Shown: positions 1 through 41,717 of the stretch, in pieces
Layout: every line of letters starts with the position of its first letter
How positions within the stretch are numbered: the first letter of the stretch is position 1
Virus record (IMG/VR): IMGVR_UViG_3300025137_000080
Location: 1 to 41,717 of that record
Direction: 5' to 3' (one strand)
DNA: 41,717 bases
DNA from: a virus
The notes under the pieces: generated by a model
Databases searched by the model: none
Seen by the model: only the letters and a program-made list of their open reading frames with translations
What the model was told of the DNA's origin: nothing
Translations under genes and position numbers: made by a program

Positions 1-1
1 A

Positions 2-292
2 AATCCTAAAGCAGCTTACATTAAGATGGTGATGGATAAAGCCGACCCATCAACTATGCACGATGATCCAGGTGATATAAGAATAGATCATGACTATTAT
101 TTAGAAGAAAGTCATACAGATGAAAAAATAGCAGATCCTGGAGCAACTTTAGGCCCGGGCCCAAAAGCAGGTCCTGATGGAGTTACTGATAATGCATACA
201 CAAAACAATTTAAGTATAAATTAGTTCCCAAAAATAAAGATGGAACTTATGTACAAAAGGGCTCAGGAATGATAGTTAAAAAATTATTTTAA
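2..292 (+). CDS. C-terminal part of an unidentified gene cut by the window edge
   Basis: The reading frame is open from base 2 and ends at TAA 290-292, giving 97 visible residues. The first internal ATG (base 26) has no convincing leader, and the codons before it are open, so this is most likely the 3' end of a gene that begins outside the window. The visible part is hydrophilic with a Gly/Pro-rich linker (LGPGPKAGPDG) and a basic C-terminus (GSGMIVKKLF). It sits directly upstream of the prohead core/protease/scaffold/capsid series, where T4-like phages usually carry the portal (gp20). I do not recognise portal sequence here and assign no function. Confidence 0.6.
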   Translation, partial: NPKAAYIKMVMDKADPSTMHDDPGDIRIDHDYYLEESHTDEKIADPGATLGPGPKAGPDGVTDNAYTKQFKYKLVPKNKDGTYVQKGSGMIVKKLF

Positions 293-305
293 TACGTATA
301 ACTAT

Positions 306-533
306 ATGTTAGTAACTGAGCAAGAAGATAAACTTGAAAAATTTCAAGAAGACCGAATAAAAGCTTTTGACAAGATTGAAGAAAGATTAAAAAGCTTAAT
401 TAAGCCATTAAGACAGGCAAAAATTGAAACAATAAAATATTATAGGGATAAAGAACCTAAAAGTTATTCTGTAGTATATGGCACAGATTTAATTAACGAT
501 TATATAAACGATATAGAAACATTATTAAAATAA
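306..533 (+). CDS. Small charged protein in the prohead module (gp67/gp68 position)
   Basis: A 75-aa, Lys/Glu-rich, predominantly helical product. The N-terminal ~45 residues (EDKLEKFQEDRIKAFDKIEE) look like an amphipathic helix or coiled coil. It starts 13 bp after the previous gene and ends 7 bp before the next, so it belongs to the same transcript. In T4 and its marine relatives, one or two small core proteins (gp67, gp68) lie between portal and protease. Position and composition fit such a role, but there is no residue-level similarity I can point to. The ATG at 306 is preceded by an A/T-rich leader that contains the 10-mer TACGTATAAC. Confidence 0.65.
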   Translation: MLVTEQEDKLEKFQEDRIKAFDKIEERLKSLIKPLRQAKIETIKYYRDKEPKSYSVVYGTDLINDYINDIETLLK

Positions 534-540
534 GATTGAT

Positions 541-1884
541 ATGAATAAGTCATCAGACCAAATTTTTGAGAACGTAAAAAACACCCTACTTAAGGAAGAA
601 TTAGGTGGTGTAGTTTCATTACAACCCTTAGTAAAATTAACATCAGAAGATTTCAACCCAAATAAACAAGCTTGGGAAAGTAAATTTGAAAACTTTTTAG
701 CAGAAAACGGCTCATTAGAACCAATTGTAAATACTGAAATAAAGTATAATACAAAAGAGGGCGATGAAAAAATTAAAAGTAAAGATACAAAATTTGAAAT
801 GGACAATAAATTAGCGGGTTCATATAAAGTATCTAATGAAGTTGAAAATATTGCATCCCACAATTATGATTATTCACCTTCTGTGGATAATGTTAATAAT
901 GTAAATGCACAAGAAGTACTCACTGGTATCCAATGTGAGATTAATTATAATAAGGAATTAACTTTAGATGAAGCTAAAGAATTAGCAGTTAAAAATTTAT
1001 CTAAAGATCCTTTACATTATGTAAAAGAAGGTCAGTTTGGTGTTAAAGGTTTAGGTTATTCTGAGGCAATGTTAAATACTAAGGAAAATGATGGTGAAAC
1101 TTATGGTGGAAGTGGTTTTAGTGAAAAATTAAAAGATAGTGATAATGCTATGAAAGTAGTTAAGGAAGATAAAGAATGTTGTTCAAAAGAACAAATTAAT
1201 GAAGTATTTGGACAAGTAGTAACAACAGGTAATCCAAATTCATTAGCAGCTATGTCAGGTGAGGTAATTAGAAACATGATGGCTGAAAAAGAAGAAAAAG
1301 ATTTACCAATGGATGAAGCGGAAGATGAAGGAACTGCTGTATCATATTCTGATACTTATGCTACTATGGAAGCTGAAAAAAGACCTGATTATGCAGATGT
1401 AGATGGTGATGGAGATGAAAAAGAATCAATGGAAAAAGCTTTGAAAGATAAAAAGAAAAAACCTAAAAAAGAATCAATTGATTCTAAATTATCTGAAATA
1501 GGAAAAGCAGGTGATATTACAAAAATGGAAGCTCAATTAGAATTTTTAAATAATCATATCGATGAAAAAATTAATAGAGTAAGTTCAATATCTGAAGATG
1601 AAAATTTATCTGAATTAATTGATAAGAAAAAAATGAAAGACATGCAAAGAGAAATTAAGCTTTTAGAAAAAAGAAAAGGCAAGATGGAAAAAATGTATGA
1701 AAAAATGTGTGGTAAAAAATACAAAAGATCTGAAATGGTAGATGAAATGAATGATCAAAGCGTATTTGACTTTGCAAACCCAACAGGAGGAGAAACTCTT
1801 GATCCATACCCAAGAAAAGTAGGCCAGGCAACGGGTAAAAGTTATTTAAACAGACCATCAGGACCTGCTAAAAATCCTAAATAA
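541..1884 (+). CDS. 447-aa putative prohead core / head assembly protein
   Basis: A hydrophilic, highly charged protein with no signal peptide or membrane segment. The N-terminal ~230 residues are mixed. Around residues 284-295 there is an aspartate-rich loop (ADVDGDGDEKES) resembling the first half of a calcium-binding EF-hand/dockerin loop, followed by a Lys-rich linker. Residues ~325-395 are strongly coiled-coil-like (MQREIKLLEKRKGKMEKMYE). The C-terminus is Pro/Gly-rich. The stop overlaps the ATG of the protease gene (TAATG), which implies translational coupling. Its place between the small core-like ORF and the gp21-like protease suggests an internal prohead protein or protease substrate. 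That role is inference; I do not recognise the family. Confidence 0.7.
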   Translation: MNKSSDQIFENVKNTLLKEELGGVVSLQPLVKLTSEDFNPNKQAWESKFENFLAENGSLEPIVNTEIKYNTKEGDEKIKSKDTKFEMDNKLAGSYKVSNEVENIASHNYDYSPSVDNVNNVNAQEVLTGIQCEINYNKELTLDEAKELAVKNLSKDPLHYVKEGQFGVKGLGYSEAMLNTKENDGETYGGSGFSEKLKDSDNAMKVVKEDKECCSKEQINEVFGQVVTTGNPNSLAAMSGEVIRNMMAEKEEKDLPMDEAEDEGTAVSYSDTYATMEAEKRPDYADVDGDGDEKESMEKALKDKKKKPKKESIDSKLSEIGKAGDITKMEAQLEFLNNHIDEKINRVSSISEDENLSELIDKKKMKDMQREIKLLEKRKGKMEKMYEKMCGKKYKRSEMVDEMNDQSVFDFANPTGGETLDPYPRKVGQATGKSYLNRPSGPAKNPK

Positions 1885-2489
1885 TGAGTAAAAAACTCTT
1901 AATAGAAACTCATACTATTAAGATTTCCCCTTCTCAATTAACTGAAAACGTTAATGCAGATAATGGAAATTTAATGGTAGAGGGTATTTTAGCTACGGCT
2001 GAAGTAAAAAATGGTAATGGTCGTTATTATTCAAAAGCTTTATGGAATAGAGAAATGGACAAATATAATGAACTTATTGAACAAAGACGTTCAATGGGGG
2101 AACTAGACCATCCAGAATCTACTGTTATAAATTTAAAAAATGTATCACATTTAATTACTGAGTATTTTTGGGATAAAGATAATGTAATTGGTAAAATAGA
2201 AGTATTACCAACTCCCTCAGGTAATATATTAAAAGAACTTATTAAGAATGGTATTACAGTAGGTGTATCATCTCGTGGTATGGGTTCTTTAGAGGATAAA
2301 GGTGGTGTAATGGAAGTACAAGATGACTTCGAATTATTATGTTGGGATTTTGTTTCAACACCCTCAAATCCAGGTTCTTATATGCATACCTTAAATGAAG
2401 GTAAAAATGCAGTTACATATGATTATACTAATGTAAATAAAGTAATACACGAAATCCTTTGTTCTAAAGGAAATTGTACTATTTTTTAA
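1884..2489 (+). CDS. 21: Prohead core protein protease (T4 gp21-like)
   Basis: A 201-aa serine protease of the herpesvirus-assemblin/T4 gp21 type. It matures the prohead by cleaving scaffold, core and capsid propeptides after Glu. Visible hallmarks are the GELDHPES block carrying the probable catalytic His76, the GVSSRGMGS block carrying the probable nucleophile Ser129 or Ser130, and WDFVSTPSNPG with Asp155 as the likely third residue. The N-terminal VEGILATAEVKNGNGRYYS is typical of the family entry strand. The length matches T4 gp21 (about 210 aa). The start overlaps the upstream stop by one base, and scaffold and major capsid genes follow, the canonical order. Two hairpins lie in the leader to the scaffold gene. 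Confidence 0.93.
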   Translation: MSKKLLIETHTIKISPSQLTENVNADNGNLMVEGILATAEVKNGNGRYYSKALWNREMDKYNELIEQRRSMGELDHPESTVINLKNVSHLITEYFWDKDNVIGKIEVLPTPSGNILKELIKNGITVGVSSRGMGSLEDKGGVMEVQDDFELLCWDFVSTPSNPGSYMHTLNEGKNAVTYDYTNVNKVIHEILCSKGNCTIF

Positions 2490-2507
2490 TTTTTTCGAAA
2501 TAAACAT

Positions 2508-2587
2508 ATACGTATAACCGTAATACACCATTTTTTATATGGTGTTAAATAAAAAAATATTTCCTATTACGATTCTTAATAATCGTA
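2508..2587 (+). promoter_or_regulatory. Two small hairpins in the scaffold-gene leader
   Basis: In the 122-bp gap before the scaffold ATG (2612) there are two inverted repeats. The first is ACACCAT (2525-2531) pairing with ATGGTGT (2539-2545). The second is TACGATT (2568-2574) pairing with AATCGTA (2581-2587). The first is followed by an A-rich, not U-rich, run, so it is not a standard terminator. The gap also contains the palindrome ATACGTAT (2508-2515), also found at 292-299. The gap separates protease from scaffold/capsid and could be an RNA-processing or attenuation site adjusting the high expression that scaffold and capsid need. Function is inferred. Confidence 0.4.
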
Positions 2588-2611
2588 TTTCACAAAAAAA
2601 ATTTTGAGATT

Positions 2612-3778
2612 ATGTCTAACAACAGAGATTTGTTAAAAGAAGCAATTGCTGATGCTAAAGCCGTTAAGGAAACAGCTATCGCAAATGCTAAACTCGCTCT
2701 TGAGGAAGCTTTCACTCCACATTTAAAATCAATGCTTTCAGCAAAATTAGAAGAAATGGACAAAGAAGACGTCGACGAAGGATACGGTAAAAAGTATGAA
2801 GAAGACGACGTTAAAGAAGAAATGGATTCTAAAGATGATATGAAAGAAGAGAAAGAAGATATGGATGAAGCTAAAGAAGAGCTTGATGAAATTAACCTTG
2901 ATGAATTGTTAGCCGAACTTGATGAAGAAATGTCAGATTCCGAAAAAGAAAAAGTCGACAGAGAAGTTGATGCTGTCAGAGATGATTTAGACCAAATATC
3001 TAAACTAGCTAAAGATGCTGGTGAAGATGCTAAAGATATCAAAGACAAAATTGATGAAACTGAAGATAAAGAGGACGTCAAAGAAGATGCCAGAACAGAT
3101 GCCGAAGAAGAAGGCTACAAAGATGGTATGAAGGACGAAAAGGAAGATATGGATGACGAAGATATCGATCTAGAAGATATGTCTGAAGATGACCTGAAAG
3201 GGTTTATCGAAGATGTTATTAAAGATATGGTATCAGATGGAACTATCGAAGCAGGCGGAGAATTCGAAGAGGAAGATATGGAAATGATGGATGTGGAAGA
3301 TGTTGAAGATGTGGATGTTGATATAGAAATCGACGAAGCAAAAGACATGGACAAAGGCGAAAAAGGTGTTGGAAACGAGGATGGAGACAGAGATGACTCT
3401 AGAATTGAAAAAGAGACCGAAAAAATGAGATTCAAAGAAGCAATGGATGAAATCCAGGAGCTTAAAAAAGAATTGAATGAAGTAAACCTTTTAAATGCTA
3501 AACTACTTTACACAAACAAAATTTTCAAATCTAAAAATTTATCTGAAGGTAAAAAAGTCAAAGTGCTTAAGGCATTTGACAAAGCGTCTTCAGTAAAAGA
3601 AGCTAAAGTTATTTTTGAAACATTAAACGAAGGTTTAATATCAAAATCAGCAGTTAAGACAAGACCACAAGGTAGTGCTTCTAAAGCTACTGGAACAATA
3701 ACTGAAGCTAAAAAACAACCAATAATTGAATCAAACGATGTTTACAACAGAATGCGTAAACTAGCTGGTTTAATTTAA
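2612..3778 (+). CDS. 22: Prohead scaffold protein (T4 gp22-like)
   Basis: A 388-aa, extremely acidic (Asp/Glu) and Lys-rich, low-complexity helical protein with no hydrophobic core. These are the properties of a T4-type assembly scaffold, which forms the prohead core and is then degraded by the gp21 protease. Residues 1-50 form an alanine-rich helix (LLKEAIADAKAVKETAIANA), followed by long acidic runs. The C-terminal ~110 residues are more ordered and end in NRMRKLAGLI. It lies between the protease and the capsid gene, 34 bp before the capsid ATG. The acidic repeats produce long serine-rich antisense frames that are not genes. Identification rests on composition and gene order. Confidence 0.85.
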   Translation: MSNNRDLLKEAIADAKAVKETAIANAKLALEEAFTPHLKSMLSAKLEEMDKEDVDEGYGKKYEEDDVKEEMDSKDDMKEEKEDMDEAKEELDEINLDELLAELDEEMSDSEKEKVDREVDAVRDDLDQISKLAKDAGEDAKDIKDKIDETEDKEDVKEDARTDAEEEGYKDGMKDEKEDMDDEDIDLEDMSEDDLKGFIEDVIKDMVSDGTIEAGGEFEEEDMEMMDVEDVEDVDVDIEIDEAKDMDKGEKGVGNEDGDRDDSRIEKETEKMRFKEAMDEIQELKKELNEVNLLNAKLLYTNKIFKSKNLSEGKKVKVLKAFDKASSVKEAKVIFETLNEGLISKSAVKTRPQGSASKATGTITEAKKQPIIESNDVYNRMRKLAGLI

Positions 3779-3812
3779 AAAAATCAATTAATAACCCTAA
3801 AAACAGAAAACA

Positions 3813-5513
3813 ATGAGTTTAAATTCTCTTTTAGAAAGTGCAAACCCTTACCAATCACTACAGAGTGATGCTGCTAAATTAGCTGGTAAATGGGAAAAAA
3901 CAGGTTTATTAGAAGGTTTAGGAGGTTCCCACAAAAATAATATGGGAATTATTCTTGAAAACCAAGCTAAACAACTTGTAGTTGAGCAAAGCTCAACAGG
4001 TGGAGGTGCGTCTTCTACTGGTACATTTCAGTCACAAACAGGTGTGAATGTAGGTGGTCAGTGGGCAGGTGTTGCTTTACCATTGGTACGTAAAGTTTTT
4101 GGACAGATAGCTGCCCAAGAATTCGTATCAGTACAACCAATGAACTTACCTTCAGGACTAGTGTTTTATCTAGATTTCCAATATGGAAGTGCTAAAACAC
4201 CTTTCGGTGCTGGTGGTTCATTATATGGTAACAAAGATGCTAACAATAATCCATTTGGTAACACAAATGAAGGTGGATTATACGGTTCAGGTAGATTTGG
4301 TTACTCAATTCAAAATACTCAATCAAAAGTAACTTTAGTTGCGGGAGATTGGGCTACTGCGACTTGGGACCAATTAAACTTTAACAGTACATATTCAGCT
4401 TCTTCTGCAGCAAGTCATTTTTATGCTATTGCAGTACCAACTTCTTCATTAGCTTTTGCTGATGTACAAGGAGTTAAAGGATTTAACGTCTTTACTGGTT
4501 CATTAACAGCTGCTGTAATTACAGGATCTGATGGAACAGTACCAGGTGTTCAATTATCTGAATTTACTGCATATTCACAAGGTGGTGACATTACATTTGT
4601 TGCTACTAAATCGGCCTTTGCTACTAATGGTACTGGTTCAATTTGGGTGAATTACCAACTTCAACCAACTGATAAATTCAGAGGTGATTTCGAAGCTGGA
4701 AATGCAAAACCAAATTCTTACAATAACAGTGATGACTGTTGCCCAGAGCAAGTTATTCCAGAAATCAACATTCAGATGCAATCATCTGCAATCGTTGCTA
4801 AAACTAGAAAACTTAAAGCTGTATGGACTCCAGAATTTGCTCAAGATCTTAACGCTTACCACGCTCTAGATGCTGAAGCTGAATTAACTTCAATCTTAAG
4901 TGAGTATATTTCATTAGAAATAGACTTAGAAATCTTAAGTATGTTAATTGAGTCTGCTGCTGCTGGAACAGAAAACTGGTCAGCTGTAAACAACCAGTCA
5001 GTTACTGGAACTGGTGCTAACATAGCATTAGGAGATCTTGGATTTTATAATTCACAAGGACAATGGTTCCAAACATTAGGAACTAAAATCCAAAAACTAA
5101 GTAATATTATTCACCAGAAAACACTGAGAGGTGGAGCTAACTTTATGGTAGTTTCTCCAACAGTTGCAACTATTCTAGAATCAATTCCAGGATTTGCTGC
5201 TAATTCTGATGGTGATGCTGCTAAAATGACATATGCATTTGGTGTACAAAAAGTTGGTGCTCTAAATGACCGTCAGAAAGTTTACAAAAATCCTTATATG
5301 ACTGCTAACCAAATCCTTTTAGGATATAGAGGTTCTCAGTTCTTAGAAAGTGGTGCTGTATTTGCTCCATATATTCCGTTAATCATGACTCCACTAGTAT
5401 ACGATCCAGATACGTTCGTACCTAGAAAAGGTCTATTAACTAGATATGCTAAGAAAATGGTAAGACCAGAATTTTATGGTTTAATCAACGTAGCAGGATT
5501 AAATACTTTATAG
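3813..5513 (+). CDS. 23: Major capsid protein (T4 gp23-like)
   Basis: A 566-aa HK97-fold major head protein that forms the capsid lattice. Blocks resembling T4 gp23 are WAGVALPLVRKVFGQIAAQE then VSVQPMNLPSGLVFYLDFQY (about residues 90-125), and VWTPEFAQDLNAYHALDAEA followed by a helix rich in Leu/Ile (about 335-380). The N-terminal ~58 residues mirror the T4 propeptide (KW..LLEG.., ILENQAK), with protease-type sites ending in Glu; VVE58 before a Ser/Gly-rich run is the likeliest cleavage point. It is somewhat longer than T4 gp23 (521 aa); the extra length seems to lie between about residues 130 and 320. A strong terminator follows 25 bp downstream, ending the head transcript. Confidence 0.95.
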   Translation: MSLNSLLESANPYQSLQSDAAKLAGKWEKTGLLEGLGGSHKNNMGIILENQAKQLVVEQSSTGGGASSTGTFQSQTGVNVGGQWAGVALPLVRKVFGQIAAQEFVSVQPMNLPSGLVFYLDFQYGSAKTPFGAGGSLYGNKDANNNPFGNTNEGGLYGSGRFGYSIQNTQSKVTLVAGDWATATWDQLNFNSTYSASSAASHFYAIAVPTSSLAFADVQGVKGFNVFTGSLTAAVITGSDGTVPGVQLSEFTAYSQGGDITFVATKSAFATNGTGSIWVNYQLQPTDKFRGDFEAGNAKPNSYNNSDDCCPEQVIPEINIQMQSSAIVAKTRKLKAVWTPEFAQDLNAYHALDAEAELTSILSEYISLEIDLEILSMLIESAAAGTENWSAVNNQSVTGTGANIALGDLGFYNSQGQWFQTLGTKIQKLSNIIHQKTLRGGANFMVVSPTVATILESIPGFAANSDGDAAKMTYAFGVQKVGALNDRQKVYKNPYMTANQILLGYRGSQFLESGAVFAPYIPLIMTPLVYDPDTFVPRKGLLTRYAKKMVRPEFYGLINVAGLNTL

Positions 5514-5538
5514 TAGTATTTACTTTTCTTAATAAAAT

Positions 5539-5564
5539 AACCCGGCTTTTTGCCGGGTTTTTTT
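5539..5564 (+). terminator. Rho-independent terminator after the capsid gene
   Basis: A perfect 8-bp GC-rich stem, AACCCGGC (5539-5546) with GCCGGGTT (5552-5559), and a 5-nt T loop, run into a T tract to 5564. It ends the prohead/capsid transcript. The GC content of the stem stands out in very AT-rich surroundings. Confidence 0.9.
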
Positions 5565-5696
5565 ATCCTTATCTCCTTATATTTATATTTAATTTTATAT
5601 GTATATTTACGTATTTACTCAATTTAATAATAATAGTAATATTACCCCCTGAAGATAATTATATTCCAAGAAAATACATAAAATATTTTTAATTAA

Positions 5697-5737
5697 TATT
5701 TATAATTATAACAATTCATTTCATATTTATAATAAAA
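5697..5737 (+). promoter_or_regulatory. Late-type promoter motif, tandem copies
   Basis: ATATTTATAATAAAA at 5723-5737 lies 7 bp before the ATG at 5745. A partial copy, TATTTATAAT, lies at 5697-5706. This 15-mer recurs before most structural genes in the window. The remainder of the 5514-5744 gap contains only the capsid terminator and AT-rich sequence. Confidence 0.65.
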
Positions 5738-5744
5738 AAGAATT

Positions 5745-6287
5745 ATGGCATTGTGTACTACAACAGGTTCATTAGATGTTTTTATACGTGAAAGCATAAC
5801 TTTACCAAATGGCAATGAAGAAGTTGCTACAAATAATATAAAAATAGCTAATGTAAACCAATTAGTAAGAAGAATAGATACAATATCTGCAAATTGGGAG
5901 GGAACAGGAGTTGAAATTTTAAGATTTGTTGATAATGAAGCTTCTCAAGTAGCTGGTTCATTTGTAAGAGATACTGTTAAATATTTAAGATTTACCAATT
6001 TAGATTGTACTAATTACGTATCTATTTATTTAATCCAAGATAGCCCAGATGCTCAATCTCCTAATACAGGTAATGTGGGATCAGGAGATGAAGGTGTATT
6101 TAGGTTAGATGCAGGAAAATCAATGATGTTATCTAATGCTCAATTTGAAAGTAGTAATTATTATGATTATGTAGTAGATGGGTATGTTGATATACAGTAT
6201 TATTCATCATTTTCATCGCTTTATAGTATAAAAGCAAAAGCAAATAACGCAGACGTTAGAATAGAGTATCTTGTAGGCTCTTCTTAA
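5745..6287 (+). CDS. 180-aa putative virion structural protein
   Basis: A compact, probably all-beta protein without signal peptide or membrane segment. The pattern of alternating strands (VKYLRFTNLDCTNYVSIYLI, then FRLDAGKSMMLS, then KANNADVRIEYLVG) is the style seen in small phage decoration or fibre-attachment proteins whose strands describe a value and its display. It has its own late-type promoter and is followed directly by another late-type promoter overlapping its stop codon. Position between capsid and neck genes suggests a head decoration or collar component. I do not recognise a named family. Confidence 0.7.
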   Translation: MALCTTTGSLDVFIRESITLPNGNEEVATNNIKIANVNQLVRRIDTISANWEGTGVEILRFVDNEASQVAGSFVRDTVKYLRFTNLDCTNYVSIYLIQDSPDAQSPNTGNVGSGDEGVFRLDAGKSMMLSNAQFESSNYYDYVVDGYVDIQYYSSFSSLYSIKAKANNADVRIEYLVGSS

Positions 6288-6301
6288 TATTTATAATAAA
6301 A
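6287..6301 (+). promoter_or_regulatory. Late-type promoter motif
   Basis: An exact copy of ATATTTATAATAAAA. Its first base is the last base of the preceding stop codon, and it lies 15 bp before the ATG at 6317. Confidence 0.65.
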
Positions 6302-6316
6302 TTAAATTAAATAAAA

Positions 6317-6610
6317 ATGGCATTAACATTTAGAACAGGTTCCGGAGGGAAAGGATCAGCTTTAACAATAGACGAATTAGATAATAATTTTAGATTTTTT
6401 ACTGGGTCACACGATGTATCTGGATCATTTACAGTTTCGGGTAGTGTAACAATAACAGGCTCTTTAGTTATAAGTGCTAGTGGTGATAGTTCAATTAGAT
6501 GGGAAAATTTATCCACATCAGAACCTTTAGTAACTGGTTCACTTTGGATATCAGGTAGTGGGGATGGATCCGCAAGTGGTTCTGGATATTTAATGATATT
6601 TAACCCATAA
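6317..6610 (+). CDS. 97-aa fibre-like small structural protein
   Basis: The N-terminus (LTFRTGSGGKGSALTIDELDNNF) is a pattern I associate with the virion-attachment end of phage tail fibres. It is followed by Gly/Ser/Thr-rich beta repeats (VSGSFTVSGSVTITGSLVIS) and a short Gly-rich tail ending MIFNP. At 97 aa it is far shorter than a fibre, so it may be a collar/whisker peptide, an adaptor, or the remnant of a longer fibre. It is monocistronic: a late-type promoter precedes it and a terminator follows 26 bp after its stop. Confidence 0.65.
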   Translation: MALTFRTGSGGKGSALTIDELDNNFRFFTGSHDVSGSFTVSGSVTITGSLVISASGDSSIRWENLSTSEPLVTGSLWISGSGDGSASGSGYLMIFNP

Positions 6611-6635
6611 TAAAAAGTAAATAAAATAAAAATTT

Positions 6636-6662
6636 AAGGCCTCAATTTGAGGTCTTTTTTTT
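6636..6662 (+). terminator. Rho-independent terminator
   Basis: AAGGCCTC (6636-6643) pairs with GAGGTCTT (6649-6656), including one G-T pair, across a 5-nt loop and followed by a T run to 6662. It is placed immediately before a new late-type promoter at 6664. Confidence 0.82.
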
Positions 6663-6663
6663 C

Positions 6664-6678
6664 ATATTTATAATAAAA
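6664..6678 (+). promoter_or_regulatory. Late-type promoter motif
   Basis: An exact copy of ATATTTATAATAAAA directly after the terminator, 10 bp before the ATG at 6689. It starts the neck gene transcript. Confidence 0.7.
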
Positions 6679-6688
6679 CTAGATTCTT

Positions 6689-7882
6689 ATGAATATTCCA
6701 ATTTATGATGGTAATCCCTTATGGAATCCAAATGCCACTGCTTTTGGCTTTTACAATAATGATATTGAATTTCAAGTTGATTGTTTAAAAGTAGCTAAAT
6801 TTATAACTACAAGATTAGGGTACCCATTAATGGATGTTGAACTCCAATCAGGTTCTATTTATACTGCATTCGAAGAAGCTATAACTACTTATGGAAATGA
6901 GTTATATGCTTATCTTATTAGAGAAAATATACTAGATCTTACAGGTTTACCATATGCTGAATTAGATTTAAGTGAAACAATTATTTCACCAAATTTTGAA
7001 ACTATAGTTAGAATGTCAGAACAATATGGTGAAGAAGCAGGTGTAGGAGGAAACGTTACTTGGTATAAAGGAAGTATACCCTTAACTTCTAGCGTTCAGG
7101 ATTATGATTTAAAAGTATGGGCAAAAGATCAGGGTATAACGGGTAGTATAGAAATAAAAAGAGTATTTTATCAAACACCCGTTCCAGCATCAGCTAGGTA
7201 TTTAGATCCTTTTGATGGGTTTGGTTTTGGTGGTGTTGCTGCAGCAGGTTTAATGGGACTAGGTGGATTTGGAGGAGCAGGTGGTTATTTAATGATGCCA
7301 CTTAATTATGATATGCAAGTTATTCAAGCTATTGAATTAAATGAAATGGTTAGATTATCTAATTACAGTTTTGAAATACATAACAATGTAATTAGAATAT
7401 TCCCAATACCAGGACCTTACGAAGTAAGTGGAGTAGGTGAGGATGAAGAAGATAATGGTTTTCACTGTGGAAATTTATGGTTTGAGTATATTAAAAGAAA
7501 TGATAGAATAAGTAGCAGTATTCAATGTGCAGAAGGTTTAATTAGTAATGTTTCAAATATTCCTTATCAAAACCCTACTTATGCATTAATTAACTCAGTA
7601 GGTAGACAATGGATTTTTGAATATACATTAGCATTATGTAAAGAAATTTTAGGGTATGTTAGGGGTAAATATAGTACAGTACCTATTCCTAATGCTGATA
7701 TGACATTAAATCAAGCTGATCTTTTAGCAGCAGCAACTGCTGAAAAAACAGCTTTATTAGAAAGATTAAGAGCATATTTTGATGAAACTTCAAGAGCTAA
7801 ATTGTTAGAAAGAAAAGTTTTAGAAGCAGATGCAGTACTAAAAGAATTAGATCAAGTACCACGTGTAATTTATATAGGATAA
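6689..7882 (+). CDS. Neck / head-completion protein (gp13-like)
   Basis: A 397-aa protein that opens the neck operon. The N-terminal region (FITTRLGYPLMDVELQSGSI followed by YTAFEEAITTYGNEL, about residues 38-75) and the C-terminal helical region rich in Ala/Leu/Glu with ARAKLLERKVLEAD-type sequence fit T4-superfamily gp13-like neck proteins, which close the portal and join head to tail. Residues ~175-205 are a glycine-rich loop (FGFGGVAAAGLMGLGGFGG). It ends one base before the gp14-like gene and is followed by a gp15-like gene. That order (13-14-15) is the strongest support. Assignment is by context and local pattern, not by alignment. Confidence 0.72.
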   Translation: MNIPIYDGNPLWNPNATAFGFYNNDIEFQVDCLKVAKFITTRLGYPLMDVELQSGSIYTAFEEAITTYGNELYAYLIRENILDLTGLPYAELDLSETIISPNFETIVRMSEQYGEEAGVGGNVTWYKGSIPLTSSVQDYDLKVWAKDQGITGSIEIKRVFYQTPVPASARYLDPFDGFGFGGVAAAGLMGLGGFGGAGGYLMMPLNYDMQVIQAIELNEMVRLSNYSFEIHNNVIRIFPIPGPYEVSGVGEDEEDNGFHCGNLWFEYIKRNDRISSSIQCAEGLISNVSNIPYQNPTYALINSVGRQWIFEYTLALCKEILGYVRGKYSTVPIPNADMTLNQADLLAAATAEKTALLERLRAYFDETSRAKLLERKVLEADAVLKELDQVPRVIYIG

Positions 7883-7883
7883 T

Positions 7884-8414
7884 ATGGCAATGTTCGCAAG
7901 ACAGAGAGATGTTTCTCTGGTAAGACATTTAAATAGAGAAGTTATGGGTAATGTTATTACTCAACAATGTGCTATCTATCAATTTAAATTAGAAGAAACC
8001 AAAGTAAATATTTATGGAGAAGCTGCTGATGAAAAATTTTATAATGGTCCCTTTTTATTTAATGTTTTAATAAGTAGACAAGACCAACAATACCCTGAAA
8101 ATGAAGAAGGTATACAATTTGAACAATCAATTGATTTTTATTTCTTAAGAGATGATCTAGTTGACGCAAACGTAGTACCAGATGTAGGAGATATAATTTT
8201 ATATCAAGAGGGTTATTATGGAGTTCAAAGTACAGTTGGTAATCAATATTGGAGTGGTAAAAACCCAGATTATCCTAATAATAATTCAGATGGTACAGAT
8301 AATCCGTTAAATCCAAATCTACAATTATTTGGAACAAATTTATCAATATTAGTATCAACATATTATATTTCAGCAGATAAACCTGCAATTTCACCTTATA
8401 TAGAAAGATTTTAA
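7884..8414 (+). CDS. Neck protein (gp14-like)
   Basis: A 176-aa protein. The pattern NIYGEAADEKFYNGPF, followed by a strand region and a late DVGDIILYQEGYYGVQS block, resembles the gp14 neck proteins of marine T4-like phages (YGE..D..F near the N-terminal third, then a G-D-I/x-hydrophobic strand). Gp14 with gp13 forms the collar through which the tail docks onto the filled head. It begins one base after the gp13-like stop, and its own stop overlaps the next ATG (TAATG), so the three neck genes are translationally coupled. Confidence is moderate for the family and high that it is a real structural gene. Confidence 0.7.
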   Translation: MAMFARQRDVSLVRHLNREVMGNVITQQCAIYQFKLEETKVNIYGEAADEKFYNGPFLFNVLISRQDQQYPENEEGIQFEQSIDFYFLRDDLVDANVVPDVGDIILYQEGYYGVQSTVGNQYWSGKNPDYPNNNSDGTDNPLNPNLQLFGTNLSILVSTYYISADKPAISPYIERF

Positions 8415-9403
8415 TGGCAAAGATTAGAAAACCTATACCAAAAACACAAAAAGAAATTAGTAGAGATTTACATTCTCCAACTGATGCACGATATGGTAAT
8501 CCTAATATTACAGCACAAATTAATGAAAATGAAACAGGAATACCTTTTAATAGATCAGAAAAATTATCTTGGAAAGGTGATACAACAAAACCTTTTTCAA
8601 TTGGTATTAAGGATATAGATGAAGCTGTATTTTTTTACTTTGAAAATGTTATTAAACCTTTTGTATACCAAAATGGAGAAAGAAGAGAAGTTCCGATAAT
8701 TTATGGATCTCCTGAAAGATGGAAATCATATCAAAGAGATGGATATTATAGAGATAAAAAAGGATCAATAATGTTACCTATTATTGTTATTAAAAGAAAT
8801 GTAATAACAAAAGATAGATCAGTATATAATAAACTTGATGCTAATGATCCTAATTTATATGCTAGTTTTCAAAGACCATATAATCCAAAAAATTTTTATA
8901 GCAATTTTGCAGCTATTAATAATAAAAAACCAGTAAAACAGATGTATGCTGTTGTTGTTCCTGATTTTGTAACTATAGAATATAGTTGTTTAATCCAAAC
9001 TTATTATATGGAACAACTAAATAAAATAATAGAAGCTTGTGAATATGCTTCTGATGCTTATTGGGGTAATCCAGAAAGATTTAAATTTAGAGCTTTTATT
9101 GATTCCTTTACTACTGCAACAGAATTAACAACTGGTAGAGATAGATTAGTAAAAGGTAATTTTAATATTAGACTTAGGGGGTATATTGTACCAGATACAA
9201 TACAAAAAGAAATGACATCATTAAACAAATATAACACTAAAGGCAAATTTATTGTTCAAATGGAAACAACAGCTAATGAAGAAATATTTGAAAGTAATGT
9301 AACAAAAACAAGAGATGGCAGAACTAGGCGCCAAAGGGAAGATAAAGGAAATTTATCTAATATTTCCGACGTGACGCGTGGTAGTGAATTAAAACAAAGT
9401 TAA
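8414..9403 (+). CDS. Tail completion / sheath-terminator protein (gp15-like)
   Basis: A 329-aa protein. The central layout parallels T4 gp15: a basic-hydrophobic strand with VPIIYGSPERWKSYQ (T4 has VPITYASKEHF), a long beta segment MYAVVVPDFVTIEYSCLIQT, a helix EQLNKIIEACEYAS, then FKFRAFIDSFTTATEL and a closing LRGYIVPDTI. In T4, gp15 caps the tail tube and sheath and binds the neck. The N-terminal ~100 residues and the basic, disordered C-terminus (KTRDGRTRRQREDKG) are extra. It is coupled to the gp14-like gene upstream and lies 3 bp before the giant fibre gene. Confidence 0.75.
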   Translation: MAKIRKPIPKTQKEISRDLHSPTDARYGNPNITAQINENETGIPFNRSEKLSWKGDTTKPFSIGIKDIDEAVFFYFENVIKPFVYQNGERREVPIIYGSPERWKSYQRDGYYRDKKGSIMLPIIVIKRNVITKDRSVYNKLDANDPNLYASFQRPYNPKNFYSNFAAINNKKPVKQMYAVVVPDFVTIEYSCLIQTYYMEQLNKIIEACEYASDAYWGNPERFKFRAFIDSFTTATELTTGRDRLVKGNFNIRLRGYIVPDTIQKEMTSLNKYNTKGKFIVQMETTANEEIFESNVTKTRDGRTRRQREDKGNLSNISDVTRGSELKQS

Positions 9404-9406
9404 TAT

Positions 9407-12400
9407 ATGGCTAGTCAGAATAACGTAAGATTTGTAGATGCTTTAAAAGTTGGCGCTTATAATGTATTAGATGAAAGTGCTGGTTCAGATGGAAGCTCAG
9501 GGTCCTCTGGAACAAGTGGTTCTTCAGGATCTTCAGGTACTTCTGGAACATCTGGCGATTCAGGTAGTTCAGGCTCAAGTGGATCATCAGGTACATCCGG
9601 AACTTCTGGTATAGATGGTGCAGGCGGATCATCAGGTTCTTCAGGAACTAGTGGTTCTTCAGGTTCAAGTGGTACTTCAGGTACTTCTGGTTCTGATGGT
9701 GGCGGTGGTTCAAGTGGCTCTTCAGGAACTAGTGGTTCTTCTGGAACTTCTGGTATAGAAGGTTCATCAGGTTCTTCTGGAACAAGTGGTATTGATGGTA
9801 CTTCTGGTAGTTCAGGTACAAGCGGGTCTTCAGGTTCATCAGGAACAAGTGGATCTTCAGGTTCAAGTGGTACTTCAGGTACTTCTGGTGATGATGGTGC
9901 AGATGGGTCTTCAGGTTCAAGTGGAACTTCGGGATCAAGTGGTTCAAGTGGAACTTCAGGTATAGATGGAACTTCAGGCTCTTCAGGAACAAGTGGTGTG
10001 GATGGTTCAAGTGGATCATCAGGAACAAGTGGTTCTAGTGGTACATCAGGTTCAAGTGGCTCTTCTGGTACAAGCGGTAGTTCTGGTTCAAGTGGCACAT
10101 CCGGTTCAAGTGGCAGTTCAGGCACTTCTGGTATAGATGGTACAAGTGGTTCTTCAGGTACTTCTGGTACTTCAGGACAAGACGGTTCATTTGGTGGTGC
10201 TTCGTTTGATTATACTTTTGAAACAGATACTGATACATCAGATCCTGGTTCAGGAAAAGTAAAATTAAATAATTCTACTCAGCCTTCTGCAACAGCGGTA
10301 TACATTAGTCAAACAGATGATGCTGGTAACAGTATAGAAGCATTCTTAGAAACAGTAAAAGCTTCAACAGGTGCCGTAAATGGTCACATAAGAATATCAG
10401 ATAAATTTAATACAAATGATTTTGTTTTATTTGCAATTACAGATTTAACAGATAATGGGGATTGGTGGACATTAGCAGTAAGTAATGAAGCTTCAGGTGG
10501 AAGTGCATTTACTGATGGAGAAGATGTAATTTGTTCTTTTGTTGTAACAGGTGATTCTGGTTCAAGTGGATCTTCAGGTACTTCAGGTATAGACGGAACT
10601 TCTGGTTCAAGTGGAACATCAGGTATAGATGGTACAAGTGGCTCTTCTGGTACTTCAGGTGTAGATGGTTCAAGCGGATCATCAGGAACATCAGGTGATA
10701 GTGGTTCAAGTGGTTCATCTGGAACAAGTGGTAGTTCCGGTTCAAGTGGAACTTCAGGTATAGATGGAACTTCAGGATCTTCAGGAACAAGTGGAATAGA
10801 CGGTACAAGTGGTTCATCAGGAACAAGTGGTATAGATGGAACTAGTGGTTCTTCAGGTACTTCAGGTACGAGTGGAGATTCAGGTTCTAGTGGTTCTTCT
10901 GGAACAAGTGGTAGCTCAGGTTCTTCAGGAACAAGTGGTATAGATGGAGCAGCAGGCTCAAGTGGTTCTTCAGGGACAAGTGGTATAGACGGTACAAGTG
11001 GCTCTTCTGGTACTTCTGGTATAGATGGTGCAGATGGTTCTTCTGGTTCAAGTGGTACTTCGGGTACCAGCGGAGATGATGGTTCAAGTGGAAGTTCTGG
11101 AACAAGTGGTTCTTCAGGTTCATCTGGAACTTCTGGTATAGATGGAGCAGCAGGCTCAAGTGGTAGCTCTGGAACTAGTGGAATAGATGGTACAAGTGGA
11201 TCATCGGGAACAAGTGGTACAGATGGAGCAGGAGGTTCAAGTGGCTCTTCAGGAACTAGTGGTTCTTCAGGAACTTCAGGTTCAAGTGGAAGTTCTGGAA
11301 CATCAGGTATAGATGGTTCAAGTGGATCATCAGGCACAAGTGGAAGTTCAGGAACAAGTGGCTCTTCAGGTTCTTCAGGAACTTCAGGAGTAGATGGAAA
11401 TGATGGTTCAAGTGGATCTTCAGGTACTTCTGGTGATTCAGGCTCAAGTGGTAGTTCAGGTACTAGTGGCTCTTCAGGTTCAAGTGGAACTTCTGGTACA
11501 AGTGGTATAGACGGAACTTCTGGTTCATCTGGTACAAGTGGTATAGATGGAACTTCTGGTTCAAGCGGTACTTCTGGTATAGATGGAGCAGCAGGGTCTA
11601 GTGGCTCTTCAGGAACTTCAGGTGATGATGGTGCAGATGGTTCTTCTGGTTCTTCTGGAACAAGTGGTTCTTCAGGAACAAGTGGTTCTTCAGGGTCTTC
11701 AGGTACATCAGGTTCAAGTGGAAGCTCAGGTACTAGTGGAGATGAGGGTGCATCAGGTTCAAGTGGAAGTTCTGGTACATCAGGTATAGATGGAACTTCA
11801 GGTTCATCAGGAACTTCAGGAATAGATGGTGCAGCTGGTTCAAGTGGCTCATCAGGAACAAGTGGAACTTCTGGTGTAGATGGTTCAAGTGGGAGTTCTG
11901 GTACTAGTGGTTCAAGTGGATCTTCAGGTACTTCTGGTGATTCAGGCTCAAGTGGTAGTTCAGGTACAAGTGGTATAGATGGTACAAGCGGATCTTCAGG
12001 TACAAGTGGTACAGATGGATCAAGTGGTTCATCTGGAACAAGCGGATCTAGTGGTACATCAGGACAAGATGGTTCATTTGGAGGTGCAACATTTGATTAT
12101 ACTTTTGATATAGATACAACAACTTCAGATCCAGGTAGTGGAGATGTTAAAGTAAATAATTCGGATCAAAATACAGCAACTGCTGTTTATATAAGTCAAG
12201 AAGATGATGCTGGTAATAGTATAGAAGCATTTTTAGAAACAGTAAAAGCTTCAACAGGTGCTGTAAATGGTCACATAAGAATATCAAATAAATTTGATAC
12301 AACTCAATTTATTCTTTGGGCAATTACAAATTTAACAGATAATGGAGCATGGTGGACATTAGCAGTTACACCTGAAGCAAGTTCAGCAACTTCACCTTTC

Positions 12401-15400
12401 ACAAATGGAGAAGATGTACTTTGTTCATTTGTTGTAACAGGTGATTCTGGTTCTTCTGGTTCATCAGGAACAAGTGGTACATCGGGTTCAAGTGGAACTT
12501 CAGGTTCTAGTGGTTCATCTGGAACAAGTGGTTCATCAGGTACAAGTGGTGATGATGGAGCAGACGGTTCAAGCGGTTCTTCAGGAACAAGCGGTTCCTC
12601 AGGTTCATCAGGAACAAGTGGTGATTCTGGTTCAAGTGGCTCTTCAGGTACAAGTGGTATAGATGGAGCAGCAGGGTCAAGTGGGTCTTCAGGAACAAGT
12701 GGTATAGATGGTACAAGTGGTTCATCAGGTACTTCAGGTATAGACGGAGCAGCAGGATCAAGTGGTTCTTCTGGAACTTCAGGTGATGATGGAGCCGATG
12801 GTTCAAGTGGAAGTTCTGGAACAAGTGGTGATTCTGGCTCAAGTGGTTCATCTGGAACAAGTGGCTCAAGTGGTTCTTCTGGAACTTCAGGTGATGATGG
12901 AACAGATGGTTCAAGCGGATCTTCAGGTACTTCAGGTATAGATGGTACAAGTGGTTCTTCAGGTACTTCAGGTATAGATGGTACTAGTGGTTCATCAGGT
13001 ACTTCAGGTATAGATGGTGCAGATGGTTCAAGCGGTAGTTCAGGAACTAGTGGTTCATCTGGTTCTAGTGGAACTTCAGGAATAGATGGTGCAGCAGGTT
13101 CTTCTGGTTCATCAGGAACAAGTGGAACTTCTGGTGTAGACGGTTCAAGCGGTTCTTCAGGAACAAGCGGTTCTTCAGGTTCATCAGGAACAAGTGGTAT
13201 TGATGGAGCAGCAGGCTCAAGTGGTTCATCTGGTACATCTGGTATAGATGGAACTTCAGGTTCATCAGGTACAAGTGGAATAGATGGTACAAGTGGTTCA
13301 TCAGGAACAAGTGGAACTTCGGGTGTAGATGGTTCAAGTGGTTCTTCTGGAACTTCAGGTTCTAGTGGTTCTTCAGGAACAAGTGGAACAAGTGGTGATT
13401 CAGGTTCAAGTGGATCATCAGGTACAAGTGGTACTTCAGGTGATGATGGTTCTTCAGGTTCATCTGGAACAAGTGGAGACTCAGGTTCAAGTGGTTCTTC
13501 AGGAACAAGTGGATCTTCAGGTTCGTCTGGTACTTCAGGTTCAAGTGGATCATCGGGTACTTCAGGAATAGATGGAACATCAGGATCTTCAGGAACAAGT
13601 GGTATAGATGGAACTTCTGGTTCAAGTGGTACATCAGGTTCAAGTGGAACTTCAGGTTCAAGTGGGTCATCAGGAACAAGTGGTACAAGTGGTTCATCAG
13701 GAACTTCAGGTGTAGATGGTGCAGATGGTTCGAGTGGAAGTTCAGGAACATCAGGATCAAGTGGTAGTTCAGGTACAAGTGGGTCTTCAGGACAAGATGG
13801 TTCATTTGGTGGTGCTTCGTTTGATTATACTTTTAAAACAGATACTAATACAAGTGAAAATCCAGGAACAGGTAATATTAGATTAAATAATTCTACTCAA
13901 CCTTCTGCAACAGTATTATCTATAAGTCAAGATGATGATGATGGAAATAGCATTGAATCTTTCCTTCAAACTGTAGAGGCTTCAAATTCAATACCAAAAG
14001 GTCATGTAAGATTATTTGATAAAGATGATGCAAGTGATTTTATTGTTTTTGCTATTAATAATCTTGTAGATCAAGGTGATTATTGGACCTTAACAGTTGC
14101 AAGTGAAGTACAAGGTGGTAATGCATTAACAGATGGTGAAGATATTGTAGCATCCTTTGTTGTAACAGGAGATAGTGGTTCATCAGGTTCTTCAGGAACA
14201 AGTGGCTCTTCAGGAACAAGTGGTTCTTCAGGTTCTTCAGGAACTTCAGGAATAGATGGAGCAGCAGGCTCAAGCGGTAGTTCAGGTACAAGTGGTACTT
14301 CGGGAACATCAGGTGATAGTGGCTCAAGTGGTTCATCAGGAACAAGTGGTTCTTCTGGTTCTTCAGGAACTTCAGGTACAAGTGGAATAGATGGTACAAG
14401 TGGCTCTTCAGGTACAAGTGGTACTTCAGGTGATGATGGAGCAGACGGTTCAAGTGGCTCTTCAGGAACAAGTGGTTCATCAGGAACAAGTGGTAGTTCA
14501 GGTTCATCAGGAACTTCAGGCTCAAGTGGATCATCTGGTACAAGTGGTATAGATGGTACAAGTGGTTCATCTGGTACCTCAGGAACATCAGGTGATAGTG
14601 GCTCAAGTGGTTCTTCAGGAACAAGTGGCTCTTCAGGATCATCAGGAACAAGTGGGATAGATGGTACAAGCGGAAGCTCAGGTACAAGTGGTACTTCAGG
14701 TGATGATGGAGCAGATGGTTCAAGCGGTTCTTCAGGAACAAGTGGTAGTTCAGGTTCTTCAGGAACAAGCGGTTCTTCAGGAACAAGTGGTAGTTCAGGT
14801 TCATCAGGAACTTCTGGTGTAGATGGTTCAAGCGGATCATCAGGTACAAGTGGTGATGATGGAGCAGACGGTTCAAGCGGTTCTTCAGGAACAAGCGGTT
14901 CTTCAGGTTCATCTGGAACTTCAGGAATAGATGGTGCAGCTGGTTCAAGCGGAAGTTCAGGAACAAGTGGAACTTCTGGTGTAGATGGTTCAAGCGGATC
15001 ATCAGGTACAAGCGGATCTTCAGGTTCATCTGGTACAAGCGGATCTTCAGGTTCATCTGGTACTTCTGGTTCAAGTGGAAGTTCAGGAACAAGTGGTATA
15101 GATGGAGCAGCAGGTTCAAGTGGTTCTTCTGGAACTTCAGGAACATCCGGTGATAGTGGTTCAAGCGGATCATCAGGTACAAGCGGATCCTCAGGTTCAT
15201 CAGGTACAAGCGGAACTTCTGGTGTAGATGGTTCAAGTGGTTCTTCAGGTACAAGCGGTTCAAGTGGTTCTTCTGGAACTTCAGGAACAAGTGGTGATTC
15301 TGGTTCAAGTGGTTCTTCAGGAACAAGTGGCTCATCAGGTTCATCAGGTACAAGTGGTGATGATGGAGCAGACGGTTCAAGTGGCTCTTCAGGAACTTCA

Positions 15401-17641
15401 GGCTCATCAGGAACAAGTGGCTCATCAGGTTCATCAGGTACAAGTGGTTCATCTGGTACAAGCGGATCTTCAGGTTCATCTGGTACATCAGGACAAGATG
15501 GTTCATTTGGGGGTGCAACATTTGATTATACTTTTGATACAAATACAGCTACATCCGATCCAGGATCTGGTGATGTAAAACTAAATAAATCATCAGCACA
15601 AGGTCAAAATACAGCAACTGCTGTTTATATTAGTCAAACTGATGATAATGGTAATAGTTTAGAATCATTTTTAGAAACAATAGATAGTTCGACCTCAGCT
15701 ATAAAAGGTCACATAAGAATATCAAATAAGTTTGATACAACTCAATTTATTTTATTTGCTATTGATGAATTAGCTGATAATGGGGCATGGTGGACATTAA
15801 CTGTTATACCTGAAGCTTCTTCAGCTGCATCTCCATTCACAAACGGAGAAGATGTACTTTGTTCATTTGTTGTAACAGGTGATTCTGGTACAAGTGGTAG
15901 TTCAGGTACTAGTGGCTCTTCAGGTTCATCAGGAACAAGTGGTTCTTCAGGTTCAAGTGGTACTTCAGGTACTTCAGGTGAACAAGGAGCAGGAGGTTCA
16001 AGTGGCTCTTCAGGAACAAGTGGTTCATCAGGAACTAGTGGTTCAAGTGGTTCATCAGGAACTTCTGGATCAAGCGGATCATCAGGTACAAGTGGTATAG
16101 ATGGTGCAGCAGGTTCTTCTGGTTCAAGTGGTACATCTGGTACAAGTGGTAGTTCAGGAACAAGTGGTTCTTCAGGAACAAGTGGATCTTCAGGTTCATC
16201 TGGTACTTCAGGTTCAAGTGGTAGCTCAGGAACTTCAGGTATAGATGGAGCAGGAGGTTCAAGTGGTTCTTCTGGAACTTCAGGAACATCTGGTAATAGT
16301 GGTTCAAGTGGATCTTCGGGAACAAGTGGCTCATCAGGTTCTTCTGGAACAAGTGGTAGCTCAGGTTCATCAGGTACAAGTGGTGATGATGGAGCAGATG
16401 GTTCAAGTGGTAGTTCAGGAACAAGTGGTTCTTCAGGAACAAGTGGTTCTTCAGGTTCTTCAGGAACTTCAGGCTCAAGTGGATCTTCAGGTACTTCTGG
16501 TGATTCAGGCTCAAGTGGTAGTTCAGGTATAAGTGGTTCAGATGGTTCAAGTGGTAGTTCAGGTATAAGTGGTTCAGATGGTTCAAGTGGATCATCAGGA
16601 ACTTCGGGTTCATCAGGAACTTCAGGTTCATCAGGAACAAGTGGTAGTTCAGGTATAAGTGGTACAGATGGTTCAAGTGGTTCTTCTGGTAATAGTGGCT
16701 CATCAGGTTCTTCTGGAACAAGTGGTAGCTCAGGCGTAAGTGGTTCAGATGGTTCAAGTGGTTCATCAGGTATAAGTGGTTCAGATGGTTCAAGTGGTAG
16801 TTCAGGTATAAGTGGTTCAGATGGTTCAAGTGGTTCATCAGGTGTAAGTGGTGGAGATGGTTCACCAGGTTCAAGTGGTTCATCAGGTGTGTCAGGTGCA
16901 AATGGTTCAAGTGGCTCATCAGGTGTAAGTGGTGGAGATGGTGCACCGGGTTCAAGTGGTAGTTCAGGTATAAGTGGTAATAATGGTTCAAGTGGTTCAT
17001 CAGGTGTAAGTGGTGGAGATGGTTCACCAGGTTCAAGTGGTAGTTCAGGTACTAGTGGTTCTTCTGGAACAAGTGGTTCTTCAGGTACTTCAGGTACAGC
17101 AACAATAACAGGTAGTACATCTAATGGAGTTGTAGTATATGGAGGTAGTGGAGCAAGTTTAACCGTGTCGCAGTTTATTACAGTAAATGCCCAAGGACTT
17201 AGTGGGAATTTGCTGACACTTAATAATCATTCGGCAATTGAATTAGATGGTTCTTTAACCTCATTAGGATCACTGTCTGGTATTATTACTAAAATAGGAT
17301 CAGCAAGTGTAACAACCACAAAAGTTGTTTATTGGACCTCTGGCGGAGATTGGGCTAAAACAGGAGCTAACACAGAATCAACATCTAAAGGATTATTAGG
17401 ATATAATGCCAGCAATTCTTCAGCTACATCCAGTGGTATTGTATTAATAGGATTTGTTAAACAATCATCACATGGGTTTACTGTTGGAGCACCACTTTAT
17501 TTAAGTGCTAGTGCTGGAACAGGAAACATGTCAAATACAGCTCCAAGTAGTACAGGTAATGTAGTAAGAGTTGTGGGGTATGCAGTTGATTCAAACACAA
17601 TTTGGTTTAACCCAGATCCAACTTATATAGTAATAGCTTAA
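9407..17641 (+). CDS. Giant collagen-like (Gly-X-Y) fibre protein, 2744 aa
   Basis: The N-terminal ~25 residues (NNVRFVDALKVGAYNVLDES) probably anchor the protein to the virion. Almost all the rest is Gly at every third position with Ser, Thr, Asp, Ile or Ala between (GSSGSSGTSG, GIDGTSG, GDDGADG), almost without proline. Four copies of a ~125-aa globular domain, each opening GQDGSFGG, interrupt it near residues 257-381, 886-1011, 1462-1587 and 2029-2157. The final Gly-X-Y segment switches to GISGSDG/GVSGGDGSPG repeats. Residues ~2563-2744 form a globular C-terminus (VGAPLYLSASAGTG, then VVGYAVDSNTIWFNPD) typical of a fibre trimerisation or receptor-binding end. Gly-X-Y tracts of this kind trimerise as collagen-like triple helices. 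It starts 3 bp after the gp15-like gene, and a sugar-enzyme operon follows. Homopolymeric Ser/Thr makes it an obvious O-glycosylation substrate. Confidence 0.9.
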   Translation: MASQNNVRFVDALKVGAYNVLDESAGSDGSSGSSGTSGSSGSSGTSGTSGDSGSSGSSGSSGTSGTSGIDGAGGSSGSSGTSGSSGSSGTSGTSGSDGGGGSSGSSGTSGSSGTSGIEGSSGSSGTSGIDGTSGSSGTSGSSGSSGTSGSSGSSGTSGTSGDDGADGSSGSSGTSGSSGSSGTSGIDGTSGSSGTSGVDGSSGSSGTSGSSGTSGSSGSSGTSGSSGSSGTSGSSGSSGTSGIDGTSGSSGTSGTSGQDGSFGGASFDYTFETDTDTSDPGSGKVKLNNSTQPSATAVYISQTDDAGNSIEAFLETVKASTGAVNGHIRISDKFNTNDFVLFAITDLTDNGDWWTLAVSNEASGGSAFTDGEDVICSFVVTGDSGSSGSSGTSGIDGTSGSSGTSGIDGTSGSSGTSGVDGSSGSSGTSGDSGSSGSSGTSGSSGSSGTSGIDGTSGSSGTSGIDGTSGSSGTSGIDGTSGSSGTSGTSGDSGSSGSSGTSGSSGSSGTSGIDGAAGSSGSSGTSGIDGTSGSSGTSGIDGADGSSGSSGTSGTSGDDGSSGSSGTSGSSGSSGTSGIDGAAGSSGSSGTSGIDGTSGSSGTSGTDGAGGSSGSSGTSGSSGTSGSSGSSGTSGIDGSSGSSGTSGSSGTSGSSGSSGTSGVDGNDGSSGSSGTSGDSGSSGSSGTSGSSGSSGTSGTSGIDGTSGSSGTSGIDGTSGSSGTSGIDGAAGSSGSSGTSGDDGADGSSGSSGTSGSSGTSGSSGSSGTSGSSGSSGTSGDEGASGSSGSSGTSGIDGTSGSSGTSGIDGAAGSSGSSGTSGTSGVDGSSGSSGTSGSSGSSGTSGDSGSSGSSGTSGIDGTSGSSGTSGTDGSSGSSGTSGSSGTSGQDGSFGGATFDYTFDIDTTTSDPGSGDVKVNNSDQNTATAVYISQEDDAGNSIEAFLETVKASTGAVNGHIRISNKFDTTQFILWAITNLTDNGAWWTLAVTPEASSATSPFTNGEDVLCSFVVTGDSGSSGSSGTSGTSGSSGTSGSSGSSGTSGSSGTSGDDGADGSSGSSGTSGSSGSSGTSGDSGSSGSSGTSGIDGAAGSSGSSGTSGIDGTSGSSGTSGIDGAAGSSGSSGTSGDDGADGSSGSSGTSGDSGSSGSSGTSGSSGSSGTSGDDGTDGSSGSSGTSGIDGTSGSSGTSGIDGTSGSSGTSGIDGADGSSGSSGTSGSSGSSGTSGIDGAAGSSGSSGTSGTSGVDGSSGSSGTSGSSGSSGTSGIDGAAGSSGSSGTSGIDGTSGSSGTSGIDGTSGSSGTSGTSGVDGSSGSSGTSGSSGSSGTSGTSGDSGSSGSSGTSGTSGDDGSSGSSGTSGDSGSSGSSGTSGSSGSSGTSGSSGSSGTSGIDGTSGSSGTSGIDGTSGSSGTSGSSGTSGSSGSSGTSGTSGSSGTSGVDGADGSSGSSGTSGSSGSSGTSGSSGQDGSFGGASFDYTFKTDTNTSENPGTGNIRLNNSTQPSATVLSISQDDDDGNSIESFLQTVEASNSIPKGHVRLFDKDDASDFIVFAINNLVDQGDYWTLTVASEVQGGNALTDGEDIVASFVVTGDSGSSGSSGTSGSSGTSGSSGSSGTSGIDGAAGSSGSSGTSGTSGTSGDSGSSGSSGTSGSSGSSGTSGTSGIDGTSGSSGTSGTSGDDGADGSSGSSGTSGSSGTSGSSGSSGTSGSSGSSGTSGIDGTSGSSGTSGTSGDSGSSGSSGTSGSSGSSGTSGIDGTSGSSGTSGTSGDDGADGSSGSSGTSGSSGSSGTSGSSGTSGSSGSSGTSGVDGSSGSSGTSGDDGADGSSGSSGTSGSSGSSGTSGIDGAAGSSGSSGTSGTSGVDGSSGSSGTSGSSGSSGTSGSSGSSGTSGSSGSSGTSGIDGAAGSSGSSGTSGTSGDSGSSGSSGTSGSSGSSGTSGTSGVDGSSGSSGTSGSSGSSGTSGTSGDSGSSGSSGTSGSSGSSGTSGDDGADGSSGSSGTSGSSGTSGSSGSSGTSGSSGTSGSSGSSGTSGQDGSFGGATFDYTFDTNTATSDPGSGDVKLNKSSAQGQNTATAVYISQTDDNGNSLESFLETIDSSTSAIKGHIRISNKFDTTQFILFAIDELADNGAWWTLTVIPEASSAASPFTNGEDVLCSFVVTGDSGTSGSSGTSGSSGSSGTSGSSGSSGTSGTSGEQGAGGSSGSSGTSGSSGTSGSSGSSGTSGSSGSSGTSGIDGAAGSSGSSGTSGTSGSSGTSGSSGTSGSSGSSGTSGSSGSSGTSGIDGAGGSSGSSGTSGTSGNSGSSGSSGTSGSSGSSGTSGSSGSSGTSGDDGADGSSGSSGTSGSSGTSGSSGSSGTSGSSGSSGTSGDSGSSGSSGISGSDGSSGSSGISGSDGSSGSSGTSGSSGTSGSSGTSGSSGISGTDGSSGSSGNSGSSGSSGTSGSSGVSGSDGSSGSSGISGSDGSSGSSGISGSDGSSGSSGVSGGDGSPGSSGSSGVSGANGSSGSSGVSGGDGAPGSSGSSGISGNNGSSGSSGVSGGDGSPGSSGSSGTSGSSGTSGSSGTSGTATITGSTSNGVVVYGGSGASLTVSQFITVNAQGLSGNLLTLNNHSAIELDGSLTSLGSLSGIITKIGSASVTTTKVVYWTSGGDWAKTGANTESTSKGLLGYNASNSSATSSGIVLIGFVKQSSHGFTVGAPLYLSASAGTGNMSNTAPSSTGNVVRVVGYAVDSNTIWFNPDPTYIVIA
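10175..10550 (+). repeat. Fibre globular domain, copy 1
   Basis: A domain of ~125 aa between collagen-like blocks. It runs from GQDGSFGG through FDYTFETDTDTSDPGSG, AVYISQTDDAGNS, a GHIRISDKF block and a DNGDWWTLAV block, and ends with FVVTGDSG. Probably a small beta-sandwich. Confidence 0.85.
12062..12440 (+). repeat. Fibre globular domain, copy 2
   Basis: The same domain as at 10175, with the same GQDGSFGG opening, a GHIRISNKFDTTQFILWAI block, NGAWWTLAV, and the FVVTGDSG end. It is close to copies 1 and 4. Confidence 0.85.
13790..14168 (+). repeat. Fibre globular domain, copy 3 (most divergent)
   Basis: The same framework, but several conserved blocks differ: GHVRLFDKDDASDFIVFAI replaces GHIRIS, YWTLTV replaces WWTLAV, and NPGTGNIRLNN replaces DPGSG. 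Confidence 0.83.
15491..15878 (+). repeat. Fibre globular domain, copy 4
   Basis: The same framework with a small insertion (LNKSSAQGQNTATAVYISQ). The WWTL and FVVTGDSG blocks are conserved, and it is closest to copy 2 in its C-terminal half. Confidence 0.85.
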
Positions 17642-17644
17642 ATT

Positions 17645-18379
17645 ATGCCAAATCTTACAGCCGTACGATATTCAAGAGCCGTTGGAACACTAGCATCAAA
17701 TTCTTTTACAACAGCAAGAGAATCTGATTCAAATAGTTTTAATGATTCTTCAACTTCATCTAACTTACAATCAATACAGTTTTTTAGAGACTCAGGAAAA
17801 GGAAACTCAAATTATAGATTTTATAGATTTTTTGCAGTATTTGATTTTAGTAGTTACGTTGGATATACAATAACAAATTTAAAATTTAATTATAGATCAA
17901 CTACTTCTACAGCTGTTTCAGGATTAGGTACTGGTTTAGGTGCAACCATATTCGAATTTAATGGAATGGGAAGTGGTCCATCCTTTTCACAATATTCTAA
18001 TTCAGAATTTTTTGATGACATTGATTTTACTGAAAATTATTCTCCTGATTCGGGTACAGTTGAACAATGGACAGATGCAAATTCATCTGCTACTTTAGAT
18101 TTAAACTCTACCGCTACTGCAGCAGCATCGTCGACAGGAGAATTAAAAATAGCAATTGTACAATATCCAAATGATGCTACTGATACTGATCAAGGAGATG
18201 ATGTATATTATAGATATTATCTAAATTTTAATACTCCATCTAGTGGTTTTGTTCCTTTTATGTCTTTTGATGCTGTAGCTCCGGGTTATGGTAATGAAAT
18301 TGTTGATGTAAGTAGTGCTAATATTGGTGAGGTTGTTGATGTAGCAACAGGAAATATATCTACGGTAGTTGGTGTATAG
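17645..18379 (+). CDS. 244-aa accessory fibre / virion surface protein
   Basis: It starts 3 bp after the giant fibre gene and is surely co-expressed with it. It is Ser/Thr/Asn-rich and predicted all-beta: residues ~45-200 alternate short strands (RFYRFFAVFDFSSYVGYTIT, then LKFNYRST), a layout like carbohydrate-binding or DNRLRE-type jelly rolls. The C-terminus has three imperfect short repeats (NEIVDVSSA / NIGEVVDVATG / NISTVVGV) of the kind seen at the ends of phage virion proteins. There is no signal peptide or membrane helix. A role as fibre tip, fibre-associated adhesin or chaperone is inference. After it comes the promoter of the sugar operon. Confidence 0.72.
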   Translation: MPNLTAVRYSRAVGTLASNSFTTARESDSNSFNDSSTSSNLQSIQFFRDSGKGNSNYRFYRFFAVFDFSSYVGYTITNLKFNYRSTTSTAVSGLGTGLGATIFEFNGMGSGPSFSQYSNSEFFDDIDFTENYSPDSGTVEQWTDANSSATLDLNSTATAAASSTGELKIAIVQYPNDATDTDQGDDVYYRYYLNFNTPSSGFVPFMSFDAVAPGYGNEIVDVSSANIGEVVDVATGNISTVVGV

Positions 18380-18396
18380 TAAAAAATAATAAATAA

Positions 18397-18428
18397 TTGG
18401 GATAGTTTAAATTTTTATTGTATATTAG
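18397..18428 (+). promoter_or_regulatory. Host-like promoter of the glycosylation operon
   Basis: TTG (18397-18399), 21 bp, then TATATTAG (18421-18428), 24 bp before the ATG at 18453. It resembles the Bacteroidota -33 TTTG / -7 TAnnTTTG arrangement and shares the GTATATT core with the boxes at 29051 and 41601. The late-type 15-mer is absent here. Confidence 0.55.
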
Positions 18429-18452
18429 TAAATAAAATAAGTTATAAACAAT

Positions 18453-21400
18453 ATGGGAAAACCCAAAATATATGCACATAGTTGTTATATAGGTCATACA
18501 GGTTACAATAACCATACACGAGATTTTTTTAGAGAATTATCTAAATCCTTTGAAATTAAAGTAAGGAACTTTACAGTACCTACTTATTGGAATGGTTATA
18601 ACTTAGAACCTTTTAATGAGGAAGATTATTTAACTAATCTTGATAAAAAACTTTTAGTTTCACAAGCTTTATTTGGTAAGGAACAATTTTTAGTAGATAA
18701 AGATTTATATACTAATTATCCAAATAATTTTAACCATGATCTTAATATAGTTTTAGCTGAATGTAATCATCACTTTTTTTACCAAAATTATAATGGCCCA
18801 AAAATAGGATATACAGTTTGGGAAACTACTAGATTACCAGAACAATTTTTTAATAGTTTAAAAGAATATGACCAAGTTTGGGTAGCATCTAAATGGCAAA
18901 GAGAATGTACTATAGAACAGGGTATGGATAAAGATAAAGTAAAAGTAGTACCTGAAGCTGTTGATAGTAATACTTTTTACCCTAATGAAAAATCTACTTT
19001 ACCTGAATATGATGATGATAGATTTAAATTTATTTTATTTGGTAGGTGGGATTATAGAAAATCAACAAAAGAAATAATAAAATCATTTTTAGAAGAATTT
19101 AATAAAGATGAACCTATTGATTTAGTATTATCTATTGATAATGTATTTGCTAAAGATAAATTTGAAACAACTGAAGAAAGATTAAAACATTATAAATTAG
19201 TTGACCCTAGATTAAAAATAAAACATTTTCCTACAAGAGAAGAGTATATAAAATATTTACAAAAAGGCCATGTATTTTTATCTTGTGCCAGGTCTGAAGG
19301 ATGGAACTTACCGTTAATAGAAGCTATGGCTTGTGGAACTCCTTCTATATATTCTAATTGTAGTGCTCAACTTGAATTTGCTAAAGGAAAGGGACTACCC
19401 GTTAAAATAAAAGGAACAATCCCAGCTTTAGGTGGAGAATATTCAACATATTCCCAATCAGATTTACCTGGGGAATTTTATCAACCTGATTATGAAGACT
19501 TAAAAAAAGTAATGAGAGATGCTTATAAAAATTATGGTAAACATAAAAAGAAAGCATTAATAGAATCCGAACAAATTAGGAATAAATTTACTTGGGAAAA
19601 TGCTGTAAAAATAGCTAATAAAGAAATTAAATATCTATATAATAATATCCAACCTAACGAAATAAAAATAACATTTAATTCAGGCCCTAAAGTAGAAATT
19701 GTAGGTTCTAAAAATCAAAAATATTTTATTGAATTTATAAATGGAGAAAATAATGAAGTAATACATTCTTCAAATATAGAAAATAATATGTGGACTCAAT
19801 GTAATAAAACATATTATATTCCTTGGGTAATAAAAATTAATGGTGAAGTAGCACATACTTTTAATTTAAAAGATAAAACTGTAAAAATATCATTTGACTC
19901 AAATTCTCTAGGTGATACATTAGCTTGGGCTCCACAAGCAGTTGAATTTCAAAAGAAACATAATTGTAAAGTAATAATATCAACATTTCATAATAGTTGG
20001 TTTGAAAAACAGGAAGAATATAAAAATTTAACTTTTATAAAACCAAATAAAGGATGTAAATCTTATGTCCAATATAAAATAGGTTGGTTTAGAAGTGAAA
20101 GTGGTGATTTTAAAAATAGTAAAGATCATCCAAATCAAGTTAATACAATACCTTTAATTCAGGCAGCAACAGATATTTTAGGTCTTCCTTATAAAGAAAT
20201 TAATTATGGTGTTTATTTTAAACCTAAAAAAAGACCTATAAAACAAAAATATATTTGTATCGGGCCCCAAGCAACTTCTGGTTGTAAAGAATGGCCCCAT
20301 GATAGGTGGAAAGAATTAGCTACTAAATTTAAGGTTAAAGGATATAAAGTAATAAGTTTAAGTTTAAAAGGATTTAATGGGCCTAATATTATAAGCAAAA
20401 ATAATTTACCTTGGGATGAATTATTTAATTACCTATACCATGCAGAATTATTTATAGGATTAGGATCAGGTTTATCTTGGATTAATTGGGCATTAAATAA
20501 ACATACATTAATGCTTAATGGGTTTTCAACACCAGAACATGAATTTACAAATAATATAACTAGAGTTCAAAATTTTAATGTTTGTAATGGTTGCTGGACA
20601 AAACCAGAATCGGTTTTTGATGCTGGAGATTGGGATTGGTGTCCAATAAAAAAAGGAACTGATCAACAACATATATGCCAAAAATCAATCACAGTAAATC
20701 AAGTATTAAATAAATCTTATAAAATTTTAAACCCAACAAATAAAGATGATTTTATTTGGATTACTGGAGGTGATAAACATTACCTATCTATGATAGAGGT
20801 ATTAGCTAAAAGTTTATTAAAACATTCAAAATATAAATTAATTGTTTATGGATTCAATTGTGATTCAGAAATTAATTTGCCTAATGTTATTAATAAAAGA
20901 GTAGATTTTAATCGTAAAAAAGATATAGTTTGGAGTGGTGAACAAGACTTAATTAATAAAGATTTTTCTTTATACTATGCTAAATATTTAGCTAGTATTG
21001 ATTCTATAGAAGAAAATTATGATTTTTATGCTTGGTTAGATGGAGATGCTTTTGTTACTGAACATATAGATAAATCTTTAAAGTATTTAAATTTAGTAAG
21101 AGATTATCCTCTATTTATGAGATATTATCATGAAGATATAGGACAGTGGAGGTCTTATAATGGTATTAAGCTACAAGGCAGATATGGAACTGAAATTTGT
21201 GACTTTAAAAATATTGAAAGAAACCCTAATAATAGAATTATAGCTACTGGTTTTTATTTTTATGATATAAATTCTTTACCTTTTTTTAATGAATGTTTAG
21301 ATATACATAAAGAACTAAATAATTACCACTTAACAGTTTTTGTAGACGATAATGCTTTATCAGAAGAAAGAATAGCTAATTATATAATGTGGAGAGATAA

Positions 21401-22175
21401 TAATAATTCTTATTTACCTGTAACTTGGGATAATTATTATAGTAGTAAAGAAGAAATAAAAGTACCAAATAAACTTACTAAAGAAGGATTTGATGTAATG
21501 TACGATGAAAAATCTCTTCTTCCTTATTTTTTTCATGGACCAGACCCATCAGTTAAGAAAAAAAATGCTAATGTATTAAACCATGCCTTTAATGAAACTA
21601 TTCTAAAAAAATTAATGATTATATCCCATCCAGATGATGAATTAATTTTTGGTGGGGCCGAATTAATAAATTATGGTCATGAATATAAAATTGTATGTAT
21701 TACTAATCCTAAGGATAAAACTAGAGTAAAAGAATTTTCTCAAGTAATGGGTGAATTAAATATTGGATCGTGGGAACTTTTAGATTATGAAGATACTCTT
21801 TATCCTAATACTCAAACTTTAAATCTTTCTAGATATTTTAAAGATAATAAGTGGGAAAAAATAGTAACTCATAATCCAATTGGGGAATATGGACACCCAC
21901 AACATAAATTATTATTTGATACAGTCAAATCTTTTACAGATAATTTTTATGTTTTTGGAAAATCAGATAAAAAATTAGATAATTTAATCTTACATAGAAA
22001 AAAACAATTATTAGATTTATATAAAGTAGAAAAAGATATTATAAATCATATTTTAACTAATAATGGTAATTGGTTTAAAAATAATAACAATACTAATTAC
22101 ATAGAATATGAATGTATAGAAAAATATGATCCTAAAAAAGACACAACAAAATATATAGCTTGTTATGATAAATAA
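18453..22175 (+). CDS. Four-domain glycosyltransferase: GT4 + autotransporter-heptosyltransferase-like + GT-A + PIG-L deacetylase
   Basis: A 1240-aa cytoplasmic multidomain enzyme. Residues 1-~400 are a GT-B family-4 glycosyltransferase with RSEGWNLPLIEAMACGTP (E282-x7-E290). Residues ~405-760 match the autotransporter O-heptosyltransferase family (TibC/AAH): NGENNEVIHSSNIENNMW, SLGDTLAWAP at 485, ATDILGLPY, FIGLGSGLSW, and a four-cysteine motif (C711, C714, C730, C742) spaced like that family's iron-binding finger. Residues ~768-1050 form a GT-A fold transferase with DGD at 863-865. Residues ~1053-1200 are a PIG-L/LmbE deacetylase with HPDDE (1059-1063) and GHPQH (H1148, H1151). Heptosyltransferases of this family modify Ser in repetitive adhesins, so the neighbouring Ser-rich fibre is the likely acceptor (inference). 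It overlaps the next gene by 11 bp. Confidence 0.88.
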   Translation: MGKPKIYAHSCYIGHTGYNNHTRDFFRELSKSFEIKVRNFTVPTYWNGYNLEPFNEEDYLTNLDKKLLVSQALFGKEQFLVDKDLYTNYPNNFNHDLNIVLAECNHHFFYQNYNGPKIGYTVWETTRLPEQFFNSLKEYDQVWVASKWQRECTIEQGMDKDKVKVVPEAVDSNTFYPNEKSTLPEYDDDRFKFILFGRWDYRKSTKEIIKSFLEEFNKDEPIDLVLSIDNVFAKDKFETTEERLKHYKLVDPRLKIKHFPTREEYIKYLQKGHVFLSCARSEGWNLPLIEAMACGTPSIYSNCSAQLEFAKGKGLPVKIKGTIPALGGEYSTYSQSDLPGEFYQPDYEDLKKVMRDAYKNYGKHKKKALIESEQIRNKFTWENAVKIANKEIKYLYNNIQPNEIKITFNSGPKVEIVGSKNQKYFIEFINGENNEVIHSSNIENNMWTQCNKTYYIPWVIKINGEVAHTFNLKDKTVKISFDSNSLGDTLAWAPQAVEFQKKHNCKVIISTFHNSWFEKQEEYKNLTFIKPNKGCKSYVQYKIGWFRSESGDFKNSKDHPNQVNTIPLIQAATDILGLPYKEINYGVYFKPKKRPIKQKYICIGPQATSGCKEWPHDRWKELATKFKVKGYKVISLSLKGFNGPNIISKNNLPWDELFNYLYHAELFIGLGSGLSWINWALNKHTLMLNGFSTPEHEFTNNITRVQNFNVCNGCWTKPESVFDAGDWDWCPIKKGTDQQHICQKSITVNQVLNKSYKILNPTNKDDFIWITGGDKHYLSMIEVLAKSLLKHSKYKLIVYGFNCDSEINLPNVINKRVDFNRKKDIVWSGEQDLINKDFSLYYAKYLASIDSIEENYDFYAWLDGDAFVTEHIDKSLKYLNLVRDYPLFMRYYHEDIGQWRSYNGIKLQGRYGTEICDFKNIERNPNNRIIATGFYFYDINSLPFFNECLDIHKELNNYHLTVFVDDNALSEERIANYIMWRDNNNSYLPVTWDNYYSSKEEIKVPNKLTKEGFDVMYDEKSLLPYFFHGPDPSVKKKNANVLNHAFNETILKKLMIISHPDDELIFGGAELINYGHEYKIVCITNPKDKTRVKEFSQVMGELNIGSWELLDYEDTLYPNTQTLNLSRYFKDNKWEKIVTHNPIGEYGHPQHKLLFDTVKSFTDNFYVFGKSDKKLDNLILHRKKQLLDLYKVEKDIINHILTNNGNWFKNNNNTNYIEYECIEKYDPKKDTTKYIACYDK

Positions 22176-23193
22176 ACGTTGTTTTTTAGTAACTGCCTAT
22201 TGTAATACTTCTGAAAAAAAAGAAGCATTAAAAAATACTATTATTAATATTAAAAAATATAATATTGATATTATTTTATTTTCACACTATCCAATTGAAG
22301 AAGATATACACTTATTAGTAGATTATTCAATATATGATTATAGTAACCCTATATCTAATGTTAAGGATAAATCAATGATAAATTGGAAAAAATTAAATAA
22401 ATTTAGATCTAATCCAATCCCCTTTAAATTAAATACATTATCAGTTGATTATGGTTATGCAGCAGCACAACAATTTAAAAGAGGTTTGTTATTTGCTAGT
22501 AGAATGGGATATGAGGAAGCTATTGTTTTAAATTATGATCTTGAAGTTACTGATAAAATGTTTAATGATTTTAATAAAAATCTTAATAAATATGATAATA
22601 TAATATTAAAATATGGAAATGATGATACTAGTATGTATATGGCATGGTTTGCTTTAAAAATAAAACCATATATAGAAAATATAGAATCAATTAGTTATAC
22701 TGATTATGTTAAAACTGAAATTATAGTTGAAAATTATTTATTTAAAAAATTTAATTCTATTAATAGTTTAATAATCCCCAGAAAAAAATGGGAAGGAGAA
22801 AATCCAAATGAACCTAATATAAAAACTAGCATTGTAATGGAAGGGGATGTTTGGGCTAAATACAATACAGATAAATTTAAATGGTTTATAGGACAAGAAA
22901 AAATATGGTTCGATAATGACCCTGAAGTAAGAGGAACGGATAAAGTAATTTTATTTTTTTGGGATATATTAGAAGATTTAGATGTAAAAATATTTATTAA
23001 TGATAAATTAGTATATAAATCTTTTGTTTATAAAAAATTAGATAATCAATTAATTTATATGCCTATATTATATGATGAATTAAATAAACCTTCTTTAAGA
23101 TTAAAAATTTTCATAAATGATTGGGAAATACCAGAAGAATTAATTAAATTGAGTGCCAACTCAGCAATAGAAATAGCTTATGCCGACCAATAA
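22165..23193 (+). CDS. Putative GT-A-like glycosyltransferase, paralogue 1
   Basis: A 342-aa cytoplasmic protein. Its N-terminus (CFLVTAYCNTSEKKEALKNT) begins with a hydrophobic strand, as in nucleotide-sugar-binding folds. Around residue 125 there is LNYDLEVTD, a D-x-E acid pair where GT-A enzymes carry their metal-binding DxD. The C-terminal ~90 residues are a separate beta-rich region. It is clearly paralogous to the next gene: both share the (A/C)YCN start, a ..SH.P......V.Y.I.D.SNPI block and the NYD(L/I)E(V/L) block. It overlaps the upstream 1240-aa gene by 11 bp and the next by 14 bp. The exact donor and acceptor cannot be read from the sequence. Confidence 0.72.
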   Translation: MINKRCFLVTAYCNTSEKKEALKNTIINIKKYNIDIILFSHYPIEEDIHLLVDYSIYDYSNPISNVKDKSMINWKKLNKFRSNPIPFKLNTLSVDYGYAAAQQFKRGLLFASRMGYEEAIVLNYDLEVTDKMFNDFNKNLNKYDNIILKYGNDDTSMYMAWFALKIKPYIENIESISYTDYVKTEIIVENYLFKKFNSINSLIIPRKKWEGENPNEPNIKTSIVMEGDVWAKYNTDKFKWFIGQEKIWFDNDPEVRGTDKVILFFWDILEDLDVKIFINDKLVYKSFVYKKLDNQLIYMPILYDELNKPSLRLKIFINDWEIPEELIKLSANSAIEIAYADQ

Positions 23194-24211
23194 TCTAGTA
23201 ATAATCACTTGTTATTGTAATAGTAAAAAAAAAGAACAACTATTACATAAAAATATCAACAAAATTAAAAGTCATGGTTTTGACATTTTAGTTGTGTCTC
23301 ACTTACCTTTATCAATTGAAATACAAAATAAAGTAGAGTATACTATTTTTGATAAAAGTAATCCAATTTTAAATTATCCTTATAGAGGCATAGCTTTTTG
23401 GAAAACTTTTACTCACAAAAATAGACCTATTAAAATACAAAATGTTCTTGATGATTATGGGTGGACAGCTTTTAATCAAATTTTTATAGCATCTAATTTT
23501 TCTTTACCTCTTCAAAAATATGAAGAAGAACCTACTCAAGGGAGAAAATGGGCTACATATGATAGTTCATTTAAATATGATTATTTTAGTTTTATAAATT
23601 ATGATATAGAATTAACTAAAAATATAATTGGTGATTTAAAAAACCCAATACCTATTTTAACATCAAGAGTTGAAGATAATCTTAATGAAGTAGGATATAG
23701 ATTTCCTAGTTTTATGTTAAATATTTTTGATAGAAAACATTTAGAAAAATTAATATCTTTATTTGATAAACAATTTTATATGAAAGATACCCATCCTCAT
23801 ATTGAAGGTAATAAATTTACAGATGCTGAACATTATTTTAAACATTTAATATCTGTTTTTGATTATGTAATACACCCTGATAATATTAAGGATTTAATGT
23901 TATTTGAAGATATTACTCTTTTTAATAAAAGTAATACTGAAGATTTTAAGTTATTTATACAAAATGACAATACATTTAAAAAATTAAAATCAAATTCTTG
24001 GGTACCTAGATTATTTATTTATGATGTTAAAGTAAAATTAAATATTAAAGTAAATAATAAAACATATAAGTTAAAAGAAAGTGAAAGTATTATTTTAGAT
24101 CTACCTAAAATAGAAAAATTAGGAATCGAATATAAAGATGAGTACTTAAACTTGTTAGAAGAATATAAATCAGCTAATTACTCCTTTATAAATTATTTAG
24201 ATGAAAAATAG
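23180..24211 (+). CDS. Putative GT-A-like glycosyltransferase, paralogue 2
   Basis: A 343-aa protein with the same plan as its upstream neighbour: an N-terminal VIITCYCNSKKKEQLL strand-helix, FDILVVSHLPL, IFDKSNPI, and the acid pair in INYDIELTK (D142, E144). Its middle part differs (RFPSFMLNIFDRKHLEKLIS, DTHPHIEGNKFTDAEH), which points to a different acceptor or sugar. The two genes look like a tandem duplication followed by divergence. It overlaps its neighbours on both sides (14 and 11 bp), so the whole operon is translationally coupled. It could alternatively belong to a related family of capsule/LPS-modifying transferases. Confidence 0.72.
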   Translation: MPTNNLVIITCYCNSKKKEQLLHKNINKIKSHGFDILVVSHLPLSIEIQNKVEYTIFDKSNPILNYPYRGIAFWKTFTHKNRPIKIQNVLDDYGWTAFNQIFIASNFSLPLQKYEEEPTQGRKWATYDSSFKYDYFSFINYDIELTKNIIGDLKNPIPILTSRVEDNLNEVGYRFPSFMLNIFDRKHLEKLISLFDKQFYMKDTHPHIEGNKFTDAEHYFKHLISVFDYVIHPDNIKDLMLFEDITLFNKSNTEDFKLFIQNDNTFKKLKSNSWVPRLFIYDVKVKLNIKVNNKTYKLKESESIILDLPKIEKLGIEYKDEYLNLLEEYKSANYSFINYLDEK

Positions 24212-25385
24212 AAAAAGTTGTGCCTCGTGTAGTGGAAGAAAATTTGATATAATATATGATTTTGGTAAAATACCATTAGCTGGTAGTTTTCCTAAAGAAA
24301 ATCAAAATATAGAATATTTTCCTTTAAAAATAATAAAATGTAAAAAATGTGGGTTAGTTCAAACTGATACTTTAATTGAACCTAAAGTATTGTTTAAAGA
24401 TTATAGATACATTTCATCAGTTGGCATGCAAAAACATTTTAATTCATATGCTGATTGGTTAGTTAGTAAAGAAGGTGTAAAACCTATTGATAATGTGTTA
24501 GAATTTGGTTGTAATGATGGTCCTTTACTAGATGCATTAAAATATAGAGGGATACATAATACCATAGGTATTGATCCTGCTACTAATATTGTAGAATTAG
24601 GTAGAAAAAAGGGATTAAATATTGAAAATGATTTCTTTAATAGTAAATTTGTTGAAGATAATAGGTGGGAAAATAAATTTGATTATGTTTTAGCAAGTAA
24701 TACTTTTGCTCATATAACAGATATTAACTCAGTTGTTAAAGGAGTTGAACAAACTTTAAAAAAGGATGGTAAGTTTATAATTGAAGTACAATATTTAGTT
24801 GATTTAGTTGATAAATTTCAGTTTGATTTTATGTACCATGAACATTTATATTATTATACTATTACGAGTTTAAAAACTTTACTTTCTAAACATAATCTTA
24901 AAATAATCGATGTTGAAAGGGTACCAATACATTCAGGGTCAATTAGAGTAATTGCAACTAAAGATTTAAATGTTAAGGTTAATAGTATAGTAGAAGAGTT
25001 AATAGAAAGTGAAAAAGAATATAAGGATTTAAGTAACTTTTCTTTATCAATTGAAAAAGCATTATCTAATTTAAAAACATTTTTAGATAATAATAAAGAT
25101 AAAAAAATAATAGGTTATGGTGCTTCTGGTAGGGCTAATGTAGTTGTAGGTACTTTAAATTTAGATGAAATTTATATCGACTATATCATAGATGAATCAC
25201 CAGAAAGATATAATAGGTTGACTTCCAATGGGAAAATTCGTATATTGCCCCCATCTAAAATAGGTGAAGCGGACTATATTTTAATTTTTGCTTGGAATTT
25301 TTCTGATATGATAATAGAAAAAACTAAACATTTAAATATTCCTTATATTATTCCCTTCCCAGAATTAAAAATTATTAACCCATGA
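24201..25385 (+). CDS. SAM-dependent sugar C-methyltransferase (TylCIII/NovU-like)
   Basis: A 394-aa enzyme with the three-part layout of nucleotide-sugar C-methyltransferases. First is an N-terminal zinc-binding region with C7, C10, C47 and C50 (CASC...CKKC). Second is a Rossmann methyltransferase domain with VLEFGCNDG at 99-107 as the SAM-binding loop and an H-rich patch MYHEHLYYYT. Third is a C-terminal domain containing IIGYGASGRANVVVG. Family members methylate a ring carbon of 4-keto deoxysugar nucleotides, producing branched sugars. The keto sugar could come from the dehydratase encoded next (4-bp ATGA overlap). In this operon the product most plausibly feeds the glycosyltransferases upstream. 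Family assignment is firm; substrate is inferred. Confidence 0.86.
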   Translation: MKNRKSCASCSGRKFDIIYDFGKIPLAGSFPKENQNIEYFPLKIIKCKKCGLVQTDTLIEPKVLFKDYRYISSVGMQKHFNSYADWLVSKEGVKPIDNVLEFGCNDGPLLDALKYRGIHNTIGIDPATNIVELGRKKGLNIENDFFNSKFVEDNRWENKFDYVLASNTFAHITDINSVVKGVEQTLKKDGKFIIEVQYLVDLVDKFQFDFMYHEHLYYYTITSLKTLLSKHNLKIIDVERVPIHSGSIRVIATKDLNVKVNSIVEELIESEKEYKDLSNFSLSIEKALSNLKTFLDNNKDKKIIGYGASGRANVVVGTLNLDEIYIDYIIDESPERYNRLTSNGKIRILPPSKIGEADYILIFAWNFSDMIIEKTKHLNIPYIIPFPELKIINP

Positions 25386-26311
25386 ATGGAGAAAAAATAT
25401 TTATAACTGGTGGTGCTGGTTATTTAGGTTCTAATTTAGTAGCTCGTTATTATAATAATAATGAAATAACTGTATATTCTAGAGATGAAGCTAAACATTA
25501 TTACCTTAAAAAAAGATTTCCAAATATTAACTGTGTTATAGGAGATGTTCGTAATTTTGATTTATTAAAAAGGTCTTCTAAAGGGCATACTATTGGTATT
25601 TTTGCTGCTTCATTAAAACAAATAGAGGCTGTAGATCAAAATGTAGAAGAAGGAGTTAAAGTATTAATTAATGGGTCTATTAATTCAAGAAGAGCAGCAG
25701 AAGAAAATAATTTTAAATCAGCATGCTTTATATCATCAGATAAATCTCGTTCGGCAACAACTTTATATGGTTCTATGAAATTTATAGCGGGTGAATCCTT
25801 TATAGTAAATGCTGAAAAATCAAATGTAAGGTTATCATCTGCTATTTATGGTAATGTTTTAAATTCAACGGGTAGTATTATTCCTTTAATTTGGGATGCT
25901 ATAAATAAAAATTATAAACTTACTTTATATTCTGAAGAAATGACACGTTTTATGATTAATATTAAAGACGCAATGGATTTAATAGAAGAGGGATTAAAAG
26001 TTAGTGGATTTAATATAATACCCAATTTAAAATCCTTTAAAGTAAAAGATTTATTTGAAATATATAATAAGAAATTTGGACTAAAGTACAAAATAGGTAA
26101 GCCTAGAATATCAGAAAAAATACATGAAATAATGATATCAAAAGAAGAGGCTCCAAGAACATTTTATAGTAAAGAAAATGATGTATTTTATATGCATTAT
26201 AAAAATATAGCAGAAGATTCTATACAAAATGAATTTTCTAGCTATGAAACAATAGTAAGTAAATCTGAATTAAGTAAAATTTTAACTTACTATAATTTTT
26301 TTAAAGTTTAA
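25382..26311 (+). CDS. SDR nucleotide-sugar 4,6-dehydratase/epimerase (PseB/CapD-like)
   Basis: A 309-aa extended short-chain dehydrogenase. It has the NAD(P)-binding GGAGYLG loop at residues 10-16, the SSDK segment (D120-K121) and Y129-x3-K133 (YGSMK) active-site motif, and MTRFMI near 187, all as in UDP-GlcNAc 4,6-dehydratases/5-epimerases of the PseB/CapD group. Such enzymes make 4-keto-6-deoxy sugars, substrates for amino-transfer or C-methylation. It overlaps the methyltransferase gene by 4 bp. It is the last gene of the sugar operon; a late-type promoter for the following gene begins 3 bp after its stop. No aminotransferase or reductase is present in the window, so later steps must be done elsewhere or by the host. 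Confidence 0.83.
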   Translation: MNGEKIFITGGAGYLGSNLVARYYNNNEITVYSRDEAKHYYLKKRFPNINCVIGDVRNFDLLKRSSKGHTIGIFAASLKQIEAVDQNVEEGVKVLINGSINSRRAAEENNFKSACFISSDKSRSATTLYGSMKFIAGESFIVNAEKSNVRLSSAIYGNVLNSTGSIIPLIWDAINKNYKLTLYSEEMTRFMINIKDAMDLIEEGLKVSGFNIIPNLKSFKVKDLFEIYNKKFGLKYKIGKPRISEKIHEIMISKEEAPRTFYSKENDVFYMHYKNIAEDSIQNEFSSYETIVSKSELSKILTYYNFFKV

Positions 26312-26314
26312 TTA

Positions 26315-26329
26315 ATATTTATAACAGTA
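26315..26329 (+). promoter_or_regulatory. Late-type promoter motif (variant)
   Basis: ATATTTATAACAGTA shares the first 10 bases of the consensus. It lies 6 bp before the ATG at 26336 and marks the return from the sugar operon to the late tail genes. Confidence 0.5.
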
Positions 26330-26335
26330 GTAATC

Positions 26336-26590
26336 ATGAGTGAAATAATCAAATTATCAAAAGAGGAACTTGAAAAACTTAAAGGATATCAAGAAAAAAA
26401 TAAAGGAATAACCCTTAATTTAGGTTCTGTAGATATTCAAAGAGCAATTTTAGAAGGACAACGAAATAGTATTCTTGATAAACTAGCGGATTTGCAAGAA
26501 GAATCTAATAAAACGGCTAAAGAATTACAGAAAAAATATGGTGATGGAAACATTAACCTAGAAACTGGAGAAATTACTTTAGTAAAATAG
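26336..26590 (+). CDS. 84-aa helical protein upstream of the tail sheath
   Basis: A short, charged, mostly helical product (residues ~6-70, e.g. ILDKLADLQEESNKTAKELQ) with a small C-terminal cap GDGNINLETGEITLVK. It has its own late-type promoter and is followed 56 bp later by the sheath gene, which has another. It is too small for a catalytic function. It could be a tail assembly factor or virion component. I do not recognise its family. Confidence 0.68.
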   Translation: MSEIIKLSKEELEKLKGYQEKNKGITLNLGSVDIQRAILEGQRNSILDKLADLQEESNKTAKELQKKYGDGNINLETGEITLVK

Positions 26591-26609
26591 TTTTTTGAAA
26601 AGGTTTTTA

Positions 26610-26624
26610 ATATTTATAATAAAA
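26610..26624 (+). promoter_or_regulatory. Late-type promoter motif before sheath gene
   Basis: An exact ATATTTATAATAAAA, 22 bp before the ATG at 26647. Confidence 0.7.
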
Positions 26625-26646
26625 TAATATTAAATAACATAAGAAA

Positions 26647-28425
26647 ATGGCAGAAACATTAATATCTCCTGGAGTATTAGCAAGAGAAAATGATCAATCC
26701 TTTGTTACATCTCAACCTGTAGTTAGAGGCGCATCTATAATTGGACCAACAGTATTAGGACCAGTTGAAAGACCAACATACGTTAGTTCGTTTAGTTCCT
26801 TCCAAGCAATTTTTGGTGGAGCTCTTAAAAGTGGGTCAGGTCAATTTACTTACTTAACTTCTATAGCAGCAAACCAATATTTTCAAAATGGTGGCGAATC
26901 ATTATTAGTAACACGTGTGGTATCAGCTTCGGCAACTTGGGCTCCTGCTACAAGTTCATTAATGGAAACAGGATCAGGTGGTCCTACTACAGGATTAGCT
27001 CCTTTTGTATTAGAAACTATTTCACAAGGTGAGATAATGAATACAACAGGATCTATGGCTTCTGGAGCTCCGGCAGACGGAACAAATGGACAATTATTAA
27101 GTGGTTCAGCTAATAACGTTAGATGGGAAATAGCAGCTACTAATACAGCATCCGGTGTATTTTCATTATTAGTTAGAAGAGGTAATGATACTCAAAACCA
27201 AAAAGTAGTATTAGAACAATATAATAATATTTCATTAGATCCTTTTGCTTCAAATTATATTGAAAGAGCAATTGGAAATATGACTACAACTGTAATAACA
27301 GAAGGAACAGATACATTTATTCAAGACTCAGGATCATATAATAATATTTCAAATTATATTAGAGTAAAACAAGTAAATTATGCAACCCCAGAGTATTTTA
27401 ATAATGATGGATCTGCAAAAGATGAATATACAGGATCATTACCTGTAGTAGGTTCTGGTAGTTATGGAGGATCATTTGGAGCTGGAGCAGGTTCAAATAT
27501 ATCTACAAAGGGACCAAATTTATTCTATGAATTAATTGATGGAACAAGTGGAGCTGCAAATACACAAGGTTTAATAGCAGATGATTATACAACAGCAATT
27601 GCTTTAATGGGTAATGTAGATGATTACCAATACAATGTAATATCAGTACCTGGATTAACTAACCAAATAACAGCAACACCAATAACATCCTTAGTAAATA
27701 ATACAATTGCTAGAGGTGATAGTATTTTTGTTTTAGATTTAGTTAGATATAACCAAGCAATAGCAACTGTAATAAATCAATCCTCAGGATTTGATTCAAG
27801 TTACGCAGCTACTTACTGGCCTTGGGTTCAAACAATAGATCCAAATACAGGGCAAATGGTTTTTGTTCCACCATCCACATTTATTCCTGGAGTATATGCA
27901 TTCACAGATGCATCATCAGACCCATGGTTTGCACCAGCGGGTATTACTAGAGGAGGAATGGGACAAGTTGTAAAAGCTGAAAGAAAATTAACTTCTAATA
28001 ATAGAGATACTTTATATGAAGCAAATGTTAACCCAATAGCTACATTCCCAGGACAAGGAGTAGTAGTATTTGGACAGAAAACATTACAAAAAGCAGCTTC
28101 AGCATTAGATAGAATAAATGTTAGAAGATTGTTAATAACACTTAAGGATTATATTTCACAGATTTCTGATAACTTAGTATTTGAACAAAATACAATAGCA
28201 ACAAGACAGAATTTCTTGACACAAGTAAATCCTTACTTAGAAAGTGTTCAGCAAAGACAAGGATTATATGCATTTAAGGTAGTAATGGACGAAAGTAATA
28301 ATACACCAGATGTTATAGATAGAAATGAGTTAATTGGACAAATTTTCTTACAACCAACTAAAACAGCTGAATTTATTATATTAGATTTCAATGTATTACC
28401 AACTGGAGCAACATTCCCAGCATAA
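26647..28425 (+). CDS. 18: Contractile tail sheath protein (T4 gp18-like)
   Basis: A 592-aa sheath subunit. The N-terminus SPGVLARENDQSF followed by GASIIGPTVLGPVERPTYVS is the classic phage sheath start, and SIAANQYFQNGGESLLVTRV is the domain that follows in gp18 relatives. The C-terminal ~170 residues (LYEANVNPIATFPGQGVVVF, QKTLQKAASALDRINVRRLL) form the conserved inner domain that binds the tube and neighbouring subunits. Length is slightly below T4 gp18 (659 aa), with variation in the outer insertion domains. The tube gene follows 42 bp later, the canonical pair. Confidence 0.96.
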   Translation: MAETLISPGVLARENDQSFVTSQPVVRGASIIGPTVLGPVERPTYVSSFSSFQAIFGGALKSGSGQFTYLTSIAANQYFQNGGESLLVTRVVSASATWAPATSSLMETGSGGPTTGLAPFVLETISQGEIMNTTGSMASGAPADGTNGQLLSGSANNVRWEIAATNTASGVFSLLVRRGNDTQNQKVVLEQYNNISLDPFASNYIERAIGNMTTTVITEGTDTFIQDSGSYNNISNYIRVKQVNYATPEYFNNDGSAKDEYTGSLPVVGSGSYGGSFGAGAGSNISTKGPNLFYELIDGTSGAANTQGLIADDYTTAIALMGNVDDYQYNVISVPGLTNQITATPITSLVNNTIARGDSIFVLDLVRYNQAIATVINQSSGFDSSYAATYWPWVQTIDPNTGQMVFVPPSTFIPGVYAFTDASSDPWFAPAGITRGGMGQVVKAERKLTSNNRDTLYEANVNPIATFPGQGVVVFGQKTLQKAASALDRINVRRLLITLKDYISQISDNLVFEQNTIATRQNFLTQVNPYLESVQQRQGLYAFKVVMDESNNTPDVIDRNELIGQIFLQPTKTAEFIILDFNVLPTGATFPA

Positions 28426-28440
28426 AAACTAAAAAGATAA

Positions 28441-28455
28441 ATATTTATAATAAAA
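28441..28455 (+). promoter_or_regulatory. Late-type promoter motif before tube gene
   Basis: An exact ATATTTATAATAAAA, 12 bp before the ATG at 28468. It gives the tube gene its own start in addition to readthrough from the sheath. Confidence 0.7.
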
Positions 28456-28467
28456 TAAGATAATAAA

Positions 28468-28956
28468 ATGGCAGTATTAAACCCAAACGAAATATTTTTC
28501 ACAGCTTTTGAGCCAAAACAGGCAAATAGATTTATACTATTTGTTGATGGATTCCCTTCTTACATAATGAAAGGAGTAGGGGCTGTTTCACTAACGCAAG
28601 GTTCAGTACCTTTAAATCATATGAATGTACAAAGATATGTAAAAGGAAAAACAGTATGGAACACAATTTCATTTACTTTATTTGATCCTGTAACTCCATC
28701 TGGTGCTCAAGCCGTTATGGAGTGGGTTCGTTTACATCATGAATCTGTAACAGGTCGTGATGGGTATAGTGATTTCTATAAAAAAGACCTTACAGTTAAT
28801 GTATTAGGTCCTGTAGGTGACATTGTATCAGAATGGATCATTAAAGGAGCAATGATTACCGAAGCTAGTTTTGGTGATTATAATTGGGATACTGAAAGTA
28901 CTGCTGTAGAATTATCAATGACAGTTCAACCAGATTATTGTGTATTGAATTTTTAA
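28468..28956 (+). CDS. 19: Tail tube protein (T4 gp19-like)
   Basis: A 162-aa tube subunit, the same size as T4 gp19. The N-terminal FEPKQANRFILFVDGFPSYI, the middle VQRYVKGKTVWNTISFTLFD and the helix VMEWVRLHHESVTGRDGYSD are the conserved gp19 blocks. The C-terminal strand region (GAMITEASFGDYNWDTESTA) completes the tube fold. The protein polymerises into the inner tube through which DNA passes. It is followed 25 bp later by a strong terminator, so sheath and tube form a closed late unit. Confidence 0.95.
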   Translation: MAVLNPNEIFFTAFEPKQANRFILFVDGFPSYIMKGVGAVSLTQGSVPLNHMNVQRYVKGKTVWNTISFTLFDPVTPSGAQAVMEWVRLHHESVTGRDGYSDFYKKDLTVNVLGPVGDIVSEWIIKGAMITEASFGDYNWDTESTAVELSMTVQPDYCVLNF

Positions 28957-28981
28957 AATTTTACCCACCCCTGATAAAATT

Positions 28982-29009
28982 AGCTTGACTTCGGTCAAGC
29001 TTTTTTTTT
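28982..29009 (+). terminator. Rho-independent terminator with UUCG loop (after tube gene)
   Basis: AGCTTGAC (28982-28989), TTCG loop, GTCAAGCT (28994-29001), then a T run to 29009. C(UUCG)G is an especially stable tetraloop. It is almost identical to the hairpin at 29920. Confidence 0.92.
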
Positions 29010-29026
29010 CCTTTTCGCGTAAAAAA

Positions 29027-29058
29027 TTTGGTTACCCTGGATATTTTTCGTATATTCA
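29027..29058 (+). promoter_or_regulatory. Host-like promoter of the ATPase gene
   Basis: TTTG (29027-29030), 20 bp, TATATTCA (29051-29058), 29 bp before the ATG at 29088. This is the best match in the window to the Bacteroidota -33/-7 promoter arrangement. Confidence 0.6.
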
Positions 29059-29087
29059 CACCGTAAATAATAATAAAAATCAAGGTT

Positions 29088-29891
29088 ATGTCAAATGTAG
29101 TAAAAATTAAAAGAGGTCGTCCAAGTCGAAAAATTGGTAAAATTGTTAAAAGATTTAAACCAAACACAATGAAAATGGATGATTTTAAATTTGATCCTCA
29201 ATTATTTATTCCTATGAAAACAGGAACTAAAATTGATAATTTACTTTCAAGTGAAGGTGGAATGATGAAAGGTACTAATGTAGCATTTGTTGGTGATCCT
29301 GGAGTTGGTAAAACAACTGTATTATTAGACATGCTTGCTAATATGAAAAATAAGGGCAATAAAGTATTATTTATCTCAGGTGAAATGACACAAATTGATA
29401 TGGTGGGAATGGTTAAAAGATTTCCTAAATTTGGTCAATTGCCTATTTTATTTATGGGTGACTGGATCGAAAATGACCCATTAGTTATTTTAAAATCAAT
29501 TTTAAGCGAAGGTTGGGACTCAGTTTTAGTAGATTCGTTTGCTGAACTTGCAGTTGCTATTCAAGATTTTCATGGAGGTACAATGAAAAATGCAGAAACT
29601 CAATTATTAAATTTATTTGAAAAACATAATAAAGGTGAAAATTTAAATAAATTAAACACTAATTTTATGATCATACAGCAGGTGACCAAAGGTGGAGAAT
29701 TCGCTGGTAGTAACCGGTTTAAACACATGATTACCGCGATGGCGCATATGAAATTTAATGCTGAAGGTGGTAGAGCAATATGGTTTAGTAAAAATCGTAG
29801 AGGTGGAGAAATGAATAAATTACATTTTAGCTTAGATCAAGCTAATCATGTTGGGTGGTTATTTACTGAGCCTTTAAATATGACAATATAA
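29088..29891 (+). CDS. RadA/Sms-like RecA-family ATPase with N-terminal AT-hook-like motif
   Basis: A 267-aa single RecA-type ATPase domain. Walker A is GDPGVGKT (69-76). SGEMTQ corresponds to the family's E-containing second strand, and VLVDS (D149) is Walker B. WFSKNRRGG (K235-N236-R237) matches the KNRFG-type motif that defines RadA/Sms, a DnaB-like helicase acting on recombination intermediates. The zinc finger and Lon-like C-terminal domain of cellular RadA are missing. Instead the basic N-terminus has KIKRGRPSRKIGK, with the RGRP core of an AT-hook (residues 9-12), suited to minor-groove binding of AT-rich DNA. It lies alone between tail genes, with its own host-like promoter and terminators on both sides. 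UvsX-like recombinase or a DNA-packaging ATPase are less likely alternatives. Confidence 0.85.
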   Translation: MSNVVKIKRGRPSRKIGKIVKRFKPNTMKMDDFKFDPQLFIPMKTGTKIDNLLSSEGGMMKGTNVAFVGDPGVGKTTVLLDMLANMKNKGNKVLFISGEMTQIDMVGMVKRFPKFGQLPILFMGDWIENDPLVILKSILSEGWDSVLVDSFAELAVAIQDFHGGTMKNAETQLLNLFEKHNKGENLNKLNTNFMIIQQVTKGGEFAGSNRFKHMITAMAHMKFNAEGGRAIWFSKNRRGGEMNKLHFSLDQANHVGWLFTEPLNMTI

Positions 29892-29919
29892 CTAGTAGTT
29901 ATTATTTACAATTAAAAAT

Positions 29920-29946
29920 AGCTTGGCTTCGGTCAAGCTTTTTTTT
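29920..29946 (+). terminator. Rho-independent terminator with UUCG loop (after ATPase gene)
   Basis: AGCTTGGC (29920-29927), TTCG loop, GTCAAGCT (29932-29939), one G-T pair, T run to 29946. A near copy of the terminator at 28982, so the ATPase gene is bracketed by duplicated terminators. Confidence 0.9.
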
Positions 29947-29953
29947 ATATTAC

Positions 29954-29968
29954 ATATGTATAATAAAT
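29954..29968 (+). promoter_or_regulatory. Late-type promoter motif (variant)
   Basis: ATATGTATAATAAAT, two mismatches to the consensus, 23 bp before the ATG at 29992 and just after the terminator. Confidence 0.55.
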
Positions 29969-29991
29969 ATAGTTACAAACCAATAAAGATT

Positions 29992-30720
29992 ATGGCCGAA
30001 TTTAACATGCCTACTGAAACAGTAGATTTACCCTCACAAGGAATAGTATACCCCGAAGATAACCCATTATCTAGTGGAAAAGTAGAAATAAAATATATGA
30101 CTGCTAGAGAAGAGGATATATTAACTAATCAATCTTTTATTGAGAAAGGTATAGTTATTGATAAACTTCTTAAAGCTTTAATTATTACTAAAATTAAATA
30201 TGATGATTTAATAGCAGGAGATAAAAATGCTATTATGGTTGCTGCAAGAGTTTTAGGGTATGGTGGTGAATATGAATTTTTTTCAATAAATAAAACACAT
30301 AAAATAGATTTAGCTGAAATTAATAACAAACCTTTACAAGAAAAATATTTTACTAAAGGAGTAAATGAATTTAAATTTACATTACCTTTTACAAAGTCAG
30401 AAATTACTTGGAAACTTTTAAATGGTCACGATGAAAAGAAAATAGATAATGAATTAGAGGGTTTAAAAAAATTATATAAAGATAATGTCCCAACACTTTC
30501 TACTCGTTTAAAATATATTATTACTTCTATTGATGAAGAAAGAGATAGAAAATTTATAAGAGATTATGTTGATAAAGCATTATTAGCTCGAGATGCCAAA
30601 GCTTTAAGAAAACATATATCAGAAATATCCCCAGACGTTGATCTGTCTTTTTTTCCCGAAGGAAGTCAATCCAGAAGATCCATCCCGATTAACATCAACT
30701 TTTTTTGGCCTGACGTCTAG
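29992..30720 (+). CDS. Baseplate hub assembly / tail chaperone-like protein (gp26-like)
   Basis: A 242-aa protein from the ATG at 29992. The frame is open further upstream, but that part overlaps the terminator hairpin and late promoter, so it is unlikely to be translated. The N-terminal block VDLPSQGIVYPEDNPLSSGK, VEIKYMTAREEDILTNQSFI and KLLKALIITKIKYDDLIAGD is the signature of the T4 base-plate protein family (gp26-like). It lies directly upstream of the tape-measure gene, where contractile and flexible-tail phages place tail assembly chaperones. Its last 37 codons overlap a second frame that encodes the next ORF, and two runs of seven T lie in the overlap, suggesting a frameshifted longer product. 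Confidence 0.82.
   Translation: MAEFNMPTETVDLPSQGIVYPEDNPLSSGKVEIKYMTAREEDILTNQSFIEKGIVIDKLLKALIITKIKYDDLIAGDKNAIMVAARVLGYGGEYEFFSINKTHKIDLAEINNKPLQEKYFTKGVNEFKFTLPFTKSEITWKLLNGHDEKKIDNELEGLKKLYKDNVPTLSTRLKYIITSIDEERDRKFIRDYVDKALLARDAKALRKHISEISPDVDLSFFPEGSQSRRSIPININFFWPDV
30608..30720 (+). other. Candidate programmed +1 (or -2) frameshift region
   Basis: The downstream frame is open from just after TAA 30605-30607 and has no ATG until far inside the next ORF, while the upstream frame stops at TAG 30718-30720. Two seven-T runs lie in the overlap: 30648-30654 (zero-frame TCT TTT TTT CCC) and 30700-30706 (AAC TTT TTT TGG). At either run, Phe-tRNA can slip +1 from UUU to UUC or UUU with full re-pairing and enter the downstream frame. 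A -1 slip would enter the wrong frame. Confidence 0.5.
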
Positions 30721-31006
30721 TGAGGCAGCTAATGTAAGAGTTAGTTTATTTAAACAAATACATAATATTGTTTTCCATAGTAATGGAGGATATGATTGGC
30801 ATACAATATATAATATGCCTATTTGGTTAAGGAAATTTACTTGGAAAGAATTAGATGATTACTATCAAGCATCCAATAAAAAAATGAAAGAAGCATCTGA
30901 AGGTAAAAAAGGCCAAACAAACTTAATAAATTCTGATGGATCAGTTAATGTTCCTGAATTTGCAAAACAATCCCAACCATATAAAGGTAAAACAAACTAT
31001 AAATAG
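30638..31006 (+). CDS. gp51-like / chaperone second-frame ORF without ATG
   Basis: About 122 codons from a weak TTG at 30638; the first in-frame ATG falls near codon 60. The conserved-looking part runs from LTSSEAANVRVSLFKQIHNI through MPIWLRKFTWKELDDYYQAS, a helical block of the sort found in the downstream half of tail-assembly chaperones, and in the position of gp51 after gp26 in T4 relatives. It ends 2 bp before the late-type promoter of the tape-measure gene. The lack of an ATG and the 83-bp overlap favour expression as a C-terminal extension of the gp26-like protein by frameshifting. Alternatives are TTG initiation or a homopolymer sequencing error. Confidence 0.65.
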   Translation: MICLFFPKEVNPEDPSRLTSTFFGLTSSEAANVRVSLFKQIHNIVFHSNGGYDWHTIYNMPIWLRKFTWKELDDYYQASNKKMKEASEGKKGQTNLINSDGSVNVPEFAKQSQPYKGKTNYK

Positions 31007-31008
31007 TA

Positions 31009-31023
31009 ATATTTATAATAAAA
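31009..31023 (+). promoter_or_regulatory. Late-type promoter motif before tape-measure gene
   Basis: An exact ATATTTATAATAAAA, 6 bp before the ATG at 31030. Confidence 0.68.
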
Positions 31024-31029
31024 TAATTT

Positions 31030-33237
31030 ATGGCTGACGGCAAGGAATTAAAAAATAATCTCTCCGAATCTAAAGAAATCTTATCGGGTCTTCGAGAAGA
31101 AGGCCAATTTCTACAAACTACATTTAAAGAAATAGTAGCATCTCTTAGAGATAGTGCTAAAAATAGTGAAGAATTTTCGGAAGCTATTAAATTAGCAGGT
31201 ACTGACGCTAATTCATTAGCTGCTTCGGCTGCTAAATTAGCTGTTGTTAATAAAGATATTTTAAAAGATGAAAATGCAGCTAGGGCATTAGCAAAAGAAG
31301 TTCAAAGTATAAAACTTAAAAAGTTAAAGGTTGAACAGCAGATTAAATTATTTCAAGAAAAAGCTGCAAATGCAACTGGGAAAGAAGCCAAAAACATTCA
31401 AAAAACTTTAAAAAATTTATATGCAGCTTCAGAAGCAGCAGCAGCATTAGAAGGAAGTTTTGATGAAATTAATGCAGCTAATGCTGATTTAAACAAAAAG
31501 ACTGCATTTTTTAAGGGAATGGAAGATACCCTTAAGACTATTCCAGGTATAGGCCCTGCAATCGCTGGACCCTTTGGTAAAGCAGCAAAAGCTGCTAGAG
31601 AAGCACGTGTAGAAGGTGGTGGTTTTGTGAAGGCAACAGCAGCTGCTGGAAATCAATTAATGGCTGCATTTGGTCCTGCAGCATTACTTGGTATGATTAT
31701 AAAGGGTAATAAGGCTGCAACAGAGTTTAATAGAACTTTAGGTATGTCTAGAGATCAAGCCTTTGATATGAGAAAACAAATGGTTGAATTTTCTATGAGC
31801 TCTGACAGATCATATGCTTCAATATCAAAATTAAGAGCTGCCCAAGTAGGAATAACAGAAGCTTTAGGTATTTCAAATAAGCTTTCTAATGATGTATTAG
31901 AAGACCAGGTAATGCTAACTAAAAAGCTGGGTTTATCAACTGAAGAAGCAGCTGAATTTGCTAAAGTAACTACATTAACTGGTAAAAGTACTACTGATAT
32001 AACAGAAGGTATACTCGATTCAGTAGCAGCTGAATCAAAGTTAACAGGAATAAGAGTTGATGGAAGAAAAGTTGTAAAAGAAGTATCTAAAATTAATGGT
32101 CAATTAGGTGCCCAATATGGGTTTAATACTAAAAGATTATCGGAAGCAGTAATAGCAGCTAACAAATTAGGAGTAACACTAAAAGAAGCTTCTGATATAT
32201 CAAGAAACCTTTTAGATTTTAGTTCATCTATTGAGGCCGAAATGGAAGCTGAATTAATGACAGGTAAATCAATAAATCTTGAAACAGCAAGAAGATTAGC
32301 TTTAGAAGGAAAAAGTGCAGAAGCTTTAACTGAGATAGCTGAACAAATGGGAACGGCAGAAGAATTTTCTTCATTAAATGTTATTCAACAAGAATCCTTA
32401 GCTAAAGCAGCAGGAATGACTGCTGATCAATTAGCTAATATGTTAAGAGAAAGAGAAACTCTTAATATGATAGGTGCTGATTCTATAAAACAATTAGAAG
32501 AAGAAGGTAGACTAGAAGAATTAAAAACATCAGAAACTGGTAAACAAATGTTAGCCGCATATGAACAATCATCAGCAGCCGAAAAATTACAAGATACAAT
32601 GACTAAATTAGGTGATTTATTAGGAGAAATGATGGATGGTGCGTTTGGAGATTTTATAACAGGTTTTGCTTCAATATTATCATCTTCAGAAGGTATTTAT
32701 GCTACAATGGGTCTTTTAGGTACTTTAATGCTTGGAAATATAGCCAAAATGGTTATTGGAATGGGTACTCAGTTAGGTATTCAAAAATTATTAGTTCAAT
32801 CTGCTAAAAAAGAAGCGGCAGCAGATGCTATTGGTGCAGCAGCAGAAGCTGGTAAGAGTGTTTCTAAAATTCCATATGTTGGTGGATTTATTGCAATTGG
32901 TTTAATGGCTGGGATAATAGGATTTTTATTAGGTAAATTATCAACAGCTGATGACCTTATGTCACCAGGTACAGGAATGGGTGGTGGATATGGAAATAGA
33001 ATGCTATTAGGTCCCGAAGGAGCTTTTGCATTAAATAATAAGGATACAGTTTTAGCTGGTACTGACTTAGGTAGTGGTGGTGGTGGTGATAATACTGGTA
33101 CTGGGGTTATGGCTAAAGCACTTGAAAATATAAGCTCTACCTTAACGGGAATGGCTAATAGACCAGAACCTGAAATTAATATAGATTCAGTAGATATGGG
33201 AACTGCTGTAGGTTTAAATGCATTTCCTATACAGTAA
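31030..33237 (+). CDS. Tail tape-measure protein (gp29-like position)
   Basis: A 735-aa, Ala/Lys/Glu-rich helical protein. Long coiled coils fill residues ~1-160 and ~240-540. Hydrophobic stretches occur near 210-226 (LMAAFGPAALLGMIIKG), 555-580 and 618-636 (GGFIAIGLMAGIIGFLLGKL), then a Gly-rich loop and a short C-terminal tail. That combination of coiled coil plus internal hydrophobic helices is typical of tape measures, which set tail length and exit into the host membrane. It directly follows the chaperone-like frameshift pair, the standard neighbourhood. By the usual ~0.15 nm per residue it would specify a tail of roughly 110 nm (inference). Confidence 0.83.
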   Translation: MADGKELKNNLSESKEILSGLREEGQFLQTTFKEIVASLRDSAKNSEEFSEAIKLAGTDANSLAASAAKLAVVNKDILKDENAARALAKEVQSIKLKKLKVEQQIKLFQEKAANATGKEAKNIQKTLKNLYAASEAAAALEGSFDEINAANADLNKKTAFFKGMEDTLKTIPGIGPAIAGPFGKAAKAAREARVEGGGFVKATAAAGNQLMAAFGPAALLGMIIKGNKAATEFNRTLGMSRDQAFDMRKQMVEFSMSSDRSYASISKLRAAQVGITEALGISNKLSNDVLEDQVMLTKKLGLSTEEAAEFAKVTTLTGKSTTDITEGILDSVAAESKLTGIRVDGRKVVKEVSKINGQLGAQYGFNTKRLSEAVIAANKLGVTLKEASDISRNLLDFSSSIEAEMEAELMTGKSINLETARRLALEGKSAEALTEIAEQMGTAEEFSSLNVIQQESLAKAAGMTADQLANMLRERETLNMIGADSIKQLEEEGRLEELKTSETGKQMLAAYEQSSAAEKLQDTMTKLGDLLGEMMDGAFGDFITGFASILSSSEGIYATMGLLGTLMLGNIAKMVIGMGTQLGIQKLLVQSAKKEAAADAIGAAAEAGKSVSKIPYVGGFIAIGLMAGIIGFLLGKLSTADDLMSPGTGMGGGYGNRMLLGPEGAFALNNKDTVLAGTDLGSGGGGDNTGTGVMAKALENISSTLTGMANRPEPEINIDSVDMGTAVGLNAFPIQ

Positions 33238-33238
33238 C

Positions 33239-33253
33239 ATATTTATAATAAAA
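33239..33253 (+). promoter_or_regulatory. Late-type promoter motif
   Basis: An exact ATATTTATAATAAAA beginning 2 bp after the tape-measure stop and 27 bp before the ATG at 33281. Confidence 0.7.
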
Positions 33254-33280
33254 TAAATTTAATAACTTAAAATACAAATT

Positions 33281-33466
33281 ATGGCTTTACTAAACAAATT
33301 TTTATTAGACGGTTCACAAGTAACTTTCTTAAAAGGACAAAAACCAACAGGACCTTTATCTCCTGGACCTGGTACTATTCCAATTAATAATACTTTTGAA
33401 CAAGGAACTTATGAAGATTATCTTGTCAATATTTCTACAAGAATAACAGATAACACAGGTAACTAA
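33281..33466 (+). CDS. 61-aa baseplate-region small protein
   Basis: A small protein with a hydrophobic N-terminus (MALLNKFLLDGSQVTFLKGQ), a Pro/Gly-rich centre (TGPLSPGPGTIPINN) and a polar end. Its own late-type promoter and tight coupling to the next gene (13 bp) argue that it is real. It may be a baseplate peptide or an N-terminal piece split from the next protein, but the intervening frame has a stop (TAG 33477-33479), so simple readthrough is excluded. Family unknown. Confidence 0.6.
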   Translation: MALLNKFLLDGSQVTFLKGQKPTGPLSPGPGTIPINNTFEQGTYEDYLVNISTRITDNTGN

Positions 33467-33479
33467 AATTATTATATAG

Positions 33480-35804
33480 TTGCCTAGGTTACTTACAATA
33501 AGGACGGATCTTTCCGAATATAGAACTGCCCAATACGGCTATGATAGACGTGGAGCAGGCCCTCGTGATACTAATGCGAGTGGTCAACCCTATGAAGTAA
33601 TTGAAATACGTCAAAGAAACTTTAATGAGACTGATTTTGATGCTTCAACACAATTAGAGGCAGGACAAGTAGAAGACTTTTTATTAAGAGGAGGGGCTTT
33701 ATTACCTGAAATAGCTTTTAGAGATGTTTCTAGATTAACAAAAATGTTTACTGATTTAAAATCTCCTAATGGACTTTTATTTACAGCAAAACAAGAGGCA
33801 CTATCGAGATCAGGTGTAAATGTTTTAGCAGGTACTAATAATGAAGATTTTCCAGATGGATCTAAAAATAATAGGGCATTTAATAATGGAATTTATTTAC
33901 CAACTTCTACTATATTACAAGCAGCAGGGGTTGGAATTGGAACACATCTATTAAAACAGGGAATAGACCCAACAGCAGATACAGATGGTGATGGGGGCTT
34001 TTTTAACCTTTTAGGTTTTGATGATCCTTTATCAAACCCCCTTTATATAAATACTCTAGCATCAAAAGAAAGATTAGAAAACAAACCATCAAGTAGATTA
34101 TTAGCTTTTACTTCTCTTAATGTAAATAGAAAAGATACAAACCCTGGCATTTTATATTCTTATAGTGGGGGACCTGGTTCTGTTTTAGGAGTAGGAGGTC
34201 GTACTAAAGTTAATATGCCAGGTGATGGAAGAACAGGAACTAATAACCCTCAATTAGATACTTCAGGATTTTATACTACTGGGGTTTCTAAAGTTAGTAA
34301 TTTTGGATATGATTATAGTGTTTTTGGTAAAAAAACAATAACTAAAAGCTCAACAGATCTTGTAAATAATCTCCTTCCTTGGAATTTTAGAGGTGGTACT
34401 TATTTTGGTAAAACAAATAGTAATGTAAATAAAATAAAATCAGTTAGTAGGATTTATGAACAAATAACTGGTAATATTACATTATTTGAAATGTCTAATA
34501 ATGGACAAGTTAAAGTTGATAATGGTGATATTAATGGTAGTTTAATTGCTGATGTAGGTTTATCAGTTTACCAACCAGAATCCTTTTTACCTAATCCTTC
34601 TGTAGGAAATCAACCAGGATTAACCTACGATGAAATAATAGCAGCAGGTGATAATACTGGTGCCGGGGCTAAAGGTGGTAATATTATTGATTTTAGAAAA
34701 AATGGATCTAAATTTAACCAATCTTACACTAATAGAGATAAAATATTAGTAGGTAGAACTAATATAGGAGACCCAGGTAGAGATGATAAATTAAATAAAA
34801 CTTCTTTTTCATTTGCATCAAACTCATTAAATAATTTTAGTAGTGCTTTAGATAAAGTAAATGCTTATCCCCTTTATACTACCAATAATCCAACAGGTAT
34901 AGGGTTAGTTCAAAATGCTACCTATGCAGGAAAACAAAAAGATTTATGTAAATTTAGAATTGGTGTTATTAATAATAATGATCCAAGTTTTACTACGTAC
35001 ATACATTTTAGAGCATTTATAGATAATATGAATGATAGTTATTCTGCTAAATGGAATGAAACAACTTATATGGGTAGGGCTGAAAGTTTTTATAATTATA
35101 CTGGATTTTCAAGAGAATTTTCATTAGATTGGACAGTTGCAGCTCAATCTAGAGCAGAACTATTAATAATGTATAAAAAATTAAATTACTTAGCTTCAAT
35201 TTGCGCCCCAGATTATTCTGAAAATGGATATATGAGAGGTAATTTAATTAAATTAACTATAGGAGATTATTTATTTGAACAAACAGGATTTATGAGTGGT
35301 ATTAACTTTACACCACCAAAAGATTCTCCTTGGGAAATAGCTGTTAATGAAGAAGGTGAAGAAGATGGAAGTATTAAACAACTCCCATTTATAATGCAAG
35401 TAACTGGATTTAAGTTTACCCCAATCCATGAGTTTGTACCACAAATTCAAAAGAATAAATTTGGAAAAATATTTGATGAAAATAGCCAAGATAATGGAGA
35501 TGCTCAAGCAGATGGAACTGAAAATGGCACACCAATTGAAGAAGCTATTTTAACTGGATATGGACCACAAAGGTATATAGCTTTAGGTGATAACAGAAAT
35601 GGAGGAAGAAATAATTATGATAAAAGATCTACTGTTAGAGAAAAACCTGCGGCAGTTGGTTCTATACTTGAACCACAAACCATTGTTGATTTAACAGGCC
35701 AAAACTTACCTGGTGTTGAGGATCTAAGAATTCCTGTAGAAAAAATTTCTAATACTCCAATAGCAACTTCAGTTATAGATGAAGCCTTTGCAAGTGAAGA
35801 TTAA
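33480..35804 (+). CDS. 774-aa baseplate tail-tube-like protein (gp48/gp54 position)
   Basis: It begins with TTG at 33480, immediately after an in-frame TAG; the next ATG would delete about 85 residues of plausible sequence, so TTG is preferred. Residues 1-~450 are Gly/Asn-rich and poorly structured. Residues ~485-655 (CKFRIGVINNNDPSFTTYIH, FSREFSLDWTVAAQSRAELL, LIKLTIGDYLFEQTGFMSGI) form a beta-rich domain with a long helix between strands, as in tube-fold proteins that start the tail tube on the baseplate. The C-terminus is acidic and probably disordered. It sits between tape measure and gp53-like LysM protein. Function is inferred from fold-like pattern and context. Confidence 0.72.
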   Translation: MPRLLTIRTDLSEYRTAQYGYDRRGAGPRDTNASGQPYEVIEIRQRNFNETDFDASTQLEAGQVEDFLLRGGALLPEIAFRDVSRLTKMFTDLKSPNGLLFTAKQEALSRSGVNVLAGTNNEDFPDGSKNNRAFNNGIYLPTSTILQAAGVGIGTHLLKQGIDPTADTDGDGGFFNLLGFDDPLSNPLYINTLASKERLENKPSSRLLAFTSLNVNRKDTNPGILYSYSGGPGSVLGVGGRTKVNMPGDGRTGTNNPQLDTSGFYTTGVSKVSNFGYDYSVFGKKTITKSSTDLVNNLLPWNFRGGTYFGKTNSNVNKIKSVSRIYEQITGNITLFEMSNNGQVKVDNGDINGSLIADVGLSVYQPESFLPNPSVGNQPGLTYDEIIAAGDNTGAGAKGGNIIDFRKNGSKFNQSYTNRDKILVGRTNIGDPGRDDKLNKTSFSFASNSLNNFSSALDKVNAYPLYTTNNPTGIGLVQNATYAGKQKDLCKFRIGVINNNDPSFTTYIHFRAFIDNMNDSYSAKWNETTYMGRAESFYNYTGFSREFSLDWTVAAQSRAELLIMYKKLNYLASICAPDYSENGYMRGNLIKLTIGDYLFEQTGFMSGINFTPPKDSPWEIAVNEEGEEDGSIKQLPFIMQVTGFKFTPIHEFVPQIQKNKFGKIFDENSQDNGDAQADGTENGTPIEEAILTGYGPQRYIALGDNRNGGRNNYDKRSTVREKPAAVGSILEPQTIVDLTGQNLPGVEDLRIPVEKISNTPIATSVIDEAFASED

Positions 35805-35823
35805 ATTAAAGAAAAATTAAATT

Positions 35824-36123
35824 ATGGCAAGATATACTAATTTAGATAATTTATTCACAAAATCAGGAAAACCTTTTAAGGGTACGGTACGATATCCTCT
35901 AATATCAACATCTTTTAGTGATATTTATGTTTTTACTGATTCTGGAGATAGATATGATATATTAGCACAACAATATTATGGGGATCCTAGTTTATGGTGG
36001 GTAATAGTATCAGCTAATCCTCAATTGCCAAAAAATTCATATTATCCACCTGAAGGAACACAATTAAGAATTCCAACAAATTATGCGGGGACAGTAAGAA
36101 ATTTTCAACTTATAAATAATTAA
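35824..36123 (+). CDS. LysM-type baseplate wedge protein (gp53-like)
   Basis: A 99-aa protein containing one LysM-like module: DSGDRYDILAQQYYGDPSLW, WVIVSANP, then PPEGTQLRIP. Small LysM proteins in this position (T4 gp53, tail protein X, and the equivalents in contractile injection systems) clamp the wedge to the hub or bind the tube rather than cell wall. It begins 19 bp after the 774-aa gene and ends 6 bp before the hub gene, the usual LysM-then-hub order. The start is fixed by ATG in an A-rich leader. Confidence 0.87.
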   Translation: MARYTNLDNLFTKSGKPFKGTVRYPLISTSFSDIYVFTDSGDRYDILAQQYYGDPSLWWVIVSANPQLPKNSYYPPEGTQLRIPTNYAGTVRNFQLINN

Positions 36124-36129
36124 AAAGTT

Positions 36130-39100
36130 ATGCTGGGGAATATAATAGGAGGAGGATTAGATCAAATAACATCATCCCAATTAAAAGTACGTCAAACAGT
36201 AGCAGCTGCAGGGTATGGAGATAACTATATCCAAAGAACCCCAGAAATAATAAATTATTTAAATAATCGTAATGCATGGATTAAATTTGCATCTGGGGTA
36301 AATATTGGAGGTCAATATGCATCAGAAAAAATAAAAAATATATTTGAAGATTCTGGTATTACTATTAATACTGATGATACATCAAAATTAGGCTTAAATG
36401 GTTCAAATTTAGCTCAACAATTTGTCTTATTTAATGGAACAAGTACTATAAACGCAGATAGTAATTGGGATTTTAGATCAGGAGTTGCAACATCAAATAA
36501 TTATAGAGATACTTTTGGTGCTTCTGCTTTATATGGAGGAATAGGTCAGGATAGAGGATTACAACCGGGACCAGGTGTTAAAAATTTAAAAATTAAAACA
36601 TTAAATAGGGGTTCTATTAGAAAAGCAACCATTACTATAAAATGTTATAATAAACTGCAGTTTAATATTATTGAAGCTTTATATCTTAGATTAGGTTATA
36701 ATATGCTTGTTGAATGGGGTTATGACAAATATGTTGCTAGACTCCCCGACCTAGATAAAAACCCTCAAAATACAATAGATAATAATAATCCCTCATTTAG
36801 GTTAATTGAAGATGTAAAAGATACGTTAGTAGAAACTGGGTTTTTTCAAGCTGGATTTAAAAATGATGATGTTTATAGTAGCATTGAATCTTTAAGATCA
36901 CAATATGCTGGGAATTATGATGGTTTTTATGGTAAAGTTCAAAATTTTTCGTGGAAAATTAACACAGATCTTACTTATGATATTACAATTGATTTAGTAA
37001 CTATTGGTTCCTTAATAGCTTCTTTAAAATCAAATATCCCGGCAGCAATAAGCTCAGCTAATATAACTGATTTATCTCAAAATTTGGGTAATATAGTTGA
37101 TTTAAATGAATATGAAGCATCAAAAAAACAAGAATATATAGACCAAGACGCAGCAAAATTTATCGCACCCGAAATTGGTACTGATGCTATTTCTATATAT
37201 TTAAATAGTAAAAAAGTTAATTTTAATTCATTAAAAGATGAAGAAGATTACTTATATATAACAGAAATAATTGGGGGTAGTGGAGATGTTATTACTTCAA
37301 ATAGTGCTGCAACAAACACTGCTATTCAAAATATAAGTAATAGATTATATGAAACTATTTCAACCGGATTTCAACAAGCAAGATTTAATTTAGAAAAAAC
37401 AAAAACTAACCGTTATTTTATAAGGTTTGGTAGATTTTTAGATGATTATTTTGATCTTGTTAATCTTTACATAGTTAAAAATAATCAAAAAAGTGATAAA
37501 AACCAACCAATAATAAATTGGTTACAAACAGATGACACTTACTGTAATTATTCTGCGGATATGGTTCCTTTTGATCCAAGAGTTTTATATTTTAAACCCG
37601 TTTTTTCAGAAATTACAAAACAAAACTGTTTTACTTCAGGAGTTTCTTCAGCTGATAAATTAGCTAATTCTGCTGTAGCTGATTTTACTACTACAAAAAA
37701 GAATGTATTATTAGGGCAAGTAATGAATATGTATTTGAATATAGATTTTTTACTTAAAGAGTTAGGAAAAAATGTAGATAAAAAGGGAAATATATCAACT
37801 TTTATTTATATCCAAAATGTTCTAAATGGCATAAATAAAGCTATGGCAAACCAAACTCAATTAGAATTATTTGTTGATAACGATAAAGATGTAAAAATAA
37901 TAGAATTAAATACACCTAAAGGAATAACAAAATTAACTCCAAAAAACGATTTTATATTTGAAGCTTATGGGTACGGCGTTAACAATAACCAGGCTAGTAT
38001 TATTCAAAATTTTAATATAAAAACTAAAATAACCCCAGACCTTATTAATTTAATTTCAATTGGGGCAACATCTCCTGAATCTCAAACCAATGGGGTAAAA
38101 GCTTTATCATTTAATAATTTTAATAGAGGATTAATAAATAGATTTGAACCCTCATATGATCAACCCCCTATAGAAGTTGGACCAGTTTCTGTAGAAACAA
38201 AATTAGACACTCAAGAAAGTTCAATTTTAGCTGCGTTTAGGAACACATTTAAAAATGATATAGCAACAAGAAAATCAAACTCAAGCCATAGTAACTATGA
38301 TAGAGGTATGGATTCTAATACAAATAAAACAAAAGGTAGATTTTATTGGGGATATACTTGGGGTGATGGAATGGTTGGAATAGCACAAGGTGGTAATTCG
38401 AGTGGTATTCCCCAATTTGATATTACTTGGGAATCTCCTAGTGGTGGAACATTAAAATTAGAATTTAAAGGAAATAATATACCTGGTGGTTATGCTATAG
38501 ATGATAAAGGTTATAATAAATATTATTTACATTGGGGTAAAAATTTAAATAATGCTGAGTATTGGATTGGAGAATCAGCTGGAAGATGGAAAGGAGAAAT
38601 TAAAGGAAAAATTTTAAAAGAAACTAAAAAATATTTAGCAAGTTTAGCTGGTACTGAAGTAAGATTTAATACAGACCCAGCTAATTATCAAGAATACTTA
38701 ACAGAGGCTTTTGGAGGAGATTTTAATTATAATATTGACACTGCTGATACATCTCAAGGAGATGTACAAAATGTTGCAGTTGTCGAACAAAGACAGGTAT
38801 CTATATCTAATGCTAAATGGTTTGAAATTAACCCAAGTTTTATAAATCAAGGGATATCTTTATATAAATTAAATAGAGCAGAACAAGATGTAGTTGATTA
38901 TAAAAAAAATGGAGTAGTATCTAATTCTACTGGTTTTATACCTATTGAATCTAGTTTTGATTTAGATGGTATTTCTACTTTTAAAATATTTCAAAAAATT
39001 AATGTAAGTCAAAACTTTTTACCAAATAATTATCCTAGTACTTTAAGTTTTATTATTAAAAATATTGACCATACGTTAAAAGATAATGCTTGGACTACAT

Positions 39101-40698
39101 CTTTAACAACAGTATCAATTCCTATTCAAGAAAAAGAATCCAACATAAAATCAAGTGATTTAAATCAAAAACCATGGCCACAGGGTAACACAAAACAAGA
39201 AATTAGTAAAGAGGGTTGTAGTTATCCCCCAGCACCAGGTTTTCCAACAGTTGCTTTTGATGACCCTTCAATTTCACTTATAAACCCTTGTTCTAATACA
39301 GGTTTAGTTATTAAAAACAGCGTACAACCTAATAAAAAAATAATTGTAATTCATCATACTGCAAGTAATGGTAGTAGTGCTGATTATGTTCGTGGTTGGA
39401 TTAGAAAAACTTATGCAATTGCAACTCATTTTATAATAGAAAGAAATCCTAATGCAGGTAAAAATGGAGCAGTTAGATTATTTGAAGATAAATATTGGAG
39501 TAACCATATTGGAAAAACTCCTGGAGAATCTGCGGCAACTGGAGACCCTGATCAGCAAGAACCATATATGTTATCTATTGAAATTGATAGTTATGGTTAT
39601 TTAACAAAAACTTCAACTGGGTATAAACAGGGATCTAAAAAATGGAAAAATAATGAAATAGCTGTTGCTAGGCCCGTAAGATATAAAAAAAATACAACGA
39701 ATCTTGATAAATTATTACGACAAGCAGAAACAAACATAGTAAAAGCTTGGCAAATATTCTGGACCAATTATGCAAGCGAAGGAAATAAATTTCCTAGTAG
39801 CATTTCAGATTTTACAATAGGAAAAAATGGTGAACCTTACATAAAAGGTTTAGGTTTTCCTTTTAAGTATAATCATTTAGGTTATAAAAAAAATACCCTT
39901 GTAAGTTTAGGATACGTTAAAAATGTTTTATTTGGAACTTCTACTAATTCAACAACAGCATGGATTAATAATTCAGCCTCTCCTTATGATATAAATATGT
40001 TTAAAGGTAAAAATAAAAATGTTTATCGTTTTGGTATAAATTTAGATCAAAAAGTTTTTGGTATAGATAGGATAAATTACTCTAAACCTGATCAATTCTT
40101 TAGTCAATATAATAATAGAAATAAAAAGAATTTCATAATTAAAACATATGATTTTAATGGGCAAAAATATAAAATGGATGGATTTTCTGCTTGGATAGTT
40201 TTTGCATCTGCTTATGCTATTTTAAAGGATATTCAAAAAGGTAAAGATTATCATAAAGGAATTAATAGATATATTAAAGAAGAGGATTATAATAAACTTT
40301 TAAATTCTTCGTCTAGTTGGCAAGTAATTACTTATAAACAATATAGTTATTTTCAAAAATATACTAGTAAACAAGTAAAAGCGACGTGTGATGTTGTTAA
40401 AGATTGGGCAATAAAATATAAAATTCCTGTATGTCCTATTAAATATGGCACAAAAGTATGGGATGATTGGTATCAAACATTTTTTGGGTGTGATTTAAAT
40501 GGTAAGGCAAAAGTTGATTATTCAGCCTTTAGATCTGATTCTCAAATGGCTAAAGCTTGTTATACACATAATACTTATAAATCAACAAAAGTAGATATTT
40601 TCCCTCAAAAAGAATTAATAGAAGGTCTACGAAGAGTTGCTGTAAAAATAAATACAATGGGAATTATATACCCCGGAGATAAAAATTTATCAGGTTAA
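36130..40698 (+). CDS. 1522-aa baseplate hub protein with C-terminal N-acetylmuramoyl-L-alanine amidase domain
   Basis: The N-terminal half (e.g. TITIKCYNKLQFNIIEALYL, LGYNMLVEWGYDKY, SWKINTDLTYDITIDLVTIG) is hub-like, comparable to gp27-type proteins. Residues ~740-860 are a beta-rich unknown region. From ~1065 a peptidoglycan amidase (Amidase_2/PGRP type) appears: IIVIHHTAS with H1075/H1076, then MLSIEIDSYG at 1147-1155, then after a gap of ~245 residues ITYKQYSY (1400 on), WAIKYKIPV and YTHNTYKSTKVD with H1480, K1487 and D1489. H1075 or H1076, H1480 and D1489 are the likely zinc ligands. The protein would combine hub and cell-wall-cutting functions, as gp5/gp27 do in T4 with a lysozyme instead. 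The insertion splitting the amidase is unusual. Confidence 0.85.
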   Translation: MLGNIIGGGLDQITSSQLKVRQTVAAAGYGDNYIQRTPEIINYLNNRNAWIKFASGVNIGGQYASEKIKNIFEDSGITINTDDTSKLGLNGSNLAQQFVLFNGTSTINADSNWDFRSGVATSNNYRDTFGASALYGGIGQDRGLQPGPGVKNLKIKTLNRGSIRKATITIKCYNKLQFNIIEALYLRLGYNMLVEWGYDKYVARLPDLDKNPQNTIDNNNPSFRLIEDVKDTLVETGFFQAGFKNDDVYSSIESLRSQYAGNYDGFYGKVQNFSWKINTDLTYDITIDLVTIGSLIASLKSNIPAAISSANITDLSQNLGNIVDLNEYEASKKQEYIDQDAAKFIAPEIGTDAISIYLNSKKVNFNSLKDEEDYLYITEIIGGSGDVITSNSAATNTAIQNISNRLYETISTGFQQARFNLEKTKTNRYFIRFGRFLDDYFDLVNLYIVKNNQKSDKNQPIINWLQTDDTYCNYSADMVPFDPRVLYFKPVFSEITKQNCFTSGVSSADKLANSAVADFTTTKKNVLLGQVMNMYLNIDFLLKELGKNVDKKGNISTFIYIQNVLNGINKAMANQTQLELFVDNDKDVKIIELNTPKGITKLTPKNDFIFEAYGYGVNNNQASIIQNFNIKTKITPDLINLISIGATSPESQTNGVKALSFNNFNRGLINRFEPSYDQPPIEVGPVSVETKLDTQESSILAAFRNTFKNDIATRKSNSSHSNYDRGMDSNTNKTKGRFYWGYTWGDGMVGIAQGGNSSGIPQFDITWESPSGGTLKLEFKGNNIPGGYAIDDKGYNKYYLHWGKNLNNAEYWIGESAGRWKGEIKGKILKETKKYLASLAGTEVRFNTDPANYQEYLTEAFGGDFNYNIDTADTSQGDVQNVAVVEQRQVSISNAKWFEINPSFINQGISLYKLNRAEQDVVDYKKNGVVSNSTGFIPIESSFDLDGISTFKIFQKINVSQNFLPNNYPSTLSFIIKNIDHTLKDNAWTTSLTTVSIPIQEKESNIKSSDLNQKPWPQGNTKQEISKEGCSYPPAPGFPTVAFDDPSISLINPCSNTGLVIKNSVQPNKKIIVIHHTASNGSSADYVRGWIRKTYAIATHFIIERNPNAGKNGAVRLFEDKYWSNHIGKTPGESAATGDPDQQEPYMLSIEIDSYGYLTKTSTGYKQGSKKWKNNEIAVARPVRYKKNTTNLDKLLRQAETNIVKAWQIFWTNYASEGNKFPSSISDFTIGKNGEPYIKGLGFPFKYNHLGYKKNTLVSLGYVKNVLFGTSTNSTTAWINNSASPYDINMFKGKNKNVYRFGINLDQKVFGIDRINYSKPDQFFSQYNNRNKKNFIIKTYDFNGQKYKMDGFSAWIVFASAYAILKDIQKGKDYHKGINRYIKEEDYNKLLNSSSSWQVITYKQYSYFQKYTSKQVKATCDVVKDWAIKYKIPVCPIKYGTKVWDDWYQTFFGCDLNGKAKVDYSAFRSDSQMAKACYTHNTYKSTKVDIFPQKELIEGLRRVAVKINTMGIIYPGDKNLSG

Positions 40699-40716
40699 TA
40701 GTTTTTTTAATTTAAA

Positions 40717-40731
40717 ATATTTATAATAAAA
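40717..40731 (+). promoter_or_regulatory. Late-type promoter motif abutting a start codon
   Basis: An exact ATATTTATAATAAAA whose last A is the first base of the ATG at 40731. A promoter here would give a leaderless transcript, or the motif has a role in translation. Confidence 0.6.
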
Positions 40732-41591
40732 TGTATTTCCCACCTTCTCAAATTCAAACTAATTTATATACTAAAGGAACAGAATTGGCTGATGCTATTA
40801 CTAATAAGCCTTATATAGGATATTATTTTATGTCATCAGATGGAAGAAAATTTACAGGAAAAAACCCTAATGTTAAACCTTCAAAAGAATTATTTAGTAT
40901 AACCCCGTCTTCTAATAAAGACGTAGAAGGTTTAGAGCCTGGGGCATTAAATCCAACTACTAATAATTATGATTTACCTCCAATTTATGTTGAAAAAAAT
41001 GTATTAGGTATTGGTAGTCGATCAACACCACCTCAAAACCCAACACAAATTTTCCCAATTCCCTCTGAAAATAATTATAAGTTAGGTGAATTTCAAAGAT
41101 ATTTTTGTAAAAGATATTCAAGTCCTTTGTATGTTGAAGTAAATTTAAAACAATTTAGAAAATTTAGAGATCAAATCCAAGATGTTAATTTTAGAAAATA
41201 TTTTACATTTCAAATTCCTTGGATTATAACTGGTGTAAAAAGTAAAGTAGAAGATATTAATAAAAAAACTATTGAAAGAATAGAATCTCAGTATAAAATA
41301 TCAGGTTTTAAATCCTATTTTAGAAAAAAATACGATCAATATTTTAGATATACACCAGGTGAAAATTTAAAAACTGATGGTACAGAATTTATAATCGAAA
41401 AAACAGGTAGAAGATATAGAGGACTTTACCATATCCACCCAGATAAAGGTCCTATGGTAGGAGCACAGCATGTTTCTACACCTCATAATTATTTACTTCC
41501 AATTAGTGGGTCTACTAATCAAGAAACCAAATCTAAAGCAATATCTAGAACAAATACCATAAGAAGTGAAGGATATAGTGGCGGGTACTAA
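40731..41591 (+). CDS. 286-aa putative baseplate/tail protein
   Basis: A hydrophilic protein following the hub gene, with its own late-type motif. The N-terminus (YFPPSQIQTNLYTKGTELAD, PYIGYYFMSSDGRKFTGKNP) and the C-terminal YRGLYHIHPDKGPMVGAQHV look like short beta segments. The centre (FCKRYSSPLYVEVNLKQFRK) is helical and basic. There are no catalytic motifs, signal peptide or membrane segments. HIHPDKGPMVGAQH is histidine-rich and could bind metal, but this is speculative. Location after the hub suggests a wedge or spike accessory. Family unknown. Confidence 0.68.
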   Translation: MYFPPSQIQTNLYTKGTELADAITNKPYIGYYFMSSDGRKFTGKNPNVKPSKELFSITPSSNKDVEGLEPGALNPTTNNYDLPPIYVEKNVLGIGSRSTPPQNPTQIFPIPSENNYKLGEFQRYFCKRYSSPLYVEVNLKQFRKFRDQIQDVNFRKYFTFQIPWIITGVKSKVEDINKKTIERIESQYKISGFKSYFRKKYDQYFRYTPGENLKTDGTEFIIEKTGRRYRGLYHIHPDKGPMVGAQHVSTPHNYLLPISGSTNQETKSKAISRTNTIRSEGYSGGY

Positions 41592-41600
41592 ATAATTTCG

Positions 41601-41608
41601 TATATTAG
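41601..41608 (+). promoter_or_regulatory. Host-like -7 box before the last gene
   Basis: TATATTAG, preceded by TTTCG as at 29046, 18 bp before the ATG at 41627. No clear TTG lies at the -33 distance, so it is weaker than the boxes at 18421 and 29051. Confidence 0.45.
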
Positions 41609-41626
41609 GGATTAAAATAAGGTTAT

Positions 41627-41717
41627 ATGTACTGGCTTGTAGAAAACGAGGAACAGTTAAATGTTTTAATAAATAGTGGTTATAAAAAGGCTTTCATTGA
41701 GGTAATACCTTATAATG
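41627..41717 (+). CDS. N-terminal fragment of a further gene, cut by window end
   Basis: An ATG in an A-rich leader opens a frame that continues to the last base (30 codons visible: MYWLVENEEQLNVLINSGYK and on). The sequence is ordered and amphipathic, not a signal peptide. Because it has a host-like rather than late-type promoter it is probably not a virion gene; replication or DNA-metabolism functions are possible, but too little is visible to name it. Confidence 0.6.
   Translation, partial: MYWLVENEEQLNVLINSGYKKAFIEVIPYN

What the first reader, a model, noticed from the sequence alone, without database searches (positions are those of the whole stretch)
9407..26311. Candidate phage system for O-glycosylating its own giant collagen-like fibre
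A 2744-aa fibre made largely of Gly-Ser-Ser/Gly-Thr-Ser triplets is followed, on the same strand, by an overlapping operon of sugar enzymes. One of these contains a domain matching the autotransporter O-heptosyltransferase family, whose known job is to glycosylate Ser in repetitive surface adhesins. The other products (GT4, GT-A enzymes, PIG-L deacetylase, C-methyltransferase, 4,6-dehydratase) could make and elaborate an unusual sugar. Seen: sequences, motifs and adjacency. Known: the enzyme family's repetitive Ser acceptors. Inferred: that the fibre is the substrate, giving a decorated, antigenically or mechanically protected fibre.
Basis: partly seen in the sequence, partly recalled or inferred. 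Interest (0 to 1): 0.9.

Follow-up and report, generated by a model that had tools for sequence, protein, structure and literature searches.

The report
Phage sugar-coating system for collagen-like fibre
This phage carries a very long, serine-rich collagen-like fibre next to enzymes of a family known to attach sugars to serines of repetitive surface proteins, and the same fibre-enzyme pairing recurs in very different phages and even in bacteria, so these phages probably sugar-coat their own fibres.

Summary
ORF 9407-17641 has 689 Gly-X-Y triplets (310 GSS, 220 GTS; 1110 Ser/Thr, 3 Pro, 0 Lys). P0003 (18453-22175) residues 401-755 pass the NCBIfam equivalog cutoff for TibC/AAH O-heptosyltransferases (229.6 vs 200 bits).

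Of 50 viral records (>=20 kb) chosen only for Gly-Ser/Thr ("GST") fibres, 21 encode the enzyme; of 50 with Gly-Pro-Gln collagens, none do. Conversely 31 of 42 enzyme-bearing records hold the fibre (34 with a looser test), against 0 of 17 close relatives lacking the enzyme. One relative has the same fibre anchor with a different shaft and no sugar operon.

A tree splits the family. TibC and its relatives (52) have no GST neighbour. The phage clade also contains bacterial enzymes beside small lipoproteins that share only the GSS/GTS repeat. This clade keeps the catalytic residues and iron finger, but is about 10 residues shorter in the segment holding TibC's ring-forming thumb, and in phages usually lacks the adenine-binding Arg (5/39 keep it, versus 52/52 in TibC's clade). 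So "O-glycosyltransferase of the fibre" is well supported; "heptosyl" is doubtful.

No chemistry was measured. The benefit (stiffening or shielding) is inferred.

The parts
9407..17641 (+). Giant collagen-like virion fibre, 2744 aa (proposed acceptor)
   Evidence: ORF; Pfam Collagen E 3e-264; PHROG tail-fibre families; 689 Gly-X-Y triplets, 1110 Ser/Thr, 3 Pro
9407..9481 (+). Fibre N-terminal part (MASQNNVRFVDALKVGAY..), shared with a relative (L401) whose shaft is different; presumed virion anchor
9482..10201 (+). GSS/GTS collagen block 1 (aa 26-265)
10202..10549 (+). Globular module 1 interrupting the shaft (aa 266-381)
   Evidence: homologues in other phage fibres, 'fibmod'
10550..12088 (+). 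GSS/GTS collagen block 2 (aa 382-894)
12089..12439 (+). Globular module 2 (aa 895-1011)
12440..13816 (+). GSS/GTS collagen block 3 (aa 1012-1470)
13817..14167 (+). Globular module 3 (aa 1471-1587)
14168..15517 (+). GSS/GTS collagen block 4 (aa 1588-2037)
15518..15877 (+). Globular module 4 (aa 2038-2157)
15878..17101 (+). GSS/GTS collagen block 5 (aa 2158-2565)
17102..17638 (+). C-terminal non-collagen domain of the fibre (probable tip; role inferred)
17645..18379 (+). P0002, 244 aa, no family match; possible fibre-associated protein
18453..19637 (+). P0003 domain 1: GT4 glycosyltransferase, nearly always fused to the TibC/AAH-like domain in phages
   Evidence: Pfam PF00534 E 6e-10; 34 of 36 newly fetched GT4 relatives have the TibC/AAH-like domain in the same locus
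19653..20717 (+). P0003 domain 2 (aa 401-755): TibC/AAH-type O-glycosyltransferase; catalytic Asp = D488, Lys = K612, Trp = W676, iron-finger Cys 711/714/730/742; adenine-contact Arg replaced by L657
   Evidence: TIGR04414 229.6 bits vs cutoff 200; TibC 4RAP E 4e-42; residue mapping
20718..21602 (+). P0003 domain 3 (aa 756-1050): GT-A glycosyltransferase fold of the glycogenin/GT8 or GT6 type, DGD motif
   Evidence: AF2 model pLDDT 88; Foldseek best hit glycogenin E 2e-7
21609..22172 (+). P0003 domain 4: PIG-L-type N-deacetylase (HPDDE and HxxH motifs)
   Evidence: PF02585 E 9e-9; conserved in relatives, fused or as a separate gene
22165..23193 (+). P0004, probable GT-A-like enzyme, paralogue of P0005
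   Evidence: 28% identity to P0005, E 2e-16; no Pfam, NCBIfam or PHROG family
23180..24211 (+). P0005, probable GT-A-like glycosyltransferase
   Evidence: AF2 pLDDT 86.5; Foldseek KdsB, GlcAT-P, LH3 and glycogenin E ~3e-4 to 1e-3, TM below 0.4
24201..25385 (+). P0006, sugar C-methyltransferase type (Methyltransf_13/23/14)
   Evidence: accessory, found in a minority of relatives
25382..26311 (+). P0007, PseB/FnlA-like nucleotide-sugar 4,6-dehydratase; SDK..YGSMK motif present
   Evidence: PF02719 E 4e-40; TIGR03589 154 bits, below equivalog cutoff

Best explanation
The phage makes its own virion-fibre glycosylation system. In the infected cell, the TibC/AAH-like domain of P0003 attaches the first sugar to Ser (perhaps also Thr) of the Gly-Ser/Thr-Ser triplets of the newly made fibre. 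The GT4 and GT-A domains fused to it, with P0004 and P0005, extend the glycan. PIG-L, P0006 and P0007 supply or trim an unusual (deacetylated, 6-deoxy, C-methylated) sugar. The decorated fibre, anchored through its N-terminus, is displayed on the virion. With almost no proline in the shaft, the sugars probably stiffen or protease-proof it, and they may shield it or tune what it binds. Shown: the fibre, the family membership, catalytic-residue conservation, specific co-occurrence of repeat and enzyme in phages and bacteria, and coupled presence or absence at the window's own locus. Inferred: that the repeat is the acceptor; that the acceptor is Ser; the sugar identity; virion display; the benefit.
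For: (1) Family: TIGR04414 above cutoff, TibC structure match E 4e-42; catalytic D, donor-binding K and W, and four iron-finger Cys essentially invariant in 52 phage domains. (2) Fibre-first test: 21/50 GST-fibre records encode the enzyme vs 0/50 GPQ-collagen records, Fisher p 7e-8; 13/40 vs 0/48 for records under 90 kb, p 1e-5; 8/10 of GST records of at least 90 kb. (3) Enzyme-first test: 31/42 records hold strict GST runs (reversed-pattern control 0 everywhere), 34/42 with a looser test; 0/17 enzyme-lacking sheath relatives do. (4) Proximity: usually under 5 kb, same-strand or convergent, even in 100-735 kb genomes. (5) Locus states: L401 has the same fibre N-terminus, a non-GST shaft and no sugar operon; L427, L442 and L447 lack both. 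(6) Tree: the GST-associated clade (51 rows, 37 with GST nearby) is separated 100/100 from the TibC clade (52 rows, 0 with GST). (7) Bacterial members of the GST clade sit beside lipoproteins sharing only the GSS/GTS repeat with phage fibres.
Against: No measured glycan, no proteome, no expression data. 29/50 GST-fibre records lack the enzyme; part of this is probably fragmentation, but not all (104 kb and 135 kb records lack it). 8 of 42 enzyme records show no GST fibre even with the looser test, and the 636-kb phage LR756504 has the enzyme with no strict GST run. Ser preference at Y does not differ between fibres with and without the enzyme (p 0.41), so it is not itself a signature of this enzyme. 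Records are not phylogenetically independent, so the p-values are descriptive.
Confidence: 0.76

Rival explanations
1. The operon remodels the host's LPS or O-chain to block superinfection by competing phages, as was proposed for glycosyltransferases in host-recognition islands of pelagimyophages. The fibre is only a neighbour in the same variable island.
For: PMC7029224 reports many glycosyltransferases in the host-recognition cluster of SAR11 myophages and reads them as O-chain modifiers. PMC10747093 likewise reads a huge-phage heptosyltransferase I as an LPS enzyme. The accessory genes P0006/P0007 are typical of O-antigen loci.
Against: The key domain belongs to a protein O-glycosyltransferase family, not the LPS ones: TIGR04414 229.6 bits vs TIGR02193 (LPS heptosyltransferase I) 26 bits. 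An LPS enzyme should not track GST repeats rather than GPQ collagens, nor pair with GST lipoproteins in bacteria.
Confidence: 0.12
2. The fibre is glycosylated, but the TibC/AAH-like domain adds ADP-heptose exactly as AAH/TibC do, taken from the host's LPS pathway.
For: Catalytic D, K, W and iron finger conserved; bacterial members of the same clade mostly keep the adenine-contact Arg (8/12).
Against: Arg286, which reads adenine in TibC (PMC4358343), is Leu here and is kept in only 5/39 phage-clade enzymes, against 52/52 in the TibC clade. The operon carries UDP-HexNAc-type enzymes (PseB-like, PIG-L), which points to a different donor.
Confidence: 0.22
3. The enzymes glycosylate another virion protein (for example P0002 or the capsid) or phage DNA; association with the fibre reflects shared hosts or lineages.
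For: Capsid and tail-tube glycosylation is known in mycobacteriophages (Freeman 2023, as cited in PMC12619734). P0002 lies between fibre and operon.
Against: The association recurs in phages whose enzymes are only 32-45% identical, in two gene arrangements and up to 735 kb, and in bacterial lipoproteins. P0002 homologues are found in few of the relatives.
Confidence: 0.1

Closest known systems
Bacterial autotransporter heptosyltransferases TibC / AAH (TIGR04414; PDB 4RAP, 4RB4; eLife 2014 PMC4358343)
   Same: Same domain family above the curated cutoff; catalytic Asp110, Lys230, Trp305, Thr226 and the four iron-finger Cys conserved; adjacent gene encodes a long Ser-rich repetitive surface protein
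   Different: Acceptor repeat is collagen-like G-S/T-S, not a strand-loop-strand beta-helix; fused behind GT4 and ahead of GT-A and PIG-L; adenine-reading Arg286 usually lost in phages; about 10 residues shorter in the region of the beta-hairpin thumb that closes the TibC ring; separate clade (100/100)
Mimivirus L230 collagen hydroxylase/glucosyltransferase
   Same: Virus-encoded enzyme that glycosylates a virus-encoded collagen-like protein
   Different: L230 glucosylates hydroxylysine with an unrelated glycosyltransferase (reviewed in PMC9614988); here the shaft has no Lys and the enzyme is a GT-B TibC/AAH-like one acting on Ser/Thr
Bacillus anthracis BclA exosporium collagen O-glycosylation
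   Same: Bacterial collagen-like filament with O-linked unusual methylated sugar on Thr of short triplets (own knowledge; cited in PMC9614988 references)
   Different: Spore protein with GPT triplets and different glycosyltransferases
Mycobacteriophage virion glycosylation (Freeman et al. 2023)
   Same: Phage-encoded glycosyltransferases decorate virion proteins
   Different: Targets capsid and tail-tube C-termini; not collagen fibres and not this enzyme family (known here only as cited in PMC12619734)
Prophage tail-fibre collagens of E. coli O157:H7 (EPclA)
   Same: Phage-encoded collagen-like tail fibres
   Different: Proline-rich, thermostable without sugar, tested non-glycosylated as recombinant protein (PMC3368898)

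Membership tests
BAHT family (TIGR04414, TibC/AAH) | Profile match above curated equivalog cutoff | tested here: met
   229.6 bits vs 200; seven of eight relatives tested score 294-342, the eighth (L032) 218
BAHT family (TIGR04414, TibC/AAH) | Catalytic Asp110, donor-binding Lys230, Thr226, Trp305 | tested here: met
   D488, K612, T608, W676; 50-52 of 52 phage domains
BAHT family (TIGR04414, TibC/AAH) | Four-Cys iron finger | tested here: met
   C711, C714, C730, C742; conserved in all full-length members
BAHT family (TIGR04414, TibC/AAH) | Arg286 reading the adenine of ADP-heptose | tested here: not met
   Leu657 here; Arg in 5/39 phage-clade, 8/12 bacterial clade-A and 52/52 TibC-clade sequences
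BAHT family (TIGR04414, TibC/AAH) | Beta-hairpin thumb needed for the dodecamer ring | tested here: not met
   Segment TibC 250-298 is 49 aa in the TibC clade, median 39 in phages and 40 in bacterial clade A; loss of the thumb is inferred from sequence, no structure was made
BAHT family (TIGR04414, TibC/AAH) | Acceptor is an autotransporter passenger | tested here: not met
   Neighbour is a collagen-like phage fibre; no autotransporter in the window
BAHT family (TIGR04414, TibC/AAH) | Transfers heptose to Ser | not testable with these tools
   Needs enzymology or mass spectrometry
Collagen-like protein (PF01391) | Long uninterrupted Gly-X-Y repeats | tested here: met
   689 triplets in five blocks; E 3e-264
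Collagen-like protein (PF01391) | Folds as a triple helix | not testable with these tools
   3 Pro in 689 triplets makes an unmodified stable helix doubtful (plus general knowledge)
LPS heptosyltransferase (WaaC/WaaF) | Profile match above cutoff | tested here: not met
   TIGR02193 26.3 bits vs cutoff 185
PseB UDP-GlcNAc 4,6-dehydratase (P0007) | Equivalog cutoff of TIGR03589 | tested here: not met
   154 vs 407.8 bits: related enzyme, exact sugar unknown

The most novel reading that the evidence does not exclude
A second ancient branch of the TibC/AAH family is a dedicated glycosyltransferase for Gly-Ser/Thr-Ser collagen-like repeats. It works without TibC's ring, in phages mostly with a non-ADP sugar donor, and serves phage fibres (T4-like to 735-kb phages) and bacterial lipoproteins. 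This would be a widespread, unrecognised phage virion-fibre O-glycosylation system.
Probability: 0.55. Interest if true: 0.82.

Novelty: new variant of a known kind. Interest (0 to 1): 0.74.

Why it matters
Glycosyltransferases in marine phage host-recognition islands are usually explained as LPS or DNA modifiers. This gives a specific, testable alternative for a whole class of them: O-glycosylation of the phage's own fibre. It would explain how nearly proline-free GSS/GTS shafts of hundreds to thousands of residues could be stable and soluble. It would add phage-encoded fibre glycosylation to the small list of virion glycosylation systems, and it says that the NCBIfam name 'autotransporter strand-loop-strand O-heptosyltransferase' is probably wrong for many phage and some bacterial proteins. 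It also offers a defined repeat-enzyme pair for glycoprotein engineering.

Tried and rejected
Ser-versus-Thr at position Y as a signature of the enzyme: strong Ser bias everywhere but no difference between fibres with and without the enzyme (p 0.41); not used as evidence.

GT4-only loci as a control: nearly all GT4 relatives found were GT4-TibC/AAH-like fusions (34 of 36), so no useful contrast.

Looking for window-operon homologues (GT4, P0004-P0007) next to enzyme-less GST fibres: none found.

A 'cytidylyltransferase' near the Mel-JY01 enzyme as a possible ADP-heptose synthase: no NCBIfam match; dropped.

First PIG-L conservation count was read out of frame and is void; repeated correctly.

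A combined p-value for proximity in large genomes is only rough, because some genomes hold several fibres; quoted only as distances.

No RNA family was found in the window. No paper on Mel-JY01 or linking heptosyltransferase with collagen-like phage fibres was found in the held library.
Full report
What is in the window. The 41,717-bp record is a fragment of a T4-like myovirus from IMG/VR. It holds prohead protease, scaffold, gp23 major capsid protein (PF07068, E 4e-74), neck genes, then the fibre and sugar genes, then tail sheath, tube and baseplate genes. The closest isolated phage by capsid protein is Flavobacterium phage immuto (55%), then Microcystis phage Mel-JY01 (49%); a Bacteroidota host is a guess from this.

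The fibre. ORF 9407-17641 encodes 2744 aa with 689 Gly-X-Y triplets in five blocks separated by four ~117-aa modules. 77% of triplets are GSS or GTS. There are 1110 Ser/Thr but only 3 Pro and no Lys; Thr is only at X and Ser dominates Y. Collagen shafts normally rely on Pro/Hyp, so this one needs another source of stability, or another fold. That is inference from general knowledge.

The enzyme. P0003 residues 401-755 match TIGR04414 (autotransporter strand-loop-strand O-heptosyltransferase) at 229.6 bits, above the equivalog cutoff of 200, and TibC in the PDB at E 4e-42. The TibC base Asp110, donor-binding Lys230, Thr226 and Trp305, and the four iron-finger cysteines (PMC4358343), are conserved here and in essentially all of 52 unique phage domains. 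The domain is fused behind a GT4 domain; 34 of 36 newly fetched GT4 relatives have the TibC/AAH-like domain in the same locus. Next come a glycogenin-like GT-A domain (AF2 pLDDT 88; Foldseek E 2e-7) and a PIG-L deacetylase. P0004 and P0005 are paralogues; P0005 has a weak GT-A fold match. P0006 and P0007 are accessory: homologues occur in a minority of relatives, while the enzyme core recurs. The sugar therefore probably varies between phages.

Does the enzyme go with the fibre? Test 1 started from the fibre. I took IMG/VR records of at least 20 kb by a DNA pattern for GSSGTSGS, confirmed by a Gly-X-Y score, blind to enzymes. Of 50, 21 encode a full TibC/AAH-like domain (E < 1e-100). Of 50 records chosen the same way for Gly-Pro-Gln collagens, none does; Fisher p 7e-8. 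Restricted to records under 90 kb it is 13/40 vs 0/48 (p 1e-5), and among GST records of at least 90 kb 8/10 have it, so fragmentation explains part of the misses.

Test 2 started from the enzyme. 31 of 42 dereplicated records contain strict runs of four G-S/T-S/T triplets, with zero hits of the reversed control pattern. Three more (L056, L062, L064) pass a looser definition. Of close relatives by tail sheath, 17 lack the enzyme and 0 of these has the fibre. The pair is usually within 5 kb, either on the same strand or convergent, even in genomes above 100 kb; in the 735-kb phage LR756501 a GST ORF lies 3.6 kb from the enzyme.

A natural experiment. At the window's own position (between the neck gene and the sheath) relatives show alternative states. 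L401 has a fibre with the same N-terminus (MASNVRFVDSLKVGQY vs MASQNNVRFVDALKVGAY), but its shaft is not GST collagen and the sugar operon is missing. L427, L442 and L447 have neither. L435 has a GATGDTGIQ collagen and no TibC/AAH-like gene. So the operon travels with the GST shaft, not with the anchor or the position.

Bacteria give an independent test. The closest bacterial relatives of the phage enzymes (Gammaproteobacteria MAGs) are stand-alone enzymes flanked by one or two small ORFs with a lipobox, a short GSS/GTS repeat and often an Asp-rich tail. These lipoproteins share nothing with the phage fibre except the repeat. In a tree of 103 sequences the deepest split (100/100) separates this clade (37 of 51 with a GST neighbour) from the TibC/Burkholderia/Selenomonad clade (0 of 52). 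The MAG contigs were not checked for contamination.

What differs from TibC. All 52 TibC-clade sequences keep Arg286, which reads the adenine of ADP-heptose; only 5 of 39 phage-clade sequences do, and P0003 has Leu. The segment carrying TibC's beta-hairpin thumb, which closes the dodecamer ring, is 10 residues shorter in the phage clade and in most bacterial clade-A members. So the phage enzyme is predicted to act without the ring and probably with a non-ADP donor. 'Heptosyl' should not be carried over from the family name.

Mechanism and its limits. I propose cytoplasmic O-glycosylation of the nascent or assembled fibre by the TibC/AAH-like domain, elongation by the fused and neighbouring glycosyltransferases, and sugar tailoring by PIG-L, P0006 and P0007. 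Acceptor identity is strongly suggested by comparative data but not shown. The donor, the Ser/Thr choice, virion display and the benefit are inferred. The published reading of similar gene islands as LPS modifiers (PMC7029224) remains a rival, but it does not explain the repeat-specific association.

Novelty. In the held literature I found no report linking this family to phages or collagen-like repeats (subscription papers and preprints are largely not held). The nearest analogues are Mimivirus L230 (hydroxylysine glucosylation), BclA of Bacillus, and mycobacteriophage capsid glycosylation. I call it a new variant of a known kind: known enzyme family, new acceptor class and new architecture.

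Noticed in passing
L317:2-3049 (PP395634.1, Microcystis phage Mel-JY01): A GST-collagen ORF (G-X-Y score 149) at the end of the deposited record is not annotated; minus-strand hypothetical CDSs (1-651, 739-2298) are called over it instead.
   Followed up: partly
L320-L329 (Gammaproteobacteria MAGs): Small lipoproteins with GSS/GTS repeats, often with Asp-rich tails, flank stand-alone TibC/AAH-like enzymes: apparently an undescribed bacterial glycolipoprotein cassette.
   Followed up: partly
L509 (LR756501.1, 735-kb phage): 1446 GST-run matches over the record, including a dense stretch near 103.5-105 kb, besides the fibre near the enzyme: extremely long collagen-like genes in a huge phage.
   Followed up: partly
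L056:11368-13041, L053:3376-4248: Records failing the strict fibre test still carry degenerate Ser/Thr-rich repeats such as SGTSSTSGTSS or GTSGTSGVSGSSG in the same locus, so the acceptor may be looser than strict Gly-X-Y.
   Followed up: partly
L510 (LR756504.1, 636-kb phage): Encodes a stand-alone TibC/AAH-like enzyme but no strict GST run anywhere in the record; its acceptor is unknown.
   Followed up: no
window 10202-10549, 12089-12439, 13817-14167, 15518-15877: A ~117-aa module repeated four times inside the collagen shaft; homologues occur in other phage fibres, including six GPQ-collagen control loci.
   Followed up: partly
window 36130-40698: A 1522-aa baseplate-region protein with a weak N-acetylmuramoyl-L-alanine amidase match (Amidase_2, E 0.0016, below cutoff).
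   Followed up: no
window 29088-29891: A RecA/KaiC-like ATPase gene sits inside the tail gene cluster between tube and baseplate genes.
   Followed up: no
L032:11068-11952, L067:11094-11948, L029:11053-11958: A second, more distant GT9-like paralogue lies directly behind the TibC/AAH-like gene in several phages.
   Followed up: no
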